Positions 1-64,000 of a DNA stretch of 64,000 nt are shown piece by piece; positions within the stretch are counted from its first letter, which is position 1; each line of letters starts with the position of its first letter. The DNA is taken from assembly GCA_032358255.1 (NCBI GenBank), contig JAULBX010001891.1, forward strand, positions 88,880-152,879, given 5' to 3'. This DNA comes from Heterotrichella gracilis (lineage: Eukaryota > Sar > Xanthophyceae > Tribonematales > Xanthonemataceae). A program made the translations under genes and the position numbers. The notes beneath the pieces are model-generated. The model made no database searches, was not told the origin of the DNA, and saw nothing but the letters and a program-made list of their open reading frames with translations.

Positions 1-362
1 ATACAGGTGAGTATCTGCCGGGTGGGGCCCACTGGAATGGAGTGGGGGAGATAAGCGGTTTGTGTGCAGAGCTGTGGGAATAGGAAACCAGCGGTAAGCG
101 CTACGCAAGATGGGTGCAGCAGCCCCTGACGCCCAGTACCCATCACCATGCAACGCATCTGCACCAGTCGCAAAGCAGGCATTCTATAGTAGGATGAAAT
201 GGCACAGGGCACGCATGCCTATGAGCAGTCGGTGGTGGGTATTGTGCATGTGGTGGGTGGGTGGGTGGGTGGGTGGTGCTCACCAGGCAAATAGATGCTC
301 AGCGTAACCACATCCCTCTGGTCTGTGTGCTTGAAGGCCAGCACATACTGTGGCTGCTTCAT
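1..362 (-). CDS. 5' part of an unidentified gene (partial, runs off the window)
   Basis: A probable first exon reads on the minus strand from an ATG at 362-360 in a strong GCCGCC-ATG context to a GTGAGC donor at 283. It encodes 26 residues beginning MKQPQYVLAFKHTDQRD and ending LSIYLP. A pyrimidine/CAG acceptor-like site near position 15 could open the next exon just before the window edge. The product is not recognised and the exon is too short to assign a family. It lies downstream of RPN12 on the same strand, about 1.2 kb away, so it is a separate gene. Start choice rests on context and the clean donor; a different gene or a chance ORF is possible. Confidence 0.4.
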
Positions 363-1535
363 GGCGGCGGTCCTCCACCAGGCACCACCCCTTGTGGCGG
401 GGACGCCTGGTGGCGTGCAGCTGCTAGCAGTGGGGGGTGGGCGGTGGTGCCTGGTGACTCATCGGCTGTGGTGCGCCACCCACCAGTTTGCTGCTGCGCC
501 TCAGGTGATGGTTGGTTGTCGACAGCTGTGGTGATAAGATAACTGGCGTGATGACTACGTGACGTGCTTTATTGCGACACGGTTGCTCAGATGATAATTA
601 TACAGCTAATGGGTGATACTCAACGGCGATTCCTGCGAAAACGTTGCTTATCAAGCCCGCCAGGCGGTTGACAATAGTACTGCGTCACTGCTATCGTTTA
701 TTGCTGGGCAACTGGGTGCCTCAGCCCGAGGAGTGGGTGCCTGTGTGGACGCAGTTTAAAGTGCAACAATGCATGCATATATGGCGGTGCCGCATGGGAG
801 GAGGGAGAGGCGGTTTGCTGTCACAGCCCACTAGTGACAACTTTTGAATAGCCCAATGTGCACAACAAATATATTGTTTGTGTGCCTTTGGAAGGACACA
901 TCTGCGCAGCTTTTGAATGAAAACGCCCATTCGGCCAAGTTTGTCGTGGGTGTCCATTAAACTGCTATCCTCCCCTTGCACAAGGCCTTGGGACAAACCA
1001 CAAGCCCACAGAAAAGAGACGGTGGCTTGCCAACTTGGCGTCACATCTCCAATGGAATCACATCTCCAATGGTCCAGACTGACAGGGAGCTGTGATGCCG
1101 TGTCAACAAGTATGTGCGGAATCCGCTGCATCATGATGCACCAATGTTCCGCCAGCGCGAAGCTGCCAGGGCCAAAATGCTATGGAACTTTACCAACCAG
1201 CACGAATTCTGGTGCTGTGAAACTGCCCTGCTCCAGATTGACGTGGTGGCTAAGGGGGTGGTGATTTACAGCTATACACTCTAAACCACAAAAACCAAGG
1301 CACAAGCCCACACGCAGCAAGCAGTGCACAGCTCAGTGCGGTGACAACAACCCTTGGGAACCAGTGTCTTGCAAGCAGATTGCACTACGCACTCAACACT
1401 TCGCAGCATTCATTGCTAGAACGGCATCTGCATCCCCAGGGGCCGATCACCAAGCCATGGCGCTGCTGCACCCCAGTGCCCATCGCCATCCCAGGCGCTT
1501 GCCCCTTGGCCCAAACACCCATCCCAGTGCGTGCT
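363..1535. other. Intergenic stretch
   Basis: No exon with coding character and matching splice sites was seen on either strand. It would carry the 3' untranslated region of RPN12 (minus strand) and the promoter of the partial gene at the window start. The 12-base phrase CACATCTCCAAT occurs twice close together at about 1,044-1,070. Confidence 0.5.
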
Positions 1536-3415
1536 TCACACAATGCGCTCCATCTCACGTGCATATGTGAGGGCGTTCTTGATGATCTCCAGTGACGGGA
1601 AGTCCTTGGGGTCGGTGGTGGTTGGCTCCTGCAGGAACACCTTGCCTCCCTGTACGCTCCACCCTCGCTGCACAAACACGGGAGGGGAGGGGATCAATTG
1701 ATAGGGTTGTGTATCACAAGAGCGTGTGAAGTGCAGTTGACAGTTATGTGTGCAGCCCTTCTAAAGGTTGGTGATGTCATGGCATGGGCGGGTTTGAACG
1801 CAAGCCTGCTTGATTACAAGGGTTTTGGAGGGCATTGGCCGCTGCTGCTAACAAACGGAAATGGTACAAGCAATGGCAGGACAAGGCTGGGTAGCCCAAG
1901 CTTGTGCAGAGCTGACTGCTGATCTGGCTTTCTTGCCGGAATGCAAGTGATGATAAATAATAGTTGACCGCTGCTGCTGACCCAGCTCCTGCGAATGGAA
2001 CTGCTTTTGCCGGCCTGGTGAGTTGAGGTGGTCAAACGGCATACCTCTTTGGCATACTGCAGCGTCTCCTTCTCATTGGAGAACTTGAACATCTTTTGTG
2101 CACCCGCCAGCGTCAAGTGTGCGTAGGCCCGCTCGCCACACCCAGCAACCTCATCCCTGAAAACACACCTTCAAATTGTCGACTATTGAACAGGCAAGTG
2201 AGGTCTTGCAGCCAAAAGGCGTGGGTCCATTGCCATTCACCCCCCGCACCAGAATGGCACACACTGTTCGCAATTCACCGTCAAGAGCTGCAGGGTTGTG
2301 CTAGTCAGCCACAGGTTCCCCTCTACAAGCACTTGTCCCCAGGGGTTCTGCTTGCTCTGTGTCATAGCCTTGGCGCCCAACGCTAACTGGTCGCTCACCT
2401 GACTGTGCTGGACAGCAGATCCATGAAATAGGCGTATGAGGGGTCTGGCGCCTGCTGCTTGGCTGCCAACACCTTGTTGTACGCCCCCTCCATCAGCCAC
2501 TGCTCCAGCTGAATGGAGTGCTTGATGAAGTCTGCTTGCTGCTCCTGCACAGGAGTGAAAAGAGGCGGTATGGGCTCGAGTCTTGTTCTTGTAGTCGCCT
2601 TGCGAGGACGGTGGCAGTTTGAACACTTTATTCACCAAGTGGGTGACAGTGATGGGTGTGTGCAAGGCTTACCTGTAATGAGATGAGCTCTAGCTCTGTG
2701 TGGAACTCGGCAATGCGATTTTGCACCAGTAATCTCAGGAGGTTCAACCCAATGATGAGGTTCTCTGAGGGCGACTTGGGAAGGATGCCCCTGCACGATT
2801 GGACCATCACGTGTTCAGTATTGTTGTTTGAGAGGGCCCAATGTCCACATGCCAGGGTGGTAGAAGTAGAGAGCTGCACCTTGTATCTGTGTAGTACGTT
2901 TGCAGCTGTTGGAAATTCCTTTCGAAAAGGCCCTCATCTTCCAGCTTTACGCTGAGAAAGACTGCTGCCTCAAGGATGTCCCCTGTTTAACAACATGGGT
3001 GGTTCGTCAGCACTTCTTGAAGGCAAAAGCACCCCTTGCTTCCCTCCAAGCTGTGTGACTTACTTGCAAGTTGGAGCTCTTCAGCAGCGGTAGGCGTTTG
3101 GTCAAAAGTTGGAGGCAGTGCTGAAAATTGCGTCAGTTTGATCTACAAAGTGCATGCAAAAGTGTTGGTGGACGGTGAATGGGGATCATTAGCGGTCCTG
3201 CATGCAAACTTGAATATCGGGGAGTTACCTTGAGCTGAGTCAAAAGTTGAAGACATGTTTGAGCGTCGCCTTTTGCATACGAGACCTACACCAACGAGTT
3301 GTTGTCAGTTGTTGGTGCCATCACTTCCAGATTTGTGATGGTGCCAAGGATGGTGGGCTTGCAACTGCACCTGGAACTGACTGAACGTTTTCTTGGCGTC
3401 TTGGAGGCCCGCCAT
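1536..3415 (-). CDS. RPN12: 26S proteasome regulatory subunit RPN12 (PSMD8)
   Basis: Non-ATPase subunit of the 19S regulatory particle lid, which recognises and deubiquitinates substrates for the proteasome in nucleus and cytosol. Eight exons join in phase: 3415-3371, 3285-3229, 3142-3064, 2982-2880, 2790-2673, 2544-2399, 2156-2045 and 1667-1536, giving 263 residues, close to the usual plant length. Family signatures seen in order: FERNFQQLQTYY, LIIGLNLLRLLVQNRIAEFH, EQWLMEGAYNKVLAAK, AYFMDLL, RDEVAGCGERAY and the C-terminal ALTYAREMERIV, which matches the conserved RPN12 tail. The ATG at 3415-3413 opens a short 15-codon exon and is the only in-frame start compatible with the second exon. The stop is TGA at 1538-1536. 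The first exon is the least certain part; the rest is unambiguous. Confidence 0.95.
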
Positions 3416-4405
3416 GGTTGGTCAGTCCGCGCTTCCCTTTTCACATACAAGCCCTTTCCGCGACTGGTCTGATTGCAACTTTTGCACAATGGGCGTGCCG
3501 TATATATGGTTTACAGCAACCAATCAGTTGTAGGCTGAACTAGTAGATTCGTAACAACCTTAGGACACAGTCTGCATATGAATGCATCACTGTATCACCT
3601 GCTATTATGCGTTGCAAGGAATTGGCTTCAAGTCGGTTTTCCTAAAATGCTGGGGATGCATGTGGTCCCCTGGAGCGTTTCCAGTTCCAACTTGACTTCC
3701 TAGACCTTCAAAGCAACACTTCAGGGTGGAAGAACACCCAAAAGCTGCCGAGCACGCAACAAGCACGCCACATGAACCTCGATCCGCTTCCAGCAGTATG
3801 GAGGGCAGTTGAACTCCTCTCGCCATAGCAGTGCATGCATGCATGTTCAAAACTTCCAGTGAACTGCAAGAGTGCGCGCTGTCTGAACCCCAAACTGGGT
3901 GCAAAACGGCTTGTACACAACCTTAGTGCAAGTGGGTATCACAGTAATACGCAGTACCTGGCAGCAGCAGATGGCTGGGAAGCAGGAAGGCGGGCCAGGC
4001 AAACGGCTAGGCAGCCTCAACACCGATAATGGGGGACCAACCAGCCGCCTAGGTAAGCAAGGGTTCCCCCTATAACCCACGTAGAATACTCCTCCAATGT
4101 GCACCAAACCATACAGTGGACAGCTTCGCTGCGAAAAGTAAACGGGGACAGATCCACCCAAAACTGCTGCTGCCAGCCCAACTCAGGTCTGCACAGTTGT
4201 ACCTGTGCTGAAGGCTAGGCAGCAACACCTACAGCCTTGCACACACCCAATGACAAGCTTGTGCAGCATTGGTGCTTCCCAACCCTTCTCTCTGGCTAGC
4301 CACCTGCTGGCCGTCCTTCTGCAACCCATGCATGCATATGCCCTGCAAACCCTGGCCAAGGGTGTAGCCACCAGGCCCCTCCGTCCAACCACAGGCAGCC
4401 TCAAA
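3416..4405. other. Divergent intergenic region between RPN12 and RPC4
   Basis: The two flanking genes are transcribed away from each other, so this should hold both promoters and both 5' untranslated regions. No convincing coding exon was seen. A TGCATGCATGCA run lies at about 3,834-3,845. The open frame of RPC4 extends upstream of 4,406 without a stop to about 4,205 and has another ATG at 4,250, so the RPC4 N-terminus could reach into this stretch. Confidence 0.5.
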
Positions 4406-7400
4406 ATGACTGCAACCCCCGTGGCAGCGGACCGGACCCGCGACAGCGCCGCCGCTGGGCCTGGGCCTTCCAGCAGCGCAACAGCCACCACCAGGGGAGG
4501 GTCACGCAAGGTGCGGCCAGGGACCCTAGTCAGGGTTCTCAGTTAGGGTTTATAGGCTTTGCAGGGCTTAGGGAACGGTGTGAATCCACACTGTAGGGTG
4601 CAGGGAGGTATGGCAAGCAGCATTCGTTGCTCTGCTGGGGGGGGGGCATTCTGTCCAGTCCAGCAGCATGGTTGCAATACGACGCAGCAGGGGAATGCGG
4701 AGTGCACCGCCTTTGCAACGCTGGCATCATCTAAAGACCACACCAGCACTGATCTCATCACCCCTTCCCTCACTCACCGCTATCCCGCTATTCCCCTGCC
4801 AACCCACCTTGACACACCTGCAGATGCGCTTTGCCCCCACCATGCCCACCCGCCGCAAGAAGGAGGAGGGTGGGGGTGGGGGCGGGGGTGGCGGGGGCGG
4901 TACCCCCTCCACGTCTGGTGGAGCGGTGCTTGAAGAGAGCTTCAAAAAGCTGCTGAGCGCGGTAAGGGTCCCTGAACCCTAAACCCTTAATTTAGATGTC
5001 ACGACCCTGGTGCACATGCAGAACCTCGTTTGAGATGATGCATGTGCCCGTGTATGTAAGGCACATGGGTGCTTGGTTGGGGCCATGTGAGTGATCGCGC
5101 CAGCTGGCAGAGGCAACGCTGCCGGAGGCTGCGTGCACAGGGCCATGGGGCAATGGGGGTGTGCGGATTCAGCCAGGTTTGCATGCTCATGTGGCACAGT
5201 AGAGTGCCAGAACAACACACTCTTGGTGCCAGCCCGATTCAGCCCTTTTGGACCAAGGGCAGGTAGCCCCGCACAGTACCTGGGCACAGATAAATATCAT
5301 CGCGGTTTGATCACATTGCATGGGCACATGCAGCCATCTTAGCCCTGGATCACACATAACCTGCAGTGCCATGGTACTGTAATCCGATGCAGTTTATATA
5401 CCTGACAGCAGAACCCTAATCCTTCATCTCAACTTTGTCCTGCAGGCCCAGGCGGATGCGGGGTGGAGCCGCGGCAGGGGGCGGGGGGCCAGGGGCCGGG
5501 GGGGGCAGCAGAGGATGCAAGTGGCGTTTGGAGGAGGAGTGGACGGTGCGTGCCATGTGCATTCGGGGCTGGGCAGGGCTTCTTTAATCGCGGTCACTGG
5601 TGCAGTAATCATAAAGCTGCAATACCGCTGCGCAGAGGAATAAAATGCTGTGGTGCACATGGTGGCCACGTCACGGCCATTCTGACGCAACAATCCATGC
5701 TCAACCCGTGCCCTCACAACCAAGACATGGTCCTTGCATGACAACATGTCCACTGCATCAGCTACAGTTGCTATCGCAGATGAGTTGCCATGCCCGGACA
5801 CCCCAACACGTCACAATGCACACCATACTTTTTATCCGCATTCCAGCAGCCCACGCCATGCGGGTCCAAAACCCTTGCCCAACCCTCAACCCTAAGCTCA
5901 CAACCCTGAACCCTGCAGTGCGACCGGGCAGCGGCGGCGGGCGGCTAGGTGTGGGTGCCCGGCTGTACAAGGAAGGGGGCGTGAAGGGGGAGGGGGGGCA
6001 GGATGGCGCACATGATGGCATGTTGGAAGGGGAGCCTGACGAGGGGGGGCCCATCCTCGATTACTCCCAGTATTACCCTACGCTGCTCCCCTTGCGACCG
6101 CAAGAGGAGGATGGTATGGATGGCGAAGGGGAGGATGAGGTGGCGCCGCCTGACCTGATGGTGTATGAGGTGGGTGCAGGGTGTGGGGGGTGTGTGGGGG
6201 AGGAGAAGGGTGCATGGAGGTTGGGGGGTACTGGGAAGGGTAGGTATGGGCGCATGGGTGCATGGGTGCCTACACAGGGAGGCCACCAGGCACACAACTG
6301 CCACCACTTCACCTCCATTATCCATGTTGGCCTCTCCGTCATTCGTCACTGCTACACCGTATGGTCTGAGTCCTTGATATCAAGCATGGATGCGAGACTA
6401 CATAAGCCTACTCGAGTCAAGTGGTAGGTCTCGCATCCCTGCTTGATATCAAGGACCCAAACCATACAGTGTAACAGTCACCCCTCCCACTTGTTGGCCT
6501 CACCTCCCCGCTCTTTTTCCCTTGGAGGTAGCAAATCAAGCACTGAAATTTGGCCTGTGCCCCCCTTGATGCAGGACCCCTCCGCCTCCCTACCTCCTGC
6601 GCAAGAGCTGGGCTTGGATGATGAAGACAGCGAAGGCAGGCTGCTGCTATTCCAGTTCCCCCCTTTGCTGCCACTGAGGGGAGGGAAGTCGAGCGCCAGC
6701 CTGGACGAGGGTGCATCGCCAGGCGGAACCACCCTGGAGCAGCTGCCAGGTGGCAGGCTGGGGAAGCTGCTGGTGCGTGCAGAGCGAGGTTGGTGCATGG
6801 GTACACGCACAGCCTTAATTTAACACCGAAGCAATTACGCAATCACTTAGAAAGAAAGAAAGGGAACGCACAGAGGCGTAGTTACAATGACAAGCAAGGC
6901 TCCCATGGTACTAAATTTCAACAGACAGGGGAAAGTACGCTGTATACGTATGACAGGTCTCCCTTGATGATGGCAGTAGTGATCGACATGGAAGGGTTTC
7001 ACTGGTGTCTGTAGCTGTAGATGCATACGCTAGTGGCACTCACTATTCACCTGTCTCCTATCGTCCCATTACCCCATCCTTCCCTCCCGCCCAGAGGTGT
7101 TTCAGGGCGGCCAGGTGAAGCTGGTGCCTGTTGCTGTAGATGCGCGCCCTCATTGGGAGGGGTGCACGCGCGAATGTGCCAATGGCACTCACCACTCACC
7201 TGTCCTCTGCCACCTCACATACACCCCCCACACCCCACCTAACATACACCCCTCATCCCCCCACCACCCCTCCCCCCCCGCCCCCAGGTGTTTGATAGCG
7301 GCCTTGTGAAGCTGGTGATTGGCGACGTGGTGCTCGACGTGGGCCCGGGGGTGTCCTGCCGCCACCGCCAGGAGATTGCCGCCATCAGCGCGCAGGAGCG

Positions 7401-8513
7401 GGGGGCTGTGTGGCTGGGGGAGGTGGGGCAGAGGGCGGTGTGCACGCCGGATGTGGGGCAGCTGCTGAGGTGAGGGGGGTGGGGTGGGGGGTGGGGGGCA
7501 TGTGGGGTAGGGTGGGTGGGTGTAGGGGCAGGGGATGTGGGGCAGCTGCAGAGGGTCGGAGGGGCCCGTGGAGTGGGGCGGTGTACCATCATTGCAGTCT
7601 ACACAGGCCACAGGGTGCGGTGACCGGCACCCCATCAGCCAGCTGGGGATTGGCTGGGATTGGTTCCAGCCAATCGCCAACCGAAACCCTAAACGGCGTG
7701 CTGGCCCCAGGGCCAGATGGCCATGCAGGCTGCCGCTGTACTGTCTGTGCGGTAGGGTTTTGTAGGAGGGCAACAAGGGTTCATGTGCAATGGGGCTACG
7801 CTGACTGGCCTCTTCCTCACCCTATGCAGTGACGAGCCGGTCCCTGATTGGCCCAGAGCCATCCACCATCCGCCACGTGGCGCCCGTGGGGGACCCGCAG
7901 CAGCCTCAGCGGCAGGAGGCAGGGGGGCGAATGGCCTGGATGACATGGATATTGATCATGTGAGTGGGTGGGGGGGCTTGGGGGTACATCTGGCTAAATT
8001 GCATGCCATGTGTACTACGGAGCACATCCCAAGTTTGCACAAACACGGTGGTGGGCCCTGTGCAGGTCTTGCATGCCAGATTGCATACAAGGGGTCATAT
8101 TGGAATGCCTGTGATACAAGCTGTATCACTACAGCGCCGCCTACGATGCACCCACAGCAGGCAGGCATAGCTTCCACAGAGTGCAGCACAACAGTTGCAT
8201 GTACTGTAGCTGGACAGCCGGAGTAGCATTCATGCATGCACAGACTGCGCCGCATTGGCCTATCCATATCCAGCCATGGCATGGGTGCGTGCATACCCGA
8301 TTCATGATGATGGAAAGCCTGTGGGCACATGCCCACCCATCTTCTGATGCAACATGCTGTCTACCGCTGCGTGCCATTTAGCTTTGAATTCCTCTCTTGC
8401 AGGTGAAAGAGGAGGAGGGTGGGGGGTGGGTGGTTGGGGATGATGAGCTTATGTCGCCCAGGGCACGCCGCAAGGGGAAGGTGATAGACGAAAGTGAGGT
8501 GGAGTCTGAGTGA
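4406..8513 (+). CDS. RPC4: DNA-directed RNA polymerase III subunit RPC4 (Rpc53/POLR3D)
   Basis: Subunit of the Pol III Rpc4-Rpc5 heterodimer, which acts in initiation and termination on tRNA and 5S genes. Exons 4406-4510, 4824-4961, 5446-5545, 5919-6169, 6575-6772, 7288-7469, 7830-7959 and 8403-8513 join in phase to 404 residues. The diagnostic features are RKMRFAPTMPTRRKKEE near the N-terminus (the family's basic RFAP-x(2)-PxRR motif), an RG-rich segment, LLLFQFP, and the C-terminal core GRLGKLL-VFDSGLVKLVIGDVVLDV ending VCTPDVGQLL. After that core, where the animal protein nearly stops, two further exons add an acidic tail ending in ESEVESE. A poly-Gly run of about 11 residues follows KKEE. 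The ATG at 4406 has a good context; upstream in-frame ATG 4250 is the alternative. Introns hold a long hairpin and a degenerate copy of the exon-6 start. Confidence 0.93.
6350..6475. repeat. Long imperfect inverted repeat inside an RPC4 intron
   Basis: Arm 6350-6400 is almost the reverse complement of 6424-6475, with a spacer of about 23 bases. The inner shared block reads GTCCTTGATATCAAGCA in the second arm's complement. RNA from either strand would fold into a stem of about 47 base pairs. It resembles a small non-autonomous inverted-repeat element or a hairpin-RNA precursor; nothing in the sequence decides which. Confidence 0.85.
7014..7287 (+). repeat. Degenerate duplication of the exon-6 acceptor region of RPC4
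   Basis: Sequence 7014-7130 resembles 7131-7320: GCTGTAGATGC, the phrase GGCACTCAC-ATTCACCTGTC (second copy CACTCACC), a pyrimidine tract, CCCAG and then GTGTTT(C/G)A-GGC...GTGAAGCTGGTG. The downstream copy carries the real exon, because it continues into the conserved VKLVIGDVVLDV core in the correct phase. The upstream copy loses that core, so it is read as a decayed duplicate rather than an exon. Confidence 0.7.
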
Positions 8514-10369
8514 GGGCACTGATGGCGCGGATGGCAGAGACAGCTGGGCGCTGTCTAGGAGCACCGTGCACGTGACGTTCATGTATTCCCTGTACGTTTT
8601 AAGGGTATATGTATTCAAATAGTGAGTAGGTGAGGGGTTGGAGATTCAATTTACCGTGAATATTACCGTGAATTAAGGGGCCGAGCCGCTTTTGTCTCCA
8701 ACCGTGCAACTTGTCAGTGTCATCCAGGGTCATCCACAATGCTACCATCAAAATGCTATGGTCAGGTCTGACTCAGAATTTGCAGGCACTGAGTGCACTT
8801 TCAGGGTCCACTTCAAAATTTACCTCCTACAAGGACTCGTCCTGCAAAAGCTAGGCAGGATTTGGGCTTGCACCTGCAGCCAGCCCATAACTACACGTTC
8901 CAAATTTCTTTCTTACAAATGCTGCTTTCAACTGGCATGTTGGCAAACTTGTCGCTGCGGCACACAAGCAGCAATTCACCGTTCAGTGTGCATGTAATAA
9001 TGTTCCATCTTATGCAGATACTTTGTGCGACTGCCACATCATACTTGTGCACCTGCCATAAAGTGTGGGATCTCAGTCCCAATTGTTCAACCGTTTGACT
9101 TGCCATGCTGGGTGCATGGTGCCAAAACGCTGCAGAGAAAATAGTTAGGCAACCCAAGGCTTGCTGCCGTGGAAGGGCAGTGCCGGGTAAATGGTTTGGC
9201 CACTGTACTGGATGCACAGTGCCGGGTAAAACGGGGCCAGGCTTGCTGCTGTGGAAGAGCAGTGCCCGCCATGCATGAAAAGGTGGCTCCTGCAGTGGAT
9301 GTGCAGGGCCCAAGAGCAAAAAAACAAAAGAAAATTGTGCGCTGCAGTGGATGTGCAGCACAAAGACGCCAGTTCTGACCCCAAGACAATACAAGCTAGC
9401 AGTTCAGCGTCCCACAAGGATAACTGGGAGCAGGGGGCAAACCACCAGCATGCCCGACATAACGCTTTGCAACACACCCAACCCCGAGTGAACCCCCTTG
9501 CCAAATGTCAGCACATAACTCATAAGCGGCTATACAGCCAGGGCCTCGCATAGTGGTGGGGGAGTGAGGCCCGATGTGCGTAACAAAAAAACAAAAGGAG
9601 TCTGGTGGCAGTTCACTCAATACAGAAACGGGAGGCACCCTAGCCTCAAACCCTAACCCCCCTTGTGTTGCAGAACCAAGTGCCGGCTGCTGGCCAACGA
9701 GAAACGCGGATGCCTTGCATCCCATCTGCACTGGTCTCCCTATACGAACGGCTCTGGAGGCACTGGTGGTCAAGTCCAGACCAGGCAGTTCACGAGTGGC
9801 GCGTGCACCTCACGCAGCTGAGCGTCAGAGCCCAAAGCAAAGGTAGGGCTCTGGCGCGTCCAAACAGAAAGCATACGTTTATGGCACAGCTTAAATGTAG
9901 CAAAAAGGTGGGCGCAGGGAAGCGTCGCACAATACGCAGCTACCGAGCACGATAAATTGATGGAACAGGCTCGGTGGTGGGGGTGGGCATGCGCAGAGGC
10001 AACGGCTGGGTAAACCCGGTGCTCAGAACTGCTCGTCAAAGTTGCAACCCCATGCAACCCCAAAGTGTCAACCCAAACAAGCACTAGTGTTGACTATGAT
10101 ACAGCGGCACGCGCACAAAGGAGAGTTCACTGCGGTGGTGTGACCACGGTAAAAGAGCACCACTGCATAGCAAACAAAAGCACCCGTGAAACAGTTTCTA
10201 GCACTATTAACACAGTCACTCGTGCGCTCAACTCTGGCTGTGCACAACACGCTCAGTTCCTACTCTACACTCTCGCTCTCACACTCACGCTCAGTACCAG
10301 TACAGCCTTGCTGAACCGGCCTGCTTATGCAGGCCAAAACTGTCACCAGGAGCGCTGCGCTCGCGGCAG
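8514..10369. other. Convergent intergenic region between RPC4 and DDX6
   Basis: No supported gene. Short direct repeats cluster at 9156-9362: GCTTGCTGC-GTGGAAG occurs at about 9,160 and 9,242, CAGTGCCGGGTAAA at about 9,178 and 9,220, and CTGCAGTGGATGTGCAG at about 9,291 and 9,343. The block AAAAAACAAAAG appears at about 9,318 and 9,585. An isolated AACCCTAACCC lies near 9,650. Confidence 0.5.
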
Positions 10370-12288
10370 CTACTGGCAGTACAGGGACTTCTCAATGACG
10401 GGGGGAATGGGCTTGATCTCGGTGCCCAGCTCCTGCTCTGTCTTGTACAGGTTGAACCTGTCGTCGTAGGTGATGAGGTTCACCGCCAGGCCCAGGTGGC
10501 CAAAGCGGCCCGAGCGCCCCACGCGGTGCAGGTAGGTCTCCGAGTTCTTGGGGAAGTCAAAGTTGATGACCACGTTCACAGCTTGAATATCAATGCCTCG
10601 GGTGAAGAGGTCTGCGGTGGGAGAGGGTGGGTTACAGAAGTGCATCTACATGCTGCAGTATCCTGTGTAAACCACTAGGTAAATTGTCTGCTGTGCCAAA
10701 GGGCTTGGCGTGGCAACCAATATCATGCAGCAGCGCACTGGCGTGGCCAAGGTTATGCACAGATACCCTACGCCGCCGTAGCAAACCATGGACTCACCAG
10801 AAGACACCAAGTTCCTACAGTTGCCGTTCCTGAAGTCGTGGAACACCCTGTTCCTGTGGCTTTGCAACATCTTGGCGTGGATGTAGAAGCAGGAGTAGCC
10901 CAACTCGGTGATCTTCTTGGCCAGGAGCTCCACGCGGTTCACAGAGTTGCAGAAGATGATGGACTGGTTGATTTGCAACTGCACAGGGACAGGTTTGTGT
11001 CCAACATCAGCAAGCTGTCCATGGTTGAGGCTACGCAACTGCTTGCGGGCAGGTGAAAAAAGTCCCTTACCTTTGAGAACAGGGTGTTCAGACAGTGCAC
11101 CTTCTGCTTCTCCTCCACAAAGGCGTAGAACTGCAGCACATCACAGTCGTCTTAATACAGCTGTTTGTTGCAAGTTACGACCTGGTAAGCATAACCCAGC
11201 AAAACCAAGCCAGCCTTCCCAGTTACTAACACGCACCTGCGTGATACCCTTGAGGGTCAGCTCGTCCATCAGGTTGACGATGTATGGCTTCTTCAGGAAC
11301 TTGTCCTTGAACTGCTTCACTGTGACAGGGAAGGTGGCAGAGTACAAGCAGATTTGCCTGTCAGGGGGCAGGAAGGCCACCAGCTGCTCGATGATGGGCT
11401 GGAACTCTGGTGAGAGAAGCTTGTCAGCCTGCAAGGATATCCACGGCCATCAGCCCCCCGCTGCACCTTCCAGAGCAATGGGCAGCAGAAAAAAACTCGG
11501 ATACAAATCGTACCTCGTCCATCACGAGCATCCTGCATTTCCCAAGCTTGGCAACCCCTTTCCCTGACAAGTCCAGAATACGGCCGGGCGTGGCCACGAT
11601 GACGTGCACCGTGTTGTACAGCCTCATGATGTCGTCCTTGAGCTGCGTTCCTCCGGTGGTCACCATGACCTCGACCCCCATATGCTTGCCAAGCTCCTTA
11701 GCGACTTGGGCCGTTTGCAAAGCCAGCTCACGAGTAGGCACCAGGATCATAGCTGCGAGAAACAAGGGCGGTGAGGCACAACCAAGGCGAGCACACGGTA
11801 CAACGGTGTGACCACCCCCATCAGGCAGTACCTTGAACCTCGTTCTTGGTGACATCAATCTTCTCCAGCACGGGAATCGTGAAGGCTGCGGTCTTCCCGG
11901 TGCCATTCTTGGCCCTGGCAAGGATGTCTCTGCCTGTCAAGGCAATGGGAATGGTCTCTTCCTGGACTGGAGATGGACGCTCAAAGCCTTTCTCATAGAT
12001 GCCCATCAACAGCTCGCGCTTCAGAAAGTAGTCCTCAAACTCGTTGCCTTTCGTTGCCGTCACATCCTACAACCACATAGGCACCTAGGTGAGCTGGGAG
12101 CAGCAAAGGTCGTCAACTCGCGAGTGTCAAGCCTGCAAAACGTGCGGTGGGGTTTCTTCAATGGAATGCAGCCTCACCTCGGTCCGGAATCGAGTGTCCT
12201 TGGGGGGGACGCTCAGAGTAGTTTTCCAGTTCTCGGTGGGACCCACAGGCTCCGAAGGTATTTGCGCAGGCTGCGCAATCTGCGCCAT
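10370..12288 (-). CDS. DHH1: DEAD-box RNA helicase of the DDX6/DHH1 family
   Basis: ATP-dependent RNA helicase that couples translational repression to decapping in P-bodies. Seven exons: 12288-12178, 12066-11832, 11752-11514, 11428-11237, 11130-11071, 10978-10798 and 10611-10370, in phase, 419 residues. All helicase motifs are present: Q motif [14 protein letters not shown], motif I AKNGTGKT, Ia PTRELALQT, Ib TPGR, II DEAD (its codons are split DE|AD by the exon 3/4 junction), III SAT, IV IIFCNS, V RGIDI and [12 protein letters not shown]. Subfamily marks are [23 protein letters not shown]-like [23 protein letters not shown], and [11 protein letters not shown]. The ATG at 12288-12286 has the context CTACCATGG; a TTG-led extension upstream was not used. 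No long Q-rich extension is present, unlike yeast Dhh1. Assignment is secure; plant RH6/RH8/RH12 are the nearest named relatives. Confidence 0.97.
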
Positions 12289-12903
12289 GGTAGCTGCACT
12301 TTGCTCAGTCAATGCCTCCTTTCCACTGTTTGCTTCGATGATGCCTCACAAAGAGACAGCAGAGTGACAGAAACCAGGCGCCAATCAAACCCTTCCAAAC
12401 ACAGGTGGTAGTTCACTATCCTTCCAGCACAAACCGTACGAAATGCTGCGGTGAATCCACGGAAAAAGGGCGTCGTTTATGTCGGTGCACGCTGTTTTAT
12501 CGCTTGCTCCAGCGGTCTGTCTGCGCCCGCAATTGCAGGATAGGCTGCCTGGCCTGAGCAAAAAGCCCGGATCCGCGGGCGGCACTTAGCCTAGGAGTTT
12601 CCGTGCAATGCTTGTGCAGCAGGTTTTAAGGGGGCCTGACAGGCCTCACAGCGTTGTGGTATGCAAACAGGGTCACCAGTGTGCCTGAGGTGTCGTGCGC
12701 AGGTCCGTGGTTGATTTGTGACCTTCTGCCATGTGCATGCATGCAAAACATGTGAGCATGCAAACATAGCGCGCCCAAGTGAACACCGTACACTCACTGC
12801 CGTCGGCCTTTTCAACTCTTTTTAGTTTATATTTACCGAAGTGTGCTTGACTAGGCCACGTTCGTCCTCACATACCCCACCGCAAGCTCCACCCACAGCA
12901 GAC
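12289..12903. other. Divergent promoter region of DDX6 and the DUF1764 gene
   Basis: The two genes start 615 bases apart in opposite directions. An AT-rich TTTATATTTA at 12826-12835 sits about 70 bases before the DUF1764 ATG and could act as a TATA-like element. No coding exon was seen between the genes. Confidence 0.45.
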
Positions 12904-13326
12904 ATGGGCAAGAAACGAAAGGCGGTGCCTGCAGCAACACACCCAGCCACTCCACACACAGGGGCCGATGCCAACCAGCAGCCAGCAGCCAACCCTGCCA
13001 ATCCAGACGGCAAAGTGGGCCAACAGGAAGCCAAGGGCAAGCCAGGGGGCAACGCAAGTGCCAATAAGCTGGACTTGGATGAGCTGTTCTCCAAGCTGAA
13101 GAAGCCCCTGCCAAGCAAAGCCAGCACTGCTGAGCAGGCCACAGCACCCGTGGCCAAGAAGAAGAAGAAGGTTGCGGGGAGCAAGGATGACCTGTTTGGA
13201 GATGGGCCCACCAGCACCCGAAAGCGCACCGAGGAGGGGTACCAGGTGTATGGCGAGGAGGAGCTGAACGTTGGCAAAGGGGGGGACACGCCGCTGTGCC
13301 CATTCGAGTGTGAGTGCTGTTTCTGA
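12904..13326 (+). CDS. DUF1764 family protein
   Basis: Intronless 140-residue protein from ATG 12904 to TGA 13324-13326. It is basic at the N-terminus (MGKKRKAV), then Pro/Asn/Ala-rich, with the segment LDLDELFSKLKK and a lysine cluster KKKKKVAGSKDDLFG that could be a nuclear localisation signal. The C-terminus RKRTEEGYQVYGEEELNVG followed by GGDTPLCPFECECCF is the hallmark of eukaryotic DUF1764 proteins, whose Cys-rich end is nearly invariant. Function is not established for the family; nuclear or nucleolar location is an inference from composition. The gene is divergent from DDX6. A TGTAA polyadenylation signal of the kind used by green algae lies at 13587-13591. Confidence 0.92.
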   Translation: MGKKRKAVPAATHPATPHTGADANQQPAANPANPDGKVGQQEAKGKPGGNASANKLDLDELFSKLKKPLPSKASTAEQATAPVAKKKKKVAGSKDDLFGDGPTSTRKRTEEGYQVYGEEELNVGKGGDTPLCPFECECCF

Positions 13327-13939
13327 CACTCTAGGCGCCAGTTGAAAATGGCATGAAGTTGCAGCACTGGTGTAGGCACAATGTGGCTTGCGGTCTTTGC
13401 AATTTGTTTGACAACCACCGCGTTTTGCTGGCACACTGCGGGCTGTGGGCTGTGCTGCAAAAGCAGACATGAAGGACTGTAGGCAAGCAGTGATACTTTC
13501 CAGGCTGGGGTTTCAATTACAGATAAAGTCCTGGCACGCTTGACGTTCGAAGCGGCGGTGCAGTAGCGTCCTTCTCTAACATATACTGTAACAAAACCAT
13601 CAACATGACAGCAGCAAGTTTCACTCTACGGTCATTGCACTACCAGCGGTACAATACTGCTTCCTCACCAAGCACCCTAACTCAACACTCAACATCATAT
13701 TGGTAGCCCTGAGCAGATTTCAAAACTTTGGCAAACATACGTTAGATCTCAAAATCCCGCTTCAAAGAAAGAACGTTGCCACCAGCAATCAGAAGTGGGG
13801 CAACAGCTCTTGTGACAACATAATTATGGCTCAAGTACACAAATAGCAGTTCGTATTGTACAAAAGTTGCCCTATAAAATTTGTCAACCAGCATCACGTT
13901 TGCAAGTTGCATGTTTCAAAGGGAAATCGATACACCAGC
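13327..13939. other. Convergent 3' region between the DUF1764 gene and GLYK
   Basis: Moderately AT-rich spacer with no coding exon. TGTAA at 13587-13591 may end the DUF1764 transcript. Confidence 0.45.
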
Positions 13940-15489
13940 TCACATTATTGCCGCTGGTTGCTGCGCGATTGGTGCCCTCCCCTTGTCCACCTCCACCACC
14001 AACAGCTTCCCAGGCTGCGCTGTGGTGGGCCCCTGGCTGTACAGACCCGGCAGGTAGGCCTTGTAGGCAGGCATGAACCTGTCCACAAAGTCCGCCACCT
14101 GCTGGTCGGTCATGCCAGACTTGCCACTGGCCCGCATCTGCAGCTCAGCCTGTAGCCGCCAGTCATACACGTTCTGGGGGGCGCCCACCCTCACCACCAG
14201 CCAGCTGTCCACAAACCTGTCCCAGGCTGCCTCGTAGCCAGTGAGGAACTGGTTGACTGCAGCCAGATCCGGGTCCACAGCAGCTGCTGCGTCCTGCGAC
14301 AAGGGCGCAAAACCAGACATCCAGCCCTCAAACAGGACGACGCTCACAGGGCCCTTGACAACCGGCCACGTGCTGGGGTCGGCCCTGTCTCCCCTGCCGC
14401 CATACTTGGATTTGTCATAGCGTGGGAGCGCCACTGACGAGCCTGGCGCGGTGGCATCCTTGAGTTGTTGCAGGACCTGCGTGCCCAGCTCCATGTCGTG
14501 GCTGCCAGCGTTGCCTCGGTACTGCAGCAGCCTGTTGTTGGGGTACGCCTGGGCAACAGCATTCTGGCCCTCATAGGTGAGGTAGAAGTCATCCACTGAC
14601 ACCGAGGCAGCTGTCTCCCCGACAAAGGTGAAGAGGTCTTGCAGCTCCTCGCAGATGGTGGTCTTGCCGCAGCCCTGGGGGGCGGAGATGCCCAGCACTA
14701 GCGGAGATGCCTGGCCGCTGAACTTGCTGCGGTGGGCCTCCAGCTGCTTGGACGCCCAGAAGTAGATTGGGAGGTAGTAGTGGAAGATCCTGAGCCTACA
14801 GGGCAACAGGGGTGATAATGAGCGGCTTGAGAGCAAGTTGCTTGCAGAATGCACTCATACATAAGCAGCAGCAAGGTTGCAACTGTTGAAAGCTTACCGT
14901 TGGGTCTCCAGCAGTGACTCCAGTGGCGGGAAACCCAGGTTTTGAGCCACCCGCTCAGCTAGTTGCACCCATGATCCGATGCTGGCAAGCACGTCCTCAG
15001 CTGAGATTCCGCAGGATGCCAGCAGTGGGCCGCTCAGGATGTACTCTGCGGGTGGCAAACGTGGTTGTCAGGGGTGGGAGGGTCCACAGCGTTTGTCCAC
15101 AGCATTGTTTCGGAGCAAATGTGTCGGAGATCTTCACATAAGCAAGGTGATCTGGGCTGCTGCACAAACCCACCAGGGTGGTGAGTTTCAAGTACCCGTA
15201 AAGAAGCAAGGCAGACTGCAGACTTACCAACCAAGTGCTTCCTGTCCTCCACCTCGCTTGGTGTTTGCGGAGTTAGCTGCGGGGAGGTGCATGCATGTAG
15301 CCTGCCCTTGCCGTAGTCACTGGAGAGGCGAGCGCTGGCAGTGTTCAAACTTGGGAGCACGAGCGGTTGGGAACTCATTGGGTGGCTGGTTAATCTGTGC
15401 CGTGAAGCTGCTTTAGGTAGTGGACTTTGAAAGCCAGCCAGCGGACATACGTTAGCTGTAGTAGACAGAAGCATCGTTGGTTGCAGCAT
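13940..15489 (-). CDS. GLYK: D-glycerate 3-kinase, chloroplast (photorespiration)
   Basis: Phosphorylates D-glycerate to 3-phosphoglycerate, the last step of the photorespiratory C2 cycle, in the chloroplast. Three exons, 15489-15228, 15045-14898 and 14795-13940, join in phase to 421 residues. The first about 60 residues are rich in Ser, Thr, Arg and Leu with almost no acidic residue, as expected for a transit peptide. Then come EYILSGPLLASCGIS, LRIFHYYLPIYFWASKQL, the Walker A loop GISAPQGCGKTT, SVDDFYLTYEGQ, the substrate region NRLLQYRGNAGSHD, LPRYDKSKYGGRGDR and VLFEGWMSGF. This order is that of plant GLYK. The ATG at 15489-15487 was chosen as the first ATG in the open exon; MLLSTT four codons on is an alternative. 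Stop TGA at 13942-13940. Confidence 0.95.
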
Positions 15490-16308
15490 GGTTATCAAGG
15501 GTTGCACACCAAAGGTAGTAGGTTCCTAGACTGGCCAAGGTGGGAGGCGTTCACGGGAACGTCAACGAGATTGAGATAAGAATCGTATCAAAGTCGCTTC
15601 GCAAGCGGCTTCGCAAAGTGCAAACGGTGCCACCTCGGATGTTGGAGGACTTGCACAGTGTGCACGCACAGGCAGACCGGCAGAGAACACGAACGGTCTA
15701 TGGCCTCTCGAGAGTGGCAAGCTTGATCAGCGGCCGGCACAAACGTTAATAGTCGACTAAAGACACCGTGCCGTTTATAAAAACGTATCATTTGTAAACT
15801 GTAAGGAACAGCTTTAAGTTTACATCATCGCCTTATGCATGCATATACAAGGCCGCCGCAGGGGCCCATATAAAACCTACTAGGGTTTTAGCCAACCCTG
15901 GCCAATGGGTTCAAGACTTGAGCAGCAATCCAGGCCGCTGCCATCTATTCAGTTGGTCCAGTTAGACAATTCTTAGCTGTACAGTCAGTCATGCACAGTC
16001 CGTTCGATGACCAGAGCATATGGCCGCCCAAAGGGTGTCCAACGTAAAACCTACTAGGGTTTGCCCATCCCAGGTGTCTTGAGCACCCAAACCAGGCCGC
16101 TGCCACCTATTCAGTTGCTTCAGCCAGGCAGATATTACGCTATGGAATATAGTTCTTAGCTGTCAGTCAGTCATGCGCAGTCCGTTCGATGACCAGAGCC
16201 ACAAGTTGCAGGCTGCCAGCATGTGGCATGCCCACGGCTGCATGCACCAAGCGTCAGCTGTGCTGGTGTACAGAATTGATGGTCGCATGAGTTTTTGTCA
16301 CTGAAGTG
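15490..16308. other. Intergenic region upstream of GLYK
   Basis: Contains the presumed GLYK promoter (minus strand) and the 3' region of the esterase gene. It is largely taken up by the tandem duplication at about 15841-16199 described separately. No exon was seen. Confidence 0.5.
15841..16199. repeat. Two-copy tandem duplication of about 175 bp
   Basis: Copies run from about 15841 and from about 16016. Shared phrases in the same order include GGCCGCC, AAAACCTACTAGGGTTT, CAGGCCGCTGCCA(T/C)CTATTCAGTTG, TTCTTAGCTGT, CAGTCAGTCATG and GCAGTCCGTTCGATGACCAG. The copies differ by substitutions and by a short insertion in the second (CAGGCAGATATTACGC). It lies between GLYK and the esterase gene and contains a TAGGGTTT motif in each copy. 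Confidence 0.85.
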
Positions 16309-18606
16309 TCAGCTGGTAACGAATGTGGCTTGAGGGTTGTCGTGGTCGATGTCAGCATGCAGCGGGAAGTCAAACGCCAGCGCCTCAGCCCTGCACCCAC
16401 AACAACGGTGTGAGCATTCCCCACCTATTTGACAGGCACCTGGCATGCTACTTGTCCTAGATGGTCAGTATTTACCATGGGCGCAACATGCAGCATTGCA
16501 ATGCAGTGCGGGGACCGTTGGTATGTCATGGCCCCAAGTCATGGCCCCAAACTTGCACCAGATGTCAGGACAGTGCCAGACAGGAGTCTCACATGCATTG
16601 CGAATTGAAATACACCTCCTAGGAACACCACACACTGCATACCATGCCCGCCATCTGCTGCACCCACCTGAGCTCGGGTATCTGTTCCTCAATCAGCGCC
16701 AGCAGCTGCCGGTGCACAAAGCGCCCCCCTGCAGCCGTTAAGTGCAGCCCATCACTCAGCAGCTCCCCTTGCCACCCCTCCTCCTTCTGCACCAGGGACC
16801 ACAAGTCAAGCACCGGGATCCCCAGCTGCACCCCCAATTGCTTGCAGGCGTCGGCATATTGCTGCGTGACGGGGTTGGTGCGCTCGGATTGGGTCGGGGC
16901 ATCAGCCTCGCCTAGCAACTGCAGTGGGGAGGGAACAGAAGTTGAGGAATAGGGCGATGGTCATGTGATGCAGGATACGCCACATGGTGGTAGTGCACCT
17001 GGTCATGCATGCCTGTCACATGAGGATACACGACCTATTGCTGCCCCTTCCCACTCCTGCATGAACAGCCTGCCAGTGCCAACAGCAGTGGCATGGCACA
17101 ATGTGTTGTCCTGCATGACCTAGCATGCACGTTTCTCCTTGCCAATGCATGACTACAATGGTGGCCCACTTCACTGCACATGCTATGAGATCCAGTCATG
17201 AAGCGGGGCCAAATGTCACCAGACGCAGTTGTTGGCGCCAGCATCTCGTCCCCCGCACCTGCTTGGCCCACAGCAGTCGGTGGTGCTCCGACACGGGTGG
17301 TGGTGTGATGAGCACCAGGTGGCGGGTGCCAGCAGCCCTCACAGCCTCCACAATGGCCTTGACGTTGTCGGCATATTCCGCAAGGGAGACGTGCTGGCGA
17401 GAGCTGGGGATGGCAAGTGATGGAAAGCATTAGTAGGCAAAGAAAACGCTGAGGCCCAAATGCAGACAGAAGTTTGGCAGGCAGAGGGTGGCGCAGGCAC
17501 GCATTTCTGAATGTCCATCTGGCTTTACTGCCTCCAAAAAGACAGCTTTTCATACATATTTTATTAATTTGGATTTCCCCACTATTCTGAGGCATAAATG
17601 CAGGTAGCGCAGCCATTGGCCTGCATATATGCAAGGGTATTGCATGCTTTCACACACTACAAGCTCGTCACCTTTGCCTCTAACCGCACTTGCACTCACC
17701 ACGCCGTGAGTTTGTTGTGTATTGATACACCAGCTATGGCCTAGCTTAAATGAACATTTTTTCAATTTTCACTCATTCATTTTGCCAGTGGCGCATGGCA
17801 TGACAGGACGGGATGCGCTACTGTGCATGCTGTGCATTCTGCATGCAGGACCAGCCAGTGATACCCCACCTTGTCCTATCTGGCAGTGCCGCGTCGTTGG
17901 CCCCAAAGAACACAGTCACCAGCAGCGGTGGTGGCAGCGGGCTGTTGGCAGGGAAGATGCTCTTGACCAGGTGCAGCGCCCAGCGGGTGTTGTAGCCACT
18001 GTATCCCCGATTGATAATGTCAACCTGCGCGTATCTAAAAATAAAAACGATTTTTATTTGAGGGTTACACATGCAATAGAAACCTGCTGCGGGCCGTATC
18101 CATGGCATTGGTGGGTTGTCAAGCACTGACTGCCTGAACACAAGCTTGAGAGCAAAGGCCAGTGGTGCAGGCAGGTGAGACATTTGACCCGCTACAATGC
18201 AAGTGGTGCGGAACATGTAGTTGCTGGGGCTGTCTGCGTTCCGCTGCTTGCCCGCAACAAGGGCTTGCAACAAGTGTCAAGAGGCGCTGAACCACAGCAG
18301 CAAGCTACTTGCTGTTTGCTAACAATATTACACTAGTGGTTCAAACTGGTAGCGTCAGCAAGTGAACGTGCTACCAGCGTGAACAGATCAGTGTGAAGAT
18401 GGTGGGCTTGAAACCACAGAGCCAAGGTTGCAATGTCGGTCAGAGATGAGGGCTCAAGATTGCAGCTTTTAATGTCACAAAAGTACTATCTTTAATACCA
18501 CTACCTTTCTTTGGTATGTGTCAGCCAGGCCTGCTGCCCACTGCCCAGGTTCAAACCCTCTCTGCGTAATGCTGTCTCCAAACAGCAAGAACCGTGGCCT
18601 GTCCAT
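16309..18606 (-). CDS. SGNH/GDSL esterase, isoamyl-acetate-hydrolysing (IAH1) type
   Basis: Predicted serine esterase of the IAH1 group, which hydrolyses small acetate esters; the natural substrate in this organism is unknown. Five exons, 18606-18505, 18024-17870, 17403-17259, 16918-16668 and 16390-16309, join in phase to 244 residues. The SGNH blocks are all visible: FGDSITQRG with the nucleophilic Ser, GYSGYNTRWAL, TVFFGANDA with the Asn, and LLSDGLHL with the Asp-His pair. IITPPP-like LVLITPPPVSEHHR and the tail FDFPLHADIDHDNP are typical of plant IAH1. The start at ATG 18606-18604 gives MDRPRFLLFGDS, the usual compact N-terminus. An upstream in-frame ATG would add MPPVVQVRVFLLALVVASAA, signal-peptide-like, but it crosses a good acceptor (TTTTACAG) just before 18606, so I consider it less likely. 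Confidence 0.9.
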
Positions 18607-19086
18607 CTGTAAAACCCCACAAGTACCTATGTCACCTGAAGCTGCAGCAGACGCAACTACGAGTGCAAGCAAGAATACTCTTACTTGCACCACTGGTGGC
18701 ATGTGGGGTGGGGTTGGTGCATGCGCTTGTCTGGTCAAAGAGCTATTGTGCCAACTTGAAGACGCTACGGACGCAAGGTGTACTTTGTAGTACTGGGCAG
18801 TCTTTCAACCACCTGTGGACGACTTGTGCGCTGTAAATTTATGCATGCAAACAGCGCATACCTACCTCCCGTCTAATTTCGTATTACGCCCCTCGTGCAT
18901 GCATGGGCCATCACTAAAAGGTTTTCTACTGGACAACAAGGACGACCCAACGTTGTATCACACTTCAGGTCTGGGCGACGATTTTTGAATAACCCTGTGA
19001 AGAAAGTATGCTGTTTGGTTGTTGCAGCTGATGCCTAATACAGACCCTGTTTCATATTTGCTGGGTGGTTTCGGTAGGTAGCTGCA
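18607..19086. other. Divergent promoter region of the esterase and RPT4
   Basis: 480 bases between two start codons in opposite directions. A possible 5'-untranslated exon or signal-peptide exon of the esterase may occupy 18607-18740. No separate gene was seen. Confidence 0.45.
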
Positions 19087-20572
19087 ATGACAGAAGAAGA
19101 TCGTCGCCAGCAAGCTCTAGAAGACTATAGAAAACGTCTGCTGTCGCACAAGGAGGTGGACTCAAAAGTCCGCAAGCTACGAGACGAGGTGAAAACTTTG
19201 AAAAAGGACTATGACAAGACTGAGGACGACCTCAAGGCACTGCAAAGTGTTGGGCAAATCATAGGAGAGGTTCTTCGGCAGCTAGATGAAGACAGATGTG
19301 AGTAACCAAATATGCATGCACCTTGCAACTGCCACAAATTTTGATGCCAGGCACTGTTCATGGGGTATGCTGGACAGACACACCTATGCAAAAGAAACAG
19401 ATGGTCCTGCCTCTTGAACCCATTATTTGTGTCCTTCTGCAGTCATCGTCAAGGCCAGCAGTGGGCCCAGATATGTGGTGGGGTGCCGGACCAAGGTTGA
19501 CAAAACCAAGCTCAAGCAGGGGACTCGCGTGGCCCTGGACATGACAACGCTGACCATCATGCGGGCACTGCCAAGAGAGGTGGGTGTGGGTCTCTCGATG
19601 CTTCGCATACCAGCAACTTACTTTTACCATATCCACACCCACTGTTCCCACGCCCTGCACACTGGTGAACTGGTGGTGCAATGCAAGTCCGCTGCCCTGC
19701 TCAGCAAACTCCACCCCTTGCAGGTTGACCCCGTGGTGTTCAACATGTTGCAAGAGGACCCTGGCAAGGTGGACTACTCCAGCATCGGCGGGCTGTCAGA
19801 GCAGATCAGGCAGCTGCGTGAGGCCATAGAGCTGCCCCTCATGAACCCAGAGCTATTCCAGCGGGTGGGCATCACGCCCCCCAAGGGCGTCCTCCTGTAT
19901 GGGCCCCCAGGCACAGGCAAAACCCTGCTGGCCAGGGCCATCGCCTCCAACATCGACGCCAACTTCCTCAAGGTGGTGTCCAGTGCCATTGTGGACAAGT
20001 ACATTGGGGAGAGCGCCAGGCTCATCCGCGAGATGTTTGGGTATGCAAGGGAGCACCAGCCATGTGTGATTTTCATGGATGAGATCGATGCAATCGGGGG
20101 CAGGCGCTTCAGCGAGGGTACCAGCGCAGACCGTGAGATCCAGCGCACGCTCATGGAGCTGCTCAGCCAGCTGGATGGGTTTGACGTCATCCACAAGGTC
20201 AAGATGATCATGGCAACCAACAGGCCAGACGTGCTGGACCCAGCCCTCCTCAGGCCTGGCCGGCTGGACAGGAAGATTGAAATCCCACTTCCCAACGAGC
20301 AGGCCAGGCTTGAGATCATCAAGATCCACGCCCAGAAGATCACCAAGCACGGGGACATTGACTACGAGGCAGTGGTCAAGCTGGCTGAGAACTTCAACGG
20401 GGCGGACTTGCGCAACGTGTGCACGGAGGCGGGCATGTTTGCCATCAGGGATGAGCGGGACTACGTGATCCACGAGGACTTCATGAAGGCAGTCAGGAAG
20501 CTGAACGAGGCCAAGAAGCTGGAGTCGTCAAGCACATATGACTCCAGCTTTGGGGATGGTGGCAAGTCATAA
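19087..20572 (+). CDS. RPT4: 26S proteasome regulatory ATPase RPT4 (PSMC6)
   Basis: AAA ATPase of the 19S base ring that unfolds and translocates ubiquitinated proteins. Three exons, 19087-19297, 19443-19579 and 19724-20572, in phase, 398 residues, the normal plant length. N-terminal coiled coil ([20 protein letters not shown]), OB-fold segment [16 protein letters not shown], the linker [20 protein letters not shown], Walker A GPPGTGKT, pore loop KYIGESAR, Walker [16 protein letters not shown], the second region of homology [20 protein letters not shown] and the helical domain [15 protein letters not shown] are all intact. [19 protein letters not shown] and the sequence around the OB fold point to RPT4 rather than other RPT paralogs. 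It lacks an HbYX tail, as RPT4 normally does. The gene converges on the next gene with only 181 bases between stops. Confidence 0.97.
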
Positions 20573-20753
20573 GCGGGCTGACTTTGAGCAAGTTTAGCCA
20601 TGGCATGGGGGCCCAGCAGCAAGCAGAATTGAGTTCACACAGCTTTTGACACGGCTAATTAGTCATTAGTCACGCTGCAGGAATTCTATACTACCCAGCT
20701 CAATTGTTGAACAGCTGCAGCCCACAGCTCTTGTGCCGGTCTTGGGACATGCA

Positions 20754-23700
20754 TCACTCCTGTGGGGTGGCAGGTGGCTGGCGGGCCTCCACGTGGCGGA
20801 ACCGCTGGCGGCTTGAGAACTTGACACGCTTGCGCTGTGTGTCTGCATGGTCTGGGTCTGGGGTTGCTGCATCGGGTGTGCCTGCCTTGAGTATGCCAGC
20901 AGGGGTGAGGGGCCCCTTGGTGACATTGGCAACCTGCAGCAATTCACAATACATAGGGTTGGGATATTGCATATGGTATGGCCTGACTAAGTGACTGCTT
21001 GCAAGGGATGATGCCATGTTGCAGCTGCTGCTGCAGTTTACAGTTTGGCCAACATAAGGGAATGGAAATCCAGCGCATGTTGTGCATTACTGACAGCATT
21101 TGCAGCATTTGCATTCAATGAACAGTGTGTCAGGTGTCACCCCTGGCTGTTGATCATGATCGTGTGCATTACTGACAGCATTCACAGCATTCAACAAAAC
21201 AACCACAATTACACTGGCAATAATTGCAGCAAATTGCCATTCGATGCAACTTGTACATTGAATGTGACAGAGTCTCAGAGATTCAAATCTCGGTTGGGAC
21301 TCCAAAAATACACAAATTGCCCACAGACAAGCACAATGGTGACCTGGGTACCGCCAGCGGGGGGCATGCCGCATTAAACTTGTTGAACTGAATTCACAAC
21401 ATCTAATTCTTGAATTATTCTGCAGATCATGATATTATTATTAATATATTTATGAACATCATAAAATCTCGAACATTGGCTGCGCCCATGCATGGCAGGA
21501 CCTGGTGCTGGGACTCACCTGCTTTGCAAAGGCTGACATAACTGAAGCAAATTTCTCCATTCCATCATCCTGTACATCAAAAGTACCCTGCAGCCGTACA
21601 GCAAAGTTAGCATCAACATGTCACAAAAGTAGACCAAGCAACCAAAAACATCACCTTGTGAGGGTCAGCTGCTGTGCTTGCTGCATGTAATGTGGACTGC
21701 GCGGCCGGCTTGTAATGCACCTCCACATGCCGCATGTGACATGGTCAGTGACATGGTCACGTTGACTTGCAGTGAACAGTTTCAGATTGCGGCATGCTTG
21801 CAGGCAATGCTAATTACTAAATGGTGGATGGCATTGGGACATCTAATGACATGACTTCAGCCATACCTCCACTTCCTTCAGCAATGTCGCAGCAATGTCC
21901 CTGCTGTGCCTGGATGCCGCGCCATGCCGCGCCATTGCATTGCGCTGCACGCGCCCTGCCCCGCTGTGGCTAGCTGGTGCCCTCCTATGCCCGTCACGCT
22001 CACGCCCAAAAGCATAAGCCCGCTGGTGGGTTTGGTGCCTGTGAGCCTCTGCTACACCTGGCGCAGGCACAGCAGCAGCGGCCTGCTGAGCAATCCCAGG
22101 CTGCATGCGGAGGCGCTGCGTGTTGCGTGGAGGATGCAGTGGTGGGTAGCCACCGGAAAGGGCTTCCCCACCCTCACAATCGCCATGTGACCAGGAGCCT
22201 CCTGTCTGGGACTGCAGCAGTGGGTTAGGTGTGCTGTAGGCTGCTGCAGTGCGCATGCTGCTGCCAGGCCGTGCACCCACTCCTGCAGCGGGCTGGTGCG
22301 TGTACTTGGTGTGCTGCTGGGGCGCATGCTGCTGTGGCATGTCATCCTGGTCAACCTCGAATGAAGCATCGCGGCGGTGTGTGGTGGACTCAGTGCTTGG
22401 CCTGTGCTGGATGGAGTGGCCTTGCTGGCTGTCTCTCTCAAGGTCTGCCATGCCGTATCCCATGGGAGCCACATGTGCAGCATACCGACCATGCTGGCCA
22501 TGCGCAGGTGCCTGCCTGTCACCCCGGGGAAGGGTGTGTGGTGCTGCGGGCTGGTGCATGCCATGCTGGGCAGGTGGCACAGCCATGAAGGCTGCCTCCC
22601 CATTGCTACCCTGCCATTGCTTGCCACGTGCGCCAGCTGCTGCATCCACGCCAGGCTGTGTGACTTGGGGTGACCAGCGCCAGCTCCCTGACCCATCCTG
22701 CTCCTGCACTGCAGGCGACTCCACCCCCTGCCTGGCTGCACGCTCGTCTTCAACTGCATCCAAGAAGTCATTATACCTCCGCCAGTTGCCGCCTCCTTGC
22801 CTGGCACGCTGTCCTCGCGTTGGTCCATGCATGAGCGAATAGTGATGGGGTTGCAATGGAGGCGAGGTTTCAGCTGGCTCCATGCCATCGCCTTGCAGCG
22901 GGTGTTGATCACCACCCATCAGCTGCGCCCTAGGACCACCACGCAGAGGGTGCTGTTCAGCGCCCATCGGCCGCATCCTGGTACCATCCTGCAGCGCCTG
23001 CTGATCAAGGTCCATGAGGCGCGCCCTGACCCCATCATGCAGGATGAATGAGGTGGGGCCCTGCGCAAGCAGCGAGCGCAGGTCATGCGTGGTGAGTGGG
23101 CGGTCGCTGATGGGCAAGGCTGCCTGTGGCTCTGGTGGAAAAGGTGGAGCAGCCTGATGAACAGGGACTACCCCCATGTGGGTACTGCCAGCATGGTAGC
23201 CATACTGCCCTCCGTCTGCCACAGCATCGGCAGATGCGAATGCATGGTCATCAAGAGAGGCCAGATGTGGTAGTTGCTGTGGCTGTAGCTGTGGCTGGCG
23301 CGGTGGGGCTGGCTCCTTGCGGGAGGGTGCCCATCTCACATCTCCAACCGCTAGTGGGGATGGATTTGTTGCCTCGATTGGGTGTGGTGCGTAGTGATGC
23401 TGTGACTGATGATGCGGCTGCCATGGGTGCTGTCGCTCTGGCACGCTGCATGGATCTGGTGAAAAGGTAGTCAACGTTGGTGGGGCAGCCAGTTGGCTGG
23501 GGCGTGCACCCATTGGACTCCATGCGGCATGGCCACCGTGATAGTGGTTATCATACTGCGCTGCCTCAACCCTTGCATTGCCACATGGGTACTCGGCTGG
23601 CTCATCATGGTACTGAGTATCATACTGCGCTGCTTTGGTCCCCGCATCAACATATGGGTACTCGGCTGGCTCATCATGAGGGTGGTTGTAGGGTCCACAC

Positions 23701-25283
23701 ATGGTGCTGGAGTGCTGTCTGCCATCATGATGATTTGCCCCAGGTGGGCTAGGGGGAACGCTGCGCTGGACCCGGAAGTACCACTCCCTGAATGCCACAT
23801 CCACCTTGTTGCCAGCCGGTTGGCACCACATCTGCTGGCCAGGCACTGCAGACCAAGAATAAGGTTTATCCTCTGTCTGCAATACCATGCTGGTTTCATA
23901 GCCTGCCACTGTGTCACTGTAGCCCACAGCATCCGATGCCAAAGCTGGTTCCTGGTGACCATTCTGTGTAGGAGGATCATTGGCTGGCAAGGCTGAAGCC
24001 CCTGGTGGTGGCAGATTGAGGCTTGAAGGCGGTTTGAGGCATGAAGGAGCTGCATTTGGCCTGCTCCATGGCTCCATTGCGTGCTGGCATGTGGGGGGCA
24101 GGATGGGCTGTGAATCTGAATGTGGCTGCAACAGCAGATCAGCTTGAGCCTGTTGAGCATGTGTCCCTGAATGAACCCCAGGTTGCCGTGGTGACATCGA
24201 AGCGTGTTGCCCCTGCAGTGACATGGTGGAGGTGTGACGTGGCGCCTCAAGTGGTGGTATAGCCTTGTCTATTGAGTTGGTGTAAGGTTCAAGCTTTAGG
24301 GCTTAGCTACCCACCACATCACTGTTGCCATGACCATGCTGATCTTGAATGAAGACCAGCAATGGGGTTGGTCCGGGGGGAAAAGTGCGGTCTAGCTGAC
24401 CATGTCCTCTGCTGCTGTCTCCATTTGGTATTGTGCTGAACCCACAGCCTCCCATGTGTGGGCCACAATCAGTCGTCGATCCAGGTCCAATAGATTGGCA
24501 CACTGGAAGGCGCTCAGTGTTGTACGCCATTTGCACAGGGTTTGACGGCCTTGCAGGGGCACTTGCCATCCTGCTGCCAGGCTCAGCAACATGAAGCAAA
24601 GCTTCCTCGTTCTGTTGACCATCTTCCTCCTCTGGCCTTTCCCATATCTCGTATGCCATAGGAGGGGAAGCTGGCTGCGGTGAATCTGCAAACTGAGGGA
24701 GGCAGGGACCCACAGAAGCCGGATCATCCTCAGGCTGTGGATGGGGTGCTCCTGGTGCATATACTGCATATGGCCATGGAGTATGGTGCTGTGCCATATG
24801 CTGGACCATAGGTTTGAAAGTGCTGACAGCTGAGTGGTGTTGCATCTGGTATCAAGAGTCCTTCGGTCAGCCCAACTTGTTACTGGTAGGGGGTGCCCTG
24901 CATGGTCTCTAGCAGTACAAGAATGTTCTTGGTAAGATATAGTGATGATTTATTACAGACAGTGAATGTATCAATGGTGGTGTTTGCGACTCACTTATGG
25001 AAAGCCTCGAAGAATTGCTCAACCAGGTCGGATCCTTGAAACACCTGCACGTATAGTACAGGATATAGTACAGGATATAGACAATATCATACCTTTCCTG
25101 CTGCATCCTTTACAATAAAAGAGACTTTGCAGTCTCTCAGTGCAACGATTGTAAGGTTTTCCCAATTGTGTGTCTCACCAGTTGCTGCCGTATACAAACG
25201 CCTCAAACCTTCCACGACTCCTATCAATGGTTGATAAGCAGTGAACAAATCAATGAAAAGTGGGTCTTCAGTTCGTGTGCATT
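20754..25283 (-). CDS. Large His/Gln/Pro-rich disordered protein of unknown function
   Basis: Not recognised. The C-terminal exons are clear and in phase: a long exon ending at 21867, then 21720-21655, 21587-21519 and 20933-20754 (stop TGA). The long exon begins near 24268 and holds more than 790 residues rich in His, Gln, Pro, Gly and Ala; an adjoining block at about 24845-24306 has the same composition. Upstream, an ordered-looking segment at 25280-25092 and about 25049-25000 encodes LFTAYQPLIGVVEGLRRLY, NWENLTIVALRDCKVSF and GSDLVEQFFEAFH around a tiny 43-base intron. The true first exon and the joins at about 25000/24845 and 24306/24268 are not resolved. The tail contains RKRVKFSS, an RVxF-type PP1 docking motif, after a Thr-Pro-rich stretch (GPLTPAGILKAGTPDAATP) with possible proline-directed phosphosites. 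A regulatory scaffold is a guess. Composition is unlike all neighbours. Confidence 0.65.
23520..23700 (-). repeat. Internal repeat coding for two DEPAEYP units
   Basis: Within the disordered protein the segment (H)DEPAEYPY-DAGTKAAQYDTQY is followed at once by HDEPAEYPC-NARVEAAQYDNHY. At DNA level, GGTACTCGGCTGGCTCATCATG occurs twice about 66 bases apart on the plus strand, at roughly 23,588 and 23,654. It is a recent in-frame tandem duplication. Confidence 0.85.
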
Positions 25284-25840
25284 TCAAGCGCTACTGAGGT
25301 TCACCACTTGAAGTCCTGATGGCGCCAAAAGCATATGCATGCATAAGCACATGCATGCATGTGGCGGCAGCAGTTGCCAAAGCAGTTCAACAGGGTTGTC
25401 TTCCCAGGCTTGTGTGCAGCTAAATGAGCCCGTTAATGCTTTAAAACAGAACCCAGCTGTTGAAAACAGCGTTTGTCCTCGTAATCTACACTGCCCGACT
25501 CGTATGTCCCCTGCACGTTGACTTTTATCGGTGCCGTCCGTTCCTAGTGGGCAGTCACTGCCACAGTGTACACGATACCATTTGCTGGAGGGCAAGGGTT
25601 GAGGCTGCACAGTATAAGATCTTTGCTTCGTGAACAAGAAGTGCTCGGCTTGCAGCAAGGAGCGCAGGCGACCCGAAAGGAAAGCCCTGCTATCGCAGAG
25701 TGATGTGTACCGGAGCTTGCACAACTGTTTTGAACAACTAAGCTTTGCTCCCCATCACACCCCACCCACTGCCTCCCACATGGTCACATCAGCGTCATAT
25801 TCCCGCAAATCGCTCGATAAGTCGCAGGGCAAGCAGCGCA
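25284..25840. other. Divergent region upstream of MYND copy A
   Basis: From about 25318 to 25570 this region is a diverged copy of about 32308-32570, the region upstream of MYND copy B. Both contain GATGGCGCCAAAA, CATATGCATGCATAAGCACA, a CGGCGGCAGCA or GTGGCGGCAGCA block, GGGTTGTCTTCCCAG and CCTAGTGGGCAG. It must hold the copy A promoter and perhaps the missing first exon of the disordered-protein gene on the other strand. Confidence 0.7.
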
Positions 25841-27879
25841 ATGTCGTCTTCCTGGTGGGATAGTGCACCAGTGAAAGAGCTCAAAGAATACCTGTCGAGA
25901 TGCAACGTCGACTACTCTGCATGTGTGGAGAAGAGTGAGTTGAAGCGGCTGTGTGAGGAGACAGAGGCGAGGCAAAAGCAGCAGGTACCCCCGTTTTGCC
26001 ACTGCATGCATATGCTTTTTGCATGCCTCCTGTGCGAACCAGAGTCCAGGTCCACGCACCTCAAGCTTGATAGTTCAGCCCACAAAAAAATCTTCTTTGG
26101 GTGGACACTGCTAGCACTACTTACGAAAGCCATTCAAGTCAGGCATCACTGCTTGCGCCCTTGCAAGGGCGCCAATGGCATTCCAATGAATGCCTATGGC
26201 TAGACCTCTAACATTGCGCCTCCCCCAAGCAGGCCACGCACCCCCCAGGCACCTGTCAGGGCTCCACCACCCACCCTGATGACCCTCCACTGCTCAAGCT
26301 GCCAGAGGTACGTGCTGGACACCCTAAACCACCTGTGATAAGGTGTTGGGTGGGTGGATAGGGATTGTTGGCACAGGTATCTCGATCGTCGATGGTCGCC
26401 TGTACAGGCACATGTGCAGACATCGCAACAAATTTGGACACCAGCCCACCAACTATGACGGATGACATTCTCCTGGGCCTGTTTTTGCTTGCATTGGTGC
26501 ATTGTCTTGTCCATTTCTATGCTTCATAGTGACAATCCCGAATGGCTTGTGGCAATAAGGCGATCATGTTGCCCAAGCACATGGCATCAATTAGCACGCA
26601 TGAATGCGGTATTGCAATGGTCACTGGCAATTACATGAATAAATAACCGTCCGATCGTGGTAGTGCAGGAAAATGTACACAGCACAGGGTGCACCATGTG
26701 ACGCCTGGCCCTGTACTTGATGTCTCACTCGCAGCTTTGAAAATTCCAAGATTTCATGATGGGCTGAGCTCCTCTCCCACACGGTACTCTTGCAGGTTCC
26801 CCCTCCAGCACTGGATGAGGTTCCAGGATTAGCTGCCTTTCTGACCAATGCGTCCAGCCCCCTGGTGGGAGTGGACATGGCCGCCCCATGTGAGCATACC
26901 ATGACACTAGAAAACACGGGCCTGTCCAGCCACTGGAACAGACGTCTGCTGGAGAAGGTAGGGCATACTGCACATTTTGGATGGCCTCCTCATATTAGTG
27001 TGCTCACATTTTCATAACAATGCCACATTTGTAGATGGTGAGCTGGGCGTGCCTACAGTATATCCTGTTCACGTTGTAGTGTGGCCTAAAACCTGTGTGG
27101 TTTTGTGCACATCCAGTGTCAACAGCTGCTGTTTTGTACACATCCAGTGTCGAGATCTCTTGTGAATTGAGGTGTCACAGTGGTATATTCCGAATGGAAG
27201 CCCTGGCAAGTAAAAATTTGTCTTCACTCGCTGTTCGCTCCCATTATCATGTAACCCCCTGTGCCGCAGAGTGCCTTGGGCCGGGTGCTGCGCAACATGT
27301 TGACAAGGGGAGTCATCGCCAACTGGGAGCCATGGTGCACCTTTCTGAACCACATGGTTAAAAACCGCCTGGAGCCCGTTCCACAGCTCTCTCAACTCCC
27401 CCAGATTGCCCAGCTGGACGCAATAACTGCGCTGATGGTGGTGCTGCGCGAGGGGTACACCTCGCCCCTGCGCATGGATACATGTGAGTGCCTGCATGGC
27501 ATGACATGCCGTAGTGTGGCACTGACGGCAGGCAAAAAGCCTCCTGCACCAATGCCTGGCAGGTGCACATGTGGTAGTGCAGAATATATGTGCAGCTCAG
27601 CTGCGCTGTTTACCTTGTTAAAAAGTTGCTCGGCTGATCGAAGCCTCTTCTCACTCACGGCATTGGCTTCAACTTTGGCGCCTTGCAATGTTCACATGCA
27701 CTTGGTCCATTGCATGGCCTTGCCCACCCACTGCCCTTTTGCCATCAACTGTTTGCCCCAACCCTGGCGTAAGTGCAACATGGGGCAAGGCATACCCAGC
27801 ACCGGTGGCCTGGTGACCAGGTACTTGCACGGTGCAGGTTCAGGCACTCCCAGGACTTGCGCCTTGCTGTGTAACCTGC

Positions 27880-28090
27880 TGCCTCACCCTAAACCCTAAA
27901 GCCCTAAAATCCCTAAACCCTTAAGTCTAAACTGCTGCCTCACCGTTGCCTTGCGGCTCCACTGCATGTGCACTTACCATCACGTTGTATCCTTAGTACT
28001 ACTGGCCTTTATCATATATATAGCGTGCCGCGCAGGTTGCTGCCACACCATTGCATCAGGGTTTAGGGTTTACGCTTTAGGGTTTGCCCC
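27880..28090. repeat. Interstitial CCCTAAA tracts and acceptor-region echoes in copy A
   Basis: CCCTAAA-type runs at about 27885-27930 and GGGTTTAGGGTTT at about 28060-28085. Between and after them, CTTGC(G/C)GCTCCACTGCATGTG occurs at about 27,951 and 28,110 and GTTGCTGCCACACCATTGCAT at about 28,035 echoes the true exon start ACCGCTGCCACACCATCCCA at 28,201. Confidence 0.75.
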
Positions 28091-28366
28091 ACTTGCAAGG
28101 ACCGCTGCCTTGCCGCTCCACTGCATGTGTTACATCTGCACGTACCATCACCTTGTAGCCTCTACTACCGTGACGATATCACTCCCAATGATCTGCGCAG
28201 ACCGCTGCCACACCATCCCAATGCTGCTGTTCTCCATGTTCCCTGCAACAATATCAGCCAGCTAACAGGCCCTGGTGGCCAATGGCGGCATCAGGGTGAT
28301 CGCCAGCATTTTCATGGACATCAGCCGCCACATCCGCACCAACATGGGCAAGCCCATAGCCCACGA

Positions 28367-28700
28367 GCGCAACCTCATCCAGGTGTTGCTGAAACTAACC
28401 CTAAACCCTGAACCCTAAACCCTAAAATGACCGCAACCTCATCCAGGTTATGGGTCTTATGAGCAAGCCCTCAGCCCACGACCGCAACCTCATCCAGGTG
28501 TTGCTAACACTAACCCTAAACCCGTAAACCCTAAACTCTAAACCCTCAATCCTAAACGCTTTAAAGGACGGCAACCTCATGCAGGTGATGGGCCTCATGG
28601 GCAACCTGTTGGTCCATGCAACGGCAGTTAAACCCTAAACCCTTAACCCTAAACCTTAACACGGCCGCAACCTCACCCAGGTGATGGGCCTCATGGGCAA
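28367..28700 (+). repeat. Five copies of an exon edge interleaved with CCCTAAA
   Basis: The block CGCAACCTCATCCAG, which ends the exon at 28382, recurs at about 28432, 28482, 28568 (GGCAACCTCATGCAG) and 28664 (CGCAACCTCACCCAG). Four of the five are followed by GTGTTG, GTTATG or GTGATG, so each keeps a GT after the CAG. CCCTAAA tracts separate them at 28398-28430, 28508-28560 and 28630-28660. The downstream block GTGATGGGCCTCATGGGCAA is also doubled (about 28,583 and 28,681). Confidence 0.9.
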
Positions 28701-28795
28701 CCTGTTGGTCCATGCCACAGCAGTGGGTCCCCCATCAGGGATCAAAGAGTGCCCCAGTCTGGATGATGGCAGGGGTCTCAGGCGGGATGGAGCGG

Positions 28796-29035
28796 CCAGC
28801 CTTTGCAGGTGTGCTCTGTTTTGGGTTAGGGTTTAGGGTTTTGAGTTTAGGGTTTAGGGTTTAATGTATAGGGTTTAGGGTGTCAGGCAGGTCAGCCTGT
28901 GCAGGTGTGCTCTGTTTGGGCTTAGGGCTTAGGGTTTAGGGTTTAGAGTGTCGGGCAGGTCAGCCTGTGCAGGTGTGCTCTGTTTGGGCTTAGGATTTAG
29001 GGTTAAGGATGTCAGGTGTGCCAGCCTGTGCAAGC
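28796..29035 (+). repeat. Three copies of exon end plus donor with TTTAGGG tracts
   Basis: CAGCCT-TGCAG|GTGTGCTCTGTTT occurs at about 28,798, 28,887 and 28,961; the first is the real exon end at 28808. Each is followed by degenerate TTTAGGG repeats (28,820-28,880, 28,919-28,950, 28,985-29,010), and CAGCCTGTGCAAGCG near 29,021 begins a fourth, broken copy. Confidence 0.9.
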
Positions 29036-29329
29036 GTGGTGTGTGGATGAGAGTAGTGGGCAGGGATGGCAGTGCCCTTACCTTGCCAATGCTCCTTGGG
29101 TGGCCAGGCACAGAGTAGGATGCTGTTGAAATTTACCTACATTTGTTCCAGCCGCACAGTTTTATGTACAAGTCATTTTTGAACATTGACATTCAAATGC
29201 TGTCATCAGAGGTGAGACTGAGTTGAGGTGTGGCTGGGCTGGAGTGCACACTTGAGTACGCCATGCTGGCGGTGCAGGGGTCAATTGCATTCATTGCAAC
29301 CTTTGGCCCTACAATGCTCACAGTGAGTG

Positions 29330-29515
29330 TTGTCTGTGCACAGGCTGCTGCTGTGGCATAGCTCTACCATTCCCATATATTTATTGTTTGTTTACGCTTT
29401 TATTTGGCATTGCCTGTGCACATGCTGCTGCTGCGGCGGCATAGCTCTCCCATTCCCATATGTTTATTTGTTTGTTTACCTCTTTTATCTGGGCATTGCC
29501 TGTGCACAGGTGGTA
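29330..29515 (+). repeat. Acceptor-side repeats before a copy A exon
   Basis: The phrase TGCCTGTGCACAGG or TGTCTGTGCACAGG, which forms the real acceptor at 29509, occurs at about 29,331, 29,408 (CATGCTG variant) and 29,497. GCATAGCTCT(A/C)CCATTCCCATAT is doubled between them. Confidence 0.85.
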
Positions 29516-30699
29516 TAAGCGGCAGGGCGTGTTGGAGGAGTGCGCGGCTTTCCTCATCTCCAGGGTGGACGACCCGTACCCTGACAGGCACCGCAACTCA
29601 TCCATCAATGCCCTCCAGTACCCCTACTCTGCCATGCTCAGCATGCTCGTGAGCATGGCTCGGGCCATCCCCGGGGATGTGCGGCCGTTTTTCAGGGACA
29701 ATGAAAACCTCATCAGTGCGGTGATGCAGTACGGCACCCAATGACTGTGCCCGGTCTGGTACACAAATGCAGCCTTGATGGTAGCGGTGCTGACAGAGCT
29801 TGAGACAGACCTCGTGCGCGGCGCCACCGTCCTGGCCATGGACAACTTTGTGGGTTTCATTACCGTCAAGGCGCGCACCCGTTTCCAGGTGGCCCACCCC
29901 TTGCTGGATGGGCTTCAAAAGGGCACCTTGAACGCCCTCGACCATGTGATGGTGAGCGAGCGCATGCACCGGCAGCCTGGCGTAAACCCTGTCGTGGTCT
30001 ACAAAAGGCAGCTGGCTGTGCTGGTGCCATGGCTGGCGAGCCTGGCAGATGCGGCCAATGGAGACCTCTGCGTTGATGACATGGCGAGTGCGTTCACCCA
30101 GCTGCTGCGCATGTATGAGGATGAGCAGGTCACGGATGAGCAGATGGAGGTACGTGACAGTAACAAGCGTTTATGTATACATGTAGCCACAATAGCAGGA
30201 AGTATAAGTACGGTACAGATGTAGTAAGTTGTTATTGTAACCTGTTTTGTTACAGTAACTGTTACACTCACAATTACAATCAGATTTTTATAATTTAATA
30301 AGAATAATAAGAATAATCATGATAATAACAATAATGATACTTCAACAGGCTTTGGTGCTGGCACCGCTGGCAGCCCACCTCGGCGCTATGGAGCTTGCGC
30401 AGGGTGCTCGTGGCAGTGCCACAGCGCGCCTGATGGACCGAATCAAGCACCTTCTGGATGTCATGAGCTATGCAATGACGTCATTCACGCCGGGCGCTGG
30501 TGCCAGGCCGTTTCCCCGCTTTGTCAAGGTGGGGCCCACACTTCCCTCCCCATTCCAAATGACTCCCCTTGCCGAGGCTGCTCGAGTCTTCAGACCAGTC
30601 AGGACTGGTTGTTCACAAATGTGGCTCATGCGTGACGATGCTGGCTGCTGCACAGGATGTACAGCGTACCTGAACCCTCCCCAATATTGTGGACACTTG

Positions 30700-31060
30700 T
30701 GCCTGCCCCCCTTGGTTCTCCTCATGCACCGCATCAGGCTGCTGCACATGTACCCTAAACCCTTAAACCCTAAAATCCTACCTACGTGCAGGTGCGCCTG
30801 GCCTTCTTGGTTCTCCTCATGCACCGCACCAGGCTGCTGCACATGTACCCTAAACCCTTAAACCCTAATCATGTGCAGGTGAGTCTGACCCTTTGGGTTC
30901 TCCTCATGCACCACATCAGGCTGCTGCACATGTACCTAAACCCTAAGCCCTAATCATATGCAGGTGCGCCTGGCCCCCTTGGTTCTCCTCATGCACCGCA
31001 CCAGGCTGCTGCACATGTACCCTAAACCCTTAAACCCTAATCATATGCAGGTGCGCCTGG
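30700..31060 (+). repeat. Five tandem copies (about 86 bp) of an exon start with telomere-like spacer
   Basis: Copies begin at about 30,703, 30,786, 30,868, 30,957 and 31,043. Each contains TTGGTTCTCCTCATGCACC and AGGCTGCTGCAC, and the first four end in ATGTACCCTAAAC, CCTAAACCC-TTAAACCC, and then (in the last four) the acceptor TGCAG. Only the fifth copy runs on into the rest of the exon (31051-31250). Confidence 0.93.
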
Positions 31061-31539
31061 CCCCCTTGGTTCTCCTCATGCACCGCACCAGGCTGCTGCA
31101 CGCACTGCTGCGCCTAGTGGAATCCCAAACATCCGCTGTTGAGACCCCTGCTTCAAGCATCGTCAACCAATGTCTGCATGAGGTGGGGAGACACCAGGAG
31201 CTGGCTGGTGCGATGTACCAGGACACGGAGGTGATGCAGAGGGTATACAGGTGGGTGCTTGGGTGAGCGGGGGGTTTACGAGTGAATGATGCTGGGGATA
31301 TGTCAGTGAAGAGGGGGGGATGGGTTTGACTGCTGGTGGGTAGGTGGTGAAGGGGTGAAGAGATGATGAGCCAAAGTGTTTAAAAAGTTTGTGCAGTTGG
31401 TGACTAGATATGCCTGGGGTTTGGGGATGTCAATTATAACTCTGGATCGGTTGTTTTGGTAGGATGGGCCAGCGCGCGTCTGTTTACTGACGGCTATAGG
31501 GCACTGGAAAATGGTCATTGATTGTGCAAGATCCTGACT

Positions 31540-31815
31540 GGCTGATTGACCAATCCATGGCAAGGCATTGTGCAGATACACTGTGGTGCCTTGTGCCCAC
31601 CGTGGCTGATCCACGGGCTTGATCACCGTGGTTGATCCACTGTGATCGATGCGGTGTGATGGATCACCATGACTGATGCATTGTAATTGGTCATCGCCTT
31701 TGATCGCCTTGGATGATGCATGTTGCTGCTCTGTGCCCACGGTGACTGATCCATGTGTCCGATCACTGCGATTGATCACTTCTGATCGATCATTGTGACT
31801 GCTCCATTCCCACCG
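31540..31815. repeat. TGATC-rich degenerate minisatellite
   Basis: Between the last good exon of copy A and its remnant, short units of the form TGATCCACxGTGATCGAT, GGATCACCATGACTGATGCA and GATCACTxxGATTGATC repeat irregularly. Many units are themselves nearly palindromic around TGATCA. Confidence 0.7.
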
Positions 31816-31905
31816 GCGGTGCCCTGCAGGTACATCATGAACCTTCCCCCAGAGGCCCACAGTGGTCTTGCCAAGTGCAGGGCCGTTCCACCGCTATGTT
31901 TCTGA

Positions 31906-32853
31906 TATCCTAATACCATGTCGTTGTGTGGCTCTAGGAAGTGTCATGTGATCCATTTCCAGGACGCTAAACAATTTCGCGCCTTCCAAACCCTAAACCC
32001 TAAATGCTGTCAGAGGTGCGAAGGGTCACCCATATTCCTTGATGTCGGACCTTACGCACTTGATTGAATCAGAGTGCAAAAGCCTCTATCTAACCTCAGG
32101 GGGCATGAAAGCCATTTGCGTCCCTAGGGCCTAGGGTCTAGGGTTTCTGAAGGCCGTCACGGTGCAATACCTGGCTGGGGTTGATTAAATGAATACTCAC
32201 ATAGTAGCCTATAACGATCCCGACTCTTGCGACAGTTGCGGATTGGTGAAGGAGTATGGTAACGTGGGATTTTAGTAACTGTGCACATCGCTACAACATG
32301 GTTCCGATGGCGCCAAAAAGCATATGCATGCATAAGCACATGCATGCATGCGGCGGCAGCACTTGCCAGTGCAGCTCAACGGGGTTGTCTTCCCAGACAC
32401 ACATGCGACTGAGTGATCCAGAAACTAACTTTCATCGAACCCATGTGTCGAAATGAGTGATTATCTTCCTCACAGTCGAGCGTCAGACTGGGAACCCGAC
32501 TCGCATGCCCCTCTGCGTTTGACCTTTGTGCTGGGTGCCCCTGTGGGTTCGTCCTAGTGGGCAGCACCCAGAGAGTAATGCTGATTTCATTGCTTTATAT
32601 CTGAGGGGAAACACAGAGCTCTTTGTTACAAATAGCTACTATATATAGCGCAGGCAAACGTTGTGAAGCTTCACTTCGAAGTGAAGGGCATGCCAGACTT
32701 GCAAGCTTGTGCGGAACAAGGTTGTCGTTCAGCCACTGCGCAGTTGCTGACTAAGGCAGCCCTGACCCTTTACAAGAAAAAAAATTTACAAGTTGCTCGT
32801 ACTGTCAGCATTAGATTCAGTAAGTGCGAGCAGCAACAGGACACTGTTGACCG
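31906..32853. other. Spacer between MYND copies A and B
   Basis: CCCTAAACCCTAAA at about 31,990 and GGGCCTAGGGTCTAGGGTTT at about 32,127. From about 32,308 it repeats the upstream region of copy A. A TATATATAG box at 32640-32648 lies about 206 bases before the copy B ATG. Confidence 0.6.
32640..32648 (+). promoter_or_regulatory. Possible TATA box of MYND copy B
   Basis: TATATATAG flanked by GC-richer sequence, about 206 bases before the start codon and within the region shared by the two paralogs only in part. Support is motif and position only. Confidence 0.35.
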
Positions 32854-35800
32854 ATGTCGTCCAGGTGGACCAGCGCGTCAGTGAAAGAGCTCAAAGCCTA
32901 CCTGTCGAGCTGCAAGGTCGACTTCTCTGCTTGTGTGGAAACAAGCGAGTTGGTGTGCCTGTGCCAGGCGAGCGAGAAGAGGCAGCGACAGCAGGTGCAC
33001 CCCGGGTTGCCAAATGTTTCAGTGCATGCATGCATATGATGCCATGGCAATATTACTCACCGTTTGCGGTTTTAGAGCACTGAAAACAAAGAGACCCTTG
33101 TTAAATAGGCCATGATGGTGTCACACATCGCTGCAAACCCGTTTGCAAGACACCCACAGCAAGTTTCCCCTCAATTGAAGCTACCTTGCACGCCATTGCA
33201 TGGATATCAGATGCTGTGCACTCTGCCATAACACCAAGGACAACACACCTACCTTCCCTAATTATACCTAAAAGGGATGTGTGTGTTGATCCCTGTGACC
33301 AAGTTACACCTGGGTACCATATGCAATGGTCATGGACACCTCAACCCAAAGCTTTTTAAATTAGGTGGCCAGAGCTAGACCTTCTGATACTACGCCCCAC
33401 CTCCCAGCAGACCACGCCACCCCCAGGCACCTTTCAAGGCCCCACCACCCACCCTGATGACCCTCCATTGCTCAAGCTACCAGTGGTACGCGCTGGGCAT
33501 ATAGAAAGCATGCCAAATTTGGCAGGTACAGATTGACACTATTATATGCGCTGCTGATATCATGATGCGGGCGCCGGTCAGCGCACGCATGGCTTGCGCG
33601 TAGTCAGCAGGGCGTGCAATCTTCATGGAGCGACCACAAACAAGAAGCTACTAGGTAGCTCCTTGGGTAGATTATATCTTTACAAATGCGTCTGTCTATT
33701 TACAGCGGCCCCCGGGTTCTTTCTTTATTCGCCTATTCTCGATCAGTTTCATACCTTGTAACTTTTTACTGTGACATGACAGAATTCATCGTTCGTGGTG
33801 ATTGTAGCACAGCAGTAGTGAAATGCATGTTGTGTACCACACATTGGCATGGCCTCTGGGGCACCTGCACGCCGCCCATCACTGCTCTTGGGTTTGAACC
33901 CTTTTGGCAAATAGGTAGGGCCTGCTAGACTGCCTTCTTCACCCAAAGCCCTGGTAGGGGGACCGCCTACTTTATTCATTGTTGATTGCGCCTGATCCCC
34001 TACGAGTGTGTTATCCCATGTTGACCTGCCTCCTAGGCTTGCTCTCTCTCACTCTGTCCTTCCTCTTCCTCAACCAACACCCTCACACTTATTATGACTC
34101 TTCTATATTTATTTTATATACCTTATTCTATTTAGTTATATTACATTTGTATTATTTATTATGTTTGATGTTTCCCTACCAGGTTCCCCGTGTGGCGGAT
34201 GATGAAATTCCAGGTCTGGATGCCTTCATAGCCAGTGCACCCCCCCTCTTCCCGAATTTCGATAACACCACACCAAACGGGGCAAACCTGCAGCACCAGC
34301 ACACACTGGCTATGGGCAAACACATGCAGAGTCGCGTGCTGGAGGAGGTAAACTACAGTCAAAATTGAATCCAGCTATGTCAAGGATTTGCTGAAGCTAA
34401 CAGACATTTAATCGGGGCTATGCTTAGATGCTATGCCCCTGTTACCCGCGCCATGTTCCACTGGTTGCTGCCCGGCCTGGCTGTGTTTACGTAATACAAT
34501 ATATTGTTTTGTTTCAATACATAATGATTGCTGGTTGTGGTGCGCCGCCGTGTGTGGGTGCGTTTTGTTTCTTTCTTTCTTTCTAGCGTGTGATACAGTG
34601 ACACATGTGACACGGTGGCCTGTGCATCAGTGACCCAATACTGTGACATATGAGCCACTTTGAGAGCGCTCTAACCCCTTTATGACCTTCATGTGCTGCA
34701 GAGCGCCCTGGGCAGCGAGCTGCGCAACATGTTGACACAGGGGGTTATTGACAACTGGCGGGCATGGTGCCTCTTTTTACAGCGCATGTCTCAAGCAGCC
34801 AGCCTTCCTAGATCATGCAGATTGCGCATCTTGACGCCATGACCGCCCTGATGGTGGCACTGCGGGAGGGGTACACCTCGCCCCTGCGCCTGGACATGGG
34901 TGAGTGTCTGCATGTGCATGTGACACAAGCAATGCCAGGACAGGCCTGGGTGGCGCATTTTTGTGCAAGGCTGATTGCTGATCTGGCTTTCTTGCCGGAA
35001 TGGATGGCCAAGGAATTATTCCAGGAATTATTTTATCATACATGCGGAACCCACATGTGCATCAGCGGGGATGTTGTGTATACTGCTCCCTCACCGCCCC
35101 TCCATCACCCAATGCTCACACACCGCCATGCTGTGTAGACCGCAGCCTCACCATCACCATGCGTGTCCCTGTAGAGCTTCTGCAAATGCGCATGGAGCAG
35201 TGCTCGCTCAGTGCTCGCTCAGTGCTCAATACTCGCTCAGTGCTTGCTGAGTGCTCAGTGCTCGCCCAGTGCTTGCTGAGTCACCATCGGCTCCTCTCCC
35301 GTACGCCCACTCACCACAGGTTGCTGCTCCATGCAGACCGCTGCCTCACCATCACCATGCTCCTGTACTCCATGCTCCCTGTGGTCGGCAGCGCACAAGG
35401 CCTGGTGGCCAACGGCGGCATCGGAGTGATCACCAGCATGTTCCTGGACATCAGCCACCACATCCGCACCACCAGGGCCCCGCCCTCAGCCCACAACCAA
35501 AGCCTGTCCCAGCTGCTTGCGGTGCTGGATAACGTCCTCTCCATGGCGACCTATGTGGCGCACCCCTCGGGGCTGCCGTGGTCCCACCCCGACCTGGATG
35601 AAGGCAGACCTTTCATGTGGGAGGAGGCGGCTGCACTGGATGCCCAGGAGAGGCGGGCCATTAGGGATGCGGCGGGGCATGCAGGCCTGTGCAGGTAGGC
35701 TTTGTGTGGGGTTTAGGGTTTAGAGTTAGGGCCAAAGTTTATAACCCTTCCAGGGCATGCCAGCCTGTGACACCATTTCCTGTCAGCATAGCTTTTTCTT

Positions 35801-38800
35801 GGTTAATGATATAATACTGATTTTTGTGGTAATGAGTCCTTTGTTTAGCTCTTACTCTTCCTTGTACATCTGGGTATTGCCTATGCACAGGTGGCTGGTG
35901 CGGCAGTGGCTGATCTGTAAATATTCTTGACGTTTGTTCCACCACATACGAATATGCGCGGTGTTCTTCTAAGTATGCACCAGGTGTTGATATGGCAGAA
36001 GGCCATGTTTTCTTTTGTTGTGCTTTGTAGTTGCCCCCAGTTGAAACGATATGATTTGGTTTGTGCATAGGTGGCTGATACGTCAGGGAGTGATGGAGGA
36101 GTGCGCGGCATTCATCGCTGCAGAGATGGAGCACCCCCGCCCAGACAGGCACCAGCCAGTCAGCTCTTGGAAATTCCTCGTCAGTCCAGACGCCCCCACC
36201 CTCCCCCTGCTGAAATTCATGGCTCGGGTCATCCCCAGGGAAGCAGGGCCATTCTCCAGGGATAACAAAAAACTCCTCAGTGCGGCGTTGAAGCACAGCA
36301 CTCAAACGCAATGCAGTTCCTGGTACACGCATGCCGCCGAGCTGGTCGCGGTACTGGCAGATCCAGACGTAGACATCATCCCCAGGACCAGCTTTCTGGC
36401 CATGGACGGCTTTGTGAGTTTCATCACTGGCCAGGATCCCCGCCCCACCCCACAGGGCTTTAAGGTCGACACCTTGAAAGCAATCCACAATGTGATGAGT
36501 AGCGAGCGCAGGCACCGGCAGCCTGACGTCAAGTCTGCCGTGGATTATAAAGCGCAGCTGGCGGTGCTGGTGCCATGGCTGGCGGGTATGGTGGATGGGA
36601 GCACCGGGCATATCTGTGTTCCTGATGCGGTCACTGCCCTCACCCAGCTGCTGCGCATGTATGAGGATTGGCAGGTGACAGATGAGCAGATGGAGGTAGG
36701 TCATGATCAAATTACAATTAACAATCAAACAATCACAAATTTACTCACATGTATGATGATATCCTCATACATCGATGAGCAGGTGACAGATGAGCAGATG
36801 GAGGTGCGACACAGTTAATATCATATTAAAGATATGATACTCACCATTACAGCACCATTTGCATGACATCACAATCGCTATTGTTCACTGTCAATGACCA
36901 GATGACGGATGAGCAGGTGGAGGTAGGTCACAAGCACAGTAGCAATACCGGGTAGTAACCTTACCCGGTTACAGTTAAGTTACAGTCACGTCACAATTGC
37001 AATCGCAGTTGCAATCGCAGTCAAATTAAAAGAATTCGAGGATGTACGAGGATGGGCAGATGGAGGTAGGCCACAAGCACCAAAAAAACACAGTCGCAAG
37101 ATGGTAATTGCAACGGTTATAGTTTTAAGTGGCGATGGCTGCTGGGAGGTAGTTCTTGTATAAAGTGGCTGTGTATGTGAAACATAGTTAGTCAATGCCA
37201 CAGTCATGATGCTGCTCATGTCACCTCAGGGAGTGTCACATGGGTGAAATTCAAAAAGCCTGAAACGCTGCTCCCCAAAGCAGACTTTAGTTCTGGCACC
37301 CATGGCAACCCTCTTCAGTGCCATAGCAACTGCATCGGGCGCCCAGGACATGAAGAAACTCAGCAATCGAGCCCTCAACCTAACGGAGGCCTTCAGCAAT
37401 GCAATGTACGCACCCTGCGACACAACCACCCCTTGCTCCAGCTTCATCAAGGTGCGCCCCTAAACCCTAAACCCTAAACCCTAAACGGCCATCCCTGGCT
37501 CCAGCTTCATCGAGGTGCGCCCCCATGACTTGAACCCTAAACCCTAAAAGGTCACCTTGCTCCAGCTTCATCAAGGTGCGCCCCCGTGACCTAAACTCTA
37601 AACCCTAAACGGTCACCCCTTGCTCCAGCTTTATCAAGGTGCGCCCCCCTCCCTGTCACAGCCACCCTTGTCGAGCAGTGTCCTGCCCCCGCCATAATGA
37701 AATCTCCCATGTGCATGCTGTGTAGACTGGGGATGCCAAAGTACATGCTGCTCAATCCACAGTAGGATTGCACCATTCGGGGGTCTCCCTTAAGCCTTAG
37801 ACTCAGTCTAGAAGCAGCAGTAGTAGTTATCCCACATTCTATATCATGTTTTGGCTTGAAGCAGCAATATTCCACAACTTTTCCAAGTATTAGAGCAAAG
37901 GATCTGCTGCAACCTTCCCTTGTTGGCAGGGCTCCTTCCACTTAGAGTTGCCAACCTCTTGACATTTGCTGTGTAAAGCTGGGGCAAATGCGCAGCCACG
38001 CTTGGCCCTCCAACCTTCTCTGTGCCACACTGCGTACAATAAGCAAGGGGTATATAGAAAGAGATATCTATATACCCCTTGCAATAAGCCTGAAAACCTA
38101 ACAATGGCCATCCGGGCACTTTCAAAAACAAAAGAATTAATAATGTGCAGGAGCGCCTGTGCCCCTTGGTCTTCCTCATGAATCGCTCCCGGCTCCTGCT
38201 GGCCATGATGCAACTGGCGGATTCAGGTCCACTGACCACTCTCGAAGGCTTTGCCGTGGGAGTCATCCACCAAAGCATGTGCGTGGGGTGGGGCGGCCAC
38301 CAGGGGCTGTCTGAGGCGCTCTACCAGGACGCGGAGTTGATGCAGGGGGTGTACAGGTGCGGGGGCATGGAGGTGCATGGAGGTGATACAAGCGAGGTAA
38401 TGTTCCACTTTCACAGTGATCAGGAGGTTCAAGTTTGATTCAACGGTGATCAACATTCAATCAAATCATTGAAAGTTCACAGTGATCAGGAGGGGGGAGA
38501 AGTAGTGGGATGCATTACAACGTCAATGCTTTCTAGTAACTTGACTTGGAGTTAATTAGCAGCGCTGCACCGCTGAAGGAATGAACCATGTGTAAAGCAT
38601 GCTCGCGGGTACACCTCCTGTATGCATACACCATAGCTGCCTCACATACCTTCTCATCATGATCTGAGTCAGCACGCAGTGGTTGAAAAATTTGGTTTTG
38701 GATTCAATGTGACTGGCAGATTGTGAGAAACTCATACAACTGATAAGTACTTCATGTTTTGAAATAATTACAATTATTGACCCATGCATGCCCATGATGC

Positions 38801-40850
38801 TGTGCAGTCCCATACGTGTGGGATGAGGAGCATAGTTATTCAATCCACAGCATAACACTGTATATACGCTGTGCACATATAGGTAGCGCTTCACGCCCAT
38901 ACAAATAGTAGCTGATCATCAGTCTGACTCCACTTCAACAGTGAATGATCCATGCCTATGGTGCTCTGCAGGTACTTGGTGATGCTCCCCCCCCCGGACT
39001 ACGGCCACGGCTTCCCCATGTATGTGAGCGTCTCCGTCATCGGCAGGTTCAACAACTTCTTACTAAAATTAGGCAAGTGGCTTAACCATGGTGGCTTCAC
39101 TACCCTCACACATAATTGCAGGATGAATTTTCTTGGCTTGTTCGTGTGTAGCCTATGCACCAGCAAAGCAGCAAAATGAGCAGTCCAATCCCGCGTCCAA
39201 TCGTGCAAACTGGAGCCACTCAGTACAGAGGGTCTGGAGTGGTCTAGAGGTCTGGAGTCAATTTGCAGTCTTGAGTATGCATGGTTCTATGGCCTGAGCA
39301 GCCACATAAGATGCCTGACCGTTGCATTGACATTGTTTTACTATAAGCTGCAGAAGTGCTGCCCTTGCGGCTGAGGTGTATTTTCTCCGGCACAGTACCG
39401 GGTAGGCAAGTAGGGTACCTCTATCATAGAGTATCGAACCCTTGACCCTTGACCGTTGACCTTGCACCCTTGACGCTGGATCCTCGAGCTTAGATTAGTA
39501 GGTGGGTGGATTATTGGGGGGTAGTTTTTGAATAGGTACATGTGTCCCAGCAACATACCCAAATCCATCTGTCAACACTTCACGTCTCACGGCTTACACC
39601 ACCCCTGCACAAGCACCGGCGGAAGCGGATGCAATGCGTAAAGCAAACAACATACACCCGACCAGCATTGGGATTATGTATGTGCGCTGTCAGTGACATG
39701 CGTGTGACAACTGTGCAAGTTGCTGTTGCCGCAGGCGATGGGACCTGGTCTGCGCTGTGCCCCCCGGAGTCTCACTGGCAGCCAAAGGTGGTGGTGCTCC
39801 GCAGCCTGCCACCTGGCAAGGTGGAGTGGCGCCCCGACCTGCAAACATTCAGGGTGGCAAGGGACCTCAAGGAAAAGGTAGGGTGCCCTTTTTTAGGGTT
39901 TAGGGTTCAGGGACCTCAAGGAGAAGGAAATGTGCGAGCCCAGTGGATGCACCCAGTGGCGGTAATGCAGGATCCCCCCCCCTCGTTGCATCCCGCTAAA
40001 TTTGAGACAATTTAAAACAATTTCCCCCTTTGTTGCATCCCCGTGCAGGTTGCGCAGCTAAATCCGAAACGACAAAATAAATTCAGTATTGATGAATACT
40101 TCCAAAATATAATATCCATTTCTTCTCTGTTGCATCCCTGTGCAGGTTGCGCAGCTGAATGCAGCCATGCAGGACCGCTGCGACCCCCTGGACCACGCCA
40201 CCGGCCAGCCATGGATGGGGCAGATGCCACCAAGGATGAAGATCCAGACCATTGACGACCGGCGCTGCAGCATGTGAGGGGTGGCACCTGGAGACGGTGT
40301 GGCGCTGCGTAGGTAAGAAAAGCTGCTTTTGTAAAAGGTAACAACCAATCCCACACCATGCATTGTCATGGTGCTGCGCACGGCAGAAATATATTATTTT
40401 GGAAGGAACGAAGCCTAGACACCACGCCATGCCCCAGCCTGTGATAGGCAAGACCAAAACAGTCCATGTGTCAGGAATAGTTGACCTACGCTGAGCAAAA
40501 CATAAATTTTGGTGTTTGATGTGGGTTTGAGCATGACTAGAATGGCCAATGTGCCATGTTTTTGTGCCCCAACAGTACTGATCCGGTGGGCCGATGCGCT
40601 TGCGCGGTGTGGTGCTGTGCAGGTGTGCAGCTGGTGTCCTTCTTTATCTGCTCCCACTCATTTTCTTCCAATCACCCCCCTGTCAGGGCTGGCTCTAGTC
40701 AGGTTTCTTCCCTGAGTGTGCATATGCTTCCGCAGATGTGCATGCGGCATCACGCGCTACTGCGGTAAGGCATGCCAGCTGGACCACGGGCCACAGCACA
40801 AGCAGGCCTGCAAGGGGGCGCGGGCCAAGCAGAAGGAGGGTGGCGCATAG
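32854..40850 (+). CDS. MYND zinc-finger protein with SAP-like N-terminus, copy B (one frameshift)
   Basis: Twelve exons: 32854-32994, 33411-33485, 34183-34347, 34702-34899, 35337-35694, 36071-36695, 37284-37451, 38151-38356, 38972-39072, 39735-39877, 40146-40273 and 40736-40850. Exon 1 encodes VKELKAYLSSCKVDFSACVE, a SAP/ARMET-C-like hairpin. The middle (exons 4-8) is Leu/Ala-rich and looks alpha-helical, perhaps ARM/HEAT-like. The last two exons form the MYND half-finger RRCSxCxCGITRYCGKACQ followed by His and Cys ligands (QHKQAC). All phases fit except exon 4, which is 16 bases shorter than in copy A near 34795-34815, so the reading frame breaks there; without the deletion the product would be about 812 residues. 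The intron after exon 9 uses a GC donor (AG|GCAAGT at 39073). Whether the lesion is real or an assembly error is unknown. Confidence 0.8.
35137..35345 (+). repeat. Acceptor-side copy and GCTCGCTCAGT minisatellite in copy B
   Basis: ACCGC(A/T)GCCTCACCATCACCATG occurs at about 35,141 (after TGTGTAG) and at 35,337 (after ATGCAG, the real exon). Between them, 35200-35281 is a run of variants of GTGCTCGCTCAGT and GTGCTTGCTGAGT. Confidence 0.9.
35683..36085 (+). repeat. Exon-edge echoes around one copy B intron
   Basis: Donor side: GGGCATGCAGGCCTGTGCAG ends the exon at 35694, is followed by GGGGTTTAGGGTTTAGAG, and then by GGGCATGCCAGCCTGTG at about 35,753. Acceptor side: GCCTATGCACAGGTGGCTG at about 35,879 precedes the real GTGCATAGGTGGCTGATACG at 36,062. 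Confidence 0.8.
36655..37075 (+). repeat. Four copies of exon end GATGAGCAGATGGAG plus donor
   Basis: The exon end GTGACAGATGAGCAGATGGA(G) with GTAGGT at 36695 recurs at about 36,784 (then GTGCGA), about 36,902 (GATGACGGATGAGCAGGTGGAG, then GTAGGT) and about 37,053 (GGGCAGATGGAG, then GTAGG). The spacers are AT-rich rather than telomere-like, which separates this site from most others. Confidence 0.9.
37425..37645 (+). repeat. Four copies of exon end plus donor with CCCTAAA tracts
   Basis: TTGCTCCAGCTTCATCAAG|GTGCGCCCC ends the real exon at 37451 and recurs at about 37,499 (GGCTCCAGCTTCATCGAGG), 37,558 and 37,619. Between them lie four CCCTAAA units (37455-37490), two (37528-37545) and CTCTAAACCCTAAAC (37590-37610). 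Confidence 0.95.
38043..38082. repeat. Perfect 16-bp inverted repeat in a copy B intron
   Basis: GCAAGGGGTATATAGA at 38043-38058 is exactly complementary to TCTATATACCCCTTGC at 38067-38082, with an 8-base loop. AATAAGC stands directly on both outer sides (about 38,038 and 38,083). Confidence 0.95.
39857..40165 (+). repeat. Exon-edge copies on both sides of one copy B intron
   Basis: Donor side: GGGACCTCAAGGAAAAG ends the exon at 39877; after GGTTTAGGGTTCA the phrase GGGACCTCAAGGAGAAGG returns at about 39,910. Acceptor side: TGTTGCATCCCCGTGCAGGT at about 40,032 precedes the real TGTTGCATCCCTGTGCAG|G at about 40,129-40,146. Confidence 0.9.
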
Positions 40851-41532
40851 GGCAACCTGCTGCCGACATTGAAATGAATTGTAGCATACATTTCATTTCA
40901 TCTGCTGCCTGCCTGTGGTCCTGTCAGGCTGCGGGAGGCAGTTCATGTGTTCGGCTGTTAGGCAAGCAGTTGGTACCCCATGCTTTTCTGGAAGGTATAG
41001 GTGTGGCTTCAGAACTCGACAGGTGGCCTTCTCGTTAGTGCTGCTTTGCCAGATCAAGTCCATAGTCTGACACCACTGATCTGACCATTGATCGGTCTGA
41101 ATTCAGATCAGAGTTTGATCCGATTCCTGAGGGGGTCAAGCGATGGAGTGTAAAACCTCATCCTTTGCAAAATTTCAGAGACCTCGCACGAATTCCAAAT
41201 TGCATGCTCAGCGCATGTCATGTACAGCTTGTGTCAAGCTGCTGACAATGATCAACTGAACAGACTGATCACTGAATTGGTCAAGACACATCTTTATTAT
41301 TTTGCCATGTCAGCCTGTTAATTCTGGAACGCAATGGCAGTTGCTGGCTGAATTTATTAATATATTGTGAATATTGTTTATAATAATGCCCTGTGCATTA
41401 CTGTGACACGTGTCTGCTTTAGGCTAGGACCTTCTGGACTGTTTCATGGACAGTTGGCACCTTGGGTGAACCTACACTGCATGGGCTTTCAGCTGTTGGC
41501 AGCTCCATGGCACGTGCATGCGCAATCCAAGG

Positions 41533-41580
41533 GAAGGTTCCAGCTGGATGGACGGTCAAGCCATTTTGGCACTATAAATA
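41533..41580 (+). promoter_or_regulatory. Heat-shock-element-like motif and TATA box without an assigned gene
   Basis: GAAGGTTC (41533-41540, GAAnnTTC type) in the context GGGAAGGTTCCAGC is followed 33 bases on by TATAAATA at 41573-41580. CACGTG lies just upstream at about 41,510. The next recognised gene starts more than 1.1 kb downstream and has its own TATA box, so the target is unknown. Confidence 0.4.
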
Positions 41581-42398
41581 GCCCGTGGAAGCCCAAGACG
41601 TACCGGCCTTTTTACTTCCACCCTGTTTTGTATGTGCGTTCATGCGTGTTAATGTGTCAACCCCTTTTTTTCTGGGGAAATGCTGCCTGTTTGATAACGA
41701 AGTGCTGTCCAAATGTTGGGTAGTGCTTGTGTGACCATTGATTGTTGTTGGCCCTTTGCTTTGTGATGTGGCTGTTGGCCCAGCCTCGCTTGTAACTATG
41801 AGAACTGCTACATACATTCGTGTCCTGCGTCATGGTATGTTATGCTCCATGGGCCCTCCCATAGCAGCTGTGACTAAGTGAGTCCTTGCCACTACCAGCA
41901 ATACACTTGTATACCAGCTATCCACGAGGCGCGCAATTTCTTGCGGCTGTGTGGGCATACGCTGTATGCCTGTCGGCTCCTGTGAGGTGACAAGTGACAC
42001 GCAGGGTCAATACCTGCACCGTAATTACCCCAATCATTAGAGTCTGAAGGACTGCTGTCTGTGCTGATTCACCCCTCCTTGTGGTGCGCCTGGGGCGCAC
42101 TCTTCCCTGCTGTTCGTCCTCTTGCCTCCCCAGGCCTGTGACACCCTCCTAGCTGCAACTTCCTGCACGCCGCAGTGGCACTCCATTGCATACCAACTTC
42201 TCATGAGAAGCTTTTTGTAGGCCTTGCTGCAAAGCATTGATTGTGGACTGCCTTCTGTTGTTGTGCAAAAGAGGGGATGCACGCAATTACCTTGGAGAGC
42301 TTGCATGGTGTCCTGCAGGTGGAACTTTGGTATGAAACCCTAGGCTAGGGTGTAGTGGTGGATAAGTCTCGAGAATTTTTTGTTGAACAAACACCGCA

Positions 42399-42404
42399 TA
42401 TAAA
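42399..42404 (+). promoter_or_regulatory. Possible TATA box of the PAM2/F-box/ankyrin gene
   Basis: TATAAA in GCATATAAAGCTC, about 330 bases before the start codon, implying a 5' untranslated region of roughly 300 bases. Motif and position only. Confidence 0.4.
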
Positions 42405-42731
42405 GCTCTCAGCCACGAACGCCTTGCCATTCGTTTGACACAACGTCTCCTTGCCTCCTCCTTTGCGAACCACAGCGCGCCTTTGTCCCACAGCCGCGAT
42501 GGAGCGTCCACAGCCCCGTACCGTGCAATGCATGCATATGCACCAGTAACACCCCAAGTAGAACAACAATCACGACACAGCCACGCCTGTACCAGGCGTG
42601 ACTCCTGGTTCGCTTGAACTACCGTTCCTTACTCCCTTTCCTCCGTCTATAGCGTCATCGATACTCATGTCCGTCGCAAGGTTCACGCTTGATTCCAACG
42701 CCAGCCTCGCTCAAAGCCACTGCTGCCAAGC

Positions 42732-45700
42732 ATGCTGCCGCAAGTTGACGCCACACCCTCGGCGGAAGCCGGGGCAACCTCCAAGTTGACACACAGCACC
42801 AGCAATGCAAACAGGCTCAACCCTTTTGCCAAAGAGTTCCTGCCTGGAGGGTTGCCCTCACATGGCAATGGGGTTGGCCAGGTGGCACCCGCACCTGCGG
42901 CAGCAGCAGCGCCTGAACAGGGGCAGGGGGTGAACGACTTTTTGAACATGCTACCTGAGGAGGTGAGGAAACACACAGTGGCTTCCAGGTGCACGCCCTA
43001 GTGGCACACAGCCCATCCATGCTGCGCATACCTTGGCACTCCTGCCACTATGACAGTGTTGTGGACGCACAGCCCACTGATCCCAACCTGCGCATACCTT
43101 GAAGATTTTGCAACTAGGCCAGCTTTGTGCATACTCCCATTGTGTGCAATTGAGGGGTTACAGTTCAGCGCTGTTTACAAGGCCAACTTTCATATGTTGC
43201 GGGATTTGGCAGCGGCTGGTGAAGGACAGGAGTGCATGGTGTGTGGGCACTGTATGTCAACGCGTCTTAGATATTGGCAGGGCATGTAAGCGTAACTGCT
43301 GGATGTCCTTTCGCTCTGTGAACTGCACCTTTGCAACCGTCCTTCACTGCAGGTGCTGCTCGTAGTACTCAGCTCTGGAAGGAACCAGTTGAGGGTTTAG
43401 GGTGCCGAGGTGTAACCTGTGCGACATGGTCACTTGCCGCTGCAGGTGCTGCTGGTGGTGCTGAGTTTCCTTGAGGAGCCCTCCGACCTGGCTGCATGCG
43501 CCCTGGTGAGCAAGGTGGTGGGTCAGTCGGTGCGCCATGCCCCGCTCAAGCTGTGCTTTGCAAGCAGCGCCCGGCCAGGCGGGAGTGCGGAACAAGGGGT
43601 GGGCGAAGGGAAGGTGTGGGAGGACTCAGCCCAGCTGGGCACTGCCCTGCGGGGGCTTGGGGCCTGCTTCCCAGGTGAGGCGTGGGTGGCATATTGCCTG
43701 AGCGCAGTGCTGTGCTGAGCGATTGCCGCTTCAACGTGAAGTACTCTGGTGCATAATGTATTGTCCACGCGCACGCTGCGTTTCCACTTTGGCTACCACC
43801 ACCTTGCGCAGGGAGTTGTTCCCCTTCTCCCCTGAAGCACCCAAACCCCACCTACCCCACTCACCCCTGCCACGAACTCACTTCATCTGCGGTGCAGGCC
43901 AGTCAAATTTCTCACCCGCACTGCTGATCCCAGTCACCCCACCACACCTTATCATTACCACATTTCCCACTCGCCACCCCTCCCCCACTCACCACCACAT
44001 CCCCCACTCCCCCACCCACACCACCCACCCACCACCCCACACCACCCCCCGCAGGCCTGGTCGAGCTTGACCTCTCTGGGTGCCCGGCCGAGGACCCCCA
44101 CGTGACCACCATCCTCTCCACCCTCCCGCACCTCCAAGTGCTGCACCTGCCGGGCTGCCGCAAGCTCACCTCCTCCCTCACCACCGCGCTGCACGTGCAG
44201 CCGCCAGCTGGTGCCGCAGACCTTAGGGTTCCCGCGGTGCCGCCGGTGCACACGCGCCTGCAGGCGGTCAATCTGCAGCGCTGCTTCCAGCTCAACTTCC
44301 AGGTGGGGCGGATGGGGGGGGGGATGCCCTTGGTTGGGTGGGCAGGACGCACAGACGCGCTGCATGCATGAAATATATGCACTGGTGGCAGTGTGCAGTG
44401 GATGTGCCGTGGCGTGTGCCTGTGAGCCGCCCCTAGACAGATGCGCATGCGGCCAAGACAGCCAGCAATTTTCTGATCCCTGCATTTTCGAATCCCCGAT
44501 CCGCAAACTAGTGCATACACCAGCATGTCCACCCACTGCATCTCATTTTGTTGTTGACCGCTACTTGTGCCCACGCACAGGCCCTCACTGACGTGCTGCA
44601 CGCCGCAAACATGGATGGCAGCGTGGTGCGGTGCGCGGCGCTGAGCCACCTGGCGCTGGAGGGGTGGCCACCAACCACCACCACCACCACCACCACCGGC
44701 CCCCACCAGCGCCACCCCCCACCCCCCACCATGGCCCGTGCCCTGCCCCAGGCGCAGCCACAAGTTGCGCTGGATGTGGCTCTCCCTGCGCCCATCGTGC
44801 TCCAGCCGCATGTGCGGGGCCTACAGGTGATTATGCCAGTGCGGTCAATAGTGTGGTAGTGTATCAGCAGGATTTGCATGCAAATAGTACCGCTTTCCAC
44901 AATGAGTAATATAAATAAGTGTTGAGGGTTGGGCCCATCTGCCTCGCAACCCTGAATATGGCCTCAGCCTGCCGCGGGTACCTGCCTCAAAAAAATCTAG
45001 CAGGCATTATAAAACCCCAACAGTTACCCTATCTCCACTCCGCTGCCTGCCGCAGGTTCTGGCCCTCAACAACTGCACCCGCCTGACCCTGGCTGGGCTC
45101 ACAGCCCTGGAGGTGTGTGCGCCCAGGCTGGAGTGGCTGATGCTGGGGGGAACCACGCTGCAGCCGGGTGGGGGTGGGGTGGAGGGGGTGGAGGGGGATG
45201 GCGCCCCATGTGAGCGCCGGGCGCTGGTGGCTGAGGCGGTGCAGCAGTGCGAGCTGGGGATGGGAGGTGCGTGAGGGGGGTGGGGGCGTTCGGGGGTAGC
45301 TTTGGTGTTGGGACCCCTCTGGGAAAAACGGCGCTGGCGTGTTAAGGTGTATGTACACTGCTATCTGCCTTGTGCCAGGCCCCCACCTCACCCATACACC
45401 CGCCAGGTCCACACCCATCAAGCCCACATCCCCTCACACCATGTGCTCTGTGGTTCTGCCCCCTCGCCCCCTACTCATAGCACCCCTGAACCCCATGCCT
45501 GCGGTTTTTCACCCCACAGGTACACTGCTATCTTCCCTGTGCGCCACCCTCCCTGTTTGCACATATCACCTTGCTTCCACACCCACACGTATCCCAATTG
45601 CCACTGATGCTGCACCCGTACCCACACCACGCCTGAACCCCGTGCTTGCGGTTCACCCCACAGGTCCCCGCGCCTGGGCGTTCACCGCTACTATCACTGA

Positions 45701-47873
45701 GCTGTGCGTGTTTGCGCTGGCCATGCCCCGCCTGGTGGTGCTTGAGCTGACCTTCTGGCAGCACAGCGTGGTGGAGGGGGTGGGCGCGGTGATGGACAGG
45801 CTGGCGGCAAAGGTGCGAGCCCCAGGGTTTAGGGTTTAGGGTTTAGGGTTCATTCATATGAGTGCGGTGATGGACAGGCTGGCGGCACAGGTGCGTACCC
45901 TAATGAAGGGCTTGTGCGCAGGAATACTGTGCGGGCATATGATTTGACGCCCTTGTTGTGAAATCCTTTGGCTATCAGCCACGCATGTTTATCTATCCTA
46001 GCTTAGGGTTTTTGCACGTCAGACGAGGTGCACCACGTGGTATGCTTGCTTGCTGCAGCGCACCCACCCCCCCACCACCCACCCCCACCCACCACCACCC
46101 TGGCCGCAGGGCCACCACCGCAGGGCGGATGTGTGGGACATGTGCACCCTCCGCTGCCTGCGGGGGGCGCTGGCTGCCAGCCGCCCGCCACCTGGCGCCT
46201 CCCCCACCCGCCACCTGGGCGCCAGCGAGTCCATCGCGCACATGGCGGTGAGGGCGGCCGCCAGCTGCTCCTCCCAAACCAAGCACACACCGCTCCACGT
46301 GGCGGCCAGGGAGGGGCATTTGGCGGAGGCGCTGCTGCTGCTGCAGCTGGGGGCGCAGGTGCGCTGGCGGGGTCGGAGACAAATTTGTCTTAGAAAAATG
46401 AAAATGAAACGCGATGCACTGGCGGACCCACTTTGCTTCAAGTCGGAGTCACGAATAAAATTAGAAACAGACGCAGAAAATAAAGGAACAAAAATAGCTG
46501 TCCTGTTTGTGCTGACGGCAGAGGGAAGGGGTTATGTAATTGCCAATGCGTGAGTAGCATTGCAAGGTCAAGACCAAGTCCTGGCTTTTACTTGTGCCGT
46601 GGCCCAACTGCCACCTCACCTCTGGTTTCCCTCACGTGGAGAAAGCACAAAACACACAACCCAACCCAGCAGCCACCCCCCTGCACACCACCCACACCCC
46701 TTCCCTAAACCCTAGACCCTAACCTTCCCGTTCTTGGCGCAGCCGGACGCGCGCGACCGCTCGGGTGCCACCGCCCTGTTCACCGCGTGCGAGCGGGGGC
46801 ACTGCCAGGTGGCGCGTGCGCTGCTGGCTGCGGGCGCCGACGCCTGCCTGCGTAACTCGGCCGGCGAGGCCCCGCTGTACATCGCTGCGCTGTGCGGGCG
46901 GGAGGGGGCGGTGGAGGCGGTGCTGGCGCACTGCGCGGCGGCGTGCATCGACTGGCAGGTGGGTGCTGATGTGCGGTGGTGGTGGTGGGTGGGTGTGGGT
47001 GTGGTGGGTGGTATGCTTCTGCGCCTGGAATGGTGCATCAACGTTACTGATGGTGCATTGGTGCATCCAGCATGGGCGCCCATATGGTTCCCCATAGTGC
47101 GATTAAACGTATTGTGTAAATATGAGTCAAAGCACACACCCTTATCCACCGGGTCTTTACACCCTCTTTCCCAGGACCCCGCCCTCTATGGCGACAGCTG
47201 GACGCCCCTCATGGCGGCTGCGGTGGCGGACCGCCGCGCCATCGCCGCCCGACTGCTAGCCGCCGCGGGGCCTGGTGCGGGTCGACTGGTGGGCAGCGGC
47301 AACCGATACGGACAGACCGCGGTGCACATCGCGGCGCGGCGTGGGTGCGTGGAGATGCTGCGCGTGCTGCTGGCTGCTGGGGGGCAGGGGGTGGTGCTGG
47401 CGACGGATGCTGCTGGGCAGACCGCTGCTGATGTGGCAAGGTGGGGCTGGTGGTGGTGGTGGTTGTGGGAGGGGGGGTGGCAGTAGGTGGTGTGGGTTTT
47501 GCGGTACGAACTTTGGCGGTTGTTGCTCCAGGTCGTTGTTCATTGATTTTGAATATGGGATGTTAGAAGGCTGTATGTGGGTGATGCACGACCGGTGGGT
47601 TGGGGTACAGGGCCGGGGGTTTCTCCCGAGGATGTGCACAATCAGACCTTAAGTGATTAAGGTGCCCCGGCACCGGAGGCACGTGCCCGTCTCCATACAC
47701 CCCCTCCCCCTTGTGCATGCGCCCACCCGCACGCTCACCCACCCCTCTGCAGGAGCAACGGCCACGAGGGCGCCTTCAACCTGCTCCTTCATGCGCACAC
47801 GCACTCCAGGTGGCACCTGGGTGGGCTCCCCACAGGCCACCGCCCGCGCCACGTCCGCAAGGGGACCGCGTGA
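42732..47873 (+). CDS. PAM2-motif / F-box / leucine-rich / ankyrin-repeat protein
   Basis: Ten exons in perfect phase, 721 residues: 42732-42962, 43446-43674, 44055-44302, 44581-44826, 45056-45266, 45664-45812, 46110-46358, 46743-46958, 47175-47440 and 47753-47873. Residues about 28-40 (RLNPFAKEFLPGG) match the PAM2 motif that binds the MLLE domain of poly(A)-binding protein. An F-box follows directly (FLNMLPEEVLLVVLSFLEEP then DLAACALVSK), suggesting an SCF substrate receptor. Leucine-rich segments follow: LVELDLSGC, LQVLHLPGCRKL, LQAVNLQRCFQLNF, LQVLALNNCTRLTLAGL, VVLELTFW. The C-terminal third has about five ankyrin repeats (TPLHVAAREGHLAEALLLL, TALFTACERGHCQVARALL, APLYIAALCG, TPLMAAAVADRRAIAARLL, TAVHIAARRGCVEMLRVLL). 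Exon 4 contains a poly-Thr run. An adaptor linking ubiquitin ligase to mRNA-bound PABP is inference. Confidence 0.9.
43345..43470 (+). repeat. Acceptor-side copy before the F-box exon
   Basis: CACTGCAGGTGCTGCTCGTAGTACTCAG at about 43,347 is a diverged copy of CGCTGCAG|GTGCTGCTGGTGGTGCTGAG at about 43,438, the real exon start (43446). GGGTTTAGGGT lies between them at about 43,393. A TCAGCTCTGG frame change makes the first copy non-coding. Confidence 0.85.
44671..44698 (+). repeat. (ACC)n microsatellite in coding sequence
   Basis: A run of ACC triplets encodes eight consecutive Thr inside exon 4 of the F-box gene, next to a Pro-rich stretch. It is likely to vary in length between strains. Confidence 0.9.
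45781..45905 (+). repeat. Donor-side exon copy with TTTAGGG tract
   Basis: GGTGATGGACAGGCTGGCGGCAAAG|GTGCG ends exon 6 at 45812. After four TTTAGGG-type units (45823-45850) the phrase GTGATGGACAGGCTGGCGGC with CACAGGTGCGTACCC repeats at about 45,868. Confidence 0.95.
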
Positions 47874-48738
47874 GCACCAGCAGGGAGGCTACGGCGTTAA
47901 GATTTAGGGTTGGAAATTTAGGGTTTAGGGTTTACTAAGCGCCTTGGTGGTGGCGTTGGGATGGGCCCCTGTTTAAAGGGGGGGGGGTGGGGGTGAGGGG
48001 ATAGCACAGTGGCACGTTGAAGCTGCTGCCTTGTGGGTCTGCGGGAGCACGTGGAGGTGGGTGGGGTGTGGATGGAGGTGGATGTTTTGTACATCAGATA
48101 AATATGGGTCAGCAGCGTGGATTGCCATAACTAGCGCGGTAGCAGTGGGTGGCTGTGTTTCGCTCACTGGGACTCTCGGTGAGAGTCTCTATCACTCAAA
48201 ACATTTTGCATTGCGCAGTGACTCACGTACAATTTATTGCTTGTATGGTTCCACTGCTGCAATTTTTGTTTTACCGGGACAAGCTAGTTGTTCATCTCTA
48301 CAGTGGGTTTGCTCTGGCTTCTGGGTTGGAAGTGCAAATTTTAAGAATGGAGTCATATTTGGGGATCCCCCACTGAGTAATAAACACGTGGTCTCCAACC
48401 CACAACCACGATGGGCTTACAATAATCCGAGCAGTAGCTACTCTTGCTGTAATTCAAGTGTATCTTAACTCGTGCAGCTGTGTATGGTGCCACCGGGTTA
48501 TGATAAACGGACACATTGGCATGTTCACATGTGCCGTATGTTGATGTCGTACTTTCTTCCAGAAGCGTTTCGCCAACGCAGGGGCCTCGAGCATAAAACT
48601 GCTGCGTACCACCATTGTAAGCACAGTGAGTAGTTAATCTTCCTAAGACACGTTTGGGTTGGCGACCACTTTAATACCTTGTGGCATGCATTTTGGTCAG
48701 TGGCATGCGTTTTGGTCAGTGGCATTGGGGGGTGAGCC
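47874..48738. other. Intergenic region
   Basis: GGGTTTAGGGTTTAC-type repeats at about 47903-47935 and a poly-G tract near 47,979. No coding exon was found. Confidence 0.5.
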
Positions 48739-49671
48739 ATGGTCACCAGCACCGTGATGCAAGCAGACAACTGCACACCCAGAGATTTTGAAGACGATTC
48801 CTTGTACTTTTCCACTGTCACACCAACCAGTGAAGGGTCTTGTTTTCATGGGGATTTCAGCATAGCAGATGCTCCCACCACCAGCAGCCTTCCAACAGAG
48901 TACCCCATTTTCCTCAACCAGCTGGGGTTTTACGACCAGGGCTTCGTCTCAGATGTCATGGGGTATCTTGACGCACTTCCAAACGACCCACCTGGCAACA
49001 CAATACGCATGGAGCTCCTGGAGTGCCTGACTTCAGCACCCTACATTGCCACAACAGCAGCCGATGACCAAGCGGTGGGTGAGATCCTGGGGTTGATGAG
49101 CCATTCAGACCCAAGTGTGGCAGCCTGTGCGCACAACTGCGTGACCAAGGTCCTACAAGGAGTGTGCGTGGTGGCCAGCTGTAGCATCCTGGCCCTGGTG
49201 CGAGAGTCACTGTGCAGCGCCTTCAGAACCCGGCTATGCACCCAGACTTCGTTGGATAACAAGAGACACTGTCTGGCCGTTCTACTCAAGGTGTTCAGAG
49301 AACCCGGCAAGTCAAGTGTGTGTGCTTGCGGATATGGAGACTGCCCACTATGGCTGGCAAAAGCGGTTGTCCTTGACAACTTCACCAGCATCTTGGAGGC
49401 TTTCAAGGACGCCAGGATATGCACGCAGTGGGGCTTGCAAGGAGACTGCAAGCCCCAAGCAACCACCTCCAGTTGGAGCTTTCCCCTCTGGTTGGACACC
49501 TGCGTGTCTCAGCAGGCATGGGGGGTGGGGGAGCTCCAGAGGGAGATGCTACCAGCTATAAAGGCCCTTGCCATGGACGTTTGCACACCGCCAACGGTTG
49601 CAAACTCTGCTCGCCAAGCAGTTCTTGACGTGAAGCAGCAGCTAGTAAGGTTGCGCCTGTGCACCCCTTGA
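48739..49671 (+). CDS. Intronless protein of unknown function
   Basis: A single open frame of 310 codons from ATG 48739 (context GAGCCATGG) to TGA. Not recognised. The first about 60 residues are Ser/Thr/Asp-rich; the rest is Leu/Ala/Cys-rich and looks alpha-helical, with segments such as QAVGEILGLMSHSDPSVAAC, AHNCVTKVLQGVCVVASCSI and MLPAIKALAMDVCTPPTVAN that suggest ARM/HEAT-like packing. Cysteine content is high. Its position just after the F-box gene and its lack of introns, in a stretch where every other gene has many, could mean a retrocopy or a recently arisen gene. No paralog is visible in the window. It could also be one exon of a larger gene, but the stop is followed by no plausible exon. 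Confidence 0.6.
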   Translation: MVTSTVMQADNCTPRDFEDDSLYFSTVTPTSEGSCFHGDFSIADAPTTSSLPTEYPIFLNQLGFYDQGFVSDVMGYLDALPNDPPGNTIRMELLECLTSAPYIATTAADDQAVGEILGLMSHSDPSVAACAHNCVTKVLQGVCVVASCSILALVRESLCSAFRTRLCTQTSLDNKRHCLAVLLKVFREPGKSSVCACGYGDCPLWLAKAVVLDNFTSILEAFKDARICTQWGLQGDCKPQATTSSWSFPLWLDTCVSQQAWGVGELQREMLPAIKALAMDVCTPPTVANSARQAVLDVKQQLVRLRLCTP

Positions 49672-52171
49672 ACACCACTTCAGATGATGTTGGCAATGCC
49701 CTTCCCATGACAGTTTTCTTCCCATGCCAGCCCATGCTGGCTGCTGTTCTCTTGCCCATGATACTATAGTAGACAGTCCCTGCTTTTGCCCCGCTGTGTT
49801 GACAACTTTTGCAGTGTTCACCTTTGAACAAACAGACGTGGTATGGTACCGTATGATGGGTGCGATCGCAGAATTCGAATCAGTGCCTCTTGTAATTTGG
49901 TGCTAGTTGAGCTCTGTGTGCCTGACAAGTATGCGGCTCCTGACCCTGTACCAGTGCTGGTACACAGTGCGGTACAAAAGATACTGATGAATTGGCTGCC
50001 AAAGCCTTTGGCAAAAGTACAGTTGATTTTGATCACGAGGGCTGAAATCCTAGCTGGAAACCGAGACAGGCTGTCCAAAGTGTGCAAAAGCTTCTATCCA
50101 CTGGTTCCCACAAAGCTTCTGACGAGATATGCGCCTCCAAAAGAAACCTTCAGTCAAGGTTTCAACACCCTGCAAGTTGTACACTTCGATCTGCTCGTTC
50201 TCCAGACGACTCCGCCATTGGCTGGCCCTTTGTTCCAGTGCTTTCAGGAGACAGGCTCTCGCACGACCCAGCTGTTACCATGGGGTCGCCAGTTACCACC
50301 CAGAAGGGTCCTTGTCTACGGGGCAGCAGGGCATAGCGGCGTACTCAATGGCCACTTCTGGAGTGGGCTATGGGACCCAGCACGCATGCCTAACGCTGTG
50401 CACCAAGGCGATATGGGCGCTCTTGGCTTCCTGCCTGGTGGGTGCAACTGTAACAATACGTGTAACTGTGCATGGTGGGCTGCACACACGCCGTGCACAC
50501 TACACCGGCCAGTGTCGCCTTTACATGCGGGGAAAACGAGATAATACGAGTTTCCTGTGGTGTTTGCCACCGCAAGCCCCCTCTGCTTGGTTGGGTCGTC
50601 GTCGATGCATCGTCGCCACGGTTGCCATACAGTTTATGATAGTCCGGCTGTGGCCAGCCGTTGTGCGTTTTGAAGTCTTCGACAGTGGTCTTTGGGTTGA
50701 CAGCTGTTCTAGAAGACAAGTCTTGGTTTGCACAGCCCAACTGGCGTACCAAGGACACTTTCTCTGTCCACCAATTCCGTATCTGTGGGCAACCCTTCCA
50801 TGCCCAGATACCTTTGGGGCTGGCCAAGGGGGTTGAGGCTGCCGTGCGTACAGTTGTTCTCCCGCATCCCGTTGCACTATGTTTGGTCTGAGTCGTTTTC
50901 CAAGGCTGTGTCAGGCGTCCAATTTTGTTGGTTTTCCCAGTCGTACACCGGTTCGTTCTGGCACAATGCTTTAAAGGCAGTGCTTCTCGTTAGGCACCCC
51001 TTTCAGTACCTTAAAGGAACTGCGCGACTTCTGACAGCTATTAGCGTCGTATAGGTTTTCGCCCCTTTCTTCGCCCACCTATCTGTTTGGACTGTGGTTA
51101 CCTACGTTTAGTCGTGCCGAGCTACCTGAGTTTGCCTGGTGTGCCTAGTGATGTCAACAGTGAAGTGAACTCAAACGCGAAGAAGCAAAATCGTCCAGCA
51201 AGACCTAATGGGGGCCGTGGTGTTTGCCCAGTGGGTTTTGCAAGTTGGCTTTCGGAAAGCTGTGCAGTGCCGCTTGTAGCGTACATCGCTGCAGCCACAC
51301 CACGGTCCATGGATGGTCCACAGTTTTGGCACAGAAACACACCGACCCGGCTGTGTATGTGTGCACCAGGCTGCTGCTTGGCTTGGGTAGCGTTGCTACT
51401 GGTACGCAGTGACTGCCGTGAGACGCGCAACACCTGAGATTCAAGGCCTCGGGCAACCTATACTACACCAAACCCTGCGCAGCACAAGCATGACTGACCT
51501 GTATTGCTTGGTGCAGGTGGCTGGGCAGGCTTGGGCCTACTTGGTGCACCAAGACACGCTGAGTGAGGGTTTCCTGGCAGGTGGGCACCCAACTCTTCTC
51601 TATAACACATGCCTGATGGGTTGCTGCATATGCAAGTGTGTACTCCACCTGGCATGAAGTCATCTTGCCTGTATCCGCCAGACCTCCCCATACAAACGGA
51701 AAGGGGCACTCCTCAGTGCACTGGGTTGACACCGTCTGACAGTGGGTCAGTAACGCCCTGCTGTGCCTTTGGGCATCCCATACCCCTCACACCATTTCGC
51801 CTGTGTCTGGATCATGGCCGTCAGGCAACCTTGTCGTACAAAAGCGGTTGCCCCCCCACCGCTGGCAAGCCAACAGGCTCCTTAAACCACACCCATCCAT
51901 ACCACACCTTGCAACAGCTACCCTTCACACCCTGCCCCCATCCAGCAGTCCCCACCATCACATTGCAGATACCAAACCACATCCCTACCCACCACATCGC
52001 AGATACCAAACCCCTCGACATTATCAGCCCCGCCCAAGGTAGCTCAAAACCCCTGGTCACAAACCATATGCGTGTAAACAGGCCTTCCAAAAACCACGCC
52101 CACCCCACCCACTCGCACCACCGCAAACATGCACCAGCAAACCCATATGCCCCCGCCCACCACCACCACAG
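49672..52171. other. Long stretch without a recognised gene
   Basis: Overlapping open frames on both strands at 49,843-50,836 show no family motif, and no reverse transcriptase, integrase or transposase signature was seen. The upstream exon(s) of the receptor-like kinase (signal peptide) should lie in the right-hand part but could not be picked out. Confidence 0.4.
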
Positions 52172-52600
52172 ATACCAAGCCCCTGGTCATCATCAGCCCG
52201 GGCCTCACCGCGGGTGGCTGCCGGTGTAGCCCCGAGCCCCTGGCCGCGCAAACGCACCGCTCCTACCAGCGCTCCCTCTACGCGCACTGCTACTTCCACT
52301 TCCCCGATGTGCCCATCCCCGTGTGCCGGGTGGACACCTCAATACCCTGCACGGGGTTCCCGGCGGTCATCAACAGCGAGGGCGTGGCGTGGGACCTCTG
52401 TTTACCAGGTGGGTGTGCAGCGCCCCAGCGTGGGGTTGGGGGGTGGTGCATGCTGGGTGGTGGTTGTGCCGGCACAGCTGTGTGTGGGGTGCAAGGACAT
52501 GGAGCAGTGGATGTGGACACCTCAAAACGTCGCACAGGGTTCCCAGCTGTCTTTGACAGCGAGGGCGTGGTGTGGGACCTTGTGTACCATGTGGGTGGGA
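51955..52600 (+). repeat. Exon-edge copies around the first recognised receptor-kinase exon
   Basis: Acceptor side: GCAGATACCAAACC at about 51,964, GCAGATACCAAACCCCTCGAC at about 52,001, and the real CACAG|ATACCAAGCCCCTGGTC at 52,172. Donor side: the exon end containing GTGGACACCTCAA, GGGTTCCCGGCGGTC and GACAGCGAGGGCGTGG-type phrases (52328-52408) recurs at about 52,513-52,600 with GTGGACACCTCAAAACG, GGGTTCCCAGCTGTC and GACAGCGAGGGCGTGG, again followed by a GT. Confidence 0.9.
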
Positions 52601-55600
52601 CCTGCCAGCACGGGCCTGTGCGGGATGTGCGTGATGCTGTGTTGTGTGTGGGGTGGTGGGGTGCAGCAACATGTGGCAGTGAACTGCTGCAGGCAGGGGT
52701 AGGGGCAGTTGCTCTACGCCAGCTGTCATGCTGCGTGCTGCACCTACACAGCATGGGGTTGAGATGGTGAGAACATACGCCCAAGCAGCAAAGGCCCGTG
52801 TGTGCCCTGTATTTATAATGAGGGTTGCCCAAGTTAGCCAGTGCCAGTGCTCTTCCTGGACACTGGGTGTACATCCCCAGGCAATTGTTCTAACTGGACG
52901 GGCTATGGTGGTATGGGTGTGGAACAAGGCAGTGCAGCCTGTGGCACCCTTCAGCTTGTGCACACCCCAGTTCTAGGCCTGGGTATCAAGGCATGCATCC
53001 AGGCACAGCGCCACAGAAATGACCAATCGCCACGAAATCGACCCACACAGCCAGTCATTCCCCGTACCCCACCCCTCACCCACCCCTGCTCCCTTGGCGA
53101 CGCGCAGGCGCGCACGCCCCCACCACCCGCGCCGGGTGCCAGTGCAAGTCCTCTTTCCAGGTGCCCAGCCCCACCTGGAACTACAACGTGAGCGTGGCAG
53201 GGGGGTGCGCATGGACGGGCGACAGGAGCAACTGGTGCCCCATAGAGCCTGGCAGCTGCCCCGATGAGGCCACCCCCGAACACCCCACGTGGGACTTTTG
53301 CCAAGGTGGGTGGAAAGGGCCCTGAAAGCATCGACTCAGTGCGCACGGTGGACTGGGTCAGGCATGGCAGTGGAGTGGTAGGGTTTCATGACGGGGATTC
53401 TTGGCGGCAGTCGGTGATTGCAGCTAGTAATTTGACAGATCGGCCAGTGTGCAAGACCGTCCTGGGTGTGGGGGTCGTTCCTGGCTGTGCATTCGACATG
53501 CCCGTTTGGCACAGCCTAGTGATACAGCCAAACAAGGGTGTTAAGTGTTTAGGGTTTTCCACAGCACCTGTGTTGACACAGCCAATGAACTGTGCACGTG
53601 CGCCTTGCCGACTCCAACTACCCGCATGTCCATCGCCAATGCTCCACACAGCCTAGCAACACATCCCACACCACGGCCCCTCCCCCCTCCCCACCTTAAC
53701 CCCCCCTTTCCCCCCCTCCAGACGACATCGCGATGTCAGTGGCCACCCGCATCAACGACCCCCAGGGGGCGTGGATCGGGGAGTGGCACTACGGGTGGCG
53801 CCGCGCCACCCAGGTCAGCATGTTCCGGGCCAATTGGACCACCAACCCCCGGATGCGCGACCGCACCATCGGCAGCTACTCTGACTTCCAGTGCATGATG
53901 GGGCTGGAGGAGTGCGAGAACCTGCTGCTGCAGGGCTGGCTCAACATGGGGATGGTGCGTGGGGATGGGGGTGGGGATTGAACACAATACTACTGTATTA
54001 TTCTTATAATACTATATTTGTTCCCTGCGAGAACCTGCTGCTGCAGGGCTGGCTCAACATGGGGATGGTGCGTGGGGAGGGGGGTGGGAGGGTGCGGGGC
54101 TAGTGCGGGTGGGCAGGGGGGTGGGGCTTCTTACTGTGCATGCTGGGGAGTGAATTGGTGGTGGTGATGAATACGGTGCTGTATGGGCAATCTGGGACCC
54201 ATGGTGCGGTTTGAAACCCTTGAGTAGGGTTGTGCACCTGCCCCCCACACACCCAAGGAAACACATCCGCTCACGGCCCCTACTAACCCACAGCCATCCG
54301 CCCTTTTGCACTGAACCACTATTTTGGGAAAGGACAGCCACCAAAACGCCCCACATCAGCCGGCCACATGCACTCCCGGGGTTGCATGTAGTTTCCCAAC
54401 CTTTCCTCTTGACCATAGGCACCTCCCTTGACTCTGACTCCCCTATTCCTCCCCTTGCCCTCCCCTGACTCCCCCTTGCCCTCCCCTTTCCCTCCCCTGA
54501 CACCCGCCTCCCCTCCCCTTTCCCTCCCCCAGGACGACTACCTTGAGAGCCGCACCCACATCCCGCTGAACGGGGAGGTGTGCATTAACCAGACCTGCAT
54601 GCTGGGCGCGGTGGTGGACCCCAAGGAGCCAATGCCCATGGACTTCAAGATCAAGGCTGCGGGGCTGACGGTGCTGCTGTTCCCATACGCCTCATGTGAG
54701 TGTGTCTAGGGTTTAGGGCGGCTGTTCCCATACACCTCATGTGGGTGGATTTAGGGTTTAGGGCTGTTTAGGGTTTAGGGCTGCTGTTCCCATGCGCCTC
54801 ATGTGAGTGTGTCTGCCCCTCCCATTGCTACTCGGTGTTCAACTGTTTGGTGCGAGCGCGAGGGTTCAAGGGGCTGGGCAGTTTTGAGACCTGGGGAGGC
54901 CTCAGGGTATTGGCATGGTACTACCTGACGGGACCACCCAGCATTCTGTTCCCACTGGCGATGGTGACTGGGTCCCGATTGTGGTGTCCCCTGCATGTTG
55001 ACCCCCCCCACACCCCCTCGATGCACCCCCCACGTCATGTGCGAGCTCGTTTTAGAGTTTAGAGTTTAGGCTTGCTGCCCAGCACGCTGACCCCACATGC
55101 ACCTCCGTATGCAGGCCCCCGCGTCACGTGCGAGCTTGCCTTGTGTTAGGGTTTGGGGTTTAGGGTTTGGGGTTTGGGGCTTCACACCTGCGTGTTGACC
55201 TACTCATTTCCCCCTTGATGCAGTCCCGCGCGTCACGTGCGAGCTGGTGTTCTGCCCCCAGCGGCGGCGCGGCGCCCCGCATGCTGACCTGGACTCCTGC
55301 TCCACCCCCCTGCGCAGCACATGGATGTACGGGGTGCCACCTGTCAGCGCGGTCATAGACGCAACGCAGTCGGTAAATCCTAAACCCTAAACCCTAAACC
55401 CTGCGCAGCACATGGATGTACGGGGTGCCACCTGTCAGCGCGGTCATAGACGCAACGCAGTCGGTAGGGCTCGCCTGCACCCACCAAACCCGAAACCCAA
55501 GATACCCATAACAGGCACTGGGGGTCGCCCATGCCCACCAAACCCTAAAACTTCGACCCAAAAGCAGTCGGCTCCCTCGCACCCTTTCACGTCCTAACCC

Positions 55601-58600
55601 ATTGCAAACCCTGCATTGTACGAGACTAGTCCCTTCTAGGGCACTGTAGGGCACATTGCGCCCGTGTGAAGGATAAAACGATATAACAGGACCATTTCAT
55701 ATCTCAATACCCTTGCCCGCGTGTATCCTTCCGCCTGACATCGCCCCTTCTCTCGCAACCCCCTGGTAGATCATCACAAAATCTCACCATCATTCCCCTT
55801 TCCCTGCAGAAAGTGTACCCCACCCTGGCAGTGTCTGCCCAGCTCAAGTGCACCTGCACCAACGTGGCATCCTGCCTGGCGGCTGTAAAGGACACCCGCA
55901 TCCAGTTCTACTCCCAGTCATTCAAGGAGCTGCCCCTTGATGCCGTGCCCCTGGCCTCGGAGGGTTTCCGCAACTCCAGCAGGACCCTAGTGACCTGCAC
56001 CGCCGCGGAATGCACGCTGGATGTGGACCCCCTGTCCCTGGGGGCCAAAACCACCTGGCGCACTGCGGCGTTCAGCATCCAAGGGGTGTACAACCAAGGT
56101 GAGGGGAGGGGAAGGCAGGGGGGCGGTGGTTGCTGGGCTGCATCAACACCATATTATTCCATTATTCTGTTATTCTGTCCTACCTCAACGCCATGCCCAT
56201 ACCGCGCGCTGCTGCAATACCGGGCCCCAATCGGGATCTGCACCATCCCCATACCATTCGCAATCAACCCCACTGAACCCCCCCTCGTCCCCCCCATCCT
56301 CAGTGTCCCGCGTGGTCTACCTCGCCCCCCCCGTCCCCGCCCCCGCCGCCCCTGCCGCCGCCCCTACCCCCACCGCCACCCACCAGGCCCCCGAACAACT
56401 CATCACAGTGGCCGTCCTGGCTGTCCTAGTCACGGTCGCCGTCATGTCGTGCATCAACCGCAGCCACCTACCCAACGCCGCCGCGCAGCGCACGGCGCAG
56501 GCGCTGGCGGCCGCAGGGGAGGCGTTCGCCACCCCCTCCCCGTGCGACAGCGGGGTGGGGACCCCGCGGGCGAGCGAGGCGCTGGCGGTGCGCCTACCCA
56601 CCCAACCGCCTCTGGTGACGCACCAGCCGCGGCAGATGGTTGCTACGGCGCTCCCCTTGAGCAGCGGGGATGGCAGCGTGGACTTCGCCCCCGCGCTGCT
56701 CGCTGACCTGGCGCACCTGACGGCGCTGACGGGGGGCTCGCCCAGCGCGCACACGGTAAGGGGTTTTGTAAGGGTTGGGTAAGGGTTTTGTAGGGTTTTG
56801 TAAGGGGTTTTCCGCCCGCGCTGCTTACTGACCTGGCGCACCTCACGGCGCTGAGGGGGGGAGGCGCCCAGCGCGCACACGGTAAGGGTTTTGTGAGGGT
56901 TTGTAGGGTTTTGGTAAGGGTTTGCAGCCGCGCTGCTGCTGCACCTGAAGGCGCTGACGGGGGGCTTGCCCAGCGCACACACGGTAAGGGTTTTGGTAGG
57001 GTTTTGTAGGGCTTTGGTGAGGGTTCGCCCTCGCGCTGCTTGCTGACCTGGCGCACCTCACGGCGCTGACGGGGGGCTACATGGTAAGGGTTTGTTAGGG
57101 TTTCGTAAGGGTTTGTAGGGTAAAGGTAAAGGTTATCCCTCCGCGCTGCTTGCTGACCTGGCGCACCTCACGTGAGGCGTTTTCAGGTATTGTGCCCCTT
57201 TCTTTTTGGACAAAACTCTCTTTACCTGTTTTCAAGAACCACCTGTTTGCAGGCTGTTTGCAAAAATTGAAACAGCCATGGGGGACCCCCCCTCCCCTCT
57301 TACCATCTCCCTCTTACCATCCCCCGTCCCTCCCCCCCCGCAGCCCCCGCAGGACCACACCACCCTCCCTACCCCCCCTTCTTTCCGCCGCAACTCCTCC
57401 GGCTTTGACCTGCACAAGTACGACTGGTATGTCCGGCCCGACGACATTGAGATCTGCAGGCAGGCATCTGGCGAGAAGGTGGTTCTGGGCAAGGGCAGCT
57501 TCGCCACAGTGTACCGCGGCACGTGGCACAAGGTTACGCCTGTGGCTATCAAGGTGGTGGACATGTCCAGCTGTGAGGAGGCGGATCTGAAGCACTTTGA
57601 GCGGGAGGTGGGTGTGCAGGGTCTAGGGTCTAGGGTTTGGGGTTTAGGGTTTAGGGGCTTGAAGCGCGATGAGCGCAGTTACGAGGAGGCGGACCTGAAG
57701 CACTTTGAGCAGGAGGTGGGTGTCTAGGGTGTAGGGTTTAGGGTGCAGGGGCTATGAGGAGGCCGGGCTCAAGCACTTTAAGGGGGAGGAGGGTGTTTGG
57801 GTTTTAGGGTCTAGGGTTTAAGGGCTTGAAGCACGAGGGGAGGGGATGTGGGTGCATGGAGGGGGGTTGGCTGGTGTATAACGGGATGGAGGCGGCTGTG
57901 TGTTGGAGGCATGCACAGGGGAGGGGGAAGGAGGGGGCAGCATGTAGGTTTGTCACCTGGGGATGGCCCCTGATGAATGGGAACATGTCGGGGAGGACAG
58001 GTTCCCAGTATGAGCGGGGATGGGAATAGGGACAGGTGGGGAGGACACAGTGTGAGTGTTGGCAGTAGAGGGGACAGGTTTCCATCCTGGCTCATCCCAC
58101 ACCGCATCGCACGCACCGCATCACACCACAACACAATATCTCACGTCACGCCCCCTCTGAATCACCCTTGCCGCTCCTCCCCAGATCCGGATCCTGTCCA
58201 GCTGCCACTGCGCCTACATCGTGCAGTTCATGGGCTCATTCAATGGGCCCAACCACACGGTCATCATCACGGAACTGATGGAGGGGGGCACGCTGTCTGA
58301 TGCCATTGCAAAGGGGAGCGTCACGTGGGCCAATGGGTGCGTGGGGGGTGGGGGGTGGGGAGGGTCGAATGGGGGTGGCGGTGGTGGTGCGGGTTGTGTG
58401 CGTTTGGGTCATGATGTGTCAGGATGCGCATGCGTGCGCAAGTTTTGTAGGGTTAAAACTGTAGTGAAGTGCGCCTGTTGGGGGTGGCTATAGGACGCCA
58501 TTGCAAAAGGGAGCAACCCTTGGGACATTGGGGTGTAGCTGTGTGTGTGGTACGATAAGCCCCGCCCCGTTGTCACCCGATTTCCCCCCTGTGCTGCAGC

Positions 58601-60786
58601 GGCCCCGCCATCGCCCTCCAGGTTGCCAGGGGGTTGCACTACCTGCATGCAAACAATGTGCTGCACCTGGACATCAAGTCAGCAAACGTGCTGCTGTCAG
58701 CAGAGGTACGGTACCTAATCCCAAAACTGGAACCCTGAAACCTAAAACACTAGCAGCGTGCTGCACTTGGACATGAAGTCAGCAACTGTGGTGGTATCAG
58801 CAGAGGTACATACCCAATTATAAACCCTGAGTCTGTGGGGGATTGGGTAGGCACCTGCCTGCGCCCACCTGCTCACCCCCTCCCAGCTCCTACCCTCTAA
58901 CCCCCAGTCCAGTCCAGCCCACGCCTCCCGCCTGCTGCCAACCCACCCCACCCACCACATTGGCAGGAGCCGCCTACCCCACCGCACCCACCACCATGCA
59001 CCCACCACCATTCATTCCTCACCTGCCAGGGCCAGGCCATGGTGTCACAACTACACCCTAAACCCTAAACAGCCAGGCCATGGTGTCCAAGTTTTGCCAG
59101 CGTCATGCAGACCTGGTTTGCTAGACGCTGGTAGCTTCCAGCATCAAGTCAGCAAACGTGCTCGTGGACATCCCCCCACCCCACCCCATGCCGCACCCGC
59201 TCACCCCGTCCTCCCCCCACCCTGCAGGGCCAAGCCAAGGTCTCGGACGTGGGCCTCGCCACCGTCATGCAGACGCGCTACGTCAACGCCTCCCACACAG
59301 GCGTGAAGGGCACGTGGGCATGGATGGCACCCGAGGTCATCCTGGGCCCCTCAGTAGGGTCCAAGGCAGACGTGTACAGCTACGGGATACTGCTGTGGGA
59401 GCTGGTGACGGGGGAGAGGCCAATGCGCCACCGCATGCGGCCCGTCAGGTGGGTGGATGGGGTGGAGGGTAGGTTCTTTGTAGGTTTGGGAGGGTTTTGG
59501 GAGGTGGGTCAGGGGAGGAGGTTCGTGCGCCACCGCATGCGTCCCGTCAGGTGGATGGGGGGGAGGGAGGGTGGGAGGGGAGTGACATGGTGGTGTGGGG
59601 AGGAGGAAGAGCGGGGTTATATTCTGTGTAGGCGTTGTAGGCTCAAGGGTGGATGGGGAGGTTTGGTGTGACGGGTTTAGGGTTTATGTGTATGGCGGTA
59701 TGGATACCCTTGCCATGCTAGACAGAACATATGGATTGTGGCACGCGGCCTGCTCTAGGCCGCTGCGTCCTGTTTCAGGTGCTTGCCACCCGCTGTATTC
59801 TCCACTCATGGGGACGCTACAAATTGCGATCTGTTAAATGCTCGTGAACGCGCGCTCCCTTTAAACACTGCGCCATGTGGCGCCACCACACGCAACCCCC
59901 CATTTCCACCCCCATCTCACACACCCCACCTCCTACACGCAGGGCGCCCGAGGAGTGCGCTGAGGAGATCGCCCACCTCATTTCATGGTGCAACAAAACC
60001 GACCCCAACGCGCGTCCGGGCATGGAGGAAGTCATCCCCACACTTTTGAAATACATCGCGGCCCAAGACCTCTCCGAGGGTAACCCCAACTCGCGCGCCC
60101 TCTACACCCTCCGCTCGCTGCGTGCCACCAGCATGCGGGCCGCCGACGGGCAGTCGCCGGTGGGGGGTGGGGGGGGCGTGGGGTGGGGGCCGGAACCCGG
60201 ACCCAGCAGCGCACCAGTGTCGCGGCGCCCCAGCCGCTCCTATGATGGGACAACGCACGAGGAGGCGGGGGGCGGCTCGGCGCCGCCCCCGGGCGCGGCG
60301 GGGGACGACGGGAAGCACCCCTCCAGCAGCGCGGTCTCGCTGTCCCTGGAGCAGGAGTTCGGTCCCCGCCACCCGCTGTCGGCATCCCCGGGATCCAGCC
60401 CCACGGGCAGCAGCCAGGGCGGGGCGCACGGGGCGCACATCCCCAGCGCCAACGGCCACGCCGTCCACCCCGCCCTGATGGCGACCCATGGGAGCGACTT
60501 GGCCTTCCAGCCGGGCCAGATCCAGATCCAGGCCATGCGCCAGGGGCCCCTCAGCGCGGGCGCCTTTGCCCAGCCCAGCAGCGGGACACTGGGTGGGCGG
60601 CCACCCCTGTCGGGAGGCGCCCCGAGTACAGGCACAGGCACCAGTACCAGCACGGCTGGTGGCAGTGGTACATTCACCCAGCCTGTTCCGGGCGCTGCCT
60701 ACGTGGCGATGCAGCGCACGCTGTCCGAGGAGTATGGCCCGGTGAGGAACAGCGCGCGCAGAGGAGCCGGCAAGGGGACGCAATAG
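52172..60786 (+). CDS. Receptor-like TKL (Raf-like) protein kinase; 5' end unresolved
   Basis: Exons 52172-52408, about 52881-52980 (end uncertain), 53161-53305, 53722-53954, 54533-54695, 55224-55372, 55810-56098, 56304-56755, 57344-57607, 58185-58336, 58600-58705, 59228-59448 and 59943-60786; joins from the third exon on are in phase. The N-terminal part is Cys-rich with possible N-glycosylation sites (NCSN, NVS, NWTT, NSS) and no known fold recognised. A Pro/Ala hinge precedes one membrane span, LITVAVLAVLVTVAVMSCI (56398-56454). The kinase follows: Gly loop LGKGSFATVYRG, VAIK lysine, FMGSFNGPNHTVIITELMEG hinge, catalytic loop LHLDIKSANVLL, KVSDVGLA and GTWAWMAPEVILG. HRD is HLD and DFG is DVG, but the catalytic Asp, Lys and metal-binding Asp remain. 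The C-terminal about 220 residues are Ser/Gly/Pro-rich. Signal peptide and first exon(s) are missing. Likely plasma-membrane receptor; ligand unknown. Confidence 0.88.
53918..54075 (+). repeat. Donor-side exon copy in the receptor-kinase gene
   Basis: GCGAGAACCTGCTGCTGCAG, GGCTGGCTCAACATGGGGATG and GTGCGTGGGG end the exon at 53954 and return exactly at about 54,028-54,080. The spacer is AT-rich (TATTATTCTTATAATAC), without telomere heptamers. Confidence 0.97.
54674..54815 (+). repeat. Three copies of exon end plus donor with TTTAGGG tracts
   Basis: GCTGTTCCCATACGCCTCAT|GTGAGTGTGTCT (exon end 54695) is followed by AGGGTTTAGGG, then GCTGTTCCCATACACCTCAT with GTGGGTG at about 54,721, more TTTAGGG units, and GCTGTTCCCATGCGCCTCAT with GTGAGTGTGTCT at about 54,783. 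Confidence 0.97.
55014..55250 (+). repeat. Three acceptor-side copies of an exon start
   Basis: CACGTCATGTGCGAGCTCG (about 55,030), CGCGTCACGTGCGAGCTTGC (about 55,122, after TATGCAGGCCCC) and the real GATGCAG|TCCCGCGCGTCACGTGCGAGCTGG (exon start 55224). TTTAGAGTTTAGAGTTTAG and GGGTTTGGGGTTTAGGGTTT lie between them. Confidence 0.93.
55312..55465 (+). repeat. 60-bp exon end plus donor copied once across a CCCTAAA tract
   Basis: From CTGCGCAGCACATGGATGTA to ACGCAACGCAGTCGGTA the exon end (about 55,312-55,374) is repeated without a mismatch at about 55,402-55,466, with AAATCCTAAACCCTAAACCC between. The near identity marks it as the youngest event in the window. Confidence 0.98.
56699..57175 (+). 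repeat. Five copies of the same exon end with TAAGGGTTTTG spacers
   Basis: The exon end (GCTGACCTGGCGCACCT-ACGGCGCTGA-GGGGG and CCCAGCGC-CACACG|GTAAGG, real end 56755) recurs in worn form at about 56,820, 56,934, 57,035 and 57,150. Spacers are degenerate GTAAGGGTTTTGTAGGGTTT, a stretched version of TTTAGGG. Copies two and three keep the GTAAGG donor. Confidence 0.95.
57570..57830 (+). repeat. Three copies of a kinase exon end with TTTAGGG tracts
   Basis: GAGGAGGCGGATCTGAAGCA with CTTTGAGCGGGAG|GTGGGTG (exon end 57607) recurs at about 57,684 (GAGGAGGCGGACCTGAAGCA, then GTGGGTG) and about 57,756 (GAGGAGGCCGGGCTCAAGCA, then GGAGGGTG). GTCTAGGGTTT and GGGTTTAGGGTTTAGGGG tracts separate them. Confidence 0.95.
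58640..58810 (+). repeat. Donor-side copy of the catalytic-loop exon end
   Basis: GTGCTGCACCTGGACATCAAG, GTCAGCAAACGTGCTG and TCAGCAGAG|GTAC (exon end 58705) recur at about 58,757-58,810 as GTGCTGCACTTGGACATGAAG, GTCAGCAACTGTGGTG and TCAGCAGAGGTAC. The spacer has worn ACCCTGAAACCTAAAAC. Confidence 0.93.
59020..59250 (+). repeat. Mosaic of copies from two different exons
   Basis: CAGGGCCAGGCCATGGTGTC (about 59,028) and AGCCAGGCCATGGTGTCCAAG (about 59,070) mimic the real exon start GCAGGGCCAAGCCAAGGTCTC at 59,228; ACACCCTAAACCCTAAACAG stands between. Then AGCATCAAGTCAGCAAACGTGC at about 59,139 is a copy of the end of the preceding exon (about 58,674-58,692). Confidence 0.85.
59410..59560 (+). 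repeat. Donor-side copy of a kinase exon end
   Basis: GCGCCACCGCATGCGGCCCG with TCAG|GTGGGTGGATGGGG (exon end 59448) recurs at about 59,527 as GCGCCACCGCATGCGTCCCG with TCAGGTGGATGGGG. Spacer GTAGGTTTGGGAGGGTTTTG is G-rich and only loosely telomere-like. Confidence 0.93.
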
Positions 60787-63710
60787 CGCGTGGAGCGTGG
60801 TTATTGGGGTAATACCCCTGGGGGATAGCCTGGTGGGCGCGCGCAGGGCTGCGCTGGTGGTATCATATGCTGCCCGCGGTTGCGAGCATGCGCTTGCCAG
60901 TGGGGGTGAAGGGGGGTTGCCTGGGAGGAGGAGGCGGGGGAGGAGAGGACTGCTGCCAGGGGGGCACGGGTAAGCCTTATGGGAGGGAGGCGAATCTGGG
61001 GAGGGTTGAGCGTGCCCTCTTGGGCATGGGAGTAGGGGATGGAGTACAGTGGGTACCAGTAGGGTTTTCACGATGGTGCCCCACCATCAGTTTCAGCTAC
61101 AGTATCACAGCTGGAAAGGGCAGTCCCAGCCGTTTGTCGGCGTTTTGCTCTCAAGCGATGTCATTTATCTTGGTTTCTTTGTAGGGGCCAGTGCCTGCGC
61201 CTGTGTGCACAGGCTGCCCGATTCTCCGCCACTTGGCGGATTCAGTGTCTTGCACCAATTGTGGTGCTTGCGGTTGCTTGCTGGGGTGGCAAGACCCACT
61301 AACGCACAAGTCCCTTGTATGTCTGTACCACACAGTACTAAACGGCAGCCTCACCACCACCACAAAATCCAGTTGGCAGCCTACACCGTTCACCAAAATT
61401 ATTAGCCACTGATGGAAAGAATTTGCCTCGAGTGTCCTTTAGGTGACTATTTTTGCCCAACACACGCCTCTTACATTTTGCCGTACTCATTGCAGCCGGC
61501 TTGCATGCTGCTGCATTCAGCCACCGAACATCAGGAACAGCAGTCATTGACAGTACCATTGGGAGCTAATCCCTGCACTACTTCTTTGACGTACCCACTG
61601 TGCCCTAAATTTTGTTGTTGCATGGACCATGCTTTTGCATGATGAGGCTAGCCTGAGGCTAGAGAGCATAGCTCAGGTGTCTGTCACAGGAGGCTATGGG
61701 TTTTGGGACGTCCTCTAAGTTAGGAAAATAAAAAATGTGCTGAAGGAACTGTTCGTTTGTTCCTTATTTGCGAATCATAGCCTTGGTTACTACCAGGGTA
61801 TGTACGTAACCTACCAGGAGCGTTAGGTACTGAACGCTACCAGTTCAGTAGTTTACTTACTACTAAAGAGTAAGTAGACCTTACTCTACTTTTTACTCGA
61901 GTACTAAAGAGTATTGCAGTAACCCTATGCGATATCAAATGATATACAGTATATTCTCTTCTTCAAATTTCTTGGGCTGAGAGGGCATGGGTGTTCAACT
62001 TAGTCAATCCGCGTCACTTTAGAAAGGTCATGAGGTGGTGGATTTGAGCGAACTGTTTGGGGAAATTCCATTGTAGACCTTGCAGAAATCTGCAATTTGT
62101 AATCGTCAGAATTAAATGTCGGTGATGAGTCGCTGGCAATGGTTACCAGTAGCCAATGTACCTAGTGCAATTGAGTGTTCAACTTGGCACAAGTTGGCAC
62201 ACTGATTAATCCAGTTGCCAATGATTATCAACGGTGCCACTCAGTCTGTCACAATTGAATTGTAAGCGCTCGTCCACCATCGCCCACCAGTATACAACTG
62301 TTTTACGGTAGAAAAGGAAAAGTAATCCTGATAATCCACTGCCCTAGTGTGCATGCACGTCCAGTTGGAGTTCAGCGCCTTCAGGCACATGCCCCAAGGG
62401 TCAGCAGTAGCCAGATCCTAGGGTTTGGGTTAAAGTTAGGGTTAAGGGTTGGGCAAAGCCCCTGGGAGCGGTGGGGCCCGGGAGGTCGAGCTAGAAGGCG
62501 CGGGTTTGGATGAGCACGCACCCACCTAGGGGGAAGTGAGGGTTGGGTGCGGGAGTGGGGAGTGGCGCATGGTGGGGTGGGGTGGGTGTGCATATGTTAG
62601 GGCGCGAATGGCAGGAAGCATGTTGCTCTTGTTTGCCTCAATTACACTGGAAACCGCTGTGCACGTGAATTAGCTTTGGTGCACTAATGTGGGGCGTGGG
62701 GGAGGTGGTGGGCATGGGGTGGGGCCAATGGCAGGTGTGGGGTGTGGGTGGTGCAGCATGCAGAAGGGCTCTTGCCAAGGTTAAGTGTATAGCGTTGGAC
62801 CTATGGCTGCTTTCAACACCAGGAGTTCTACCGTGATAACAGGCGCGTATGGAAGTGCAATGCAGACAGGCGCTGGCTGTGCATAACAAAACCCTGAACT
62901 CGTGAATCAGTGGACGCGGGTTTTACAGACACGCCAACATACATCGTCCAATATACCATGCATATCGCCTCATTTACACGCCAACTGACAGTGTGATACG
63001 TTGCGAGAATAAGCTTGCAGCAGGTTCATGCACATATGCATGCACTGTGAATAGACGCGGGAAAACAAACCCCAATCCAACTCCACCTAGCAGAACCATA
63101 CTCCATTTATGGCTCATTCGCTGCCCTCAAAAGCTTGGATCCAGTGACGCCCACAACGCAAGACTGCTAGGGCTCAAAGCAAGTCTTTGTGCCATCATGG
63201 GCGTTTGGGCTGGCATGGGTGGCATGGCGTGGCATGGCGTGCATGGGCCACGGGCATGGGCATGGCATATGCATGCGTTGTTCAAGCGTCGCCACAGGTG
63301 GCGCAAGCAGCCCACACATACTATCCCGGGCAGAAAAGCGGAAGCACTTGCAGACCTTTACGTCTGTTGCGCCGCATGGCCGTTGACATGTCGCATGACT
63401 CACCGTGGACAGTTGTATGGACAAACGCTCCCTTGCCCGCTGCAAAGGGTCAAGTTTGGGGGGAAGTACTAGCTGCGCCTCAGCTGGTGCTAAGCGTGCC
63501 AAACGTCAGGAGGCATAATATGTACACTGATAACAAAAGTCAGCGCGCCTTGCGAACGAGGGCTACAAAAGGGGCTTGGCGACTGATGGAAGCATCCATT
63601 GTTCCAAACACACCTACCACCACCACCCACCACTCTCTTCTCGCGGTTCCATACTCCACGATCGCAGACCACACCTTCAACAATACCCGACCACAGCTCA
63701 AGCGATCACC
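60787..63710. other. Long 3' intergenic region
   Basis: No gene was recognised. The long minus-strand open frame facing the kinase C-terminus (59,983-61,071) is a shadow of GC-rich code. An inverted-repeat element lies at 61,785-61,924. The right-hand end should contain the promoter of the gene starting at 63,711. Confidence 0.5.
61785..61924. repeat. Small AT-rich element with short terminal inverted repeats
   Basis: GGTTACT at 61785-61791 is complementary to AGTAACC at 61918-61924. Inside are many overlapping phrases such as TACTAAAGAGTA (twice), AGTAAGTAGACCTTACT and the palindrome TACTCGAGTA. Size and structure fit a MITE, but no target-site duplication is evident. Confidence 0.5.
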
Positions 63711-64000
63711 ATGACTTCCGTGGCCACCGACGTCGACGTCATCCTCAACAACCAGGCTGCATCTGCTGCCGCGCCGAAGCAAACCAAGGCCAAGGCAGGG
63801 GCGGCCAAGGCCAAGAAAGGAGTGAGGTGATACAGTCTGCTTGAACGCTGTATACTCCACTTCGTTTGCTCTCTTGCAAAGTGGTGTCGGCAAGCACCAT
63901 AGCGGCCCTCCTGATATCACGGGCTAGTCCTAGAGGCAGTACTGTGTGCAGCCCACCACCGCCCAGCCCACTGCCCCGCACGTTCGAGATAGCACTTCCT
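63711..64000 (+). CDS. First exon of an Ala/Lys-rich protein (partial, runs off the window)
   Basis: ATG 63711 in the context ATCACCATGAC starts MTSVATDVDVILNNQAASAA and continues to a Lys/Ala-rich stretch (KQTKAKAGAAKAKK). The exon probably ends at GTGAGG near 63,822 or GTGATA near 63,828, and the rest of the window would be intron. About 40 residues are too few for a family; basic Ala/Lys N-termini occur in several ribosomal and chromatin proteins, so no product is claimed. A clean start context and a donor support a real gene. Confidence 0.5.

Follow-up and report, generated by a model that had tools for sequence, protein, structure and literature searches.

Exon-edge duplications, often with telomeric filler, in the introns of four genes of Heterotrichella gracilis

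In four genes of Heterotrichella gracilis that neighbour one another, namely the tandem paralogues MYND1 and MYND2, an F-box/ankyrin gene and a kinase gene, short stretches of exon ends are repeatedly copied into the adjoining intron. About twenty such scars, grading from exact to worn, lie in the window, by which we mean the whole 64-kb stretch of DNA that was analysed. We think it probable that these edge duplications were left by local break repair, which would turn a short segment X into X-filler-X, often with telomeric filler.

With telomere sequence masked, 28 of the 72 exon edges in the four genes (16/36 donor edges and 12/36 acceptor edges) are copied in their own intron with a score above the 1% null; this threshold was set, separately for donors and acceptors, at the 99th percentile of 2274 comparisons between genes. 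In the neighbouring genes DDX6, GLYK (with the esterase), RPN12 and RPT4, used as controls, own-intron copies were found at 0/17 donor and 0/17 acceptor edges (28/72 vs 0/34; Fisher P 2.8e-6). An earlier, sequence-only reading of this DNA had described the control genes as seemingly free of copies, and this held even for the GLYK/esterase block, whose introns are long (mean 545 bases) and where copies were seen at 0/12 edges. The exon junctions for this test were listed by hand from home-made gene models, and its scope is the one 64-kb window. A stricter count of junction-anchored copies gave 35, spread over 21/72 edges, and therefore the same reading was correct in speaking of more than twenty sites. 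Its claim that the copies are anchored on splice junctions also finds support: when duplication families were called by a diagonal scan of the sequence against itself, 19 of the 27 local families in the four genes touched an exon edge, vs 4.2 expected.

A candidate new intron lies at 28383..28680 in MYND1 (all coordinates are on the forward strand). There, an exonic segment around CAG/GTG is multiply duplicated with CCCTAAA tracts between the copies, two of which run uninterrupted from exon to exon; such exon-exon copies occurred in 0/52 of the other introns tested and in 0/990 null pairings. The intron is missing from MYND2 (35337-35694), which is uninterrupted at that site, and the MYND1/MYND2 protein alignment is gap-free through it. 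Because it is absent from the paralogue and holds two exon-exon copies, 28383-28680 looks like a newly born intron, and we infer that it is spliced. MYND1 has two in-frame stops, located elsewhere than in this intron; stops in the bearer of the new intron speak against the break-repair reading.

At the MYND1 acceptor 28201 (27868..28240), weak exon-start copies surround two telomere tracts; the acceptor scores 29 (p 0.0009) and the copies are otherwise called by eye. The donor at 28808 (28794..29044) has copies of the exon end with TTTAGGG tracts as spacers, and at acceptor 31051 (30698..31101) the exon start is copied four times upstream with CCCTAAA tracts between. In MYND2, the acceptors 35337 (35134..35360) and 40146 (40028..40160) have one copy each and the donor 36695 (36671..37080) has three, all without a telomere spacer, and the donors 37451 (37426..37648) and 39877 (39860..39935) have three copies spaced by CCCTAAA tracts and one copy with a TTTAGGG spacer, respectively. 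Searches with a 338-residue piece of MYND2 against viral_contigs and with one MYND2 exon against phage records returned no relative.

The F-box/ankyrin gene carries one copy with a single TTTAGGG between at acceptor 43446 (43347..43465), and a 32-base copy (97%) flanking a TTTAGGG tract at donor 45812 (45786..45895). In the kinase gene, there are copies without telomere at acceptor 52172 (51955..52199) and a copy of the exon end, also without telomere, at donor 52408 (52330..52597), and at donor 53954 (53913..54088) a 63-base copy (98%) is separated by AT-rich, non-telomeric filler. TTTAGGG spacers accompany two copies at donor 54695 (54673..54814) and one at acceptor 55224 (55109..55245). At donor 55372 (55308..55466), a CCCTAAA tract lies between two exact copies of 68 bases; the copies at 55.3-55.46 kb had been called identical, and indeed 68/68 bases match. 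Further on, donor 56755 (56684..57172) is followed by an array in which copies of the exon end are spaced by degenerate telomeric sequence, donor 57607 (57570..57826) by two copies with TTTAGGG-type spacers, donor 58336 (58299..58532) by a worn copy, donor 58705 (58658..59162) by one copy and a 21-base fragment, and donor 59448 (59424..59575) by one copy with a G-rich spacer. With the copies spliced out, the kinase and F-box/ankyrin models have open frames, and the spliced models match the domains Pkinase (2e-53), Ank_2 (2e-26) and F-box-like (2.1e-6).

Heptamers numbered 31 for TTTAGGG and 34 for CCCTAAA. Of 49 telomere-like tracts, 33 scored at least 14; five Markov shuffles produced none with such a score. 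As in telomere insertion, the arrays are internal: 34 of at least 13 bases lie at internal sites in the 64-kb window. Direct repeats flank 21 of these 34 (11 families), vs 6/180 arrays in 128 comparator loci that were found by telomere pattern (9 in viral_contigs and at least 119 stretches in genome_contigs) and are labelled viral or prokaryotic. The flanked arrays comprise 11 in G and 10 in C orientation, or 7 and 4 when grouped by family, in agreement with the earlier statement that either heptamer orientation occurs; the presence of both would follow if extension can start from either end of a break. That telomere tracts most often separate the copies was roughly true: 14 of the 19 edge families have at least 7 telomere bases in their span, and the others (35.1, 36.7, 40.0, 52.0 and 53.9 kb) have none. 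Since two of the 14, at 58.3 and 59.4 kb, hold only 7 telomere bases and the tract at 58.7 kb sits outside the main copy pair, 11 families are clearly telomere-spaced. At 53.9 kb, a non-telomeric filler stands in the same X-filler-X geometry, and a window-wide search for a second source of five non-telomeric fillers gave nothing longer than matches of 13 bases, apart from one inverted self-match of 22 bases. Of six sites examined by eye (37.4, 39.9, 45.8, 54.7, 55.3 and 59.0 kb), two (39.9 and 55.3 kb) showed clear microhomology in register with the telomere repeat; that no more than two did so is a point against the break-repair reading.

The edge copies are local and same-strand. Direct matches in the own intron were found at 28/72 edges vs inverted ones at 3/72. 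When edges were matched to the remaining introns of their gene, with MYND1 and MYND2 each taken by itself, 16/612 direct and 20/612 inverted matches were found; these and the inverted own-intron matches are at background, the highest being two inverted matches with a score of 31. The junction-anchored copies include intronic bases, and they reach further on the exon side than on the intron side at 18 edges, less far at 2 and equally at 1. Random breaks would not give this longer exon reach, a point against break repair, though the exon copy is also better preserved.

As read from the sequence, there are X-filler-X products, multi-copy arrays and an intron that is missing from the paralogue. 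Under break repair, staggered or paired single-strand breaks would bound a segment X of ~20-70 bases, which would open. The gap would then receive telomeric repeats, either from telomerase acting on a free 3' end or as a captured fragment, or some other filler; fill-in of both overhangs would give X-filler-X, and later slippage or repeated events could multiply the unit. With X lying across the edge of an exon, the filler and the second copy would land harmlessly in the intron. If X lay inside an exon and held AG/GT, the duplication would provide both donor and acceptor and an intron would be born, as may have happened at MYND1 28383-28680. Break repair with telomere capture or synthesis was one of two readings offered from the sequence, and it fits, in that the copies are local and direct and flank the tract like target-site duplications. 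Our working inference is that breaks in the four genes fall mainly in or within ~20 bases of exons. More tentatively, and as a possibility we would not favor, splice junctions may be preferred here for breakage and repair, with telomerase or telomere capture as the usual filler, so that edges are continually recopied and exonic AG/GT sites become introns.

A cause for the anchoring would be added if splicing or transcription produced lesions at exon edges that telomerase or alternative end joining then repaired; nicks might arise, for example, where RNA:DNA hybrids of exon size end or where nucleosomes on exons have their borders. Such coupling would account for the anchoring, the longer reach into exon than into intron, the fewness of interior events and the same geometry at donors and acceptors. 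However, the neighbouring genes are free of copies, some of them despite introns of similar length, and therefore any lesion coupling must be gene-dependent; we regard it, with the example lesions, as doubtful.

Random tandem duplication could also appear anchored when seen through survivorship and detection: exonic duplications would be purged, intronic ones would decay unseen, and junction-spanning ones would stay visible because their exon copy is held constant. Slower evolution is indeed expected of exon copies, no family in the four genes lies wholly within an exon except the AG/GT case, and three of the 27 families (31.6, 38.4 and 45.35 kb) seem unrelated to edges. The share of families at edges nevertheless far exceeds expectation, and of the six families whose best pair is at least 95% identical, all but one are at an edge, the exception being an interior pair of 18 bases at 38.4 kb. 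Moreover, interior duplications simulated at twice the edge divergence were detected in 459/630 cases, or 391/630 with indels (62-73%); at three times the edge divergence with indels, 288/630 were detected. Outside a masked list, at least 7/395 interior intron points had a copy. Points near telomere bases or within any of 25 intervals masked by hand do not enter this count, which is a lower bound because the mask also covers three intervals (27868-28240, 29330-29512 and 45353-45665) that the diagonal scan did not flag as edge families. Among 340 intron-interior queries in the four genes, 26% were above threshold, in a set contaminated by the edge copies themselves. From the numbers of families, the interior counts and the simulation, we judge that neither survivorship nor detection bias alone explains the scarcity of copies in intron interiors, which is the odd feature here, and random duplication is an unlikely source of the pattern. 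The break-repair reading has its own difficulty here, as survivorship predicts many intron-interior duplications and at most 8/27 families are without an edge flag.

It is highly improbable that selection maintains the copies as decoy or alternative splice sites, or the telomere motifs as splicing signals. GT is retained in 21/24 donor copies and AG in 10/11 acceptor copies, as selection would have it, but identity is high (0.92) over the whole exon side, so that kept GT and AG are expected from age alone; furthermore, 10/24 donor copies are in frame and the telomere orientations are similar in number. Two further roles for the telomere repeats were rejected, one in which they serve as branch points or splice sites and one in which the telomere G-strand anneals to splice motifs; each would fix the orientation, and the observed one is mixed. 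RNA-templated copying, in which pieces of pre-mRNA or mRNA are reverse-transcribed by telomerase or a retroelement enzyme and pasted beside the gene, is scarcely credible: telomerase is a reverse transcriptase, and PMC2246262 reports rodent breaks into which telomerase-RNA sequence was inserted, but above-background matches are confined to the adjoining intron, in sense and with intron bases, and exon-exon copies to one intron. Template switching on RNA, the other reading offered earlier, thus fits poorly; inverted (3/72) and other-intron (16/612) counts at background led us to reject RNA or cDNA copying, and the edge copies lack the trans placement, either-way orientation and spliced sequence of retrocopies.

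The sequence-only reading knew of no named process for such copies. Insertion, intron-gain and patch-repair processes do have names; in the available parts of PMC2246262, PMC3443670, PMC4974935 and PMC7971508, none predicts concentration at splice junctions, and to that extent the statement survives. Telomerase-associated insertion at double-strand breaks is named in Nergadze et al. 2007 (PMC2246262). The interstitial telomeric sequences in the available text of that paper are likewise short internal telomeric arrays, sometimes with target duplication, but duplication is exceptional there (6/130 rodent and 4/25 primate loci), whereas here most arrays lie between direct repeats, chiefly at exon edges; the rarity of duplication at such mammalian insertions tells against the break-repair reading. 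Intron gain by tandem duplication or break repair is also a named process (PMC3443670, PMC4974935, available parts), and 28383-28680 resembles it, as a duplicated exonic AG/GT would give both splice sites with the protein alignment unchanged; our case differs by its telomeric filler, its several copies and the like scars at many introns. Patch-repair tandem duplication in plants, named in PMC7971508, which cites earlier work of Vaughn and Bennetzen and of Schiml et al., gives local, direct duplications of tens of bases, as found at the edges here, and in the available part of that source lacks telomeric filler or junction preference. In known filler-DNA insertions, direct repeats flank the filler as they do here; here the filler is telomeric, the repeats are tens of bases long and most events enlarge rather than make introns. 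Introner elements (PMC6726248, available part) share recent intron gain in algae. The present copies, in contrast, have no shared mobile sequence, each matching its own exon, and the introner hallmark of one sequence in many introns was absent, with edge copies at background level in the remaining introns of each gene.

Where spliceosomal introns come from is a long-standing question, and few births have been caught in the act. One window gives some twenty graded scars and an apparent newborn intron with ancestral exon sequence inside, with the tandem paralogue standing for the state before, and the scars point to a DNA-repair route for intron growth or birth. If this is true of the whole genome, a living alga would allow one to measure how fast introns grow, which targets are chosen and which enzymes act, and telomerase would acquire a gene-shaping role away from chromosome ends. 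Should the more tentative reading of preferred junction breakage also be true, introns in this alga would grow and be born through a telomere-fed engine coupled to gene structure.

An earlier sequence-only reading of this DNA had claimed that exon edges are duplicated into the adjoining introns in the MYND pair (MYND1 and MYND2), an F-box/ankyrin gene and a kinase gene, and that RPN12, DDX6, GLYK, the esterase and RPT4, which serve here as controls, seem free of such copies. Both claims were borne out. With telomere bases masked, and with a copy called only when it scored above 99% of a cross-gene null, we found a copy in the edge's own intron for 28 of 72 edges in the four genes and for 0 of 34 in the control genes (P 2.8e-6). 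These counts use gene models predicted by a small purpose-built codon-and-splice-site finder, which merged several genes, and hand-edited after paralogue comparison; introns are numerous in them, and the G+C content of the window is 55.6%. The control-gene labels were carried over from the sequence-only reading, and the model labelled GLYK is the esterase and GLYK fused into one. The F-box/ankyrin model is an open reading frame from ATG through stop, and its product matches the Pfam families Ank_2 (2e-26) and F-box-like (2.1e-6). The kinase model is open across the exons used, its 5' end being provisional, and its kinase part matches Pkinase (2e-53). MYND2 carries a MYND finger at 4e-4, slightly below the family cut-off; its exon at 34702-34899 shows a frame break against MYND1 that a further small intron would resolve, and one of its introns has a short tandem array of 11-base units at 35198-35284.

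The window holds 39 local duplication families, 27 of them within the four genes. Nineteen of these 27 touch an exon edge, compared with 4.2 expected by random placement (P about 1e-10, an approximate value, since the families may not be independent and two of them are parts of a single locus). Among the 8 remaining families, those at 27942 and 27965, which share a locus, and those at 29330 and 45468 sit by eye beside acceptors or run up to them, and family 52330 extends to its donor in a gapped alignment; those at 31584, 38410 and 45353 have no apparent relation to edges. A junction-anchored search recovered 35 copies, distributed over 21 edges of which 14 are donors and 7 acceptors; the GT is kept in 21/24 and the AG in 10/11. 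The pattern of exon-edge duplication is real and well beyond chance.

Matches to an edge within its own intron were direct for 28/72 edges and inverted for 3/72. In other introns of the same gene, direct matches numbered 16/612, none of them above score 30, and inverted matches 20/612, two of which, both from one kinase acceptor, reach score 31; other genes gave 26/1692. That the matches are local and direct argues against mobile elements, and likewise against RNA-borne copying, as the main route. Across the 21 edges, the copied stretch takes in a median of 27 exonic and 9 intronic bases, the latter counted up to the telomere tract. The exon-side reach was longer at 18 edges and shorter at 2, with one tie (sign test P 0.0004). 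Better preservation of the exon copy could account for part of this excess, which is also present at the best-preserved sites (exon/intron bases 65/3 at 55.3 kb, 42/21 at 53.9 kb and 27/5 at 45.8 kb). In the cleanest pair, 55308-55375 and 55399-55466 are identical across 68 bases, and the right copy starts with CCCT in register with a CCCTAAA tract. Of the donor copies, 10/24 share the reading frame of the real donor, about chance level.

Neutral duplications are expected to lie mostly within intron interiors. With a list of family intervals masked, at least 7 of 395 sampled interior points had a copy (four from one GATC-rich stretch, three beside edge families), a lower bound because the list includes three stretches not flagged as edge families. 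Between models, copies at 12 of 558 sampled points were confined to three loci. Simulated interior duplications were detected in 459/630 cases at twice the edge divergence, in 391/630 when indels were added, and in 288/630 at three times the edge divergence with indels. Together, interior scarcity and simulated detectability indicate that both purging and moderate decay fail to explain the anchoring, which would be accounted for by breaks limited to exons and the first ~20 intron bases. Outside the four genes, a long intron in the esterase/GLYK model holds an old interior duplication of ~150 bases (15871-16199) that spans 8 telomere-type bases.

The sequence between copies is often telomeric. 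The TTTAGGG repeat is given as the ancestral state in green algae in an excerpt of PMC8226300. In the window, 21 of 34 telomere arrays of at least 13 bases are flanked by direct repeats, and these 21 represent 11 families; 11 arrays read TTTAGGG and 10 CCCTAAA (7 and 4 by family). The other 13, including those at 4.98, 32.0, 46.7, 47.9 and 62.4 kb, lack flanking repeats by our criterion; inspection by eye shows weak flanking copies at 28.0, 35.7 and 59.1 kb. Families containing telomere bases number 16/27 against 9.8 expected (P 0.007), the expected number being pushed up by the arrays, which make up the background. Copies 98% identical enclose AT-rich sequence at 53.9 kb, so telomere repeat is the common filler but not the sole one. 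Elsewhere, 6/180 arrays were flanked among 128 loci chosen solely for a four-unit telomere-type array; these records, being viral or prokaryotic, show that arrays can occur without flanking repeats and are uninformative on other algae. Seven of the viral loci, IMG/VR contigs from different metagenomes (L001-L004, L006, L007, L009), share telomere-type arrays with neighbouring blocks 115-116 bases apart beside short tandem repeats, which looks like one conserved repeat region. At least four consecutive TTTAGGG units also occur in many Pedobacter contigs (L031, L039, L040, L043, L059, L060, L062-L065, L067, L068 and others).

A candidate for intron birth lies in MYND1 at 28383-28680 (+). The tandem paralogues MYND1 and MYND2 can be aligned across about 480 residues, the site is uninterrupted in MYND2, and the protein alignment is gap-free there once 28383-28680 is left out. 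Within this segment, two copies (at 28446 and 28584) join the upstream exon end directly to the downstream exon start, an arrangement found in no other intron among 53 tested and in 0/990 null pairings. Such joined copies are expected if the intron, whose splicing is predicted, arose when an AG|GT segment was duplicated; they disfavour intron loss in MYND2 as the source of the difference. Outside the candidate intron, comparison with MYND2 reveals two in-frame stops in MYND1 (28263-28265 and 29742-29744), and no counterpart of MYND2's last exons was found in it, so that MYND1 may be a recent pseudogene. If MYND1 is an unspliced pseudogene, the array at 28383-28680 would be a plain insertion.

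Internal telomere arrays have been linked to break repair (Nergadze et al., 2007; PMC2246262), with duplication at 6/130 rodent and 4/25 primate array loci in the portion of that paper available. Intron gain, patch repair and intrachromosomal telomeric repeats are treated, as far as excerpts go, in PMC3443670, PMC6726248, PMC4974935, PMC7971508 and PMC6410037. Among the matches listed from open-access titles and abstract openings, with subscription literature mostly outside, we found no description of telomere-spaced duplications at exon edges. The phenomenon is best placed with the gain and growth of introns through tandem duplication during break repair, as a variant in which the filler is telomeric.
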